DNA of 44,321 bases, from assembly GCA_021803025.1 (NCBI GenBank), contig JAJZQV010000016.1:1-44321 (forward strand), read 5' to 3'. The notes below the pieces were generated by a model. It was given only the letters and a program-made list of their open reading frames with translations. It did no database searches and had not been told where the DNA came from. This document shows, piece after piece, positions 1-44,321 of this stretch. The DNA is from Actinomycetes bacterium (GTDB taxonomy: Bacteria; Actinomycetota; Actinomycetes; Propionibacteriales; Propionibacteriaceae). Numbering within the stretch: the first letter of the stretch is position 1; every line of letters starts with the position of its first letter. Position numbers and translations under genes: made by a program.

Positions 1-487
1 CCCGCGCGTACATGCCGGGTGAGGCGTGGCCCTGGAAGAAGACCTGGTCCCCCCCGCCCGGGTGGTTCTTCCCGCGGAAGAAGTGGTTGAAGCCGACCTC
101 GTACAGGGTCGCGCTCGACGCGTACGTGGAGATGTGGCCTCCGACGCCGACACCGGGCCGCTGCGCGCGGTGGACCATCATCGCCGCGTTCCAGCGGAGC
201 AGGCGGCGGTAGCCGCGCTCGAGTCCCTCGTCACCCGGGTACGCCGGCTCGATCGACTTCGGGATCGTGTTGACATAGTCGGTCGCCGTGAGCGACGGCA
301 CCCCGATCTGCTTCTCACGAGCCCTGTCGAGGAGCCGCAGCATCACATACCGGGCGCGGTTCCGGCCACCCTTCTCGATGAGCCCGTCCAGGCTCTCGAT
401 CCACTCGCCGGTCTCGTCCGGGTCCGTGTCGGGAAGGTTCGTGGGCAGACCGTTGAGTACGGGTCCGCCCTCGTCGCGTGGGATCAC
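1..487 (-). CDS. aceE: Pyruvate dehydrogenase E1 component, N-terminal part (partial)
   Basis: This is the first 162 codons of a homodimeric pyruvate dehydrogenase E1, the thiamine-diphosphate enzyme that decarboxylates pyruvate for acetyl-CoA synthesis. The gene runs off the left edge of the window. The reading frame contains the AceE segments [52 protein letters not shown] and the ThDP-domain start [14 protein letters not shown]. The start is the GTG at 487, which is preceded by GAAAGG at a good ribosome-binding distance; an ATG a few codons upstream in another frame runs into a stop. It lies on the minus strand, 91 bp downstream of the PHP gene. AceE beside fasR-fabD is a common actinobacterial arrangement, so acetyl-CoA production sits next to fatty-acid synthesis. 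Confidence 0.93.
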
Positions 488-578
488 CAGATGCCTTTCG
501 TCGCTTCCATCTACCGGGCAATCTTGTCATGTCCAGCGCCCCAGCCCCACCCCGTCGAGGGAGCGGACAGCCGAGGGA

Positions 579-1607
579 TCACCCCCGCGCCCACTCCAAG
601 AGCCTGGGCAGGGGCCACGTGTTCACGATGCGGTCGACGTCGATGCCCATCTCCTGCGCGCGCTCGCATCCGTAGTCGAGGAACTCCAGCTGTCCGGGCG
701 CGTGCGCGTCGGTGTCGATGCTGAAGAGGCACCCGATGTCCCGTGCCAGCGCGAGCAGCCGGGAGGGTGGGTCCCGCCGCTCCGGGCGGGAGTTGATCTC
801 CACGGCCACACCGAACTGGCGGCAGGCCTCGAAGACGACCTCCGCGTCGAAGCGTGACTCGTTGCGCAGCCCGCGGTCGCCCTTGACGAGCCGGCCCGTG
901 CAGTGGCCGAGAACGTTCGTGCGGGGGTTCGCCACGGCGGCCACCATGCGGTGCGTCATGGACTCCGCGTCCTGGCTGAGCTTCGAGTGCACGCTCGCCA
1001 CGACCACGTCCAGTGCGGCCAGCGCAGCCGGGGACTGGTCCAGCGCGCCGGTGTCCAGGATGTCGACCTCGATCCCCTTGAGCACGCGGACCTCCGAGAC
1101 CTCGTTGACCGTGTCGATGAGCTCGCCCTGTGCGGCGAGGCGCTCCGCCGTCAGCCCGTGCGCCACGGTGAGCCGCGGGGAGTGGTCGGTGATGAGGAGG
1201 TACTCGTGACCGAGATGCTGGGCGGTGACGACCATCTCCTCGAGCGGCGCGCTGCCGTCCGACGCCTCCGTGTGGCAGTGCAGGTCGCCACGGATCAGGG
1301 TGCGGAGTCCCCCTCCCCCTGTGGTGAGCGGCTTCGCCGACGCCCGGACCTTGGCGAGGTAGTCGGGGACCCGTCCGGCGAGAGTGGCCTCGATGACCGC
1401 CGTGGAGCTGGGTCCGATGCCGGGGACGTCCGACCACGACGACGCCTCGCGGTGCTGGGCGTACTCCTCAGGGGTCATCTCGTCGAGGAGCCTGGCAGCC
1501 GTACGGAAGGCCATGGACCTGCGGGAGTCGCTGCGGGAACGGTCCAGCCAGTACGAGATCTCGCGGAGAGCGGCCGCAGGCGAGGCCGGCACGCGGTCAT
1601 TCACCAC
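579..1607 (-). CDS. PHP-domain phosphoesterase with N-terminal helix-hairpin-helix region
   Basis: The 342-residue protein has a polymerase-X-like N-terminal helical region with the hairpin SDVPGIGPSS near residue 60. A PHP metal-dependent phosphoesterase domain follows from about residue 105. PHP metal ligands are visible as DLHCHTEASDG (about 108-118), ITDHS (about 139), the His of GHCTGR (about 235) and DTDAHAP near residue 297. PHP proteins hydrolyse phosphoesters with two or three bound metals. This architecture is usually annotated as a PHP protein related to the C-terminal half of DNA polymerase X, and its substrate is not known. The start at 1607 is only about 20 bp from the divergent fasR start, so the two genes share a promoter region. 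Confidence 0.85.
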   Translation of the reverse strand: MVNDRVPASPAAALREISYWLDRSRSDSRRSMAFRTAARLLDEMTPEEYAQHREASSWSDVPGIGPSSTAVIEATLAGRVPDYLAKVRASAKPLTTGGGGLRTLIRGDLHCHTEASDGSAPLEEMVVTAQHLGHEYLLITDHSPRLTVAHGLTAERLAAQGELIDTVNEVSEVRVLKGIEVDILDTGALDQSPAALAALDVVVASVHSKLSQDAESMTHRMVAAVANPRTNVLGHCTGRLVKGDRGLRNESRFDAEVVFEACRQFGVAVEINSRPERRDPPSRLLALARDIGCLFSIDTDAHAPGQLEFLDYGCERAQEMGIDVDRIVNTWPLPRLLEWARG

Positions 1608-1617
1608 GGATGCACCC

Positions 1618-1623
1618 TACGCT
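1618..1623 (+). promoter_or_regulatory. Candidate -10 box for leaderless fasR transcript
   Basis: TACGCT matches the actinobacterial TANNNT -10 pattern and ends 7 nt before the ATG at 1631. No ribosome-binding site is visible before that ATG. A transcript starting at the A of the ATG would be leaderless. An ATG at 1610 is in frame but would lie upstream of this box. Confidence 0.45.
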
Positions 1624-1630
1624 GTGGCGC

Positions 1631-2848
1631 ATGGCGAAGGCGGCTCCGAGCGGACCGGTGCGGGTGAGCGGCCGCACGCTCATCCCCTCGTCGCGCTCCC
1701 GTACCGCGATGGTGCGCCGCCTGTCTGCCCAATCCGCCGTCATGACCACCGCCGTCCTCGCCGAGATGGACGCGCGCCACGAGTGGTTCGGCGAGATGGA
1801 GGCCGAGCACAGGTCGTGGATCGGCATCGTCGCCCGCGCCGGCATCGACCTGTTCGTGGACTGGCTGGCCGACGAGGGCGAGCAGCCGGTGACGCCCGCC
1901 GGGCTGTTCGACGCGGCACCCCGGTCGGTGATGCGCCGCATCTCCCTCAAACAGACCGTCGAGCTCGTACGGACGACGGTCGAGGTGGTCGAGCAGACCG
2001 TGGCACAGATGCCGAGGGGCGACAGGGCCGTGCTGTCGGCGGCGATCGTGTACTTCAGCCGTGAGGTCGCCTTTGCGGCCGCCGAGCTGTACGCGACGGC
2101 CGCGGAGAGCCGGGGCGCCTGGGACGCCAGGCTGGAGAGCCTCGTCGTCGACGCGGTGGTGCGGGGCGAGGCCGACGAGAACCTCGTCTCGCGCGCCTCG
2201 ACGCTGGGCTGGCACTCCCCGGAGTCCGTCGTCGTCGTCGTGGGGCTCGCTCCGGAACGCCACGAGATGGCCGTCGAGCAGCTGCGGAAGGCGGCCGTCC
2301 GTGCGGGGCTCGATGCGCTGGTCGCCACCCAGGGAGAGCGGCTCGTCGTGGTGCTGGGAGGTGCCGCGCTCGCCCACAGCGACGGCCCGGTGCCGGTCGT
2401 GGCCAAGCTCCAAGGGTACTTCGGCGACGCACCGATCGTGGTCGGGCCCGTCGTCGAGCACCTCGTCGACGCGGGGATGTCTGCCCGCGCCGCCTTCTCG
2501 GGCATCCGAAGCTCGGCCGCGTGGCCCGAGGCGCCGCGCCCGGTCTCGGCGGTGGACCTGCTCCCCGAGCGCGCTCTCGCCGGCGACGGGCACGCGCGAC
2601 GGGCCCTCGCCCACGACATCTACCAGCCGCTCGACCAGGCCGGCGGCGAGCTGCTGACCACGCTCGTCGCGTTCCTAGACCACGGCGGATCCATCGAGGC
2701 GTCCGCGCGCGCGCTGTACGTGCACCCCAACACCGTCCGGTACCGTCTCCGGCGCATCCAGGAGGTGACCGGGTACAACCCGTCGGCCGCTCGGGACGCC
2801 TACGTGCTGCGCCTGGCCGTCACCGTGGGACGGCTCTTCGCCTCCTGA
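1631..2848 (+). CDS. fasR: PucR-family regulator of fatty-acid synthesis (FasR-like)
   Basis: The protein has 405 residues from ATG 1631; in-frame ATG 1610 is an alternative. The C-terminal 60 residues carry the PucR helix-turn-helix, with GGSIEASARALYVHPNTVRY followed by RLRRIQEVTGYNP. The N-terminal part is a helical region (MDARHEWFGEMEAEH onward), and the middle resembles the GGDEF-like region of this family. In Streptomyces, Mycobacterium and Corynebacterium the regulator encoded directly upstream of fabD or at fas loci is FasR, which controls fatty-acid synthase transcription in response to long-chain acyl-CoA. The position 92 bp before fabD supports the same role here. Naming rests on domain type and neighbourhood, and the ligand cannot be read from the sequence. 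Confidence 0.82.
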   Translation: MAKAAPSGPVRVSGRTLIPSSRSRTAMVRRLSAQSAVMTTAVLAEMDARHEWFGEMEAEHRSWIGIVARAGIDLFVDWLADEGEQPVTPAGLFDAAPRSVMRRISLKQTVELVRTTVEVVEQTVAQMPRGDRAVLSAAIVYFSREVAFAAAELYATAAESRGAWDARLESLVVDAVVRGEADENLVSRASTLGWHSPESVVVVVGLAPERHEMAVEQLRKAAVRAGLDALVATQGERLVVVLGGAALAHSDGPVPVVAKLQGYFGDAPIVVGPVVEHLVDAGMSARAAFSGIRSSAAWPEAPRPVSAVDLLPERALAGDGHARRALAHDIYQPLDQAGGELLTTLVAFLDHGGSIEASARALYVHPNTVRYRLRRIQEVTGYNPSAARDAYVLRLAVTVGRLFAS

Positions 2849-2914
2849 CGCGAGGATGCGCCGTTTGTAGTGTTCCCACAACGACACGCCCACGAACTTC
2901 GTCGTGTCCGGTAC

Positions 2915-2933
2915 TGAGTTTGCCGCAAACTCA
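2915..2933 (+). promoter_or_regulatory. Palindromic candidate operator before fabD
   Basis: TGAGTTTGCCGCAAACTCA is a perfect inverted repeat with 8-bp arms and a 3-bp centre. It lies 8 bp upstream of the fabD ATG in the 92-bp fasR-fabD gap. The position and symmetry suit a repressor or activator site, and FasR is the obvious candidate. A second, shorter inverted pair (GACACG at 2883, CGTGTC at 2903) lies just upstream. Confidence 0.5.
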
Positions 2934-2940
2934 CGAAACG

Positions 2941-4158
2941 ATGGGCACCGTGCTCGCAATAGTCGCCCCGGGCCAAGGCGCCCAAACACCTGGGTTCCTC
3001 GCCCCTTGGCTGGAACTCCCCAGGTTCGCCACACGGCTCGCATGGCTGTCGGCCGTCTCGGGCCTCGACCTCGCCCACTACGGCACCGACGCAGACGCCG
3101 AGACCATCCGCGACACCGCCGTGGCCCAGCCGCTGCTCGTCGCGGCCGGTCTCACGGCGGCGCTCGAGCTCCTCCCGTCGCCGTCCGAGGCATTCCGCAA
3201 GGTAGCCGTCGTCGCGGGCCACAGCGTCGGCGAGATCACGGCCGCCGCAGGCACGAACGTCATCAGCGTCGAAGCCGCGATGGTGCTCGTACGGGAGCGC
3301 GGCAAGGCGATGGCCGCCGCCAGCGCTGCCTGGCCCACGTCGATGTCCGCCATCATCGGCGGAGACCGGGACGAGGTCATGGCCGCGATCGCCACGTACG
3401 GGCTCACCGCTGCCAACGACAACGGCTCTGGCCAGGTCGTCGCCGGTGGCACCGCCGAGCAGCTCGCCGAGCTCGCCGCCAACCCGCCCCACCGGACGAG
3501 GATCGTCCCGCTGAGCGTCGCGGGCGCCTTCCACACCGTCCACATGGAGCCCGCTGTCGCGCACATGGCCAACCTCGCCAAGGCGGTCTCCACGAAGGAC
3601 CCGCGCACCCGGCTCCTCTCGAACGCGGACGGCCAGGTCGTACAGAGCGGCGCCGAGTACCTCCAGCGGATCGTGCGTCAGATCGCGAACCCCGTCCGCT
3701 GGGACCTCTGCATGGCGACGATGTCCGAGCTCGGGGTCACCGGGCTGCTCGAGCTGCCTCCGGCCGGCACCCTCACGGGCATCGCCAAGCGCAACCTCAA
3801 GGGTGTGGAGCTCTTCAGCCTCAACACGCCCGACCAGCTCGACGAGGCGCGCGACTTCGTCGACCGCCACGCCGACGCCTCGCACTACGACCTGTCGACC
3901 ACGCCGAGCTGGCGCCTGGTCGTGTCCCCGGGCAAGGGCCGCTTCGCGCGCGATGCGTCCATCAACGTCGACGACAGGCTCGCCGCCCACACCATGATCG
4001 GCTCGGTGAAGAACCTTCGCGACGAGATCCCCGTCGCGGCCACGTACGGCGGTGTCGTCCTCGAGTGGCTCGTGGAGGACGACGACCCGGTGGCTCCCGG
4101 CCAGCCCCTACTTCGCCTTCACCCATCCCCGTCCAGCATTCAGGAGGACCACGCGTGA
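2941..4158 (+). CDS. fabD: ACP S-malonyltransferase with C-terminal biotinyl-like domain
   Basis: The enzyme transfers malonyl from CoA to acyl carrier protein and supplies the extender unit for type II fatty-acid synthesis. Key features are VAPGQGAQ at the N-terminus, the nucleophile motif GHSVGE (about residue 95), the catalytic His in GAFHTVHMEPA (about 198) and the C-terminal ELPPAGTLTGI. At 405 residues it is about 100 longer than a typical FabD. The extra C-terminal part (about 305-405) includes GSVKNLRDEIPV and GGVVLEWLVEDDDPVAPGQP, which looks like a biotinyl/lipoyl fold without the MKM lysine motif. The start is ATG 2941; GTG 2950 is possible. The stop overlaps the fabH GTG. It is the first structural gene of the fab operon. 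Confidence 0.93.
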   Translation: MGTVLAIVAPGQGAQTPGFLAPWLELPRFATRLAWLSAVSGLDLAHYGTDADAETIRDTAVAQPLLVAAGLTAALELLPSPSEAFRKVAVVAGHSVGEITAAAGTNVISVEAAMVLVRERGKAMAAASAAWPTSMSAIIGGDRDEVMAAIATYGLTAANDNGSGQVVAGGTAEQLAELAANPPHRTRIVPLSVAGAFHTVHMEPAVAHMANLAKAVSTKDPRTRLLSNADGQVVQSGAEYLQRIVRQIANPVRWDLCMATMSELGVTGLLELPPAGTLTGIAKRNLKGVELFSLNTPDQLDEARDFVDRHADASHYDLSTTPSWRLVVSPGKGRFARDASINVDDRLAAHTMIGSVKNLRDEIPVAATYGGVVLEWLVEDDDPVAPGQPLLRLHPSPSSIQEDHA

Positions 4159-5153
4159 CCACTCCGCTCACCATTCGTACCGGCCGCGCCGGTTCGCGCA
4201 TCGCCGGCGTCGGCTCGTACCTGCCTCGCCGGGTCGTCACCAACGAAGAGATGTGCACGATGATCGACTCGAGCGACGAGTGGATCCGGCAGCGCACCGG
4301 CATCGTCGAGCGGCGCTGGGCGAGCGAGGACGAGCCCCTCTCGTACATGGTCGCCGAGGCCTCGAGGAAGGCCATCGAGCACTCGGGTGTGTCCACGGAC
4401 GACATCGACGCGGTCATCGTCGCCTCGGTGACGCACCTCAAGGCGACGCCTGCTCTCGCGCCGATCCTGGCCGCGGAGCTCGGCCTCAGGGACCCTGCCG
4501 CGTACGACATCTCCGCGGCGTGCGCCGGCTTCTGCTACGCGCTCGCCCAGGCGGACGCCCTCATCCGTACCGGGTCCGCCACTAACGTCCTCATCGTCGG
4601 CGCCGAGCGCCTCAGCGACCTCACGGACAAGACGGACCGTTCCACGGCGTTCCTGTTCGCCGACGGAGCGGGCGCGGCGGTCGTCGTCGGCAGCGACACG
4701 CCCGGCGTGGGTCCGGTCGTCTGGGGTTCCGACGGCAGCCAAGCCGATGTCATCACGCAGACGGAGGACTTCCGCGATGCGGTGCCTGAGGGCCGCATGC
4801 CGACCCTGTACATGGACGGCAAGCCGGTGTTCCGCTGGGCGACGACCTTCATCGCCGATGCGGCGAAGGACATCCTCACGCAGACGGGCCTCGAGCCCGA
4901 GCAGCTCGACGTGTTCATCCCGCACCAGGCGAACAACCGCATCACCGACTCGATGCTGCGGCACCTCAAGCTGCCCGAGCACGTCGTCGTCGCCCGCTCC
5001 ATCACCCACATCGGCAACACGTCCGCATCGTCCATCCCCATCGCGATGGACGAGCTGCTGAGCAGTGGCGAGGCCAAGTCCGGCCAGACAGCGCTCATCA
5101 TCGGCTTCGGCGCCGGCCTCGTGTACGCGGGCCAGGTCGTCGTCCTGCCGTAG
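4155..5153 (+). CDS. fabH: Beta-ketoacyl-ACP synthase III
   Basis: This thiolase-fold enzyme starts fatty-acid chains by condensing an acyl-CoA primer with malonyl-ACP. The 332-residue protein has the catalytic triad of the family: Cys in SAACAGF (about residue 122), His in IPHQANNR (about 257) and Asn in HIGNTSA (about 287). The C-terminus GFGAGLVYAGQVV is also typical. The GTG start overlaps the fabD stop (GTGA), and AGGAGG lies 8 nt upstream, so translation is coupled. The primer preference (branched or straight) cannot be read from the sequence. A 73-bp gap follows before acpP. Confidence 0.95.
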   Translation: MTTPLTIRTGRAGSRIAGVGSYLPRRVVTNEEMCTMIDSSDEWIRQRTGIVERRWASEDEPLSYMVAEASRKAIEHSGVSTDDIDAVIVASVTHLKATPALAPILAAELGLRDPAAYDISAACAGFCYALAQADALIRTGSATNVLIVGAERLSDLTDKTDRSTAFLFADGAGAAVVVGSDTPGVGPVVWGSDGSQADVITQTEDFRDAVPEGRMPTLYMDGKPVFRWATTFIADAAKDILTQTGLEPEQLDVFIPHQANNRITDSMLRHLKLPEHVVVARSITHIGNTSASSIPIAMDELLSSGEAKSGQTALIIGFGAGLVYAGQVVVLP

Positions 5154-5226
5154 CCGCCGACGCACGGCGTCACACAGAATCCGTACAGAAGACCTCCGTA
5201 CAGAAGAACCAACCAAGGAGAGAACC

Positions 5227-5472
5227 ATGGCCACCACCGAAGAGATCCGCGAGCAGCTCGCTGAGATCGTCAACGACGTCGCGGGTGTCGCGGTCGAGGA
5301 CGTGCAGCTCGACAAGTCGTTCACCGAGGACCTCGACGTCGACTCCCTGTCGATGGTCGAGATCATCTACGCCTGCGAGGACAAGTTCGGCGTCTCCATC
5401 CCCGATGACGACGCGAAGAACCTCCGCACCGTGGGCGACGCGGTCGCCTACATCGAGCGCGCCCAGGCCTGA
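5227..5472 (+). CDS. acpP: Acyl carrier protein
   Basis: The 81-residue acidic protein has the phosphopantetheine attachment site in LDVDSLSMVE (Ser about residue 39). Its flanking helices, with FTEDLDVDSL and CEDKFGVSIPDDD, are typical of type II ACP. It carries the growing acyl chain between the fab enzymes in the cytoplasm. The start has a strong AAGGAGAG ribosome-binding site. The gene lies between fabH and fabF, and a strong hairpin follows its stop codon. Confidence 0.96.
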   Translation: MATTEEIREQLAEIVNDVAGVAVEDVQLDKSFTEDLDVDSLSMVEIIYACEDKFGVSIPDDDAKNLRTVGDAVAYIERAQA

Positions 5473-5478
5473 GCCCTC

Positions 5479-5507
5479 GCGGTGGCAGCCTCCCCGGCTG
5501 CCACCGC
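5479..5507 (+). terminator. Hairpin between acpP and fabF (attenuator or processing site)
   Basis: GCGGTGGCAG and CTGCCACCGC form a perfect 10-bp stem with a 9-nt loop, starting 6 bp after the acpP stop. No U-run follows, so complete termination is unlikely. It may partly terminate transcription or protect the 3' end of acpP mRNA, which would favour ACP over the condensing enzyme. Confidence 0.55.
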
Positions 5508-5553
5508 TTCCCTGGACCGCCCACCCACCGACCGACCTTCGGAGGACCATCAC

Positions 5554-6816
5554 ATGCGAACCGTCGTCATCACCGGCCTTGGGGCAAGCACCCCTCTGGG
5601 CGGCGACCTGCCCACCACCTGGTCGGCGCTCGTCGCCGGGACCAGCGGTGTCAGCCTCATCGAGGCCGACTGGGCACAGGAGCTGCCCACGAGGATCGCA
5701 GCCCAGGCCGCCGTGGATCCCGCCTCCGTCATGGACCGCGTCCAGGCCCGCAAGCTCGACCGCTCGTCGCAGTTCGCGATGGTCGCGGCGCTCGAGGCCT
5801 GGGCGGACGCCGGTCTCGGCCTCGACGAGGAGTCGACGGTCGACCCGGACCGGCTGCTCACCTCGATCGGCACCGGCATCGGCGGGCTGCACTCGCTGCT
5901 CAGCAACTGGGACATCCAGAAGGAGAAGGGCGCCCGTCGCGTCTCGCCTCTGACCATCCCCATGCTCATGGCCAATGCCCCCGCAGCCAACGTCAGCCTG
6001 CGCATCAGCTCCCGGGCCGGCGTCCACGCTCCCGTCTCGGCGTGCGCGTCCTCGAACGAGGCGATCGCCCTCGCGTTCGACCTCATCCGCCTCGGACGTG
6101 CGGACATCGCCGTCGTGGGCGGCACGGAAGCCGTCATCCACCCCCTGCCCATCGCCGCCTTCGGCCAGATGCAAGCCCTGTCCAAGCGCAACGACGAGCC
6201 CACCAAGGCGTCGCGTCCGTTCGACGTCGACCACGACGGCTTCGTGCTCGGCGAGGGTGGCGCATGCATGGTCATCGAGACGCTCGAGCACGCCCAGGCC
6301 CGCCGCGCACGCATCTACGGGACCCTGGCCGGCGCCGGGACCACCGCCGACGCCCAGGACATGGTCGCCCCGAGCCAGCGGGGCCAGGTCCTCGCGATGC
6401 GCAAGGCGCTGTACGAGGCGGGCCTGTCCCCTGCCGACATCACGCACGTGAATGCCCACGGCACCTCGACACCCACCGGCGACCCGATCGAGGCCTCCTC
6501 GATCGCCGAGGTCCTCGGCGACGCGGTCGACAGGTGCGTGGTCACCTCGACCAAGTCGATGACCGGTCACCTGCTCGGCGCCGCCGGGGCTTTGGAGACG
6601 ATCGCGGCACTGAAGGCGATCCACCACCGGCTCGTACCGCCCACGATCAACCTCGACAACCCCGAGCCCGGCCTCACGATCGACGTGGCGGCGAACGTGG
6701 CGAGGCCCCTGCCCGCGGGCGACCTCGCGGCGATCAACAACTCGTTCGGCTTCGGCGGCCACAACGTGTCCGTCGTCGTCTCGACGGAGAACGCCACCGA
6801 AGGGAGCGCCTCATGA
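5554..6816 (+). CDS. fabF: Beta-ketoacyl-ACP synthase II
   Basis: This elongation condensing enzyme of type II fatty-acid synthesis joins malonyl-ACP to the acyl chain. The protein is 420 residues. It has the Cys nucleophile in VSACASSNEA (about residue 168), the first His in HVNAHGTSTPTGD (about 307), the second His in SMTGHLLGAAGA (about 343) and the glycine-rich end NNSFGFGGHN. The start is ATG 5554, preceded by GGAGG at 5541-5545; an upstream in-frame ATG at 5482 falls in the acpP hairpin. The stop overlaps the accD ATG (ATGA), so the two are translationally coupled. Confidence 0.95.
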   Translation: MRTVVITGLGASTPLGGDLPTTWSALVAGTSGVSLIEADWAQELPTRIAAQAAVDPASVMDRVQARKLDRSSQFAMVAALEAWADAGLGLDEESTVDPDRLLTSIGTGIGGLHSLLSNWDIQKEKGARRVSPLTIPMLMANAPAANVSLRISSRAGVHAPVSACASSNEAIALAFDLIRLGRADIAVVGGTEAVIHPLPIAAFGQMQALSKRNDEPTKASRPFDVDHDGFVLGEGGACMVIETLEHAQARRARIYGTLAGAGTTADAQDMVAPSQRGQVLAMRKALYEAGLSPADITHVNAHGTSTPTGDPIEASSIAEVLGDAVDRCVVTSTKSMTGHLLGAAGALETIAALKAIHHRLVPPTINLDNPEPGLTIDVAANVARPLPAGDLAAINNSFGFGGHNVSVVVSTENATEGSAS

Positions 6817-8222
6817 CGTCGACCAAGGAGAAGCTGCCGCGCGAGCTCGACCCGCGCAACCCGAAGCACCGCCTCGCCGCGCTGTTCGACGACGGGCAGA
6901 TGCAGCTGCTGGGCCCGGAGGACGACTCCGGGATCCTGGCGGCCGTCGGCCAGATCCACGGCGTCCGTACGGTCTCCTTCTGCTCCGACCCCACCGTCAT
7001 GGGTGGCGCCATGGGCGTGCAGGGCTGTGACGCGATCGTGCGTGCCTATGCGACCGCGATGAAGAACAGCCTGCCCATCGTGGGCATCTGGCACTCGGGC
7101 GGTGCGCGCCTCGCCGAGGGCGTGATCTCGCTCCACGCCGTGGGGCAGGTCTTCAACGCGATGACCAAGGCGTCCGGCAAGATCCCCCAGATCTCCATCG
7201 TCCTGGGCGCCGCTGCGGGCGGTGCTGCGTACGGGCCCGCGCTCACCGACATCGTCATCCTGGCGCCCCAGGGCCGGATCTTCGTGACCGGCCCCGACGT
7301 CGTACGCTCCGTCACCGGTGAGGACGTCGACCAGCTGCGGCTCGGCGGGCCGGACGTCCACGGGCGTCGCTCCGGCGTCGTCCACATCGCCGCCGAGGAC
7401 GAGGCCGACGCCATCGACCGCGGACGGAAGCTCGTCTGGCTGTTCGGCGACCAGGGCGAGGTCTCGGCCCAGGTTCCGGACGTCGACCTCAACGACTTCC
7501 TCCCCGACTCCAAGAAGCGGGCGTACGACGTCCACCCGCTCATCACCGGCCTCCTCGACGAGGGCTCGGTCGTGGAGCTCCACGCGAAGTGGGCACCCAA
7601 CCTCGTCGTCGGGCTCGGCCGGCTCGGCGGTCGTACCGTCGGCGTCGTCGCCAACAACCCCCTGCGCCTGGGTGGCTGCCTCGACTCCTTCAGCGCCGAG
7701 AAGGCCGCGCGGTTCGTACGGATGTGCGATGCGTTCGGCGTGCCCCTCGTCGTGGTCGTCGACGTCCCCGGCTACCTGCCGGGCGTCGGCCAGGAGTGGG
7801 ACGGCGTCGTACGACGCGGCGCGAAGCTGCTCCACGCGTTCGCCGAGTGCGTCGTGCCCCGCGTGACCCTCGTCACGCGCAAGGCGTACGGCGGCGCGTA
7901 CATCGCCATGAACTCCCGCTCGCTCGGAGCGACGACGGTCTTCGCCTGGCCCGGCGCCGAGGTGGCGGTCATGGGCGCGGTCGCCGCCGTCCGCATCCTC
8001 CACCGACGCAAGCTCGCCGAAGTGCCCAGCGACCTGCTGGCCACCGTCGAGACAGAGCTCGCGTCCGAGCATGAGCGGATCGCGGGCGGGGTGGCCAAGG
8101 CCGTACAGATCGGCGTGGTCGACGAGATCATCTCGCCGGACGTCACGAGGTCGAGGCTCGCGAAGGTGATCCGGGACAACGACCACGGCTACCGGGGCAC
8201 GCACACCAACATCCCACTCTGA
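6813..8222 (+). CDS. accD: Acyl-CoA carboxylase carboxyltransferase (beta) subunit
   Basis: The 469-residue carboxyltransferase moves carboxyl from biotin carried on the alpha subunit to acetyl-CoA or propionyl-CoA. Both crotonase-like halves are present: the N-half has GGARLAEGV and LGAAAGGAAYGPAL, and the C-half has DVPGYLPGVGQEW, RKAYGGAYIAMNS and FAWPGAEVAVMG. Its place at the end of the fab operon parallels accD6 in mycobacteria, so malonyl-CoA supply for FabD is the likely role. The start ATG overlaps the fabF stop and has AAGGGAG upstream. Substrate choice between acetyl- and propionyl-CoA is not settled by sequence alone. Confidence 0.92.
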   Translation: MTSTKEKLPRELDPRNPKHRLAALFDDGQMQLLGPEDDSGILAAVGQIHGVRTVSFCSDPTVMGGAMGVQGCDAIVRAYATAMKNSLPIVGIWHSGGARLAEGVISLHAVGQVFNAMTKASGKIPQISIVLGAAAGGAAYGPALTDIVILAPQGRIFVTGPDVVRSVTGEDVDQLRLGGPDVHGRRSGVVHIAAEDEADAIDRGRKLVWLFGDQGEVSAQVPDVDLNDFLPDSKKRAYDVHPLITGLLDEGSVVELHAKWAPNLVVGLGRLGGRTVGVVANNPLRLGGCLDSFSAEKAARFVRMCDAFGVPLVVVVDVPGYLPGVGQEWDGVVRRGAKLLHAFAECVVPRVTLVTRKAYGGAYIAMNSRSLGATTVFAWPGAEVAVMGAVAAVRILHRRKLAEVPSDLLATVETELASEHERIAGGVAKAVQIGVVDEIISPDVTRSRLAKVIRDNDHGYRGTHTNIPL

Positions 8223-8298
8223 CGTCGCCCGCGGACACCTCACGGACCATCGGGAGCCGACCCGCTAGCCTCGGCGCTGTCGACCGAAAGGACACACC

Positions 8299-9156
8299 AT
8301 GCAGTGGTGGCACGCGATTCTGCTGGGCATCGTCGAGGGGCTCACCGAGTTCCTGCCGATCTCGAGCACCGGTCACCTGACCGTGGTCGAGAAGCTCCTC
8401 GGGTACCAGATCCAGGATCCCGGGGTCACGGCCTTCACCGCCATCATCCAGGTCGGTGCGATCCTCGCGGCGGTGCTGTACTTCATCCGCGACATCGTCC
8501 GGCTGGCCGTAGCCTGGTTCAAGGGCCTGTTCTCCCGGGATGCCCGTGCGAACGTGGACTACCGGTTGGGCTGGGCCGTCATCGTGGGCTCGATCCCCAT
8601 CGCCATCGTGGGTCTGGCGGGACAGAAGCTCATCGAAGGTGCCTTGCGGAGCTTGTGGGCCGTCGCCGCCGGCCTGATCCTCTGGTCGGTCGTGCTGTTC
8701 CTCGCAGACCGGGCCTCCGCGCGGCAGACGGGGCGTCGTGGCGCTCCGCGGGGCGAGGAGTCGATCACCGTCGTGGACGCGCTCATCGTGGGCCTGTGGC
8801 AGTGCGTCGCACTCATCCCCGGCGTCTCCAGATCCGGCGCGACGATCTCCGGCGCTCTGTTCCGCGGCATCGACCGCGTCACGGCGACACGATGGAGCTT
8901 CTTCCTCGGGATCCCGGCGCTAGTCGCGGCCGGTGGGTTCGAGACCGTCAAGGCGTTCAAGAACGTCCACGACACGGTGGGCTGGATCCCCACCCTGATC
9001 GGTACGGCTGTCGCGTTCGTCGTCGCGTACGCCTCGATCGCCTGGCTGCTGCGCTTCGTGGCCCACCACCGCTTCACGGCGTTCGTCGTCTACCGCGTGG
9101 TCGCCGGCCTCGCCGTCGTCGGCCTCATCGCCTCGGGAATCGTCACCGCGAGCTGA
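8299..9156 (+). CDS. uppP: Undecaprenyl-diphosphatase
   Basis: This integral membrane BacA/UppP phosphatase recycles undecaprenyl diphosphate for cell-wall synthesis and gives background bacitracin resistance. The 285-residue protein contains both signature motifs: GIVEGLTEFLPISSTGHL near the N-terminus and PGVSRSGATI near residue 175. Several hydrophobic segments alternate with these loops. GAAAGG lies before the ATG. The gene is 76 bp after accD and may be a separate transcription unit. Confidence 0.95.
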   Translation: MQWWHAILLGIVEGLTEFLPISSTGHLTVVEKLLGYQIQDPGVTAFTAIIQVGAILAAVLYFIRDIVRLAVAWFKGLFSRDARANVDYRLGWAVIVGSIPIAIVGLAGQKLIEGALRSLWAVAAGLILWSVVLFLADRASARQTGRRGAPRGEESITVVDALIVGLWQCVALIPGVSRSGATISGALFRGIDRVTATRWSFFLGIPALVAAGGFETVKAFKNVHDTVGWIPTLIGTAVAFVVAYASIAWLLRFVAHHRFTAFVVYRVVAGLAVVGLIASGIVTAS

Positions 9157-9180
9157 TCCGCCGGTCTGTAGGGTCGTGGG

Positions 9181-10158
9181 ATGCACACGCGCCAGGTCGG
9201 GACGTCGGGACTGCGCGTGTCCCGGCTCGGCCTGGGGACGATGACGTGGGGGCGTGACACCTCCGCTCGTGACGCGGACGCGCTCTTCGGTGCCTTCCGC
9301 GCCGCCGGTGGAACGCTCCTCGACACAGCCGCCGCGTACGGGCATGGCGAGGTCGAGCGGCTCATCGGGGCGGTCGTCGCGAAGGCGGGATGCCGTGACG
9401 AGATCGTCCTCGCGACGAAAGCTGGCTTCGTGCTGCGCGACGGCGCTCGGGTCGTGGACACGTCGCGGCGCACGCTGCTCGACGACCTCGCCGGGTCCCT
9501 GCGGCGGCTCCGTACGGACGCTGTCGACCTGTGGCAGGTGCACGCCTGGGGCGACGCGCCCATCGAGGAGACCCTGTCGGCCGTCGACCATGCGGTCACC
9601 GCCGGCATGGCCCGGTACGCGGGAGTGTCGAACTTCGTGGGCTGGCAGACGGCCCAGGCGGTCACGTGGCAGAGGGCCGTGCCCGGCCGGGCTCCCCTCA
9701 TCTCGACGCAGGTCGAGTACAGCCTCCTCGCCCGGCGAGCGGAGGTCGAGATCCTGCCGGCTGTACGGGCGATGGGGCTCGGCTTCTTCGCCTGGTCACC
9801 TCTCGGTCGTGGCGTGCTCACGGGCGCGTACCGGACAGGGACGCCGCGCACCTCGCGCGGGGCCTCGGACCATCTCGGTTGGTTCGTCGAGCAGTACCTC
9901 GATCCTCGCTCGGCCGGCGTCGTGGAGGCGGTGGCGAAGGCAGCCGACGGACTCGACCTCACGCCCGCGCAGGTGGCGCTGCTGTGGGTACGGGACGCGC
10001 CGGGGGTGACCGCTCCCCTGCTGGGGGCACGTACGGTCGGGCAGCTCCAGCCGTACCTCCGCGTCGAGGACACCGAGCTCCCCCTCCCCATCGCCCAGGC
10101 TCTCGACGACGTGTCGGGTGGGCCGCACTACGGGCGGGCGGAAGGCCAGGCCGGCTGA
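9181..10158 (+). CDS. Aldo/keto reductase
   Basis: The 325-residue TIM-barrel NADPH-dependent oxidoreductase resembles the YajO/Tas-like branch. It has LGLGTMTWG at the N-terminus, the catalytic Tyr in DTAAAYGHGEVE (about residue 56), the Lys in LATKAGF (about 80) and DAVDLWQVHAWGD, where HxHx is replaced by HAW. FFAWSPLGRGVLTG lies near residue 205. TAGGGT ends 6 nt before ATG 9181 and no ribosome-binding site is seen, so the mRNA may be leaderless. The substrate is unknown. The DinB remnant that follows overlaps its 3' end. Confidence 0.88.
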   Translation: MHTRQVGTSGLRVSRLGLGTMTWGRDTSARDADALFGAFRAAGGTLLDTAAAYGHGEVERLIGAVVAKAGCRDEIVLATKAGFVLRDGARVVDTSRRTLLDDLAGSLRRLRTDAVDLWQVHAWGDAPIEETLSAVDHAVTAGMARYAGVSNFVGWQTAQAVTWQRAVPGRAPLISTQVEYSLLARRAEVEILPAVRAMGLGFFAWSPLGRGVLTGAYRTGTPRTSRGASDHLGWFVEQYLDPRSAGVVEAVAKAADGLDLTPAQVALLWVRDAPGVTAPLLGARTVGQLQPYLRVEDTELPLPIAQALDDVSGGPHYGRAEGQAG

Positions 10159-10495
10159 GACCAAGGAGATCCTGGCGCGCTACCTGTCGGCCGCGGCGCG
10201 ACGCGCTCAGCTGGGGGCTCGAGGGCCCCTCGACGCCGAGGGGCACGTACTGTGGTGGCCGCCGGAGCGGAACCCCGCGACTCTCGGGCTGGTCCTCGTC
10301 CACCTCCAGCACGACCTCACGCGACACGCGGGGCATGCCGACATCATCAGCGAGCTCATCGACGGTGCGGCCAGGCTCCACGCGGGCAAGACAAACCTCC
10401 CGGACCGCGAGACAAACCTCCCGGACCGCGACGCCGACTGGTGGCACGCGGACGTCGCGCGCCTCGAGGAGACCGCTCGTCGGGCCGGAGCCTGA
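10118..10495 (+). pseudogene. DinB/DUF664 family remnant, N-terminal part missing
   Basis: The frame encodes only the C-terminal half of a DUF664/DinB four-helix protein. Segments LWWPPERNPATLGLVLVH, RHAGHADIISELIDGAA and the closing NLPDRDADWWHADVARLEE match the family pattern, with metal-ligand His in RHAGHAD. Family members are about 160-180 residues, and the first 80-90, including the N-terminal His, are absent. The nearest in-frame ATG (10118) lies inside the aldo/keto reductase gene. A 21-bp tandem repeat at 10391-10431 duplicates seven residues (TNLPDRE). I read it as a decayed remnant; a short functional protein is less likely. Confidence 0.6.
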
Positions 10496-10519
10496 ATCGC
10501 ATCACCGGCACAAGGTTGC

Positions 10520-10525
10520 TATAGT
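10520..10525 (+). promoter_or_regulatory. Candidate -10 of tRNA-Leu promoter
   Basis: TATAGT preceded by TGC forms an extended -10 (TGCTATAGT) about 31 bp before the tRNA-Leu gene. No convincing -35 is needed for such a promoter and none stands out. Confidence 0.5.
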
Positions 10526-10556
10526 CGTCCGGGCCGGTGGAGACACCGGAGCACTC

Positions 10557-10641
10557 GTCCGGGTGGCGGAATAGGTAGACGCGCTAGCTTGAGGTGCTAG
10601 TGCCCGTTAAGGGCATGGAGGTTCAAGTCCTCTCTCGGACA
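10557..10641 (+). tRNA. tRNA-Leu (anticodon GAG)
   Basis: The cloverleaf folds fully. The acceptor is GTCCGGG with CTCGGAC (one G-U pair). The anticodon stem CTAGC/GCTAG holds the loop TTGAGGT with anticodon GAG. A long class II variable arm GCCCGTTAAGGGC follows, then the T arm GAGG-TTCAAGT-CCTC. The discriminator is A and CCA is not encoded. The 3' end forms the left boundary repeat of the cobalamin block. Confidence 0.96.
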
Positions 10642-10642
10642 C
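10622..10642 (+). repeat. attL-like core: 3' end of tRNA-Leu
   Basis: TTCAAGTCCTCTCTC followed by one variable base and GACAC recurs in the same orientation at 35440-35460, with 20 of 21 bases identical. The tRNA-Leu gene itself stays intact on this side. Such duplicated tRNA 3' ends mark sites used by tyrosine integrases. Confidence 0.6.
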
Positions 10643-10745
10643 AGTTTTGGATGGCTCGCTGACTACGTGAAACACAACCTGGCAAGGACTTTCGTCCTTG
10701 TCGGTTGTGGCCACGAGTGGACACAAGTGCCCTCTAGTGGCCATT

Positions 10746-10756
10746 CATTCCCCACG
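10746..10756 (+). repeat. Arm-type repeat inside the left boundary
   Basis: CATTCCCCACG (13 bases match if the following CA is included) lies about 105 bp inside the left core. Two tandem copies lie about 75-95 bp inside the right core at 35344-35365. This arrangement resembles integrase arm-binding sites. The gene-free stretch 10642-11048 holds this repeat, the integrase remnant at 10858 and otherwise nothing I recognise. Confidence 0.5.
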
Positions 10757-10857
10757 CAATCGCACGCCTGGCGCACGGAGGGACTGCCACCCCCTCCGGC
10801 GGAAGTCCACCGATCGGACATGTCACCCGTTACGGACCGTGACGGGAGGGCCGCTCC

Positions 10858-10905
10858 ATGGCTAGCCGGCGTGCGAAGGGTAAGCGTGCCTTCGGTGAGA
10901 TCTCC
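10858..10905 (+). pseudogene. Possible N-terminal remnant of a tyrosine integrase
   Basis: The ATG at 10858 opens a frame beginning MASRRAKGKRAFGEI, the kind of basic start (followed by RKLPSGRY-type sequence) common in actinobacterial phage and element integrases. After about 16 residues the similarity stops and no Arg or Tyr catalytic motifs follow. Its position just inside the left att-like repeat is where an integrase gene would be expected. The evidence is short, so the call is tentative. Confidence 0.4.
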
Positions 10906-11048
10906 AACTGCACCAATCCGGTCGAGTTGAGCACCCTGGCCAGCCACCATCCTCACCTCACGGCGGGAGTGCTTTGGCGACACGACTTGCTTCCTTCTCC
11001 CAGATGGGCGCCGTCGTCCATTGCGTTCATCAGAGCGACTGCTAGGGA

Positions 11049-12548
11049 TCACGCCTTGTTCGCGGTTTCCTCGCGTTGGGCGGCATCGGCCGGTTGCGCC
11101 ACCGGCCGTTGACGGAGCAGGTCCCGACTGAGCACTGCGTACAGGGCCGCGCTGACCGCGAAGCCGAGGAGGTAACCCAGGCTGCTTTCGGCGAAGATAC
11201 CCACGGCTAGCGGCCCGGTGAACAGCGGTGACGCTGTGAATAGCAGGCCGATGATGGTGCCGGCGAGCCACGAGACGAGGGCTGGAAGCCGAACCGCGGG
11301 GTTGACCACGCGCAGGGCGGGATGGGTGGCCTGGGTGAGCTCGCTCGACTCGAGGCAGGCCCTGTCGTAGCCGCGACGAAGCGCCATGTCGACGATGCAG
11401 ACCGCCGCCCAGGTTGCGACACCGCAGGCGAGAAGCTGCACGAAGCTGACCAAGAAGCCAGAGAAGTCTGCTTGCACGACCATGATGTAGACGCCGGCGA
11501 GAAGGATCACCGCTCCGTCGATCACGACGGTACGTGACCGGCGCATCCGGACGCCGAGAGCGAGCAGGTTCAGGCCTGAGGAGTAGAGGCCCATCACGAG
11601 CTGCGCCAACAGGCCACCGATCGCGGCCAGCAGATAGGGAACTGCCAGCCAGGCGGGAAGAACCGCGCCGATCGCAGCGATCGGGTCTGTGGACGTAGCG
11701 AGTCCATCGACGGTGCTGCTCAACAGGATGCCCACGATGATGAGGACGACCAGGGGGGCTGCAGACCCGAGGGTCGTCCAGCCCACGATGGCGGCTCCAC
11801 GTTCGCGTCGAGGCAAGTACCGGGTGTAGTCGGCAGCCAGGTTGGTCCAGCTGATCCCGGTGCTGGCCGCGACGATGCCGGTACCACCGACAAAGGCGAG
11901 CCACGACCCTGGATGAATCGCCAGGACTGCCGTCCAGTGTGTGCTCATGACGAGCCACGGCAGCACGGCCATGGTCAGCAGGCCGAAGGTCCAGGTCACG
12001 AAGCGCTGGACAGCCACGATCGTCGCGTGGCCGAGCCGTCCGAGCAGGAGCGCTGCCACAGAGACAGCGAGCAGGGAGACGAGCATCCATGGGGCGGTCG
12101 CGGGAACATGCCAGACCGTTGTCAACAGTGCGAGGAGCGCGTACGCCGCAATGACAGCCGTCAGCGTCTCCCAGCCGAGAAGGCTTATCCAGCTCACGAG
12201 TGTCGGGGCGAGGTTGCCCTTCCGGCCGAACGGGATCCGGGAAAGGCCGAGCATGGGGGCGCCACCCCATTTGCCCGCGACTCCCAGTACGCCGACCAGC
12301 ACGAAGGACACGACGGACCCCACGATCGCGGCGGCCGCGCCCTGCCACACGTTGAGTCCGAGGGTGGTGAGGACGGCACCGTAGACGATGCCGACGACGC
12401 CGATATTGGCGCCGAGCCACACCCAGAACAGCTCTGAGGCGGTGCCGTGCCGGTGCTCGTCGGCGATGGATTCGATGCCAGCGGTTTCAACCGACCAGGG
12501 TCGGTCTGCAGCCGTATGGTCGGGCAGGTGGTCAGTACGAGGGGACAT
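11049..12548 (-). CDS. NCS1-family nucleobase:cation symporter under B12 riboswitch control
   Basis: The 499-residue membrane protein has about 12 hydrophobic segments and the NCS1 N-terminal signature (VETAGIESIADEHRHGTAS, then WVWLGANIGVVGIVYG). It also has GISWTNLAADYTRYLPR near residue 240, as in CodB-type permeases. NCS1 proteins import purines, pyrimidines, hydantoins or thiamine-type compounds with H+ or Na+. The gene lies directly downstream of a cobalamin riboswitch in the same orientation and follows cbiMNQO. I therefore infer a cobalamin-related cargo such as 5,6-dimethylbenzimidazole or alpha-ribazole. Cytosine uptake, as the family name suggests, is less likely given the regulation. 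The specificity itself is not visible in sequence. Confidence 0.85.
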   Translation of the reverse strand: MSPRTDHLPDHTAADRPWSVETAGIESIADEHRHGTASELFWVWLGANIGVVGIVYGAVLTTLGLNVWQGAAAAIVGSVVSFVLVGVLGVAGKWGGAPMLGLSRIPFGRKGNLAPTLVSWISLLGWETLTAVIAAYALLALLTTVWHVPATAPWMLVSLLAVSVAALLLGRLGHATIVAVQRFVTWTFGLLTMAVLPWLVMSTHWTAVLAIHPGSWLAFVGGTGIVAASTGISWTNLAADYTRYLPRRERGAAIVGWTTLGSAAPLVVLIIVGILLSSTVDGLATSTDPIAAIGAVLPAWLAVPYLLAAIGGLLAQLVMGLYSSGLNLLALGVRMRRSRTVVIDGAVILLAGVYIMVVQADFSGFLVSFVQLLACGVATWAAVCIVDMALRRGYDRACLESSELTQATHPALRVVNPAVRLPALVSWLAGTIIGLLFTASPLFTGPLAVGIFAESSLGYLLGFAVSAALYAVLSRDLLRQRPVAQPADAAQREETANKA

Positions 12549-12597
12549 CGTGAATGGGTCTCCGCTTCGGTGTCCGCCGGTTCCACGGGCGGGTCAG

Positions 12598-12800
12598 CCT
12601 TTCGCAAGGCCGGTCTCCTGGCTCCCGGATCGCCGCTCTCTCCCGCCTTCCCAGGCCATCGGCCCAGTGGCACATCGGGGAGAACTTCCCGGTCACAGTG
12701 GCGGGCCCGCGCCGGACTCACACCGGCTTCCCGATTCTTCCCCACCGTCATGGCGCTTGTGAGCAGACCCATTGGGCGGGGACACCTTGCGACGTTGCGC
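12598..12800 (-). promoter_or_regulatory. Cobalamin riboswitch upstream of the NCS1 permease
   Basis: Read on the minus strand, the leader contains GAAGCCGGTGTGAGTCCGGC, then GCCACTGTGAC (B12 box) and GGAGCCAGGAGACCGGCC, in the order and spacing of cobalamin riboswitches. It starts after the cbiO stop and ends about 50 nt before the permease ATG. A -10-like TACGGT lies upstream near 12807. Elevated cobalamin would be expected to shut off the permease. Confidence 0.9.
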
Positions 12801-12886
12801 CAACCGTAGCAAGGCACCTGCCGGTCCGTGCACGCGCCAAGGAACTTCTCCGGAACACACGGCAACCGTGGCGCCCGGCCCGGCCC

Positions 12887-13735
12887 TCAACCGAGCCGAG
12901 AACGCCCTGATGCGACCGGCGTGAACTCGAGGTTGACGGCATCGACCAGGGCGTCGATGTCCCGGATGCCGCGGAGGTCGAGGCCGAGTTGGGCGGCGGC
13001 CTGCAGCACCAAGGGCCTGCGCAGCCGTGCGCCCATCACCAGGTCGGCGTCGCCGAGCATCTCGGTCGGACTTCCATGCCGCACGAGCCCGTCGACCAAG
13101 ACGGCGACGGAGTCGGCCCACCTGAGCGCGAAGTCCACGTCGTGGGTGGCGATCACCACCGTCGTATGTGCGGCGAGGAGGCATTCGAGTGCGCTGACCA
13201 TCTCATCGACGCCGTGCGGATCGAGGCCCGCTGTCGGCTCGTCCAGGAGGACGATGGAGGGCTGCATGGCCAGGGCACCGGCGATGGCTACGCGCTTGCG
13301 CTGGCCGAAGGAGAGTTCCTGGATGGGCCGCTCGGCAAGGTCGGTGATTGAGAGCAGCGACAAGGCTTGACCGACCCTGCCGCGAACCTCTGCCTCGGAT
13401 AGGCCCAGGTTCATCGGGCCGAAGGAGATGTCCCGGTAGACGTCGGCGGCGAAGAGCTGGTCGTCAGGGTTCTGTGCCACGAGTTGCACGACTTGTCGGT
13501 GCGTCTTCAGCGCCGCCCGGCCGTAGCCGACAGCCTGACCGTCGACCAGTACGTGACCTGCCGAGGGCCGCACCGACCCGGCGAGGGTGCGCAGGAGGGT
13601 GGTCTTTCCCGATCCGTTCGCGCCCAGCAGCGCCAGCCGCTTGGCCTTGGGTATGTGCAGGTGGGCGCCGTTCAGGACTTGCCGGTGACCGAAAGAGACC
13701 TCGACCCCATCAGCAGCGAGCTCGCGGGGGCTCAT
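12887..13735 (-). CDS. cbiO: Cobalt ECF transporter ATPase
   Basis: The 282-residue ABC ATPase energises cobalt import with CbiM, CbiN and CbiQ. It has Walker A GANGSGKTT (about residue 37), the Q-loop in VAQNPDDQLF, the signature LSFGQRKRVAIAGAL, Walker B IVLLDEPTAGLDPHG and the switch His in IATHDVDF. The start is ATG 13735 and overlaps the cbiQ stop (ATGA). It is the last gene of the cbiMNQO set. The C-terminal tail (about 235-282) resembles that of other CbiO proteins. Confidence 0.94.
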   Translation of the reverse strand: MSPRELAADGVEVSFGHRQVLNGAHLHIPKAKRLALLGANGSGKTTLLRTLAGSVRPSAGHVLVDGQAVGYGRAALKTHRQVVQLVAQNPDDQLFAADVYRDISFGPMNLGLSEAEVRGRVGQALSLLSITDLAERPIQELSFGQRKRVAIAGALAMQPSIVLLDEPTAGLDPHGVDEMVSALECLLAAHTTVVIATHDVDFALRWADSVAVLVDGLVRHGSPTEMLGDADLVMGARLRRPLVLQAAAQLGLDLRGIRDIDALVDAVNLEFTPVASGRSRLG

Positions 13736-14490
13736 CTCAGCACCGCCCAGGCGACCGAGGTGCCGGTGAGCACGGCCAGGAGCGCGATGCTCCCCGCCAG
13801 AAACCGCCCCGACCGCACCCGGTCCGGCTCCAGGGTGCACAGCCTGTCGTCGTAGCCCCGACCCGAGAGCCCGGCCTCCAGACGCCGCGCCCGGTCCCAC
13901 GACCTGACGAACAGCACCGCGACTCCCATCGAGGCTGAGCGCATCGCCGCCGACCGGGTCGCGTAGCCCAGCCTCGCCACCTGGGCGTCATGGATCGCGG
14001 CGGCGCTCTCCAGAAGCCCCACAGTGAACCGGTAGATCAGCGAACCGATCTCGATCAGAGGATCCGGGACGTGCGCCCGACGCAACGCCGCGAACAGGTC
14101 GACGATCGGAGTTGAGCAGGCCAACGTGAACATTGCCAGCGTCGCAGCGACCGCTCGCACCGCCAGCGCTGCGGCCATAGCCGATCCTGCCGGCGTCACC
14201 TCCAGCCCGGGTCCTGCGTCCCAGGTCGGGCTCACGGCCACCGTCGCGACACCGATCAGGATCGAGAGCAGTGGCAGCCAGCTGATGCGCCACAACCTGG
14301 TCAGACCGACGCGGATCGGACCCAGCAGAAGGGCCAGACTCACCGACGCCACCGCTACCCCACCGGGTACGGGAGGCAGGGTGACCGCCGCCAGCAGGAG
14401 CCCGAGCGTGAGGACAGCCTTGTCGCGCACCGACCTCGTGCGCCAAGGGCTCGTCCAGGCGGCTTGGTCCATCGCGAGCCCGTGGGCCAT
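13732..14490 (-). CDS. cbiQ: Cobalt ECF transporter transmembrane subunit
   Basis: The 252-residue membrane protein couples the ATPase to the substrate-binding CbiM/CbiN. Five to six hydrophobic segments are visible. The coupling-helix motif AALRRAHVPDPLIEIGSLIY and a second, LEAGLSGRGY, are the family's conserved contact sites for CbiO. ATG 14490 overlaps the cbiN stop and its own stop overlaps the cbiO start, giving tight translational coupling. Confidence 0.9.
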   Translation of the reverse strand: MAHGLAMDQAAWTSPWRTRSVRDKAVLTLGLLLAAVTLPPVPGGVAVASVSLALLLGPIRVGLTRLWRISWLPLLSILIGVATVAVSPTWDAGPGLEVTPAGSAMAAALAVRAVAATLAMFTLACSTPIVDLFAALRRAHVPDPLIEIGSLIYRFTVGLLESAAAIHDAQVARLGYATRSAAMRSASMGVAVLFVRSWDRARRLEAGLSGRGYDDRLCTLEPDRVRSGRFLAGSIALLAVLTGTSVAWAVLR

Positions 14491-14849
14491 CAGAGGGCCC
14501 CTTCGGGCGCGTCGCCGACCGGCGGTGTCATCGAGTCTTCGTGGAATGCCTTCTCGGCTCTCCGGCGTCCCCAATACCCGCCGACCGCGAACCCCAGGAC
14601 CGCTCCTCCGATCGCGGCTTGCAGCGCGAACAGGCCGGACTCGATCTCGGCGGACTTCGGCTGGAAGAACGGGGTGAACCAGGGTTTGTAGTTCGGGTCC
14701 GTCGCCTGGATCTGCGAAGTGGCCGCACTGTCGGTGCCGCCGAATCGGGTGACCGGGTTGGTGTGCATGCCACCGACGACGAAGCTGATCGCGAAGATCA
14801 CAACCAGAGCGACCAGGAGCCCGATAGTGACCGCTGTGCTGCGCCTCAT
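14490..14849 (-). CDS. cbiN: Cobalt transport accessory protein
   Basis: The 119-residue protein has two transmembrane segments with an extracytoplasmic loop. The loop shows the CbiN pattern PNYKPWFTPFFQPKSAEIES, and the second segment reads GLFALQAAIGGAVLGFAVG. CbiN helps CbiM load Co2+. The start may be ATG 14849 or GTG 14858, which adds three residues and overlaps the cbiM stop; neither has a perfect ribosome-binding site. Confidence 0.9.
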   Translation of the reverse strand: MRRSTAVTIGLLVALVVIFAISFVVGGMHTNPVTRFGGTDSAATSQIQATDPNYKPWFTPFFQPKSAEIESGLFALQAAIGGAVLGFAVGGYWGRRRAEKAFHEDSMTPPVGDAPEGAL

Positions 14850-14850
14850 C

Positions 14851-15537
14851 TCAGGCACCTGTCTTCGCGTGCTCCGCCGTCTTGATCACGCCGAGTCTCT
14901 CGAGCTCAGGTCGGGCGACGTCGGTCAGCAGCCTGAATACCAGCACGCCGAGGATCCCTTCGGCGATCGCGAGGGGGATCTGGGAGATCGCGAAGATGCT
15001 CATGAACTTGGCGACGGAACCGAGCAGGCCGCTGACCGGGTCGGGGAAGGCGATGCCGAGCTGGACCGATGTGACTACGTAGGTTGACAGGTCCGCGAAC
15101 GCCAGGGCCGAGAAGACGCCGACGTTCTGGTTCCACCCGAGCCTGCTGGACAGCCGCCAGCATGTGTAGCCCACCCAAGGCCCGGCGATGCCCATGCTGA
15201 ACACGTTGGCTCCGAGCGTGGTGATTCCGCCATGGGCGAGGAGCAGGGCCTGGAAGATCAGCACGATCGTGGACAGGAACGCCATCACTGGTGGACGGAA
15301 CAGAACGGCGCCGAGCCCCGTGCCGGTGGGGTGCGACGAGCTGCCGGTCACCGACGGCAGCTTGATGGAGGAGAGCACGAACGTGAACGCTCCGGCGGCA
15401 GCGAGGAGAAGCCTCGACTCGGGGTCTTCCTTCGACTGCTTGATGACCTGTCGAGCGCCATGGACCACGAACGGCGCCGAGAGCGCGTACCAGACGACGC
15501 AGTCTGTGATGGGCAGAAAACCCTCAGCGATATGCAT
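14851..15537 (-). CDS. cbiM: Cobalt ECF transporter substrate-binding subunit
   Basis: The 228-residue membrane protein begins MHIAEGFLP. That N-terminus is essential in this family because the N-terminal amine and His2 bind the metal. [20 protein letters not shown] (about residues 60-80) holds the additional metal-ligand His, and [19 protein letters not shown] is also typical of CbiM. The start is fixed by the MHIAEGFLP motif at 15537. The gene is led by a cobalamin riboswitch, so cobalt uptake is expected to fall when cobalamin is plentiful. Confidence 0.95.
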
Positions 15538-15554
15538 GAGTTCCCCTTCAAAGG

Positions 15555-15720
15555 ATGTTGGCCTCAGGAACCGACGCCCACATCCGTGTCTGGCTCCCCC
15601 AGTCGTAGGGGTCACAGTGGCCGATCCGTCCCGGATTCACACCGGGTTCCGGACGTAGGCGGCATTTGATCCTTGCACCCCTGCTTTCAGGGCCGACGGG
15701 GAACCCCCTCATCCAGCCTC
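15555..15720 (-). promoter_or_regulatory. Cobalamin riboswitch upstream of cbiMNQO
   Basis: On the minus strand: GGAACCCGGTGTGAATCCGG, then GCCACTGTGACCCC (B12 box), then GGGGGAGCCAGACACGG. The element ends just before cbiM. It faces away from a second riboswitch (15795-15945), so two B12 sensors leave one short promoter region in opposite directions. Confidence 0.9.
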
Positions 15721-15794
15721 GTCTTCGGCTATCGGGCAGGGATGTCCCACCCGACTGTGGACCGCCACCCCCTTCGCGGTCACCCATGGGGGCT

Positions 15795-15945
15795 GTGCCA
15801 GACTGAGCGTCGCAGCGATGTGTCGAGGAACTCCGGTGAGCCCACTTGGGCGATTCCGGGACGGTCCCGCCACTGTTATCGACCGTGCCAGGCACGCCAC
15901 CGGGAGCCAGGAACTCGCCTTGCTGCAGAGCGAATATCGGGCGAG
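15795..15945 (+). promoter_or_regulatory. Cobalamin riboswitch upstream of cobA
   Basis: On the plus strand: GAGGAACTCCGGTGAG (15825), CCGCCACTGTTATCGACC (B12 box, about 15867) and GGGAGCCAGGAACTCGCC (15902). The GAGGAGG ribosome-binding site follows at about 15953. The promoter must lie in the about 75 bp shared with the opposite riboswitch. Confidence 0.9.
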
Positions 15946-15963
15946 GACACCTGAGGAGGCTCC

Positions 15964-16890
15964 ATGGCAACGCCTGCCCATCGGCACGGCCGCCCTGACA
16001 CCAGGCTTGGGATTCCAGAGTCCGACCTCCGCATCGAACACCCCGCGGCGCCTGTGCGCCACGTGCATCAGATGATGGAAGGGACAGACATGATCACGGA
16101 GACGCCCCGAACCGGGCAGGTCATCCTGGTCGGAGGCGGCCCGGGAGACCCCGACCTGCTTACCGTCGGCGGGTTGCGCGCCCTCAAGGCAGCGGACGTC
16201 GTGCTCTACGACCACCTCGCCCCACTGACCTGCCTTGCCGAGACCAAGCCAGACGCGATCCTGCTCGACGTCGGCAAGATCCCGCGAGGCTGCCAGACGG
16301 CTCAGGCGGACATCAACACGCTCTTGATCGAGCACGCCCGCAATGGCTCAACCGTCGTCCGGTTCAAGGGTGGCGACCCGTTCGTACTCGGCCGCGGCAG
16401 TGAGGAATGGCTCGCCTGCGCGGGCGCCGGCATCCCCGTCCAGGTGATCCCAGGCGTCTCATCCGCGATCGCCGGACCGGAGCTGGCCGGGATCCCCCTC
16501 ACGCATCGGGGCATCACGCAGAACTTCTCCGTCGTCTCCGGCCACGTCGGTCCGGACCATCCCGCTTCGACCGTCAACTGGGACGCTCTGGCCAGGTCGT
16601 CGGGCACGATCGTGATCCTCATGGGGGTCGCCCACCTCGCGGACATCTGCAGCGGGCTCGTCGCTCGGGGCCTGGACCCCGACACTTCAGCGGCGATCGT
16701 GGCCAAAGCCGCGTCGCCCGACCAGAAAGTGCTCCGCGGCACCGTCGTCACCCTCCCCGACCTGGCTGCTGCGGCCGAGGTAGAGCCGCCAGCTCTCATC
16801 GTGATCGGTGAGGTTGTCGCCCTCAACCTCACTCCCGAACCTGCGGTCCAGCAGCCTCGGCCGGCGACACTCGACACCGCGAACGCATGA
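15964..16890 (+). CDS. cobA: Uroporphyrinogen-III C-methyltransferase
   Basis: SUMT methylates uroporphyrinogen III at C2 and C7 to give precorrin-2, the first committed step toward cobalamin and siroheme. The core has the tetrapyrrole-methylase motifs VGGGPGDPDLLT, VVLYDHL, VRFKGGDPFVLGRGSEE and VIPGVSSAIAGPELAGIPLT. Two starts compete. ATG 15964 has GAGGAGG seven bases upstream. ATG 16090 has AAGGGA upstream and gives a protein starting just before the conserved domain. The longer form adds 42 residues with five His (HRH, HVH), unusual for SUMT. It is controlled by the riboswitch immediately upstream. Confidence 0.92.
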   Translation: MATPAHRHGRPDTRLGIPESDLRIEHPAAPVRHVHQMMEGTDMITETPRTGQVILVGGGPGDPDLLTVGGLRALKAADVVLYDHLAPLTCLAETKPDAILLDVGKIPRGCQTAQADINTLLIEHARNGSTVVRFKGGDPFVLGRGSEEWLACAGAGIPVQVIPGVSSAIAGPELAGIPLTHRGITQNFSVVSGHVGPDHPASTVNWDALARSSGTIVILMGVAHLADICSGLVARGLDPDTSAAIVAKAASPDQKVLRGTVVTLPDLAAAAEVEPPALIVIGEVVALNLTPEPAVQQPRPATLDTANA

Positions 16891-16964
16891 CGCCATGCTG
16901 AAGGCCCGCAGTCCACTCCACGTACGTGCGAGCTTGTCCGCGACAGCCGGCTGATCGGCCCGCC

Positions 16965-17816
16965 ATGGACGCCTTCCGCAGGGTGCGCGACCTCCTGATC
17001 CTCGACGACTGCTGGGTGATCGCCGCGGACTCAGTCGGGGGGATCGGCCCGAAGCCTGCCGACACGGTCCGTGCTGATGCCCGGACCGTTGCGCACTTCG
17101 CGCTCCGGGTGCCACTTCTCGAAGTGATCTGCTCGGGCGCACGCCCCGTGGCCGTCATCGACAACTTGTGCGTCGAGCTGGATCCCACCGGGCGCGAGAT
17201 GCTTGACGAGATCCGGCTCCTCGCCGCCCAAGCCGGCATCGTCTCGGAGGCGATCACCGGCAGCACCGAGGAGAACGTGAGGACCCAGGCCACCGGCGTC
17301 GGAGTGACCGTCATGGGACGGATCGGGCCAGGCGGGCTGCTGCCCGGCCACTCCCATCCTGGAGATGTGATCCTGTGCGCCGGACTGCCGCTGTCTGCGC
17401 CCCATGACGACGTTCGGATCGGGCACCCCAGTCAGGTCCCGGTGGCCGCGGTGTCGGCGGTCGTCGCGGCAGGACTCGTTCACGACGCGTTGCCCGTAGG
17501 TTCGAAGGGCTTGACCTGGGAGGTGGCCCAGCTGGCGGAGTCGGCGGGTCTGCGCGCCGTCTGGGTCGAACACGCAGCGTTTTCACTCACAGCGTCCGGC
17601 GGACCGGCAAGCTGCGTGCTCCTGAGCTGCGCCCCCGAGTCTGTCGAGGTTGTCCTAGGCGCGATCGGCGGAGGCACGCCCATCCACGTGGTTGCTCGGG
17701 TCGTCCACAGCTACTCGAGGTCTGAGGAGCCACACGGACCCGCATCAGGGACCACTGCGCTCAGCGAGGCGCGAGAGGTATCCCCGCCTCGAGGCGGGCC
17801 GGTACCCCCGGTATAG
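16965..17816 (+). CDS. cblS: PurM-like ATP-binding protein, probable alpha-ribazole kinase (CblS-like)
   Basis: The 283-residue protein belongs to the AIR-synthase/PurM superfamily. It has WVIAADSVGGIGPKPADTV (about 17-35), ARPVAVIDNLCVELDPTG (about 66-83) and AITGSTEENVRTQATGVGVT (about 104-123). These match proteins annotated in Firmicutes as CblS, which phosphorylates alpha-ribazole to alpha-ribazole phosphate and so salvages the lower-ligand nucleoside without CobT. It lies 74 bp after cobA, inside the cobalamin block, which supports this role. The start at ATG 16965 lacks a strong ribosome-binding site; GTG 16926 is an alternative. The C-terminal 25 residues look unstructured and overlap a palindrome. 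Confidence 0.65.
   Translation: MDAFRRVRDLLILDDCWVIAADSVGGIGPKPADTVRADARTVAHFALRVPLLEVICSGARPVAVIDNLCVELDPTGREMLDEIRLLAAQAGIVSEAITGSTEENVRTQATGVGVTVMGRIGPGGLLPGHSHPGDVILCAGLPLSAPHDDVRIGHPSQVPVAAVSAVVAAGLVHDALPVGSKGLTWEVAQLAESAGLRAVWVEHAAFSLTASGGPASCVLLSCAPESVEVVLGAIGGGTPIHVVARVVHSYSRSEEPHGPASGTTALSEAREVSPPRGGPVPPV
17783..17798 (+). repeat. Perfect 16-bp palindrome at the end of cblS
   Basis: CCCGCCTCGAGGCGGG is self-complementary with 8-bp arms and no loop, within the last codons of cblS and about 15 bp before the next riboswitch promoter. With no loop it is a poor RNA hairpin unless breathing bases open, so it may act as DNA, or as a terminator stem with a 4-nt loop. Confidence 0.4.
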
Positions 17817-17825
17817 CCTGACCGC

Positions 17826-17945
17826 GCCGGTCCTTGCGGTCCGGTGCGCGAACGCTGAGCGAAGCCGGTGAGAACCCGGTGCTGTGCCGCAACGGTGATG
17901 CCTCAAGACGATCCTGCTCAAGAGGATGAGCCCGGTCGCCTCAGT
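17826..17945 (+). promoter_or_regulatory. Cobalamin riboswitch facing cobC antisense and cobT
   Basis: GAAGCCGGTGAGAACCCGG (17861), GCCGCAACGGTGA (17886, the CGCAACGGTGA form of the B12 box) and GAGCCCGGTCGCC (17928) define the element. TAGCCT at 17814-17819 is a fitting -10. No plus-strand gene follows directly: the next gene, cobC, is on the opposite strand, and cobT starts 680 bp downstream. The core is nearly identical to the riboswitch before cbiB. Confidence 0.85.
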
Positions 17946-18002
17946 CTCGTGGGATCTGACCAGCCCTCGGAGCAGGGGCGGAGGACATTCCCTCCCTCTC
18001 CG

Positions 18003-18581
18003 TCACAGCCCGGAGGGAGTCCGGTGGACCAGCTCGCCGAGCGCGGCCGGGTAGACCCGCCCATGTTCGACGGGTTCCCAGGAGATGTCGCGGTGGCCGC
18101 GTCCGGACAGCACAGCGCGGAGCACCTGGATCGTCCCCTCATGCGTCACCACCGCTACCGTCTGGCCATCGGCCTGCCGCAAGAGCCGTTGGCAGAAGGG
18201 GGTGAGTCGTTCGTACACGTCGGCCACGGACTCGCCACCTCCCCAACGCACCTCGTTGATGTGCACGCCGGCAGGCGTCGGCTCTTCCCGCAACTCGCTC
18301 CAGGCGCGGCCCTCCAGCTCGCCGAGCGCCTGCTCGCGCAGCTCCCGCGCCGAGGTGACGGGCAGCCCGAGCTCTCGACCGATGAGCCGCGCGGTCTCAC
18401 GAGCCCGAAGAAGGTCGGAGGACATCAGCAGCGTCGCGCCTCGGCCCCGCAGCGCGGCCGCGGCCTCGCGAGCCTGGTGACGTCCCCGGTCCGTGAGCCC
18501 GACTCCCGGCGCCTGTCCCTGGACGCGCCCCGCGACATTCCACTCCGACTCGCCATGGCGCAACAGCAGCAACCGGATCAC
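18003..18581 (-). CDS. cobC: Histidine phosphatase, probable alpha-ribazole phosphatase
   Basis: The 192-residue phosphoglycerate-mutase-like phosphatase has the phospho-His motif LLRHGESEWN at the N-terminus and the second catalytic His in VVTHEGTIQ (about residue 146). Such enzymes in cobalamin loci dephosphorylate alpha-ribazole phosphate or adenosylcobalamin phosphate at the end of the pathway. The GTG start at 18581 is 6 nt after a TAGAGT box with no ribosome-binding site, suggesting a leaderless mRNA. It runs opposite to the cobT operon with a 46-bp gap between starts, and the riboswitch at 17.83 kb points into its 3' end. Confidence 0.78.
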   Translation of the reverse strand: MIRLLLLRHGESEWNVAGRVQGQAPGVGLTDRGRHQAREAAAALRGRGATLLMSSDLLRARETARLIGRELGLPVTSARELREQALGELEGRAWSELREEPTPAGVHINEVRWGGGESVADVYERLTPFCQRLLRQADGQTVAVVTHEGTIQVLRAVLSGRGHRDISWEPVEHGRVYPAALGELVHRTPSGL

Positions 18582-18627
18582 CCGCTCACTCTAGGTTCAT
18601 CCACTTGCCCACTCGAAAGGACCTCCC

Positions 18628-19692
18628 TTGACCACCGGTGACCTCCTGGACGCCACACTGGCATCCATCCGCTCCATCGACGCCGATGCCCTGACGGCGG
18701 CCCGGGCCCGCCAGCTCGAGCTGACGAAGCCGCCAGGCTCGCTCGGCCAGCTGGAAGAACTCGGCAACCAGCTGGTGGCCATCTCGGGGCAGTGCCCGCC
18801 GCCTGTCCCCACTCCCGCGCTGGCGTGCGTGTTCGCCGGCGATCACGGTGTCACTGCTCAGAAGGTGTCGCCATGGCCGCAGGACGTCACCTGGCAGATG
18901 GTCATGAACGTGGCCGACGGCGGGGCGTCCGTGAACGTGCTGGCACGGCATGCCGGCGCCGACGTACGCCCGTACGACGTCGGCATCGTGCGCGAACTGA
19001 AAGACCCGCGGGTACATAGCCGTCGGGTCGCTGCCGGAACCGCCGACTGCAGCGTCGGGCCCGCGATGACCCGCGACCAGGCGATCGAAGCTCTCGAAGT
19101 CGGGATCCAGGCCGCCCTCGATGCGGCGGCTGATGGCTACCGCTGCCTGGTCCCCGGCGAGGTCGGCATCGGCAACACCACGCCGGCGGCCGCCCTGGTT
19201 GCGGTGTTCACCGGACAGTCGGCCGCCGACGTCACCGGCGCGGGCGCCGGCGCAACAGGTGAGATGCTCGACCGCAAGCGTGAGCTGGTGGCGCGCTCCA
19301 TCGCGGTGAACGGCGCGACCGCGTCCGACCCGCTCGGCGCGCTCGCCGCTGTCGGCGGCTTCGAGCACGCCGCGATCGCCGGCCTCGTACTGGGTGCGGC
19401 CGCCTCTCGGCTTCCTGTGGTCCTGGACGGGGTGATCGCCTGCTCGGGAGCCCTGGCTGCGGTGGCGATGTGCCCGGACGCCCGCGGGTATCTGATCGCC
19501 GGCCACGACGGTGCGGAGCCAGGCATCCGAGCAGCGCTCGACAGCCTCGGCCTGCGTCCGATCCTGGCCATGGACCTTCGCCTGGGCGAGGGCTCCGGCG
19601 CGCTCACAGCGCTGCCAGTGGTGCAGGCGTCCGCGAAGATCCTCCGAGAGATGGCCACGTTCGCCTCGGCCGGAGTCTCGGGTAAGGAATGA
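18628..19692 (+). CDS. cobT: Nicotinate-nucleotide:dimethylbenzimidazole phosphoribosyltransferase
   Basis: CobT activates the lower-ligand base by transferring phosphoribose from nicotinate mononucleotide, giving alpha-ribazole phosphate. The 354-residue protein has LTKPPGSLGQLEELG (about 31-45), FAGDHGVTAQ (about 68), GEVGIGNTTPAAAL (about 176; Val replaces the usual Met) and the catalytic Glu in LRLGEGSGA (about 320). The start is TTG 18628 with GAAAGG ten bases upstream, fitting the protein N-terminus. It opens a long overlapping operon through cbiX/sirC. Confidence 0.95.
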   Translation: MTTGDLLDATLASIRSIDADALTAARARQLELTKPPGSLGQLEELGNQLVAISGQCPPPVPTPALACVFAGDHGVTAQKVSPWPQDVTWQMVMNVADGGASVNVLARHAGADVRPYDVGIVRELKDPRVHSRRVAAGTADCSVGPAMTRDQAIEALEVGIQAALDAAADGYRCLVPGEVGIGNTTPAAALVAVFTGQSAADVTGAGAGATGEMLDRKRELVARSIAVNGATASDPLGALAAVGGFEHAAIAGLVLGAAASRLPVVLDGVIACSGALAAVAMCPDARGYLIAGHDGAEPGIRAALDSLGLRPILAMDLRLGEGSGALTALPVVQASAKILREMATFASAGVSGKE

Positions 19693-20270
19693 CGACCCGG
19701 CTGATCACCGGCGGGGCCCGCTCGGGCAAGTTCCGCCACGCCGAAGGGTTGCTCGCGGACACGGCGGCGGTCACGTACGTCGCGACGTCCCAGGGGCTCC
19801 CCGACGACGCCGAGTGGGCGGCCCGGGTGGCCGCCCACCGCGTCCGTCGCCCCTCGAGCTGGCGGACGATCGAGACGTTGGATGTGGCCGGAGTGCTCAA
19901 CGAGCCAGGGCCTCCCGTGCTCGTGGACTGCCTCACGGTGTGGCTCAGCCGCGTCATGGACGAGTCCGGCTGCTGGCCCGACGTGCCCGGAGAGGGGTGG
20001 GCCAAGCCGGACGTCGCGGCCGACCCCGACTCCGTAGACGATCCTGCCCAGGTGCTGGCGACGCGAGTGAACTCGCTGGTGGACGCCGTGGGGCGGACCA
20101 CCCGAGAGGTGGTCCTCGTCACGAACGAGGTCGGACAGGGCCTGGTGCCGACGACAGCGGGCGGACGGTTGTTTCGCGACGAGATGGGGGTCCTGAACCT
20201 GGAGGTCGCCGCGGTCTGCGACGAGGTATGGCTCATCGTGGCGGGGCTGCCGTTACGGCTGGGGGCCTGA
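19689..20270 (+). CDS. cobU: Adenosylcobinamide kinase/guanylyltransferase with altered Walker A
   Basis: CobU phosphorylates adenosylcobinamide and adds GMP before the nucleotide loop is attached. The 193-residue protein keeps VAAHRVRRPSSW (His about 51, the guanylylation region), VLVDCLTVWLSR, VVLVTNEVGQGLVPTT and VWLIVAGLPL. The P-loop reads GGARSGKF where the family has GGARSGKS: codon 15 is TTC (19731), one base from TCC. The later RDELGRLNQ-type motif is RDEMGVLNL. Both changes fall at usually invariant positions. The start overlaps the cobT stop (ATGA). Activity may be lost or reduced. Confidence 0.88.
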   Translation: MTTRLITGGARSGKFRHAEGLLADTAAVTYVATSQGLPDDAEWAARVAAHRVRRPSSWRTIETLDVAGVLNEPGPPVLVDCLTVWLSRVMDESGCWPDVPGEGWAKPDVAADPDSVDDPAQVLATRVNSLVDAVGRTTREVVLVTNEVGQGLVPTTAGGRLFRDEMGVLNLEVAAVCDEVWLIVAGLPLRLGA

Positions 20271-20271
20271 G

Positions 20272-20990
20272 ATGAGACGTGCCGGGGCGTTACACGCATC
20301 GGTGAGCGTGTTCACCATCGTCCCTGTGGCGCCCGTCGAGATCGACCGGGACACGGCCCGTCGCCGGAGGCGTTCGGGCGCTGAACGGCGGCTCGCTGCT
20401 GGCCTGCGTCCTGACGCTGACCCTGCTCTCGGCGGTCACGGGGGCGATGCACCTCGACGGTCTGGCAGACACGTCCGATGGCATCGGCTCACGGCGGCCG
20501 CCGGACGAGGCGCTGACGATCATGAAGCGTTCCGATATCGGCCCGATGGGTGTCGCCACACTGGTCCTGGTCCTGCTGGTCGATGCCGCGGCTCTGGCGT
20601 CCCCGCACCTGACCGGCTCGAAGCTGCTGGCGGCGGTTGCCTGCCTTCCGATGGTCGGCCGGGTGGCTGTGCTGACCGGAACCGGCCGTTGGGCGCCCAA
20701 CGCGCGTCCCGGCGGTTTCGGCGCGCTGTTCTCGGGTGTCACGTCGGGGCGCGGCTGGGCGCTGTCGACTTCGGGTGTCCTGGCCGTGTCCGTACTGGCA
20801 GGAGACTGGGCGTCCGGGCTCCGGGGGCGCGGTCGCCTTCACTGTGGCGCCGCTGCTGTCCTGGCTGGTCGGGTGGGGCACGCAGTGGCCTCTGATCCGC
20901 CGGTTCGGAGGCCTGACAGGCGACCTGATGGGTGCGCTCATCGAGGTCACCCAGCTGGTGTTCGTGGTGGTTCTCGGCGTGATCGCGTGA
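20272..20990 (+). pseudogene. cobS: Adenosylcobinamide-GDP ribazoletransferase, frameshifted
   Basis: CobS joins adenosylcobinamide-GDP to alpha-ribazole phosphate, the final assembly step, in the membrane. Recognisable CobS pieces lie in three frames. Frame 1 (20272 to about 20370) has SVSVFTIVPVAPVEIDRDTA. Frame 2 (about 20370-20810) has MHLDGLADTSDGIGS, MKRSDIGPMGV and WAPNARPGG. Frame 3 (about 20810-20990) has WLVGWGTQWPLIRRFGGLTG and DLMGALIEVTQL. About 20-25 residues after the N-terminal piece are missing. The damage is therefore a deletion plus at least two frame changes. Sequencing error could explain a single-base slip but not the missing segment. Confidence 0.85.
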
Positions 20991-21006
20991 TGATGGAGGA
21001 CAGGGC

Positions 21007-21765
21007 ATGAACCTTCTTGTTGGAGTAGGGGTGGGACCGGGAGATCCGGACCTTGTGACGGTCAGGGCTGTCCGCGTACTGTCGACGGCCGACGTCATCT
21101 TGGTGCCGGACACAGCGGGGAACTCCTCCCGTGGCCAGGCAGCAGCGACCGACGTCGGCCGCGCGGAGGCGATCGTCCGGGCATGCGCCCCCGACACCTC
21201 CGCCAGGATTGTCCGAGTCCCGTTCTCGATGGGTGACCCGACAGGGGTGACCCCGCGCCGCGCCGCGGCCTGGGCGGCGTCCGCCGAGGCCACGGTGGCG
21301 GCGTTCGAGTCAGGGGCGTCCGTGGTGGCCTTCGCGACGATCGGTGACCCCAGCGTCTACTCGACCTTCAGCTACCTTGCCGCGTCGGTACAGGACCGCC
21401 TGCCCCAGGTGACCGTGGAGGTCGTGCCCGGCATCACTGCGATGCAGGCGCTCGCGGCGGCGAGCCGGACGCCCCTGGTCGAAGGGGACGAGATCCTGGC
21501 GCTGGTGCCGCTCAAGGACGGGGTCGACGGGTTTCGCGCGGCGGCGGCCGTCGCCGACACCGTCGTCGTCTACAAGGCGGGTCGCCATCTCGCGGCGCTA
21601 CGCGGCGAGCTGGCCGGGACCGCAGCAGGCGCCCGAGCGATCGCGGGGGTCGACGTGGGCCTGCCGGCTGAACAGGTGGGCCGACTCGACGAGCTCCAGT
21701 CGGCCCCGTACTTCACGACGATCATCTGCTCACCGGACCGCGGCGAGATGGGAGGCCGGCTATGA
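21007..21765 (+). CDS. cobI: Precorrin-2 / cobalt-precorrin-2 C20-methyltransferase
   Basis: This SAM-dependent tetrapyrrole methylase adds the C20 methyl group (CbiL in the anaerobic naming). The 252-residue protein has VGVGPGDPDLVTVRAV at the N-terminus, ILVPDTAG, VAFATIGDPSVYSTFSYL (about 110-127) and VEVVPGITAMQALAA. GGAGG stands before ATG 21007. It follows the broken cobS and overlaps cobM by four bases (ATGA), so it is translated as part of the cobT operon. Confidence 0.94.
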   Translation: MNLLVGVGVGPGDPDLVTVRAVRVLSTADVILVPDTAGNSSRGQAAATDVGRAEAIVRACAPDTSARIVRVPFSMGDPTGVTPRRAAAWAASAEATVAAFESGASVVAFATIGDPSVYSTFSYLAASVQDRLPQVTVEVVPGITAMQALAAASRTPLVEGDEILALVPLKDGVDGFRAAAAVADTVVVYKAGRHLAALRGELAGTAAGARAIAGVDVGLPAEQVGRLDELQSAPYFTTIICSPDRGEMGGRL

Positions 21766-22607
21766 CTGCCGCCGAGACCCGGAGCGAGGGACGGGTGGTC
21801 TTCGTGGGCGCCGGACCTGGAGCGCCCGATCTGATCACACTCCGCGGGGCTCGAACGATCGAGCAAGCCGACATCATCATCTGGGCATCCTCCCTGGTCA
21901 GCCCTGAGATCGTCGCCGCGCACAAACCGGGCGCCGTCCTCGTCGACTCCGCCTCGATTCCCCTGGAGGACCTCGTCCCCCACTTCGAGCGGGCCCGCGA
22001 CGAAGGCCTGCTCGTGGCCCGGGTCCACACCGGCGATCCCGCCATCTACGGCGCCACCGCCGAGCAGCGGGCCCTGTGCCGGCGCCTCGGGGTCGCGTAC
22101 GAGTCGATCCCTGGTGTCTCTGCGTTCTCGGCGGCAGCAGCCAGTGCCGAGGTCGAGCTGACGCTTCCCGAGGTGGCGCAGTCGCTGGTCCTGACCCGCC
22201 TTGAGGGCGGACGGACTCCGATGCCGCCAGGCGAGAGCGTCCGCGAGTTCGCTCGGCATGGGACCACGATGGCGCTGTACCTGTCAGCCGCCCGCAACCG
22301 GGTGCTTCAGGAAGAGCTGCTCGCCGGCGGCTACCCGCCCGAGACCCCCGTCATCATCGGACACCGCGTCAGCTGGCCGGACGAGGCGATGCTCCGCTGC
22401 CGACTCGACGAGCTGAGCTCGACGATGCGCGACCACCGGTTCTGGAAGCACACTGTGATCCTCGTCGGCCCAGCGCTCGCGGACGCCGACCCGCAGCGTC
22501 GCAGCCACCTGTACCACCCGGGCTTCCGGCACGAGTTCCGCGCCGCAGACCCCGAAGCAGCCGCGACACTTCGCGAACGCGGCGCCGTCACGGGGGATGC
22601 GCTGTGA
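21762..22607 (+). CDS. cobM: Precorrin-4 / cobalt-precorrin-4 C11-methyltransferase
   Basis: CobM (CbiF) methylates C11 of the corrin precursor with SAM. The 281-residue protein has FVGAGPGAPDLITLRG, ADIIIWASSLVSPE, VARVHTGDPAIYGATAEQ (about 87-104), SIPGVSAFSAAAASAEVELT and TRLEGGRTPMPPGE, all diagnostic of this branch. Its start overlaps the cobI stop and its end overlaps the cbiE start. In the anaerobic route it acts together with CbiG, encoded two genes downstream. Confidence 0.95.
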   Translation: MTAAETRSEGRVVFVGAGPGAPDLITLRGARTIEQADIIIWASSLVSPEIVAAHKPGAVLVDSASIPLEDLVPHFERARDEGLLVARVHTGDPAIYGATAEQRALCRRLGVAYESIPGVSAFSAAAASAEVELTLPEVAQSLVLTRLEGGRTPMPPGESVREFARHGTTMALYLSAARNRVLQEELLAGGYPPETPVIIGHRVSWPDEAMLRCRLDELSSTMRDHRFWKHTVILVGPALADADPQRRSHLYHPGFRHEFRAADPEAAATLRERGAVTGDAL

Positions 22608-23272
22608 TCACCGTCCACGGCTTGCTCGGCGCACCCTCGGACGCCCTGCGTACGGACGCCGCCCGCGCCGTCCTCGTCGTCGGGGGCCGGCGTCACCTGG
22701 AAGCCCTGGGCGTCGAGACGGCGCGGAGCGTCGAGCTGGGGCGGCTGACGCCCGCTCTCGACGCTCTTGCCGCCCTACCGCCCGACGCGGATGCCGTCGT
22801 CGTTGCGTCGGGCGACCCCCTGTTCTACGGGGTTGTACGCAGAATCAGGCGAGCCGGCCTTGCGGTACGGGTCGTTCCCGCCGTGGGATCGCTGCAGGCC
22901 GCTTTCGCAGCGGTGGCCGTGCCCTGGGACGACGCGCTCCTTGTCAGCGCCCACGGTAACGACCCCTCCCCCGCGCTGAAGGCTTGCCGCCACCACCCCA
23001 AGGTCGGCGTGCTCACCGACCCCATCACTGGGTTCCCAGAGATCGTGGCAGCCACCGCGGGCCTCGGCCGCGTGTACGTCCTCGCCGAAAGGCTGGGCGA
23101 GGCCGAGGAACGGGTACGCGTCTTGGACGAGACCGAGGCAGCCTCCATCCTCGACGTGGCCCAACCGCACGTGGTGCTGGTACTGGCGCACCATCCCGAC
23201 GACCTGGACGTCCTCGGCGTCCAGGACCCGATCGCCGGCGGCATCCGGCCCTGGCAGAAGGACCCAGCATGA
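22604..23272 (+). CDS. cbiE: Cobalt-precorrin-7 C5-methyltransferase
   Basis: The 222-residue methylase corresponds to the N-terminal half of CobL. Motifs are VVGGRRHLEALG (about 26), VVVASGDPLFYGVVRR (about 66), VVPAVGSLQAAFAAVAVPWDD and LLVSAHGND. The GTG/ATG region overlaps the cobM stop; the start at 22604 gives MITVHG, with little room before the glycine-rich motif. The C15-methylating, decarboxylating partner CbiT is a separate gene on the opposite strand at 28.1 kb. Confidence 0.9.
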   Translation: MITVHGLLGAPSDALRTDAARAVLVVGGRRHLEALGVETARSVELGRLTPALDALAALPPDADAVVVASGDPLFYGVVRRIRRAGLAVRVVPAVGSLQAAFAAVAVPWDDALLVSAHGNDPSPALKACRHHPKVGVLTDPITGFPEIVAATAGLGRVYVLAERLGEAEERVRVLDETEAASILDVAQPHVVLVLAHHPDDLDVLGVQDPIAGGIRPWQKDPA

Positions 23273-25029
23273 CGACACCGGTGATCGGTCAGCTCACGAA
23301 CTCCGCAGCCTCCCGAACCCGGGCCGACACGATCGACGACCTCCTCGGCACGACGATCCGCTTCGATGGACCGGCCCACCAGTCGCTCCCCCAGGCCTGG
23401 GCGACGTGCGACCTCATCGTCAGCCACCTTGCGCTAGGTGCGACGACGCGCCTGATCGCGCCGCTGTTGGCGGACAAGAAGACCGACCCGGGAGTCGTCG
23501 TCATCGACGAAGCGGGCCGCTTCTGCATCCCCTTGGTGGGCGGCCACGCCGGAGGCGCCAACGACCTCGCCCGCCGGATCGCCGACGGCATCGGCGCAAC
23601 GCCAGTACTCACCACCGCCACCGACGCCCGGGACATCCCGGGCCTCGACACCCTCGGCTGGCCGACCTCGGGGGACCTGGCCGGCGTCACGCGGGCGATG
23701 CTCGACGGACGACCGGTCGAGATCGTACGCACCCAGCCCTGGCCGTTGCCGCCCCTGCCGCTCAACGTGGCCGAGCGCGGCGTGCAGCGGCTGGTGCGAC
23801 GGGGCATCCGCACGACCGTCCTGCCCCACGAGACGCCGGTCGCGCGGATCGTTATCAGCGACGCGGCGGCGACCGGCGCCACGGACGACCTGCCCACCGT
23901 TCTCCTCCACCCGCGCAGCCTCGTCGTCGGCGTGGGATGCAACCGCGGCACGCCCGCAGTGGCGATCGCCGCCCTGGTGGAGGCGACTCTTGCCGAGGCC
24001 GGCCTGGCGCGGGAGTCCGTCGTCACACTTGCCACCGTCGACGCCAAGGCCGACGAGCCCGGCCTACTGGAACTGGCGACATTGTGGAAGATCCCGCTGT
24101 GCACGTACGCAGCGGACGAGTTGGCTCGGTACGACGTGCCGAACCCGAGCGCGGCACCCGCGGCGGCGGTCGGAACGCCGAGCGTCGCGGAGGCTTCGGT
24201 TCTCGCGTGGGGCGCTGACCTGGTGGTGACCAAGCGAAAGTCTCCTGAGGTCACGTGCGCGATCGGACGCCGTGCCGCGAGAGGCAGGTTGACGATCGTA
24301 GGCCTCGGCCCCGGGGCGGAAGACCTGCTCACGCCGCGCGCACGGACCGCGCTCACATCGTCCGCGCTCGTGGTCGGCTACCGGCCGTACGTCGAGCAGA
24401 TCCGCCACCTGCTTCGTCCGGGAACCGAGGTGTACGTCTCCGCGATGGGCACCGAGGAGGAGCGCACCGCCTTCGCCATCGACGAGGCCCGCAAAGGCCG
24501 GGCGGTGGCGCTCGTCGCCGGCGGCGACCCGGCCATCTACGCGATGGCCTCACCCGCCCTCGAGCAGGGGACAGAGGGCATCGACGTCCAGGTCGTACCT
24601 GGCGTGACCGCCGAGCTGGCCGCCTCGGCCATTCTTGGCGCTCCCCTGGGACACGACCACGTCACGCTCTCGCTGTCCGACCTGCACACAGACTGGGCCG
24701 TGATCGAGCACCGTCTACACGCCGCTGCGGAGGGCGATTTCGTCGTGGCGCTTTACAACCCGCGCAGCCGCACGCGAGTGACTCAGCTCCCCCGAGCGAT
24801 CGAGATCCTGGGCGAGCACCGCCCGGGCTCCACGCCGGTCGCTGTCGTGACCGACGCCAGCCGTCCCGCGCAGAGCATCCAGGTAACGAGTCTGGAAGAC
24901 TTCGACCCGGCCACCGTCGACATGCATTCGATCGTGATCGTGGGCAGCTCCTCCACGCGGATGGTCCCCACGGGAGACGGAGACCAGTTCATGGTCACCC
25001 CCCGTGACTACCACTGGATGAACGCATGA
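23269..25029 (+). CDS. cbiG/cobJ: Fusion: cobalt-precorrin-5A hydrolase and precorrin-3B C17-methyltransferase
   Basis: The protein has 586 residues. Residues 1 to about 338 are CbiG, which opens the delta-lactone of cobalt-precorrin-5A: CDLIVSHLALGATTRLIAPL, PLVGGHAGGANDLARRIA, VVGVGCNRGTPA and WGADLVVTKRKSPEVTCAI. From about residue 340 it is CobJ/CbiH, the ring-contracting C17 methylase: VGLGPGAEDLLTPRA, VALVAGGDPAIYAMASPALE, VQVVPGVTAELAASAILGAP and VALYNPRSRTR. Such a CbiG-CbiH pairing is known from Propionibacterium. It overlaps cbiE (ATGA) and cbiX. Confidence 0.94.
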   Translation: MTTPVIGQLTNSAASRTRADTIDDLLGTTIRFDGPAHQSLPQAWATCDLIVSHLALGATTRLIAPLLADKKTDPGVVVIDEAGRFCIPLVGGHAGGANDLARRIADGIGATPVLTTATDARDIPGLDTLGWPTSGDLAGVTRAMLDGRPVEIVRTQPWPLPPLPLNVAERGVQRLVRRGIRTTVLPHETPVARIVISDAAATGATDDLPTVLLHPRSLVVGVGCNRGTPAVAIAALVEATLAEAGLARESVVTLATVDAKADEPGLLELATLWKIPLCTYAADELARYDVPNPSAAPAAAVGTPSVAEASVLAWGADLVVTKRKSPEVTCAIGRRAARGRLTIVGLGPGAEDLLTPRARTALTSSALVVGYRPYVEQIRHLLRPGTEVYVSAMGTEEERTAFAIDEARKGRAVALVAGGDPAIYAMASPALEQGTEGIDVQVVPGVTAELAASAILGAPLGHDHVTLSLSDLHTDWAVIEHRLHAAAEGDFVVALYNPRSRTRVTQLPRAIEILGEHRPGSTPVAVVTDASRPAQSIQVTSLEDFDPATVDMHSIVIVGSSSTRMVPTGDGDQFMVTPRDYHWMNA

Positions 25030-26273
25030 TCCCCCTCGTCATCGCCGGCCACGGAACACGCGTCCCTGAGGGTCAGGACGAGTGCCGACGGCTCGTGCAG
25101 CGAGTCGCGCGGCTGATGCCCGACGTGCGGGTGAGCGACGCGTACGTCGAGCTGATGACCCCGACCATCCCGGACGCCGTGGGCGAGGCCCTCGACGCTG
25201 GCGACGGCCACGCCATCGTCGTACCGCTGATGCTGGGAGCCGGTGGCCATGTGCTCGACGACATCCCAGACGGCATCCAGGCCGGCCGCGCACAAGCATC
25301 GCGGGCGGACGCGACCCTGACCTACACGGCTCACCTCGGCCCCGACCCACGGCTGCGGGCGGCGGTGCGACAGCGCATCGCGACCGCGTCTCAGCAGTGG
25401 GCTCCCGCGGAGACGGTGGTCGTCTTCCTCGGCCGCGGCTGCTCGGTCGCGGACGCCAACGCCGACCACGCGAGGCTCGGTCGGCTGCTGTTCGAGGAGG
25501 GCGGGTACGCGGACGTCGTCCCGGCATTCATCCAGGTCACACGACCGTCGCTGATCGAGGGCTTGGACCGTGCGTACGCCAACGGCGCACGCCAGGTCAT
25601 CGTCTCCCCGAACTTCCTCTTCCCGGGACGGCTCGAGCGCTGGATGCGCCGCGACGCCGACGCGTGGTTGGCCGAGCACCCCGACGCAGTGGTCCGGGTC
25701 GCCGACGTCATCGGCGACTGCGAGGAGCTGGCCGGCGTCGTGGTCGACCGGTACCGGGCAGCGCTGGCGGCCGCTTCGGGGTACGGAGCACCGGTCTATC
25801 TGGCCGGTCTCGACCTGAGCGGACGAAAGGTCCTCGTCGCGGGCGCGGGCCGGGTAGCCACTCGCAGGGTGCCGAACCTGCTCGCGGTGGGAGCGGACGT
25901 GGTCGTGGTCGCGCCTGAAGCCAGCACGGAGATCGCCGCCCTCGCCCAAGCAGCACGTCTTACCTGGCTGCGACGGGACGTGACGGCCGAGGACGCCGCC
26001 GGGGCCTGGTACATCCTGGCCGCGACCGATGTGCCGAACGTGAACGAGAAGCTCGCGACGGTCGCCCAGGAGGAGCGCATCTTCTGCGTCCGAGCTGACG
26101 AATCGCCCAGCGGTTCCGCCCGGACGCCGGCGACCGCGATGGTGGGCGGCCTCACGCTGGGTGTGATCGGAGACCGCGACCCCCGACTATCTGCTGTTGC
26201 CCGCAACACCGCGGCTGCGGCGATCGCCGGTCTGGTGAGCTCGTCGCCGGCAGCAGACCCTACGCAGCGCTAG
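25026..26273 (+). CDS. cbiX/sirC: Fusion: sirohydrochlorin cobaltochelatase and precorrin-2 dehydrogenase
   Basis: The protein has 415 residues. Two CbiX-like halves come first: LVIAGHGTRVPEGQDE with VVPLMLGAGGHVLDDIP (metal-binding His), then VVFLGRGCSVADANADHA with IVSPNFLFPGRLERWM (about 128-215). From about residue 258 an NAD-dependent precorrin-2 dehydrogenase follows: GRKVLVAGAGRVATRRV, LLAVGADVVVVAPE and WYILAATDVPNVNEKL. One polypeptide thus oxidises precorrin-2 to sirohydrochlorin and inserts cobalt, the hallmark of the early-cobalt route. Its 3' end overlaps that of the opposing cbiD by 14 bp. Confidence 0.94.
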   Translation: MIPLVIAGHGTRVPEGQDECRRLVQRVARLMPDVRVSDAYVELMTPTIPDAVGEALDAGDGHAIVVPLMLGAGGHVLDDIPDGIQAGRAQASRADATLTYTAHLGPDPRLRAAVRQRIATASQQWAPAETVVVFLGRGCSVADANADHARLGRLLFEEGGYADVVPAFIQVTRPSLIEGLDRAYANGARQVIVSPNFLFPGRLERWMRRDADAWLAEHPDAVVRVADVIGDCEELAGVVVDRYRAALAAASGYGAPVYLAGLDLSGRKVLVAGAGRVATRRVPNLLAVGADVVVVAPEASTEIAALAQAARLTWLRRDVTAEDAAGAWYILAATDVPNVNEKLATVAQEERIFCVRADESPSGSARTPATAMVGGLTLGVIGDRDPRLSAVARNTAAAAIAGLVSSSPAADPTQR

Positions 26274-27384
26274 GCCCGCTTCGTCCCAGGATCGCACCCG
26301 CGCGGTCGACGCAGATCACGTCGACCGCGACCGGTGCGCCGTCCAGGATGCGGAGGGCCTCCAGACGCGCGGCGTCCGCGATCGCGGCGCTCAGGTGGAC
26401 GCCATTCTGTTCGCAGAGCAAGACAGCCTCGAGGGCCGTCGAGGCTGCGAGGACGAGAGCTGCCAACGAGTCGTCTGCGCCGGCGTTCGTGGCCAGCCGT
26501 GCCAGGTGGTCAGTGTCGACGCGGGAGCGCGCGGAGTGCAGGTCGAGGTGTCCCGAGGCGAGCTTGGCGAACTTCGCCACGCCGCCCACCATGTGCAGAC
26601 GTGGCACCGGATGCTTCCTGAGATAGGTGAGTACGGCGCCCACGAAGTCGCCCATGTCGATGAGCGCCACGTCGGGCAGGCCCAGCGAGTCGCGCGCGAC
26701 CTGCTCAGAGGTGGACCCGGTGCAGGCCGCGACCTCCGAATGGCCGGTGGCCCGAGCGACGTCGATGCCACGCCTGATCGAGTCGATCCATGCCGAGCAG
26801 GAGTAGGGAACGACCACTCCGGTCGTACCGAGCACGGACAGTCCCCCGAGCACCCCGACTCGGGCGTTGAGCGTGCGGCCCGCCAGCAACTCGCCACCAT
26901 CGATGCCGACGGTCACGATGACGTCCGGATCGGGATCGGACCCTTGCAGTCCCGCGGCCGACCGGAGATTGGCCACGATCATCGCTCGCGGCATCGGGTT
27001 GATCGCCGGCTCGCCGACGGGCAGCGGCAGCCCCGGGAGGGTCACCGTCCCGACCCCCAGTCCCGCCTCGAAGCGCACTGCCGTGCCGGGAGCCCCCCGC
27101 CGGACCCGTACACGGATTACCGCTGCATGGGTCACGTCCGGGTCGTCGCCCGCATCCTTCGTCACGGAGGCCTCGGCCTCACCGTCGAGCATCCGCCAGG
27201 AGGTCAGGGCAAACTCAGGCCTGCGGCCCAACGGCAGATCGACCGGTACGGGGTCGGGGAATGAGCCCGTAAGTATCGCAGTCCAGGCTGCGCGCGCCGC
27301 GGCGCTGGCGCAGGCGCCGGTCGTCCACCCGGGCCTCAAGCCAGACCGGGCGAGCTGGCCCCGGCGGCCCCCCTGCTCAGTCAA
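26260..27384 (-). CDS. cbiD: Cobalt-precorrin-5B C1-methyltransferase
   Basis: CbiD methylates C1 with SAM in the anaerobic pathway. The 374-residue protein has LRPGWTTGACASAAARAAW near the N-terminus, AINPMPRAMI, VGIDGGELLAGRTLNARVGV, LGTTGVVVPYSCSAWIDSI and LIDMGDFVGAVLTYL. No ATG fits; TTG 27384 overlaps the cbiC stop by 8 bp and gives a sensible 15-residue lead to the conserved region. It is the last gene of the cobK-cbiT-cbiC-cbiD group. Confidence 0.92.
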   Translation of the reverse strand: MTEQGGRRGQLARSGLRPGWTTGACASAAARAAWTAILTGSFPDPVPVDLPLGRRPEFALTSWRMLDGEAEASVTKDAGDDPDVTHAAVIRVRVRRGAPGTAVRFEAGLGVGTVTLPGLPLPVGEPAINPMPRAMIVANLRSAAGLQGSDPDPDVIVTVGIDGGELLAGRTLNARVGVLGGLSVLGTTGVVVPYSCSAWIDSIRRGIDVARATGHSEVAACTGSTSEQVARDSLGLPDVALIDMGDFVGAVLTYLRKHPVPRLHMVGGVAKFAKLASGHLDLHSARSRVDTDHLARLATNAGADDSLAALVLAASTALEAVLLCEQNGVHLSAAIADAARLEALRILDGAPVAVDVICVDRAGAILGRSGPSAA

Positions 27385-28036
27385 CGGCGTCGTTCGTGGT
27401 CTCGGCTGTCGATGCCAGCGCATTGACAGCAGCCACGGTCACGGCCGATCCGCCCCGGCGTCCGGTCAGGGCGATGAGCTCGAGACCGTACGGGTTGTCG
27501 ACCAAGGCCTGCTTGGACTCGGCCGCCCCCACGAAGCCCACCGGGCAGCCGATGATTCCCGCCGGCCGGAGCCCGGTGTCGCGGATCACCTCAAGCAGAT
27601 GGAAGAGCGCGGTCGGCGCGTTCCCGATCGCGACCACCGCACCGTGTAACTTCGGTCTCCACAGTTCCACCGCGGCCGCCGATTTCGTGGTTCCCAGCTT
27701 CGCGGCCAGTTCGGCCAAGCCTGGCTCGCCGAGTCGACAGACCACCTCGTTGGCACGCGGCAGGCGCGACCGGATGATGCCGGTGGCGACCATGGTGGAG
27801 TCGCAGAGGATCGGCGCCCCCTCGCGAAGCGCGCGACGACAAGCTGCGACGACGCCCGGCGTCCAGCGCAGGTCGGCCACGATGTCGGTCTGCGCCGCTG
27901 CGTGGATCATTCGTACCGCGACGCGGGCGATGTCGTCGGACAGTCCCGTGAGCTCGGCCTCGCGGCGGATCGTCGCGAACGACTCGGCGTAGATGGCTGA
28001 GCCCTCGGTCAGGTACTCGTAAACCGGCTCGGGCAT
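27377..28036 (-). CDS. cbiC: Cobalt-precorrin-8 methylmutase
   Basis: The enzyme moves a methyl group from C11 to C12 to form cobyrinic acid. The 219-residue protein has VRMIHAAAQTDIVADLRW (catalytic His, about residue 43), ILCDSTMVATGI, VVAIGNAPTALFHLLEVI and GIIGCPVGFVGAAESK. AGGAGG lies eight bases before ATG 28036. The gap to cbiT is 47 bp. Confidence 0.95.
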   Translation of the reverse strand: MPEPVYEYLTEGSAIYAESFATIRREAELTGLSDDIARVAVRMIHAAAQTDIVADLRWTPGVVAACRRALREGAPILCDSTMVATGIIRSRLPRANEVVCRLGEPGLAELAAKLGTTKSAAAVELWRPKLHGAVVAIGNAPTALFHLLEVIRDTGLRPAGIIGCPVGFVGAAESKQALVDNPYGLELIALTGRRGGSAVTVAAVNALASTAETTNDAVD

Positions 28037-28083
28037 CCCTGCAACCTCCTGTGACGAACTGAGCTCAGCCTTTCACAGCCCCC

Positions 28084-28656
28084 TCAGGCCTTGACCCACG
28101 CCCACTGGACTACCGGACGCAGAGGACGCCACGACCAGAACCGCCCCAACGGCTCGGCGCTGTCGATGCTGATCCGGGACAGGGAGCCGCCCAGTACCCG
28201 GTGCAGATCAGTGAGCGTCCTCTCGGTCTCCAGGGTCACACCGTGCACGACCAGACGTCCGGACGTGCGCAGCGCCGCCATGCAGGCTTCCACGACCTCG
28301 GTGACCGCGCCGCCTCCGATGAACACGGCGTTGGGCCGCGCCAGGCCCGGGAACAGTCCTTCCGCGTCCCCCTGGACGATCTGCATAAGGCCGGGTGCGA
28401 GCCGGTCGACATTGCGACGGGCGCGTTCGGCACGGACCGGGTCACGTTCGATCCCGACCGCGTGCGCACCTGGTGCCGACCGCGCCCACTCGATGCCGAC
28501 CGCGCCCGAACCGGCGCCCACGTCCCAGAGAAGCTGATCCGGCAGGGGCCGCAGGTGTGCGAAAGCCGCGGCCCTCAGCAGCCGCTTCGTGATGAGTCCG
28601 TCATGCTCGAAAGTCTCGTCGGGAAGCCCCGGCGCGGGACCCAGCTCGTCAGTCAC
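28084..28656 (-). CDS. cbiT: Cobalt-precorrin-6B C15-methyltransferase (decarboxylating)
   Basis: This Rossmann-fold SAM methyltransferase of 190 residues corresponds to the C-terminal half of CobL. It decarboxylates and methylates at C15. It shows PGLPDETFEHDGLITKRLLR at the N-terminus, the SAM site LWDVGAGSGAVGIEWAR (about 43-59), VGIERDPVRAERA and VFIGGGAVTEV. The GTG start at 28656 lies 7 nt after TAGTGT with no ribosome-binding site, so a leaderless mRNA is likely. Confidence 0.94.
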   Translation of the reverse strand: MTDELGPAPGLPDETFEHDGLITKRLLRAAAFAHLRPLPDQLLWDVGAGSGAVGIEWARSAPGAHAVGIERDPVRAERARRNVDRLAPGLMQIVQGDAEGLFPGLARPNAVFIGGGAVTEVVEACMAALRTSGRLVVHGVTLETERTLTDLHRVLGGSLSRISIDSAEPLGRFWSWRPLRPVVQWAWVKA

Positions 28657-28716
28657 GAGCGTGACACTATCCAGCCGAGCCGCCGGGCTCTCGGTCCGCG
28701 TCGATGTGGCCCCCCG

Positions 28717-29484
28717 TCAAGCCGTGGGCCGGGTTCTGGCCGGGCGAAGAGCCTCGAGCCATTCCACGACGGCTGCCGTGCTGGCGACCTCGTCGATGCC
28801 TCGTGGGGGCGCCGGTCGGGCCACCATGAACACCGGGACCCCGAGGCGCGCCGCCGCGTCCAGCTTGGACGCCGCGGCGTGGCCGCCTGAGTCCTTGCTG
28901 ACGAGCGCCGAGATGCGCTCCGTACGGAGCATGGTCAGCTCGCTCTCGAGGTCGAATGGGCCTCGCTGAAGTCGCAGTTCCCACCCTGACCGTTCCAGCC
29001 ATCCGTCCGGAACCTCTGCCACGCGTGCCAGGACGAGGGGCAGGGCACGGTAGGCGTCAAGCGGTTGGCGTCCAACCGTCAGCAGGACACGACGCCGCTC
29101 CGATGCCCCGACCTCGGCCACCGCGGCAGCTGCTGCACGGTGGTCGGGGACCCAGGTCCACCCTCCGGCGTCGCCACGCTTTGCCCAGCTGGGCCGCGAC
29201 AGACGCACCAGCGGTGTCCCCGTGACGGTGCAGGCCCTGGACGCGTGCGTCGTCATCGTCGCCGCGAACGGGTGGGTCGCGTCGACGACGGCGTCGACGT
29301 TGTTGGCCCGCAGATACGCGGCGAGGCCCTCCACACCGCCGAACCCGGCGATGCGGTCGGCACCGCCGGTGCGGGCCTCTGCCGTCCTCCCTGCCACCGA
29401 CTCGACGAGGTCGATCCCGGTCGATGCCAGGGAGGCCGTCAGCTCGCGGCCCTCCGTTGTACCGCCCAGTAGGAGCACTCTCAC
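28717..29484 (-). CDS. cobK: Precorrin-6A / cobalt-precorrin-6A reductase
   Basis: The 255-residue NAD(P)H-dependent reductase (CbiJ in the anaerobic naming) begins VRVLLLGGTTEGREL. It contains DAVVDATHPFAATMTTHASR (about 60-79), VLLTVGRQPLDAY and SALVSKDSGGHAAASKLDAA, all typical. The GTG at 29484 is 7 nt after TAGGGT and lacks a ribosome-binding site; a second GTG two codons on is possible. Its promoter is only about 15 bp from that of the opposing riboswitch before cbiB. Confidence 0.94.
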   Translation of the reverse strand: MRVLLLGGTTEGRELTASLASTGIDLVESVAGRTAEARTGGADRIAGFGGVEGLAAYLRANNVDAVVDATHPFAATMTTHASRACTVTGTPLVRLSRPSWAKRGDAGGWTWVPDHRAAAAAVAEVGASERRRVLLTVGRQPLDAYRALPLVLARVAEVPDGWLERSGWELRLQRGPFDLESELTMLRTERISALVSKDSGGHAAASKLDAAARLGVPVFMVARPAPPRGIDEVASTAAVVEWLEALRPARTRPTA

Positions 29485-29524
29485 CCGACCGACCCTAGGA
29501 CTTTGGGCGCTGATATCGTGAGCA

Positions 29525-29625
29525 ACGCGCGAAGCAGCGAAGCCGGTGAGAACCCGGTGCTGTCCCGCAACGGTGATGGTCCCCTCTGTCGGGGGCCGAG
29601 CCCGGTCGCCTGCTCGACGCGCATC
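29525..29625 (+). promoter_or_regulatory. Cobalamin riboswitch upstream of cbiB
   Basis: GAAGCCGGTGAGAACCCGG (29538), CCCGCAACGGTGATGG (B12 box region) and CCGAGCCCGGTCGCC (about 29596) define it. TATCGT at 29514-29519 is a fitting -10. A GAAGGAC ribosome-binding site follows before the cbiB GTG. Its core differs by about one base over 40 from the riboswitch at 17.86 kb, so one is probably a duplicate of the other. Confidence 0.9.
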
Positions 29626-29653
29626 CTGGCCCTCGAACGCGAAGGACGTACGG

Positions 29654-30604
29654 GTGAGTCGGCTTCTCGGAATGACCCTGGGCGTGCTGGCTGACGCCGT
29701 CCTCGGCGACCCGAAGAGCCACCATCCCGTCGCCGGATTCGGAGCCGTGGCCTCCCGGATCGAACGGGCCCTGTACGCCGACTCCACAGCGCGGGGAGCC
29801 TGCTACACCGGCGTCACGATCGCCCTCGTGGCTGTGGTGGGTGTCACTGCGGAGCGCGCGTCGCGGCATCTCCCCTTCGCCCACACCCTTGTCACCGCGG
29901 CCGCGACCTGGGCCGCGCTCGGAGCACGGTCGCTCGTCAAGGAAGGCACCGTGATGGCCGACAGACTCGAGTCTGGGAACCTCGACGCCGCCCGCGCCCA
30001 GCTCCCGAACCTCTGCGGACGCCGGCCCGACGAGCTGGACCCGTCCGAGCTCGCCCGGGCCACGGTCGAGTCCCTCGCCGAGAACACGAACGATGCGGTG
30101 GTCTGCACCCTGTTCTGGGGGGCGGTCGCCGGCGTGCCGGGCATCCTCACCCATCGCGCTGTCAACACGCTCGACGCGATGGTCGGCCACCGCAACCCCC
30201 GCTATGCCCGGTTCGGGACGGCGTCGGCCCGGCTGGACGACGCCCTGGCCTGGCTGCCGGCACGGATGACCGGGGGCATGGCCTGCCTCATGGCCCCGCT
30301 GGCCGGCGGATCCACCTCTGGTGGTCTACGCGCCCTGCACCGGGACCACGCGAACCATCCGAGTCCCAACGGCGGCTGGTGTGAGTCCGCGTGGGCCGGC
30401 GCACTCCACGTCCGGCTTGGAGGCACAAACGTCTATGGGGACAGGACCGAGGTGCGCGGGACACTCGGCGATGCTGATGCTCCTCGCCCGGACGCCCAGG
30501 CCGTGCGACGGGCATCAGTCCTGGTCGCGTGGGTGACCGCGGCGGCTGCCACGCTGAGTGTTGTCGCCACCCTTCCCGCTGAGCTCAGGAGGGCAACCCT
30601 GTGA
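29654..30604 (+). CDS. cbiB: Adenosylcobinamide-phosphate synthase
   Basis: CbiB attaches (R)-1-amino-2-propanol phosphate to adenosylcobyrate in the membrane. The 316-residue protein has LADAVLGDPKSHHPVAGFG at the start, ATVESLAENTNDAVVCTLFW (about 136-155), RAVNTLDAMVGHRNPRYARFG and the end GGTNVYGDRTEVRGTLGD. Several hydrophobic helices lie between these. The GTG start at 29654 follows GAAGGAC. GTGA overlap with cobQ shows coupling. Confidence 0.94.
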   Translation: MSRLLGMTLGVLADAVLGDPKSHHPVAGFGAVASRIERALYADSTARGACYTGVTIALVAVVGVTAERASRHLPFAHTLVTAAATWAALGARSLVKEGTVMADRLESGNLDAARAQLPNLCGRRPDELDPSELARATVESLAENTNDAVVCTLFWGAVAGVPGILTHRAVNTLDAMVGHRNPRYARFGTASARLDDALAWLPARMTGGMACLMAPLAGGSTSGGLRALHRDHANHPSPNGGWCESAWAGALHVRLGGTNVYGDRTEVRGTLGDADAPRPDAQAVRRASVLVAWVTAAAATLSVVATLPAELRRATL

Positions 30605-32055
30605 CCGGCCTTCTCATCGCCGGCACATCCTCGGATGCCGGGAAGTCGTTGGTCGTCACCGGGCTCTGTCGAGCGCTGGTCCGACGCGGCATCGACGTCG
30701 CGCCCTTCAAGGCCCAGAACATGTCGAACAACTCGATGGTCTGCGCTGACGGCGCCGAGATCGGTCGCGCCCAGTATCTACAGGCTCGAGCAGCCAAGCT
30801 CGAACCCACCAGCGCCATGAACCCTGTCCTGCTGAAGCCCGGCACCGACCGTCGCGCCTTCGTCGTGCTGCGCGGACACCCGGGGGGGACGCTGGAGGCA
30901 GGAGAGTACGCAACGGGACGCCGTCACTTGGCCGAATCCGCCTACGCCGCCTACGACGAGCTGGCCGCTGCCCACGAGCTGGTGGTGGTGGAAGGTGCCG
31001 GGTCCCCGGCCGAGATCAACCTCCGCGGCGGCGACTACGTCAATCTCGGACTGGCCGAACGCTACGGTCTTCCGGCCGTAGTCGTGGGCGACATCGACCG
31101 CGGAGGCGTACTGGCGGCGCTGTTCGGAACGTGGGCGATCCTCGAGGGCGCCGACCGAGACCTTCTTGCGGGATATGTCATCAACAAGTTCCGTGGCGAC
31201 CAGACGATCCTCGACCCCGGGTTGGCGGAGCTGACGCGGCGTACCGGTCTGCCATGCTTCGGCGTTCTCCCGTGGCTCGAGGGCGTGTGGCTCGACGGTG
31301 AGGACGCTCTGCGCGTCGATCGCTGGGCCCCAGCGGCAGACGCGTCTCTGACGGTGGCAGTGGTGCGGCTCCCCCGGATCTCGAACTCGACCGACGTGGA
31401 CGCACTCGCCCACGAGACCGGCGTCCGAGTGCTCGTCACCACTGATCCGGAGGTATGCGAGGTGGCCGACCTTGTCGTCCTCCCGGGATCTCGCTCCACC
31501 GTCGAGGACCTCCAGTGGCTGCGCTCCCGGGGGCTCGATGACGTTCTCGCTCGGCGTCACGCGGCGGGACGTCCGGTGCTCGGGGTGTGCGGCGGGTTCC
31601 AGATGCTGGCCGAGTTCATCCATGATGACATCGAGTCCGACGCGGGTACGGTCAGCGGCCTCGGCCTGCTGCCCGTCGAGGTGACGTTCGACGCTGACAA
31701 GACCACCGCGCTCTCGACGCATGCCTGGGGTGATCTGCAGGTGCCAGGCTACGAGATCCACCACGGACGTCACCGGGTCACGGGAGAGGCTGTGTCCTTC
31801 CTCGACGGGTGCTCGGTGGGGACCTCCGCGGGAACCATGCTCCACGGCTGCCTCGAGGACGACGCCTTCCGACGTGCCTACCTCTCCGAGGTGGCAGCGG
31901 CCACCGGGAGCCCTTGGCGTCCGCGTCCCGCTGCCGTCGGGTACGGCGAAGCACGCGAGCGGATGATCGATACGCTCGCCGATGCGGTCGAGACCCACCT
32001 CGACGTGGACGCACTCCTCGCCTTGACGGGCCAGGGCAGGGCGGCGGGTCAGTGA
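30601..32055 (+). CDS. cobQ: Adenosylcobyric acid synthase (glutamine-hydrolysing)
   Basis: CobQ amidates four carboxyl side chains of the corrin. The 484-residue protein has the P-loop-like LIAGTSSDAGKS, APFKAQNMSNNS, VVEGAGSPAEINLR and VVGDIDRGGVLAALFGT in the synthetase half. The glutaminase half from about 250 has the Cys nucleophile in GVCGGFQMLAE (about 333) and the His in LHGCLEDDAFR. GTG 30601 overlaps the cbiB stop; its own stop overlaps the cobO start. Confidence 0.95.
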   Translation: MTGLLIAGTSSDAGKSLVVTGLCRALVRRGIDVAPFKAQNMSNNSMVCADGAEIGRAQYLQARAAKLEPTSAMNPVLLKPGTDRRAFVVLRGHPGGTLEAGEYATGRRHLAESAYAAYDELAAAHELVVVEGAGSPAEINLRGGDYVNLGLAERYGLPAVVVGDIDRGGVLAALFGTWAILEGADRDLLAGYVINKFRGDQTILDPGLAELTRRTGLPCFGVLPWLEGVWLDGEDALRVDRWAPAADASLTVAVVRLPRISNSTDVDALAHETGVRVLVTTDPEVCEVADLVVLPGSRSTVEDLQWLRSRGLDDVLARRHAAGRPVLGVCGGFQMLAEFIHDDIESDAGTVSGLGLLPVEVTFDADKTTALSTHAWGDLQVPGYEIHHGRHRVTGEAVSFLDGCSVGTSAGTMLHGCLEDDAFRRAYLSEVAAATGSPWRPRPAAVGYGEARERMIDTLADAVETHLDVDALLALTGQGRAAGQ

Positions 32056-32627
32056 GCGGTACCCGCGAGCTCCGACACGCGTCCCGCCTGATCGTCCACA
32101 CCGGGGAGGGCAAGGGCAAGTCGACGGCTGCCTTCGGGCTGGGCCTTCGCGCATGGGCGCAAGGGTGGTCGGTCGGGGTGTTCCAGTTCGTCAAGTCCGG
32201 CTCCTGGCGTCCCGGCGAACACGCCGCCTACACCGCGCTTGACGAGATCCACCGAACCACCGGCCAGGGTGGCCCCATCGAGTGGCTCACAATGGGCGCC
32301 GGCCGGACCGGTCTGCGGGCCACCCAGGATGTGGACCAGCAGGCCCTCTCGCGTGCCGGCTGGGCCCAGGTGGTGGACAGGCTCGCCGCCCAGACGCACC
32401 GCCTCTACATCCTCGATGAGCTCAACCACCCCCTCGCCAAAGGCTGGCTCGACCTCGATGAGGTCCTCGACGTCCTCACCATACGTGCCGGCGTCCAACA
32501 CGTTGTGGTCACCGGACGTGGCGCCCCCCAGCGTCTGATCGAGGCGGCCGACCTCGTCACGGACATGACCAAGGTCAAGCACCCCTTCGACAAGGGCGAA
32601 CGCGGGCAGGCGGGGATCGAATGGTGA
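32052..32627 (+). CDS. cobO: Corrinoid adenosyltransferase
   Basis: CobO (BtuR family) transfers the adenosyl group from ATP to cob(I)yrinic acid diamide or later corrinoids. The 191-residue protein has the P-loop HTGEGKGKSTAAFG (about 17-30), VFQFVKSG, LYILDELNHPLAKGW and VVVTGRGAPQRLIEAADL, and ends MTKVKHPFDKGERGQAGIEW, a strongly conserved tail. GTG 32052 overlaps the cobQ stop (GTGA). Confidence 0.95.
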   Translation: MSGTRELRHASRLIVHTGEGKGKSTAAFGLGLRAWAQGWSVGVFQFVKSGSWRPGEHAAYTALDEIHRTTGQGGPIEWLTMGAGRTGLRATQDVDQQALSRAGWAQVVDRLAAQTHRLYILDELNHPLAKGWLDLDEVLDVLTIRAGVQHVVVTGRGAPQRLIEAADLVTDMTKVKHPFDKGERGQAGIEW

Positions 32628-35047
32628 CCCTTCCACGTTTCGTCATCGCCGCCGCGCAGTCGGGGGCAGGAAAGACGACGGTCGCCTTCGGGCTCATGGC
32701 GGCGTTCCGGGCCGCGGGGGTGCGCGTCGCACCGTTCAAGGTGGGGCCCGACTACATCGACCCCGGCTATCACTCCCTCGCCTCCGGCCGGCCCGGGCGC
32801 AACCTCGACCCCTGGCTCTGCGGGCCCGAGCTGATCGCGCCGCTCATGCTGCACGGAGCCTACGCCGCCGATCTCGCGATCATCGAAGGAGTGATGGGGC
32901 TCCTCGACGGACGCCTGGGAGCCACCTCAGTCGGCGATGGTTCGGTCCGCGGCTTCGGGTCGACGGCCCACGTGGCTCGTCTTCTTGGCGCTCCCATCGT
33001 GCTCGTCCTGGATGCGGCACACGCTTCGCGCACCTTGGCCGCGGTCGCGCACGGGCTGTCCACCCACCCGGACTCACCTGGCATCGCGGGTGTCATCCTC
33101 AACCGGACAGGCGCCGAGCGGGCGGTCGCGGAGGTAACCGACGCACTCGCCGCAGTCAGTCTGCCAGTGCTGGGAGCGATCCCTCGGACCTCCCACCTGG
33201 AGATCCCGTCTCGTCACCTCGGCCTGGTCCCGGCTGGCGAACGGCGCGCGGCCCAGGCGGTGGTGGACGCGGCCGCTGCGCTCGTCGCAGCGCACGTCGA
33301 CCTCGATGCCGTCGGCGCACTTGCAGCACTTGCCCCGCCGGTCGACAGCGAGCCGTGGCGGCCCGAGGATATGGTCCGTCCCGTGTCGGGACGCCCGCGG
33401 ATCGCGGTCGCAAGTGGCAAGGCGTTCACCTTCCGCTACTCCGAGACCACCGAGCTGCTCACGGCAGCGGGATGCCAGGTCGTCGAGCTCGACCCGCTGT
33501 CAGACCCGACCCTGCCGCCCGGAACGGCCGGTCTCTACCTGGGCGGGGGCTTTCCCGAGGTGTACGCCGAGGCGCTCGCCAGCAACGCCTCGCTGCGCGC
33601 CGACGTTGCCGCTGCGGTCGCCTCGGGGATGCCCACGTATGCGGAGTGCGCCGGTCTTCTGTACTTGTGCCGCAGCCTCGACGGCCAGCCGATGGTTGGC
33701 GCCGTCCCGCTGGACGCAGTCATGGGGCCGCGGCTCACCCTGGGCTATCGGGAGGCCATCGCCGAGACCGACTCCGTAGTGACACGGCCCGGCGAGACGG
33801 TACGTTCCCACGAGTTCCACCGCACCGCGACCACAGGAGGCACGGCTGCGGCTTGGCGCCTCGGGGACCGCCTGGAAGGGGTCGCCGGTGCCACGCTTCT
33901 GGCCTCGTACCAGCACGTGCACTGGGCGGGCCACCCGGTGATGGCGCAACGGTTCGCCGACGCGGCATCGACGTTCGCCGCCTCCGGGTCCCGCTGGTCA
34001 CCAGGGCCGGTGCTGATCTCCTGCCCGCCGGACCTGCACCATCACGGGCTCGCCGACCTCGCGCCCGGTGCGGTCGACCTCGCCGTCAACATCCGGGAGA
34101 TGCGGCCCCCACAGTGGCTAGTCGACGCACTGACGTCCGACCCCAGCCGGTGGGCCGAGTACCCCGATCCTGCACCGGCCCGCGAAGCGATCGCAGCCAG
34201 GCACCGCGTTCGTCCCGATCAGGTCCTGCCGACGGCGGGGGCGGCTGAGGCGTTCGCCCTGATCGCGCGGGGGCTACACCCACACAGAGCGGTCGTGGTC
34301 CACCCGCAGTTCACCGAACCGGAGGCAGCCCTCCTCCGCGCCGGCGTCGCAGTCCAACGTGTCCTGCTTCGCGACGACGACGGTTTTGTCCTCGAACCCG
34401 ACCGCGTGCCGGAGGAAGCAGACCTGGTCTTCGTCGGAAACCCCACCAACCCGACCGGCGTCCTTCACCAGGCCGAGACGCTGCGCGCATTAGTCCGGCC
34501 CGGACGCACCATCGTCGTTGACGAAGCGTTCATGGACTTCGTCCCTGGCGAGGCCCAGACCGTGGCGGGATCACCCGGCCTCCTAGTCGTGAGGTCGGTA
34601 GGGAAGATGTGGAGCGTACCCGGACTGCGCGCCGGCTACGTCGTCGCCGACACCGAGACGATCGCACGGCTCGCCGACCAGCAAGGACCATGGCCGGTCT
34701 CCATCCCGGCCCTCGATGCGCTGCTGGTCTCATGCAGTCGCACGGCCGTCTCCGCCGCCGATCAGGTCGCCCGAGCGATCGAGACCGATCGCGACGCATT
34801 GGTCATGGGACTGGCTCAGGCGGGCTTCCGGACGGCGGGGACGCCCCGGACGCCCTTCGTACTGGTGGACACCTCTCCTGCAGGCACGGCCTCAGTGCGT
34901 CCCGCCCTGGCGAGGGCCGGCTTCGCCGTCCGCCGGTGCGAGACCTTCCCAGGGCTGGGCCCGTCATGGATTCGCATCGCGGTCCGAACACCGGCCGTGA
35001 ATACCCTGTTCCTCGAAGCCCTCCGCGGGTTGATGCCGGCCAGCTGA
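32621..35047 (+). CDS. cbiA/cobD: Fusion: cobyrinate a,c-diamide synthase and L-threonine-phosphate decarboxylase
   Basis: The protein has 808 residues. Residues 1 to about 455 are CbiA: AAQSGAGKTTVAFGLM, VGPDYIDPGYH, IIEGVMGLLDG and the glutaminase with Cys in TYAECAGLLYL (about 345) and SHEFHRT. From about residue 464 a PLP aminotransferase-fold enzyme follows, of the CobD (Salmonella)/CobC (Pseudomonas) type, which makes (R)-1-amino-2-propanol phosphate. It has VNIREMRPPQWLVDAL, VFVGNPTNPTGV, VVDEAFMDF and the PLP Lys in RSVGKMWSVPGLRAGY (about 662). The start is ATG 32621 or GTG 32624, overlapping cobO. It is the last gene of the block. Confidence 0.93.
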   Translation: MVTLPRFVIAAAQSGAGKTTVAFGLMAAFRAAGVRVAPFKVGPDYIDPGYHSLASGRPGRNLDPWLCGPELIAPLMLHGAYAADLAIIEGVMGLLDGRLGATSVGDGSVRGFGSTAHVARLLGAPIVLVLDAAHASRTLAAVAHGLSTHPDSPGIAGVILNRTGAERAVAEVTDALAAVSLPVLGAIPRTSHLEIPSRHLGLVPAGERRAAQAVVDAAAALVAAHVDLDAVGALAALAPPVDSEPWRPEDMVRPVSGRPRIAVASGKAFTFRYSETTELLTAAGCQVVELDPLSDPTLPPGTAGLYLGGGFPEVYAEALASNASLRADVAAAVASGMPTYAECAGLLYLCRSLDGQPMVGAVPLDAVMGPRLTLGYREAIAETDSVVTRPGETVRSHEFHRTATTGGTAAAWRLGDRLEGVAGATLLASYQHVHWAGHPVMAQRFADAASTFAASGSRWSPGPVLISCPPDLHHHGLADLAPGAVDLAVNIREMRPPQWLVDALTSDPSRWAEYPDPAPAREAIAARHRVRPDQVLPTAGAAEAFALIARGLHPHRAVVVHPQFTEPEAALLRAGVAVQRVLLRDDDGFVLEPDRVPEEADLVFVGNPTNPTGVLHQAETLRALVRPGRTIVVDEAFMDFVPGEAQTVAGSPGLLVVRSVGKMWSVPGLRAGYVVADTETIARLADQQGPWPVSIPALDALLVSCSRTAVSAADQVARAIETDRDALVMGLAQAGFRTAGTPRTPFVLVDTSPAGTASVRPALARAGFAVRRCETFPGLGPSWIRIAVRTPAVNTLFLEALRGLMPAS

Positions 35048-35197
35048 CCTCTGCGGGCCCTCACCACGCCTGCATCCACAAGTCGACCGGAGGTTGGTCG
35101 CTGCAAAGTCGGGCCGAGCTCCAAGTCCCGTCGAGGGCCAACTTGCGAGTCGTCCATCCTTAAGCCGTCCCCTTGCATACGTCCCCGCGCCGATCAT

Positions 35198-35353
35198 CTA
35201 CAAGCGGCTGTCCGCTCGCCCCGCGCCCTGCGATCCAGACTCTCCAGGGACGGCGGTACGAGTCGCGGTGACATCATCCGGCAGGGCCTCGAGGTAGCCT
35301 TCCACCAGCGCCTGGCCTACCCGGCTGGGCGGCTCGGACGACCCATTCCCCAC
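35198..35353 (-). other. Short coding-like frame inside the right boundary
   Basis: A GTG-started frame of 51 residues includes PPSRVGQALVEGYLEALPDD and ends near GAGRADSRL. It is the only coding-like stretch I see in the 440 bp between cbiA/cobD and the HEPN remnant. Its start lies within the arm-like repeats. I do not recognise it; an excisionase remnant would fit the position, but nothing in the sequence proves it. Confidence 0.2.
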
Positions 35354-35365
35354 GCATTCCCCACG
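35344..35365 (+). repeat. Two tandem arm-type repeats inside the right boundary
   Basis: CATTCCCCACG occurs twice head to tail. The same 11 bases lie inside the left boundary at 10746-10756. Paired with the core repeats this suggests integrase arm sites of an integrated element. Confidence 0.5.
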
Positions 35366-35439
35366 ACAAGGGAGAGAAGATGACTCTCTTCAGCCATAAG
35401 GCCTTGTCAGTGCGCCATTGCAACACATCACCCGAGAGC

Positions 35440-35460
35440 TTCAAGTCCTCTCTCTGACAC
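35440..35460 (+). repeat. attR-like core: copy of the tRNA-Leu 3' end
   Basis: TTCAAGTCCTCTCTC-T-GACAC matches the tRNA-Leu 3' end (10622-10642) at 20 of 21 positions in the same orientation. No cloverleaf can be drawn around this copy, so it is not a tRNA gene. It marks the right limit of the cobalamin block. Confidence 0.6.
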
Positions 35461-35469
35461 GGTACGAAT

Positions 35470-35502
35470 GTGGCTCTGGCTAGGGTGATTAGTCAGAGCC
35501 AC
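35470..35502 (+). terminator. Hairpin just outside the right boundary
   Basis: GTGGCTCTG and CAGAGCCAC pair perfectly over 9 bp and can extend by one G-U and three more pairs (CTA/TAG) around a 7-nt loop. It lies 10 bp beyond the tRNA-like core. It could be the original terminator of the tRNA-Leu transcript, displaced by the insertion, or a terminator for the minus-strand remnant that ends at 35489. Confidence 0.5.
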
Positions 35503-35803
35503 TGTCGTTGGACGGGTCTTGCACAACTAGTGCACAACATCTCTGGAGACAGATCCTTCCCTGACAGGTGTGGGCCGCAGGCACTGCTGGGCCAGGAGGG
35601 CCGTTGTTGTACCGGGCGGCGTCGTACGCAAGAACGAGCGCACTGTCGGGATCAGAGCTAGTGATGGAGGCCGCAGTCGCCAGCGTACGGCCGGCCTTGG
35701 CCAGCAGCGGCTCCCCGTCGGCGGCCGCGCCGGTGATCGCCTGAAGATGACCCAGACCGAGCAACCGCTCGATCTCGGCCTCACCTCGTGGCCAGCGTGC
35801 CAT
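35489..35803 (-). pseudogene. HEPN-domain protein, C-terminally frameshifted
   Basis: The first 60 residues (ARWPRGEAEIERLLGLGHLQ, ADGEPLLAKAGRTL, DPDSALVLAYDAARY) match small actinobacterial HEPN proteins paired with a minimal nucleotidyltransferase. After DAARY the expected ALLAQQGLRPT continues in another frame (seen as ALLAQQCLRPT), and the open frame ends in unrelated residues. ATG 35803 has AGGAG before it. The conserved HEPN RxxxxH region cannot be found in frame, so the gene is probably inactive. Confidence 0.65.
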
Positions 35804-35821
35804 CGGCGCTCTCCTCTCCAA

Positions 35822-36283
35822 CGACGGTCAGGCCAGGCCTCGCCTGCGCGGTCGGCAGCCTCGTAGGCGTCTCCCCTGGCGACGCCCTCCCCCAGCACGA
35901 GCACGTCTACGTAGTGCGGAGCGGTGCCCGTCTCGCCGGCGTGACGTGCCGCCCATGACCCGAAGATGAGTACCTCGCTCGCCCCAGGGATATCAGCGAA
36001 CTCTTCGGCGACCACGTGCTGCGGGCCGAAGCTGAGCTCGAGCAACCGGGTCGCTGGCCGGATGATCCGGGTTCGCGCGAACCATACGGTTGCGGCCCAC
36101 GCTGCGCTCCCCCACCAGCGACGCCTCGGCGAGCCGGTCGACTTCTCGGTGGATCGAGGTCAGAGGCGCCTTGAGCCGACGCGACAGCTCGGTGAGACTG
36201 AGCACCGGCGGGATGTTGGTCGCGGCTGATGCGACCGGCAAGGGGTTGTCGGTCTGGCAGATGCTGGCCAGCATCTGGCGCAT
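35822..36283 (-). pseudogene. Winged-helix minimal nucleotidyltransferase, frameshifted
   Basis: An N-terminal winged-helix segment (LSLTELSRRLKAPLTSIHRE, then VDRLAEASLVGERSVG) is in one frame. The nucleotidyltransferase segment (LLELSFGPQHVVAEEF, VLIFGSWAARHAGE, YVDVLVLGE) is in another, with the shift near 36045-36060. The GSW motif is present and the DVDVL metal site reads YVDVL, having lost its first Asp. The end EAADRAGEAWPD is cut short before the HEPN gene. The pair was probably an MNT/HEPN toxin-antitoxin. Confidence 0.65.
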
Positions 36284-36498
36284 CCTCCGACGGTGGGGGT
36301 TGATGCCGCTGCATTCGTACGGGCCGTCAAGCGCGCCTGAGGTGTATGGCGACGAGAAGAGCTCCTACGCCCGCCGCGGCCACTAGTCGGACGCGGGCAC
36401 CCGCGTGATCCGCGTCCATCTGGAGTGCTCGTAGGCAAGGACCGACGCCGCATCGGGCCGCTCCGACAGGTTCGGTCGGGGCTCGACCGTGACACGAT

Positions 36499-36770
36499 GT
36501 GGTGGTGACCGAGACGACGGTGTCGTGGGACGTCGTCCCCGTCGACAAGCCCGACGACGTGAGTGTCGTGATCGGGCAGGCCCACTTCATCAAGACAGTG
36601 GACGACCTCCACGATGTCCTGGTCCGGCTCAGCCCCTCACTCCGGTTCGGAGTCGCTTCTGCGAGGCATCCGGGCAACGGCTGATTCGACGCCCCGCCGA
36701 CGACCCCGAACTGGTCGACCTGGCGACCCGGAACGCCACCGCCATCGCCACCACCGACCAGTGTCGAGAC
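36499..36770 (+). pseudogene. Adenosine-specific kinase remnant, frameshifted and truncated
   Basis: The frame from GTG 36499 reads VSWDVVPVDKPDDVSVVIGQ, then AHFIKTVDDLHDVLVRL and LRFG, matching the adenosine-specific kinase family (DUF355). One base is missing near 36655; in the next frame the expected FCEASGQRLIRRPADDPELV and DLATRNATAIA follow. The rest of the about 160-residue family (the GHSFVVF part onward) is absent. Confidence 0.65.
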
Positions 36771-37139
36771 CGACGCCGACGTCAGTGACCGGCGCGCGCT
36801 ACTTCGCGTCATCGGCTACGAACTCTGACACGGGCCGCCGTCTACGTCCAAGACGACGCGCCCACAGGGCAGGTCGATCCTTCGGTCTCCCACAGGCACG
36901 ACCACACGCATCGTGCGGCGGTCGTTCCCTGGATCGACGGTCGAGGCGTCCCGGCCGGAGAGGACTCCTCTCCGGGAATGACCCTGCTGCAGGTCGACGG
37001 CCATCCTGACGTGGCTGCTGGGCCCAGTCGAGGCTCTTTCATCGGTGCTTCGCTGTTGCGTCGTAGCCGACGGGCGCTCGAACGCGTTTATGGTTGAATA
37101 CAGCGGCGATTCAGGAGACTTCGTTGCCGGCCGCGCAGA

Positions 37140-37233
37140 AACGGTTGTTATGAGGGCCGAAAACCGGCTCATATCAACCGTTATCGGGTTTGGGGCCCAG
37201 GCGACCCCTGTTCGCCTCGCCATAACAACCGTT
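37140..37233. repeat. Three copies of a 15-bp motif, including a perfect inverted pair
   Basis: The motif AACGGTTGWTATGRG occurs at 37140-37154 (plus), 37168-37182 (minus) and about 37219-37233 (minus). The outer two share AACGGTTGTTATG exactly and form a 13-bp perfect inverted repeat about 67 bp apart. The surrounding 36790-37450 has no gene I recognise. The sites could be protein-binding repeats such as recombinase or regulator sites. Confidence 0.55.
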
Positions 37234-37447
37234 AATGCGGTTGACCGTCCCTCGACGCCGGCAGCGTGCCCGGCAATCTGGCCCTCATCCCGTCGGCAGG
37301 ACCCAGGGCCGGCCAACGCACGACTCTCGGCACGAGAGGTCAATTGGTGCGGCGACACGCCGAAGCGACCGCGCGTGTCGTGGCCCCTCGACGGGAAGGC
37401 GGTGGCGAGGCACCACTCTCGGGAGAGTCGGATGCGGGTACGGGGCG

Positions 37448-37800
37448 TCACGCATCAAGGAGGCTGGGCTGACCGGGGTCTCTGGGTCGGCTCCGCCGTG
37501 CTGACCGGGTCGTCGTTGAGCTCGTCGGTCTGTGATTACCGAGTGCGATCTGGGAGACGCGGTCGGCGATGAGTCGGTCCCGGTCGGCGGCCGTGTGCTG
37601 GTAGGTCATCGCCATCACCGGTGTTGTGTGGCCAAGGCGTCCCATGAGGTCGGCCAGCGTGGCGCCTGACTGGGCGGCCAATACCGCCCCCTTGTGCGCC
37701 GGACATGCACTACGCCAGTGACGGTGTCGATGTCCTTGCGGCACAGCCCGAACACCTCCTCGTACCGCAACGCACACCACGCGCCGAGCAGTGAGTCAGT
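37448..37800 (-). pseudogene. Tyrosine integrase C-terminal remnant, frameshifted
   Basis: Two pieces of a phage-type integrase lie in different frames. One (about 37705-37800) reads LLGAWCALRYEEVFGLCRKD then IDTVTGVVHVRR, corresponding to the region around the first catalytic Arg (AAWCGLRxGE type). The other (about 37560-37720) reads GAVLAAQSGATLADLMGRLG then HTTPVMAMTYQHTAADRD, holding the catalytic H and Tyr (MTYQH). The middle with the HxxR motif is missing or destroyed. It abuts a rhodanese remnant upstream. Confidence 0.7.
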
Positions 37801-38086
37801 GGCGCGGAGGATGTCGAGGGCTTCGTAGGCCATCACGCAGTAAGCGCCCCGGCAATAGGCGACGATCTCGCCGCCGCGGGGGAGTTCTGGGATGCGCTGC
37901 TCGAGCTCTTGGAGCGGAATGGAGACTGCGCCCGGGAGGTGTCCCGCTCGGTACTCCTCGGCGGGGCGGACGTCCAGAACGTGCCGGTTCTCGGCGTAGG
38001 ACGGTGAGGAACTCACCGTCGTCGCGTGGCTGGTCGAGGCGCAGGTAGGCGATGCGCCGGGACTCGACCGCCGGCACCCGGTCCAT
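37796..38086 (-). pseudogene. Rhodanese-domain remnant related to the ArsR-rhodanese gene
   Basis: The main frame reads NRHVLDVRPAEEYRAGHLPG, then VSIPLQELEQRIPELPRG and IVAYCRGAYCVMAYEALDIL, i.e. an active-site loop CRGAYC like that of the regulator at 41.3 kb (CRGPYC). The upstream part (ESRRIAYLRLDQPRDDGEFL) is in a different frame and the DNA-binding domain is gone. At its 3' end the frame runs directly into integrase sequence (LRATDS-LLGAW), suggesting deletion of what lay between. Confidence 0.65.
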
Positions 38087-38111
38087 CGATCCATGTAATA
38101 CTGGGACACCC

Positions 38112-38133
38112 TATTCCATAGTTCCCTGGAATA
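38112..38133. promoter_or_regulatory. Candidate ArsR-rhodanese operator before the rhodanese-MFS genes
   Basis: TATTC-N11-GGAATA, with 7-bp palindromic arms TATTCCA/TGGAATA, lies between the minus-strand rhodanese remnant and the plus-strand gene at 38169. The same TATTC-N11-GGAAYA pattern lies before the ArsR-rhodanese gene at 41963-41984. Confidence 0.55.
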
Positions 38134-38168
38134 CGAGCGCGGGGTTTCGCCCCGGAGAGGACGACACC

Positions 38169-38372
38169 ATGGCTTCCGTTGCCCCGATCCCTGTCGCCGC
38201 AACCCTCCCCGAAGGGCCAGTCGTCGTCATGGGCGGGCATGGTGAGCGCGCGACGGGGCGCGCGAGCCTGATCGAGCCCGACGGGCTGTCCCAGGTCTCT
38301 GTCTTCGCGGACGTGCCGGACGACTTCGCCGCGATAGCCGGCGTCCCGGTCGAGGCTGGGGCGGCTCGATGA
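38169..38372 (+). CDS. Short rhodanese C-terminal-type protein
   Basis: The 67-residue frame (GPVVVMGGHGERATGRASLI, SVFADVPDDFAAIAGVPVE) matches the C-terminal rhodanese module of MBL-fold/rhodanese sulfur proteins, where this reads VVxCGHGERAMTAASLL. The active-site Cys is replaced by Gly (VMGGHGERA), so sulfur transfer by that residue is excluded. GGAGAGGA precedes the ATG and the stop overlaps the next start (ATGA), so it seems to be translated. It may be a gene remnant kept as a leader for the transporter. Confidence 0.55.
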   Translation: MASVAPIPVAATLPEGPVVVMGGHGERATGRASLIEPDGLSQVSVFADVPDDFAAIAGVPVEAGAAR

Positions 38373-39658
38373 GCCGGGCCGCCGGGCACTTGTCGCAAAG
38401 CGCTCGCGCTCGCTCCACCGGCACCCCTCCGATGCTCGGACTGAGCGCGAACCTGGCCCAGTTCTCTCTGCTGGTCGCGGTCAACGCACTGGTGGGCGGG
38501 ACCCTTGGCCAGGAGCGCACCGTGCTGCCGCTGCTTGCTAAGAACGTGTTCCACCTGGGGCTGTACACCAGCGCACTGACGTACATCCTCGCGTTCGGCC
38601 TGTCCAAGGCGGCGATGAACTACTTTGCCGGCACGCTCTCGGACCGCCTGGGCCGCAAGCCGGTGCTTCTGGCGGGGTGGCTGGCCGCGATCCCCGTCCC
38701 GCTCCTGCTGATATTCGCACCGAACTGGGGCTGGATCGTGGTAGCCAACATCCTGCTCGGTGTGAGTCAGGGGCTGACCTGGTCCACCACAGTGATCATG
38801 AAGATGGATCTCGTGGGACCGTCGCGCCGGGGCCTGGCGATGGGGCTGAACGAGGCCGCGGGGTACCTGGGTGTCGCGATCACCGCCCTTGCTACGGGCT
38901 ACCTCGCCTCCGCCTACGGCCTCCGCCCGGCGCCCTTTCTCCTCGGCGCTGCCTACATCGCCCTCGGCCTGGGCCTGTCCGGTCTGACAGTGCGGGAGAC
39001 CCGCCAGCACGCCCACCTCGAGGCCTCGGGGCACGCCGATGCGGGCGGCGCGCACGCCAGCCTGAGTACCGGCCAGGTGTTCATGCTCACCAGCTTCCGA
39101 GACCGCTCCCTGTCGGCGGTCAGCCAGGCCGGCTTGGTGAACAACCTCAATGATGGTCTCGCCTGGGGCCTGTTCCCCGTACTCTTCGCCTCAGCCGGGC
39201 TGTCTCTCGAGCGGATCGGCGTCCTCGCCGCCGTCTACCCGGCGGTGTGGGGAGCCGGTCAGTTGTTCACCGGGGCCGCATCCGACAGGTGGGGCCGAAA
39301 ATGGCTCATCGCCTCGGGCATGCTCGTCCAGGCCTTCGCCTTGGCCCTCGTCGCCGGGGCGCACAGCTTCGGCCCATGGCTGGCTGCGGCGATCCTGCTC
39401 GGAATCGGCACGGCGATGGTCTACCCGACGCTCCTGGCCGCCATCGGCGACGTCGCCCACCCGGTGTGGCGGGCACGCTCAGTCGGCGTCTACCGGCTCT
39501 GGCGCGACGGTGGCTTCGCCATCGGCGCTCTACTCTCCGGCATCATGGCCGACCTGTACGGCATCCCCACCGCCGTCGCGACCGTTGCCGCCCTCACCGC
39601 AGCCTCCGGAATCGTCGTCGGTCTGCGCATGCGCGGCAACGACCACAGGCCGCGGTGA
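38369..39658 (+). CDS. Major facilitator superfamily transporter
   Basis: The 429-residue membrane protein has about 12 hydrophobic segments and the MFS loop motif FAGTLSDRLGRKPVLLAGWL (about residues 82-101). A second-half counterpart is FTGAASDRWGRKWLIASGML (about 301-320). The substrate is unknown. Its place behind a rhodanese piece and a candidate ArsR-rhodanese operator, close to DsrE and a cysteine desulfurase, suggests export or import of a sulfur compound. ATG 38369 overlaps the preceding stop. Confidence 0.85.
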   Translation: MSRAAGHLSQSARARSTGTPPMLGLSANLAQFSLLVAVNALVGGTLGQERTVLPLLAKNVFHLGLYTSALTYILAFGLSKAAMNYFAGTLSDRLGRKPVLLAGWLAAIPVPLLLIFAPNWGWIVVANILLGVSQGLTWSTTVIMKMDLVGPSRRGLAMGLNEAAGYLGVAITALATGYLASAYGLRPAPFLLGAAYIALGLGLSGLTVRETRQHAHLEASGHADAGGAHASLSTGQVFMLTSFRDRSLSAVSQAGLVNNLNDGLAWGLFPVLFASAGLSLERIGVLAAVYPAVWGAGQLFTGAASDRWGRKWLIASGMLVQAFALALVAGAHSFGPWLAAAILLGIGTAMVYPTLLAAIGDVAHPVWRARSVGVYRLWRDGGFAIGALLSGIMADLYGIPTAVATVAALTAASGIVVGLRMRGNDHRPR

Positions 39659-39729
39659 CCAGGCCTCGACTGAACCCGGCGACGTCCGGCCTACTGGTTC
39701 GTCGAGCGGTGGAGCTAGGGACCCGGGCT

Positions 39730-40893
39730 CTACCGGGACCCACCCGCTGGCTCCTGCAGCCGCCTCGAGGAGGCGCCGAGGGCGTGCCAGGCATTGATGA
39801 TGGCTTGGGCGGCACGTCGGATGTCGTCGAGCTGGGTGGCCCGTCCGAGGGTGAGCCGGAGGGCTCCCAAGGCCAGGTCGGGTTCGACGCCCATGGCGAG
39901 GAGGTTGGCGGAAGGGGTGTGAACCCCGGAGTGACAGGCGCTTCCGGTCGACGCGGCGATGGCGGGGGCCGCGTCGAGAAGATCCGCACCGAGCCGGTCC
40001 GGGAGTGCCACCATCAACGTGTTGGGCAGGCAGCCGGTTGTCGGGCTGACGCGTCGAAGCCCGTGGATATCGGCGGCGAGCCGTTCCCAGAGCTCTTCGC
40101 GGAGCGTGGCCTCGCGGCCGGGCTCGGTGGAGAGCAGGTCTCCGGCGAGCTGGGCGGCCCTGCCGAGCCCGACGATGCTGGCCACGTTCTCCGTACCAGG
40201 GCGAAGGCCCCGTTCCTGGCCCGCGCCGACCAGCAACGGACGGATGGAGACACCGCGGCGATGGTAGAGCGCACCCACGCCTTTCGGCGCGTAGAGCTTG
40301 TGGCCGGCGATGCTGAGCAGGTCGACCCCCAGCTCGTCGACAGTGACAACGATCTTGCCCACAGCCTGCGCAGCGTCGGCATGCATCACGCCGCCCGCGG
40401 CATGGATGCGCTCGGCGACCTCCGCCACCGGCTGGATCGTCCCGGTCTCGTTCTGAGCGAGGATGACCGTGCCGAGTCCGATGGGGCCCTCCGGCATCTG
40501 GTCTGCGAAGATGCGACCTTCCGAGTCCACCGGCAGCCGGTGAACCCTCCACCCATCCGCCTCAAGCCCCCTGAGCGGCTCGATGGTGGCCGGGTGCTCG
40601 ACCGATGAGGTGACCGCGACCCGATGCACCGCGAGGGCTGCCGTACCGCGGATGGCGAGGTTGTTGGACTCGGTTCCCCCGGAGGTGAAGGTGATCTCGT
40701 CGGGTTGCGCGCCGATCAGCGCGGCGACCCGTTCGCGGGCTTCCTCGACAGCGGCCCGGGCTCTGCGTCCGAGGACGGTGGTGCTGGAGGGGTTGCCGAA
40801 GTGCTCGGTGAGGTATGGCCACATCGCTTCCGCCACCTCCGAGGCGACCGGTGTCGTCCCGTTGTGGTCGAGGTAGATCGGCGCGCTGTCCAT
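39730..40893 (-). CDS. Cysteine desulfurase (NifS/IscS-like)
   Basis: This PLP enzyme takes sulfur from cysteine as an enzyme-bound persulfide. The 387-residue protein starts PIYLDHNGTTPV and has TSGGTESNNLAIRGTA, the His in SSVEHPATIE, the PLP Lys in LLSIAGHKLYAPKGVGALY (about 200), RPGTENVASIVGLG and the sulfur-accepting Cys loop ASTGSACHSG (about 323). ATG 40893 overlaps the DsrE stop (ATGA), and it ends the minus-strand sulfur operon, 71 bp from the convergent MFS gene. Confidence 0.92.
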   Translation of the reverse strand: MDSAPIYLDHNGTTPVASEVAEAMWPYLTEHFGNPSSTTVLGRRARAAVEEARERVAALIGAQPDEITFTSGGTESNNLAIRGTAALAVHRVAVTSSVEHPATIEPLRGLEADGWRVHRLPVDSEGRIFADQMPEGPIGLGTVILAQNETGTIQPVAEVAERIHAAGGVMHADAAQAVGKIVVTVDELGVDLLSIAGHKLYAPKGVGALYHRRGVSIRPLLVGAGQERGLRPGTENVASIVGLGRAAQLAGDLLSTEPGREATLREELWERLAADIHGLRRVSPTTGCLPNTLMVALPDRLGADLLDAAPAIAASTGSACHSGVHTPSANLLAMGVEPDLALGALRLTLGRATQLDDIRRAAQAIINAWHALGASSRRLQEPAGGSR

Positions 40894-41246
40894 CAGAACA
40901 CCAGCACCTTGTCGGCAGCGAGGGTTTCCTGGGTCAGTTCGTCGAGGGTGGAGCGCTGGGCGCCGGGGATGAGGTCGTCCTGAGTGAGCCCTCGGGCGTC
41001 CATGCAGGTCCCGCACACCAGCACCCGGCCCTTCCGACGGACCACGTTGCCGAGCATCTTGTTGACGTTGTAGTAGCCCTCCGGCACCTTCTGGCCAGCC
41101 TTGGCCGCGCTCGCGGCATCCCCCATGAGGAACACCGCCACGTCGTGGCCCTCGTCGAGGCGTTGCAGGTTCGCCGCCAGCCGCAGCCCGTTGTAGACGC
41201 GCTCCGTGCCGTACGGCGGATCATTGAGGATGAACAGCGTGGTCAT
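40893..41246 (-). CDS. DsrE/DsrF-like sulfur carrier protein
   Basis: The 117-residue protein has TLFILNDPPYGTERVYNGLR at the start, VAVFLMGDAASAAKAGQ and the Cys pair in LVCGTCMDARGL (about residues 76-87). Members of this family carry persulfide sulfur or act as sulfur-relay partners. It lies between an ArsR-rhodanese regulator and a cysteine desulfurase, so a role in passing sulfane sulfur is plausible. AAGGAAGG precedes the ATG. Confidence 0.88.
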   Translation of the reverse strand: MTTLFILNDPPYGTERVYNGLRLAANLQRLDEGHDVAVFLMGDAASAAKAGQKVPEGYYNVNKMLGNVVRRKGRVLVCGTCMDARGLTQDDLIPGAQRSTLDELTQETLAADKVLVF

Positions 41247-41294
41247 GGACGACCCTTCCTTGTAGAGACTCAGATCTTCGTGGTTGTGGTGACT

Positions 41295-41954
41295 TCAGGA
41301 GGCGACCGGACGACCGGCCTGCGCCCAGTCGGGATAGCCGCCCGCCAGCCGGGAAGCCGTGAAGCCAGCCTCCCGGAGACGTTGGGTGGCGGTGGCCGCC
41401 AGCACGCAGTAGGGGCCCCGGCAGTACGCGACGATCCGCGTGTCCATGGGGAGATCGGCCATGCGGTCAGCCAGGTCCGCAGTCGGGATGTTGACGGCAC
41501 CCTCGACGTGGCCTGCGGCGTACTCACTCTCAGGGCGGACGTCCACGAGGATCACGTCCTCGGTGTGAGCGAGCCGGTCCAGCTCGTCGAACTCGATCGG
41601 ACGTGCACCGTCGACCTCGCCGAAGAACGCCTGGGCCAGAGCGGTCACCTCCGCGATCTGCGACTCAGCCACGGCAACCAGCGCTCGATAAGCCGCCAAG
41701 ACCGTACGGTCCGAGAGGCGATAGACCCTGCTGGTCCCCTCCACCCGGCGCGTCACCAGTCCAGCCGCGGACAGCACCTGAAGGTGGCGCGACGTGTTGC
41801 CCACCGAGGCGCCCACCTGCCCGGCCAACGACTCCACCGAGCGCTCCCCCTGAGCCAGGACATCCACAAGCTCCACCCGCCGCGCGTGACCCAGAGCAGC
41901 ACCGACCCGGGCGAAGTGCCCGAACACCTGATCCTTGAACTCGCGACCGTCCAT
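41295..41954 (-). CDS. ArsR-family regulator fused to a rhodanese domain
   Basis: The protein has 219 residues from ATG 41954. Residues 1-95 are a winged-helix ArsR domain (HARRVELVDVLAQGERSVES, ASVGNTSRHLQVLSAAGLV, SRVYRLSD). Residues about 125-219 are a rhodanese (VILVDVRPESEYAAGHVEGA, active loop IVAYCRGPYCVLA with Cys about 184 and 188). Regulators of this architecture respond to persulfide or oxidised sulfur. It heads the operon with DsrE and cysteine desulfurase and has a candidate operator just upstream, so autoregulation is likely. A longer in-frame start at 42029 is less likely because it would cover the operator. Confidence 0.88.
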   Translation of the reverse strand: MDGREFKDQVFGHFARVGAALGHARRVELVDVLAQGERSVESLAGQVGASVGNTSRHLQVLSAAGLVTRRVEGTSRVYRLSDRTVLAAYRALVAVAESQIAEVTALAQAFFGEVDGARPIEFDELDRLAHTEDVILVDVRPESEYAAGHVEGAVNIPTADLADRMADLPMDTRIVAYCRGPYCVLAATATQRLREAGFTASRLAGGYPDWAQAGRPVAS

Positions 41955-41962
41955 CCGACTCC

Positions 41963-41984
41963 TATTCTCGTACAACCGGGAACA
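41963..41984. promoter_or_regulatory. Candidate operator before the ArsR-rhodanese operon
   Basis: TATTC-N11-GGAACA, starting 9 bp before the ArsR-rhodanese start codon, has the same halves and spacing as the site at 38112-38133. The shared pattern suggests one regulator for both sulfur units. Confidence 0.5.
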
Positions 41985-42046
41985 GTAGCGAAGGATCCCA
42001 CGAGTGTCCATCAAGACCGGGCAGCGCAAGGCGACGTTGCTAAGGT

Positions 42047-42070
42047 ACGTCTGAACAACTCATCAGACGT
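42047..42070. promoter_or_regulatory. Candidate ArsR/SmtB operator before the metal-efflux operon
   Basis: ACGTCTGA and TCAGACGT form a perfect 8-bp inverted repeat around ACAACTCA, directly before the GGAGG ribosome-binding site of the ArsR gene. The inner TGAACAACTCATCA resembles the TGAAxx-type half-sites of SmtB-family sensors, suggesting autoregulation. Confidence 0.6.
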
Positions 42071-42079
42071 GGAGGCAAC

Positions 42080-42496
42080 GTGGAGCCAGAGCTGAGCGTG
42101 ATCGATGCCTGTGACTTGAAGATGGTCGATCCGGGCAAGGTCGCCGCGGTGCGCCGAAGCCTGCCCCGCTCGGAGGATGTCGTCGAGCTCGCCGACGTGT
42201 TCTCGCTGCTGAGCGATCCAGGGCGCCTGCGTCTGTTGATGTCCTTGCTCGAGGGCGGGGAGATGTGCGTCTGCGACCTCGCCGCGACGACGGCGTTGAG
42301 TGAAAGCTCGGTCAGTCACGCGCTCCGCTTGCTGAGGGCGCACCGGATCGTGTCGGTCTCTCGACGTGGCCGGATGGCGTACTACCGGCTCGACGACGGA
42401 CACGTACGGATGCTGCTGGACCTCGGCCTGACCCACACCGGCCACACTGTGGCGATGCATCCCGAGGTCCACGACTCTGAAACGGGCCGCGGGTGA
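42080..42496 (+). CDS. ArsR/SmtB-family metal-sensing repressor
   Basis: The 138-residue winged-helix protein has the metal-binding CVC motif in GGEMCVCDLAATTAL (about residues 54-68), directly in the helix used by ArsR and CadC. An extra Cys lies near the start (DACDLK). The recognition helix is LSESSVSHALRLLRAHRI and the wing is VSRRGRMAYYRLDD. It probably senses Zn, Cd, Pb or a similar soft metal and controls the two efflux genes behind it. The GTG start at 42080 has GGAGG five bases upstream, and its stop overlaps the next GTG. Confidence 0.85.
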   Translation: MEPELSVIDACDLKMVDPGKVAAVRRSLPRSEDVVELADVFSLLSDPGRLRLLMSLLEGGEMCVCDLAATTALSESSVSHALRLLRAHRIVSVSRRGRMAYYRLDDGHVRMLLDLGLTHTGHTVAMHPEVHDSETGRG

Positions 42497-43416
42497 GTCG
42501 GCGCCACGACGAGAGCCACGGCCATGGCATGGCCGGCGCGGACGCGCGCTACCTTACGGTCGCCTTGGCACTGATTGTCGGGTTCATGGTCGTCGAGGTC
42601 GCGGTCGCCATCGCGTCCAGGTCCTTGGCGCTCTTGTCCGATGCCGGGCACATGCTGACCGACGCTGCGGCGATCGCCGGCTCCCTGGTCGCGATCCGTC
42701 TCGCCGCGCGGCCCAGCAGCATCCGATGGACGTACGGGTTCAAGCGCGCCGAGATCCTCTCGGCAGCCGTGAATGCTGTCACCCTGCTCGTGATCAGCGC
42801 GGTCGTGGCCGTCGAGGCGATCCGCCGGCTGGTTACCCCGCCGGCTGTCGAGGGCGGCCCGGTACTGGCGGTCGCGCTGCTGGGCATCGTGGTGAACCTG
42901 GTCGCGGTGTGGGTGCTCGCCAAGGCCAACCGGACCAGCCTGAACGTCGAGGGGTCGTTCCAGCACATCCTGACCGACCTGTACGGGTTCATCGCCACCG
43001 TCATCGCCGGGATCGTCATCCTGCTGACCGGGTTCACCCGGGCCGACGCGATCGCCTCCCTGGTCGTGGTGGTGCTGATGCTTCACGCCGCCTGGGTCCT
43101 GTTGAAGGACTCCGGCAGGATCCTGCTGGAAGGAACTCCGGAGCACATCGACCTCGCCGACATCCGCTCTCACCTGCTCGAGGCCGCCCACGTCCTCGAC
43201 GTCCACGACCTGCACGTGTGGACCGTCACCTCGGACCTGCTCGCGATCTCGGCACACGTGACGTTGAGCGACGAGTGCTTCCACGACGGCCACACACCCC
43301 AGATCCTCGACGGACTACAGAGGTGCCTGGCCGGACACTTCGACGTCGAGCACAGCACCTTCCAGCTCGAGCCCGCCATCCACGCCACCCACGAGACCGG
43401 AACCGGCCACCAATGA
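42493..43416 (+). CDS. Cation diffusion facilitator, zinc/cadmium/cobalt efflux
   Basis: The 307-residue CDF transporter has six predicted membrane helices. It has a His-rich N-terminus (HDESHGHGMAG) and the HxxxD metal site in both LLSDAGHMLTDA (helix 2) and FQHILTDLYGF (helix 5). A cytoplasmic C-terminal domain follows from about residue 215 (ILLEGTPEHIDLADIRSHLL, VHDLHVWTVTSDLLAISAHV). This matches CzcD/ZitB-type exporters that swap metal ions for protons. The GTG start overlaps the ArsR stop. Confidence 0.92.
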   Translation: MSRRHDESHGHGMAGADARYLTVALALIVGFMVVEVAVAIASRSLALLSDAGHMLTDAAAIAGSLVAIRLAARPSSIRWTYGFKRAEILSAAVNAVTLLVISAVVAVEAIRRLVTPPAVEGGPVLAVALLGIVVNLVAVWVLAKANRTSLNVEGSFQHILTDLYGFIATVIAGIVILLTGFTRADAIASLVVVVLMLHAAWVLLKDSGRILLEGTPEHIDLADIRSHLLEAAHVLDVHDLHVWTVTSDLLAISAHVTLSDECFHDGHTPQILDGLQRCLAGHFDVEHSTFQLEPAIHATHETGTGHQ

Positions 43417-44084
43417 GCGACTTCGCCATCGACACCTCTCCCCGGACACTGATGCTGCGGCGCCGGATCCGCTGGATCGTCGCGGCCACCATCAGCTACA
43501 ACGCGATCGAGGCCATCGTCGCGATCTCGGCCGGCAGCATCGCCTCGTCCGCCGCATTGGTCGGGTTCGGCCTGGACTCCATCGTCGAGGTTCTCTCCGC
43601 AGCCGCCATCGCCTGGCAGTTCAGCGCCCCCGACCCCGAGAAACGCGAGCGGCTCGCGCTGCGACTGATCGCAGTCTCGTTCTTCGCCCTCGCGATCTAC
43701 GTCACCATCGACGCGACCCTCACGCTGACAGGGGTCAAGACCGTCGAGCACAGTCTGGTCGGGATCATCCTCACCGCAGCGAGCCTGCTGATCATGCCAG
43801 CCCTCAGCTTCGCCGAGCGGCGCACCGGCCAACACCTCGGCTCCGCGTCCGCCGTCGCCGACTCCAAGCAGACCCTGATCTGCGCCTACCTGTCGGGAGC
43901 CGTCCTCATCGGCCTGCTCCTCAACACGCTCTTCGGCTGGACCTGGGCCGACCCGGTCGCCGCCCTGGTCGTCGCCATCTTCGCCCTCCGAGAAGGACTC
44001 GAAGCCTGGAAGGGAGACAGCTGCACCGTGCCGGTGTCCGTCCTCACCGGCGAACGACCCGCAGAAGAGGACGACCACCACTGA
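43413..44084 (+). CDS. Cation-efflux-like membrane protein without cytoplasmic domain
   Basis: The 223-residue protein belongs to the broad cation-efflux superfamily. It has VGFGLDSIVEVLSAAAIAW (about 49-67), DSKQTLICAYLSGAVLIGLL (about 150-169) and five to six hydrophobic segments, but no C-terminal cytoplasmic domain. Metal-site residues are D and D/K in place of the HD pairs of true CDFs, so its cargo is uncertain. ATGA overlap with the preceding CDF shows translational coupling, suggesting a joint metal-resistance role. Confidence 0.8.
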   Translation: MSDFAIDTSPRTLMLRRRIRWIVAATISYNAIEAIVAISAGSIASSAALVGFGLDSIVEVLSAAAIAWQFSAPDPEKRERLALRLIAVSFFALAIYVTIDATLTLTGVKTVEHSLVGIILTAASLLIMPALSFAERRTGQHLGSASAVADSKQTLICAYLSGAVLIGLLLNTLFGWTWADPVAALVVAIFALREGLEAWKGDSCTVPVSVLTGERPAEEDDHH

Positions 44085-44154
44085 CCATGGTCGGCGGCCG
44101 CGTACTTCCTGTCGACGAGGAGACCCTCACCACCCACAGCGACAGTCCCGGGCA

Positions 44155-44189
44155 AGGTGCCCGCTTCGCCATCAGGATTCCGGGCACCT
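44155..44189 (+). terminator. Hairpin downstream of the metal-efflux operon
   Basis: AGGTGCCCG and CGGGCACCT pair perfectly over 9 bp with a 17-nt loop, about 70 bp after the last stop codon. No U-run follows. It may be the 3' end of the operon. I see no convincing gene in 44085-44321. Confidence 0.4.
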
Positions 44190-44321
44190 CTCCCCGCCCG
44201 TCCAAGTGGCGTTCGGTCGCCGGGCGCGCCGGAGCCTAGCCGCCGTGGTGGGATGCGTGATCCCCGGTCGCGCTGGCCGTCACGAGCGGGCTTTCGACGA
44301 TCGGTGGTGTGCGCGAGGGGT

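Follow-up and report, generated by a model that had tools for sequence, protein, structure and literature searches.

A B12 synthesis gene set bordered by copies of a tRNA-Leu 3' end in a Propionibacteriaceae genome: a probable tRNA-targeted genomic island beside a second element

Introduction

How did a near-complete set of genes for B12 synthesis come to lie between a tRNA-Leu(GAG) gene and a second copy of that gene's 3' end? To make B12 de novo, a cell needs some 20 or more genes. This ability is patchily distributed among bacteria, and its horizontal gain has been argued earlier from gene clusters and composition. Genomic islands and prophages that target tRNA genes with actinophage-type tyrosine integrases use the tRNA 3' end as their core, which is duplicated at the far end of the element; they usually carry direct repeats near the core and an integrase adjoining attL, and may form tandem arrays at one tRNA. 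We analysed a stretch of 44,321 nucleotides (the window) from a Propionibacteriaceae draft genome of 191 contigs, which is probably a metagenome-assembled genome (MAG), and compared it with six congeners (G001-G006, the window genome being G000). In our reading, 10643-35439 is probably a tRNA-targeted genomic island, of the type that relies on a tyrosine integrase, with B12 cargo and now fixed in place.

Results

The tRNA target, the attachment-site pair and the arm repeats

The ends of the block comprise the following features:
10557..10642, +, tRNA-Leu(GAG), the integration target (ARAGORN, Rfam, empty-site comparison)
10622-10642, +, attL, the left attachment core, i.e., the final 21 bp of tRNA-Leu(GAG)
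10643..10857, +, left arm of the island, with a single exact CATTCCCCACG at 10746-10756; kept beside tRNA-Leu genes elsewhere
10858..10911, +, 5' remnant of a truncated tyrosine integrase gene, about 18 codons (DNA homology to contig C19)
35344..35439, +, right arm, with tandem CATTCCCCACGCATTCCCCACG at 35344-35365 (match in G002:C118)
35440..35460, +, attR, the right attachment core

A sequence-only reading of this DNA had proposed that the tRNA 3' end recurs at 35440-35460, and our analysis bears this out: the two cores match at 20/21 positions on the same strand, and the similarity extends to 25/28 around them (10618-10645 versus 35436-35463). With up to three mismatches allowed, only these two sites in the window match the core pattern, and 100 shuffles gave no match; with up to two, there are three sites in the 3.37-Mb genome, namely both window copies and C95:7815-7835. 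This rarity in the genome, together with the shuffles, rules out a chance origin of the core repeat.

The same reading had placed 11-bp repeats just inside both ends, and CATTCCCCACG is indeed exact at 10746 and, in tandem, at 35344 and 35355. Since the count in the window is weak by itself (four matches with up to one mismatch versus 1.06 expected, a number reached by 3 of 100 shuffles), the telling evidence is the placement of the copies. Genome-wide the exact repeat is found five times, three of them in the window, and its reversed pattern not at all; the other two sites (C13 and C155) have no tRNA in the 3 kb covered. The tandem pattern, with up to two mismatches, occurs at six places across the seven genomes of the genus (reversed control, zero), four of which are left arms at tRNA-Leu genes and two right arms. 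The left arm is conserved at tRNA-Leu(GAG) in G002 and at tRNA-Leu(CAG) in both G002 and contig C19 of the window genome, and at those sites it bears the 11-bp repeats in tandem. On the right, 35345-35372 is identical over 28/28 positions to G002:C118.

The integrase-like N-terminal fragment reported earlier at 10858 proved to be a real integrase start: its DNA homology to C19 runs to about 10911, and the C19 frame continues as the N terminus of a tyrosine integrase, with 46% identity over 63 aa to the integrase of contig C95 (E 2e-8). As only this stub is left in the window, present mobility of the island is not supported. The break at about 10911 would also fit an older element of the same family at tRNA-Leu(GAG), between whose arms the B12 block was later put by homologous or illegitimate recombination, with removal of most of the integrase, so that the arms did not bring the B12 genes; integrase starts lying at other tRNA-Leu sites without B12 genes point the same way. 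We consider such a later insertion unlikely, for the reason given below with the second integration module.

The cargo

Between tRNA-Leu(GAG) and attR lies a near-complete gene set for B12 synthesis covering cobalt uptake, the corrin ring, adenosylation and the nucleotide loop, together with cobalamin riboswitches:
11049..12548, -, NCS1-type nucleobase permease, preceded by a cobalamin riboswitch (PF02133, 2e-42; NCBIfam matches under cut-off)
12602..12792, -, cobalamin riboswitch (RF00174, 121.4 bits)
12887..15615, -, cobalt transporter: cbiO, cbiQ, cbiN, cbiM (Pfam)
15794..15936, +, second cobalamin riboswitch (RF00174, 32.0 bits, barely over the gathering threshold of 31.5)
15964..23272, +, uroporphyrinogen-III C-methyltransferase, AIR-synthase-like protein, cobT, cobU, cobS (split over frames), cbiL, cbiF, cbiE
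18003-18581, -, histidine phosphatase, within the preceding block
22984..26273, +, cbiG-cbiH fusion (coding part starting inside the drawn ORF) and cbiX-precorrin-2 dehydrogenase fusion
26260..29787, -, cbiD, cbiC, cbiT, cbiJ
29546..35047, +, cbiB, cobQ, cobO (within 31809-32627), cobB-cobC fusion

For the ORFs of 10643-35439 that were compared with Pfam or NCBIfam, the families recognised included neither an intact integrase or relaxase nor any gene for transfer or phage structure. An integrative and conjugative element was rejected on the lack of relaxase or conjugation genes among these ORFs, and a prophage on the lack of recognised phage structural or replication genes in the same set. The island appears to be stranded, given that its integrase survives only as a stub and that its cobS is broken across frames.

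A comparison of composition inside and outside, suggested earlier, set the block apart from its left flank: GC3 is 0.815 inside versus 0.910 (p = 3e-5), and the codon-usage difference was reached by 0 of 2000 permutations, though overall GC hardly differs (69.6% inside, 70.3% left). The right flank is lower in overall GC (68.0%), and the GC3 contrast with it is weak (five genes, p = 0.02). The gene set was hand-picked, and four ORFs were shortened to what is probably their coding part. Of the 23 ORFs inside, among which the 63% minimum falls, two are probably not real genes in the form drawn: 17868-18641, which has no family and lies opposite the histidine phosphatase, and 20272-20895, whose frame is not that of cobS; cobO was left out.

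The same site in congeners and the second element

Empty sites, which the earlier reading had proposed to look for in relatives, were found in two of the six congeners. When the left flank through the tRNA was joined to the sequence after 35460 and used as a query, it aligned across the junction in one 505-bp piece in G004 (81%) and over 179 bp in G003 (93%); in both, uninterrupted window sequence stops within three bases of the tRNA end. G002 has the same left arm and integrase start, followed by other genes, and, on another contig, the same right arm before the same outer flank. In G006 neither element follows the tRNA; other DNA lies there, with backbone-like relatives in G001, G002 and G005. 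CbiD was found in 26 of 295 genomes, including the window genome and, as a fragment, G005, and was not found in the remaining five congeners; the B12 genes are patchy in the genus, although these absences are not firm because the congener assemblies are drafts of 69-97% completeness.

The genomes of the genus are fragmented, and the contigs of both G001 and G005 end at tRNA-Leu(GAG), which raises the question of whether the repeat and its two flanks were wrongly joined in assembly. Since G002 independently has both arms and the outer flank, such an artefact is the least probable of the explanations that we weighed.

The sequence-only reading had the element end at 35460, but mobile DNA does not stop there, as the remnant of a second element (element B) follows:
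35461..36201, +, element B, left part; starts directly after tRNA-Leu(GAG) in G003 and G004
37448..37790, -, element B integrase remnant (75.6% over 86 aa to the C95 integrase)

The left part is 77-85% identical to C95 in three pieces, and the integrase remnant matches C95 at the DNA level with 87% over 37696-37789. In G002:C118, too, the right arm stands ahead of the element-B flank. The island and the adjoining remnant of element B form a tandem array; the earlier island reading is supported, while the array around the island had been missed. Past element B (38-44 kb) the window has a single close congener match, G005:C122, and hence the comparison does not show the outer limit of the array.

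An ancestral B12 cluster, present at this site in the genus and lost from most congeners by precise excision or deletion, would accord with G005, whose B12 genes are 89-90% identical and whose tRNA-Leu(GAG) is followed by seven bases of the window left arm before the contig ends. In a CobBC tree, used as a guide only, the window and a MAG contig, L115, group with other Propionibacteriaceae, so no distant donor is needed. The tree covered 75 of 81 loci and the window; rows that contained stops or matched over a short stretch were removed, and the window CobBC was trimmed to residues from 381 on, many other rows being longer. Against this stand G006, with neither element after its tRNA, codon usage unlike the left flank, the position between the tRNA and element B, which is the usual one for a later arrival, and the block of L115, which lies at a tRNA-Ile core. 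We regard ancestry at this site as very improbable.

The B12 block beside another integration module

L115, a 3.9-kb contig of low coverage, has the same B12 cluster (88.5% identical), though no more than its right end is visible; next to this end are a tyrosine integrase that is uninterrupted and a tRNA-Ile(GAT) core. Hence, the B12 block is found together with two integration modules. This is what carriage by an integrative element would lead one to expect, and it argues against the later insertion of the block between older arms, even though the homology between L115 and the window ends at 35026, before the right arm is reached, as such an insertion would allow. G002 carries the L115-type integrase (89%) and core without the B12 block beside them, and a search of G005 with L115 gave no good match. 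Among 84 B12 loci examined, a relative of the three query integrases was found only at L115, showing that B12 clusters do not generally lie beside such integrases.

A search of viral attP sites, also proposed earlier, succeeded in part: one viral contig in IMG/VR carries an integrase with the exact 21-bp core next to it, whereas the core plus CATTCCCCACG was not found together there, and the tandem arm pattern had no match in IMG/VR. Among plasmids, CbiD relatives occur in 84 of 72,556 records, and no close plasmid source of the cluster emerged, the best CbiD being about 61-62% identical.

Discussion

To account for the attachment pair, the conserved arms, the empty sites in two congeners and the patchy B12 genes, we propose that an element whose core equalled the 3' end of tRNA-Leu(GAG), and whose attachment site was flanked by the 11-bp repeats, putative integrase-binding sites, recombined with the tRNA gene. 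Recombination would have preserved a complete tRNA at the left end and placed the core copy at 35440-35460. The integrase may thereby have brought in the B12 block, presumably in one step; that the pathway moved as one unit, as suggested earlier, is well supported, yet both this and the single step are our inference. Entry between the tRNA and element B would have produced the tandem array and would make the island the younger of the two. Later, the cutting of the integrase to a stub and damage to cobS may have fixed the island.

A tRNA-targeted genomic island is of a known kind, and the duplicated core, the direct repeats and the tandem array are all shared with such islands and prophages; where these have an integrase next to attL the window has a stub, and it also differs from them in having a cofactor pathway as cargo. 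It is this cargo, and its appearance with two modules, that is notable. As described in the reports available to us, the B12 genes of the Lactobacillus reuteri pdu-cbi-cob-hem island are likewise thought to have been gained horizontally as a cluster (Morita et al., 2008, cited in PMC5064896), in another phylum and coupled to propanediol use. Plasmid pSZ77 of Geobacter lovleyi is a laterally acquired replicon with B12 genes (15/24 genes; PMC3403914), but differs from the probable island of the window in being a plasmid and not integrated at a tRNA gene. B12 clusters as patchy as in the window genus are found in Streptococcus sanguinis, as opposed to its near relative S. gordonii (PMC5462765), and in Morganella morganii, as opposed to other Proteeae (PMC3521468); the passages concerned describe no attachment sites for them.

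In the locus studied here a vehicle can be named: there are attachment sites and arms, the site is empty in some relatives, and the cargo recurs next to a second integration module. We tentatively suggest, with slightly less than even confidence, that in one genus of the Propionibacteriaceae the pathway for de novo B12 synthesis circulates as an exchangeable cargo block in different tRNA-specific integrase modules, at tRNA-Leu(GAG) and tRNA-Ile(GAT), which in other genomes carry other cargo. If so, B12 self-sufficiency would be a mobile accessory trait in that genus, and our findings make it testable whether a whole cofactor pathway moves between cells as a single site-specific unit.

Ends of the B12 island and empty sites in congeners

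The feature in the window is a real genomic island with B12 cargo, and the following coordinates define the elements discussed here:

10557-10642, tRNA-Leu(GAG)
18003-18581, minus strand, histidine phosphatase
about 37448-37790, remnant of the integrase of a second element, element B

As the sequence-only reading had claimed, the final 21 bases of tRNA-Leu(GAG) are repeated on the same strand at 35440-35460, with one difference. Allowing up to 3 mismatches, the window has no further copy of this core and none of 100 shuffles contains one; the genome as a whole (3.37 Mb in 191 contigs) holds three occurrences at up to 2 mismatches. The claimed arrangement of CATTCCCCACG, once at the left end and twice at the right, was also recovered (exact copies at 10746, 35344 and 35355; five genome-wide, three of them in the window; none of the reversed pattern). 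With 1 mismatch allowed, however, the window contains four matches, a count equalled by 3 of 100 shuffles; hence, the number of CATTCCCCACG copies by itself is little proof. One IMG/VR contig carries the exact core adjoining a tyrosine integrase, with no tRNA found in the 12.8 kb of that contig that were covered. The integrase-like fragment proposed at the left end does begin as an integrase, but is only a stub of about 18 codons. The island is probably immobile now.

We compared seven genomes of the genus, including that of the window. The left neighbourhood of tRNA-Leu(GAG) is common to five congeners (G001, G002, G004, G005 and G006) and lies outside the contig of G003, which begins shortly before the tRNA. 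In G004 and G003, the sequence that follows 35460 comes directly after tRNA-Leu(GAG), which is the empty site that had been anticipated: the joined-flank query aligned in a single piece (505 bp at 81% and 179 bp at 93%, respectively), and the alignment of the uninterrupted window ended at most 3 bases from the tRNA end. Neither query aligned past the tRNA in G006, whose adjacent DNA appears backbone-like given its relatives in G001, G002 and G005 (starting 106-274 bases into the query); the match in the window's genome, on contig C49, starts only 2.8 kb in. A G001 contig starts right after the core, leaving the stretch where an island copy would sit outside it, and opens with the flank of element B, followed about 2.7 kb further by the backbone-like DNA of G006. 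The G005 contig stops 7 bases past the tRNA, inside sequence of the window's left arm.

The expected compositional difference was seen in mean GC3 (0.815 inside, 23 ORFs, vs 0.910 on the left, 9 ORFs; p = 3e-5) and codon usage (inside vs left, 0/2000 permutations), but overall GC was 69.6% inside vs 70.3% on the left. On the right, GC3 was 0.868 (5 ORFs; inside vs right p = 0.02) and GC 68.0%.

Element B

The DNA beyond 35460 is mobile as well. A copy with an uninterrupted integrase is found on contig C95 of the window's genome, where it lies immediately downstream of a gene that Pfam assigns to the class I aminoacyl-tRNA synthetases, presumably ileS; this copy (L015, 2388-7844) sits by the synthetase gene, not at a tRNA. 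A weaker match on C151 (72% over 98 bp) follows a tRNA-Leu(CAG)-type core, and G003 also retains an integrase remnant. Since the sequence is mobile and the window keeps the integrase remnant, the B12 island has the tRNA on one side and an older element on the other; as is usually reasoned for tandem arrays, we infer that it arrived after element B. A dispersed repeat (36918-37434) has about 10 other matches of at least 280 bp at 87-91% in the genome, three of them less than 1 kb from a contig start. It contains a near-palindrome (37134-37152/37221-37239) and a shorter part (about 37327-37421) found in dozens of places, mostly in the window's genome and G003.

B12 cargo and its distribution

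The island encodes cbiMNQO, uroporphyrinogen-III methyltransferase, cobT, cobU, cobS, cbiL, cbiF, cbiE, cbiG-cbiH, cbiD, cbiC, cbiT and cbiJ, and also cbiX with a precorrin-2 dehydrogenase domain, cbiB, cobQ, cobO and a cobB-cobC fusion. The histidine phosphatase could be an alpha-ribazole phosphatase. In the window, the single-frame Pfam match to CobS covers the middle only, and both ends lie in other reading frames as judged by eye (20255-21010), which makes its function doubtful; judging from this frame-split gene, the final pathway step may be broken. Two cobalamin riboswitches were detected, one barely over threshold. A strong one precedes an NCS1 nucleobase-type permease (11049-12792), which, as a guess, may import a lower-ligand precursor. 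An AIR-synthase-like protein (16926-17816) in the B12 cluster is reminiscent of the alpha-ribazole kinase CblS.

CbiD occurs in 26 of 295 genomes (E up to 1e-10), including the window's; among its six congeners it was found at this threshold only in G005, as a fragment. The G005 locus (L190, contig C1, about 2739-2750) lacks about 350 bp of window 28343-28690, reaching into cbiT. G003 DNA is 78-83% identical to the cobU-cobS part, so late-step B12 genes are present there without CbiD. In the CobBC tree, the window pairs with L115, a 3.9-kb contig of MAG Actinomycetes bacterium BP8.bin115 (support 1.0), next to a clade of Propioniciclava, Propionibacterium sp. oral taxon 192 and genome G112 (0.91).

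Possible exchange of B12 cargo between integration modules

The island type is already known, and its cargo is unusual. Horizontal acquisition of the B12 pathway has been reported, according to PMC6461909. A limited search of the literature on B12 islands found no report of a tRNA-integrated island with the whole pathway. In G002, tRNA-Leu(GAG) is followed by the left arm seen in the window and by its integrase start, and the next genes encode a CtaG-domain protein and a heavy-metal P-type ATPase, which suggests copper handling. Contig C118 of G002 carries the window's right arm (28/28 bases), a run of N and then the element B flank; the left and right ends in G002 would belong to one element.

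L115, which covers only the right end of the B12 cluster, is 88.5% identical to window 33774-35026 near the cobBC end. Beyond lie a 297-aa frame, hydrophobic by eye and with no Pfam match, an uninterrupted tyrosine integrase frame (465 aa, PF00589) and a repeated tRNA-Ile(GAT) 3' end, the whole tRNA being absent there. G002 also has this integrase (89%) with the same core, and no match to the B12 part of L115 was found beside it. Together, these contexts indicate two modules (an integrase with its tRNA core), each with two cargos, B12 being one cargo of both. The island offers a good case for module exchange.
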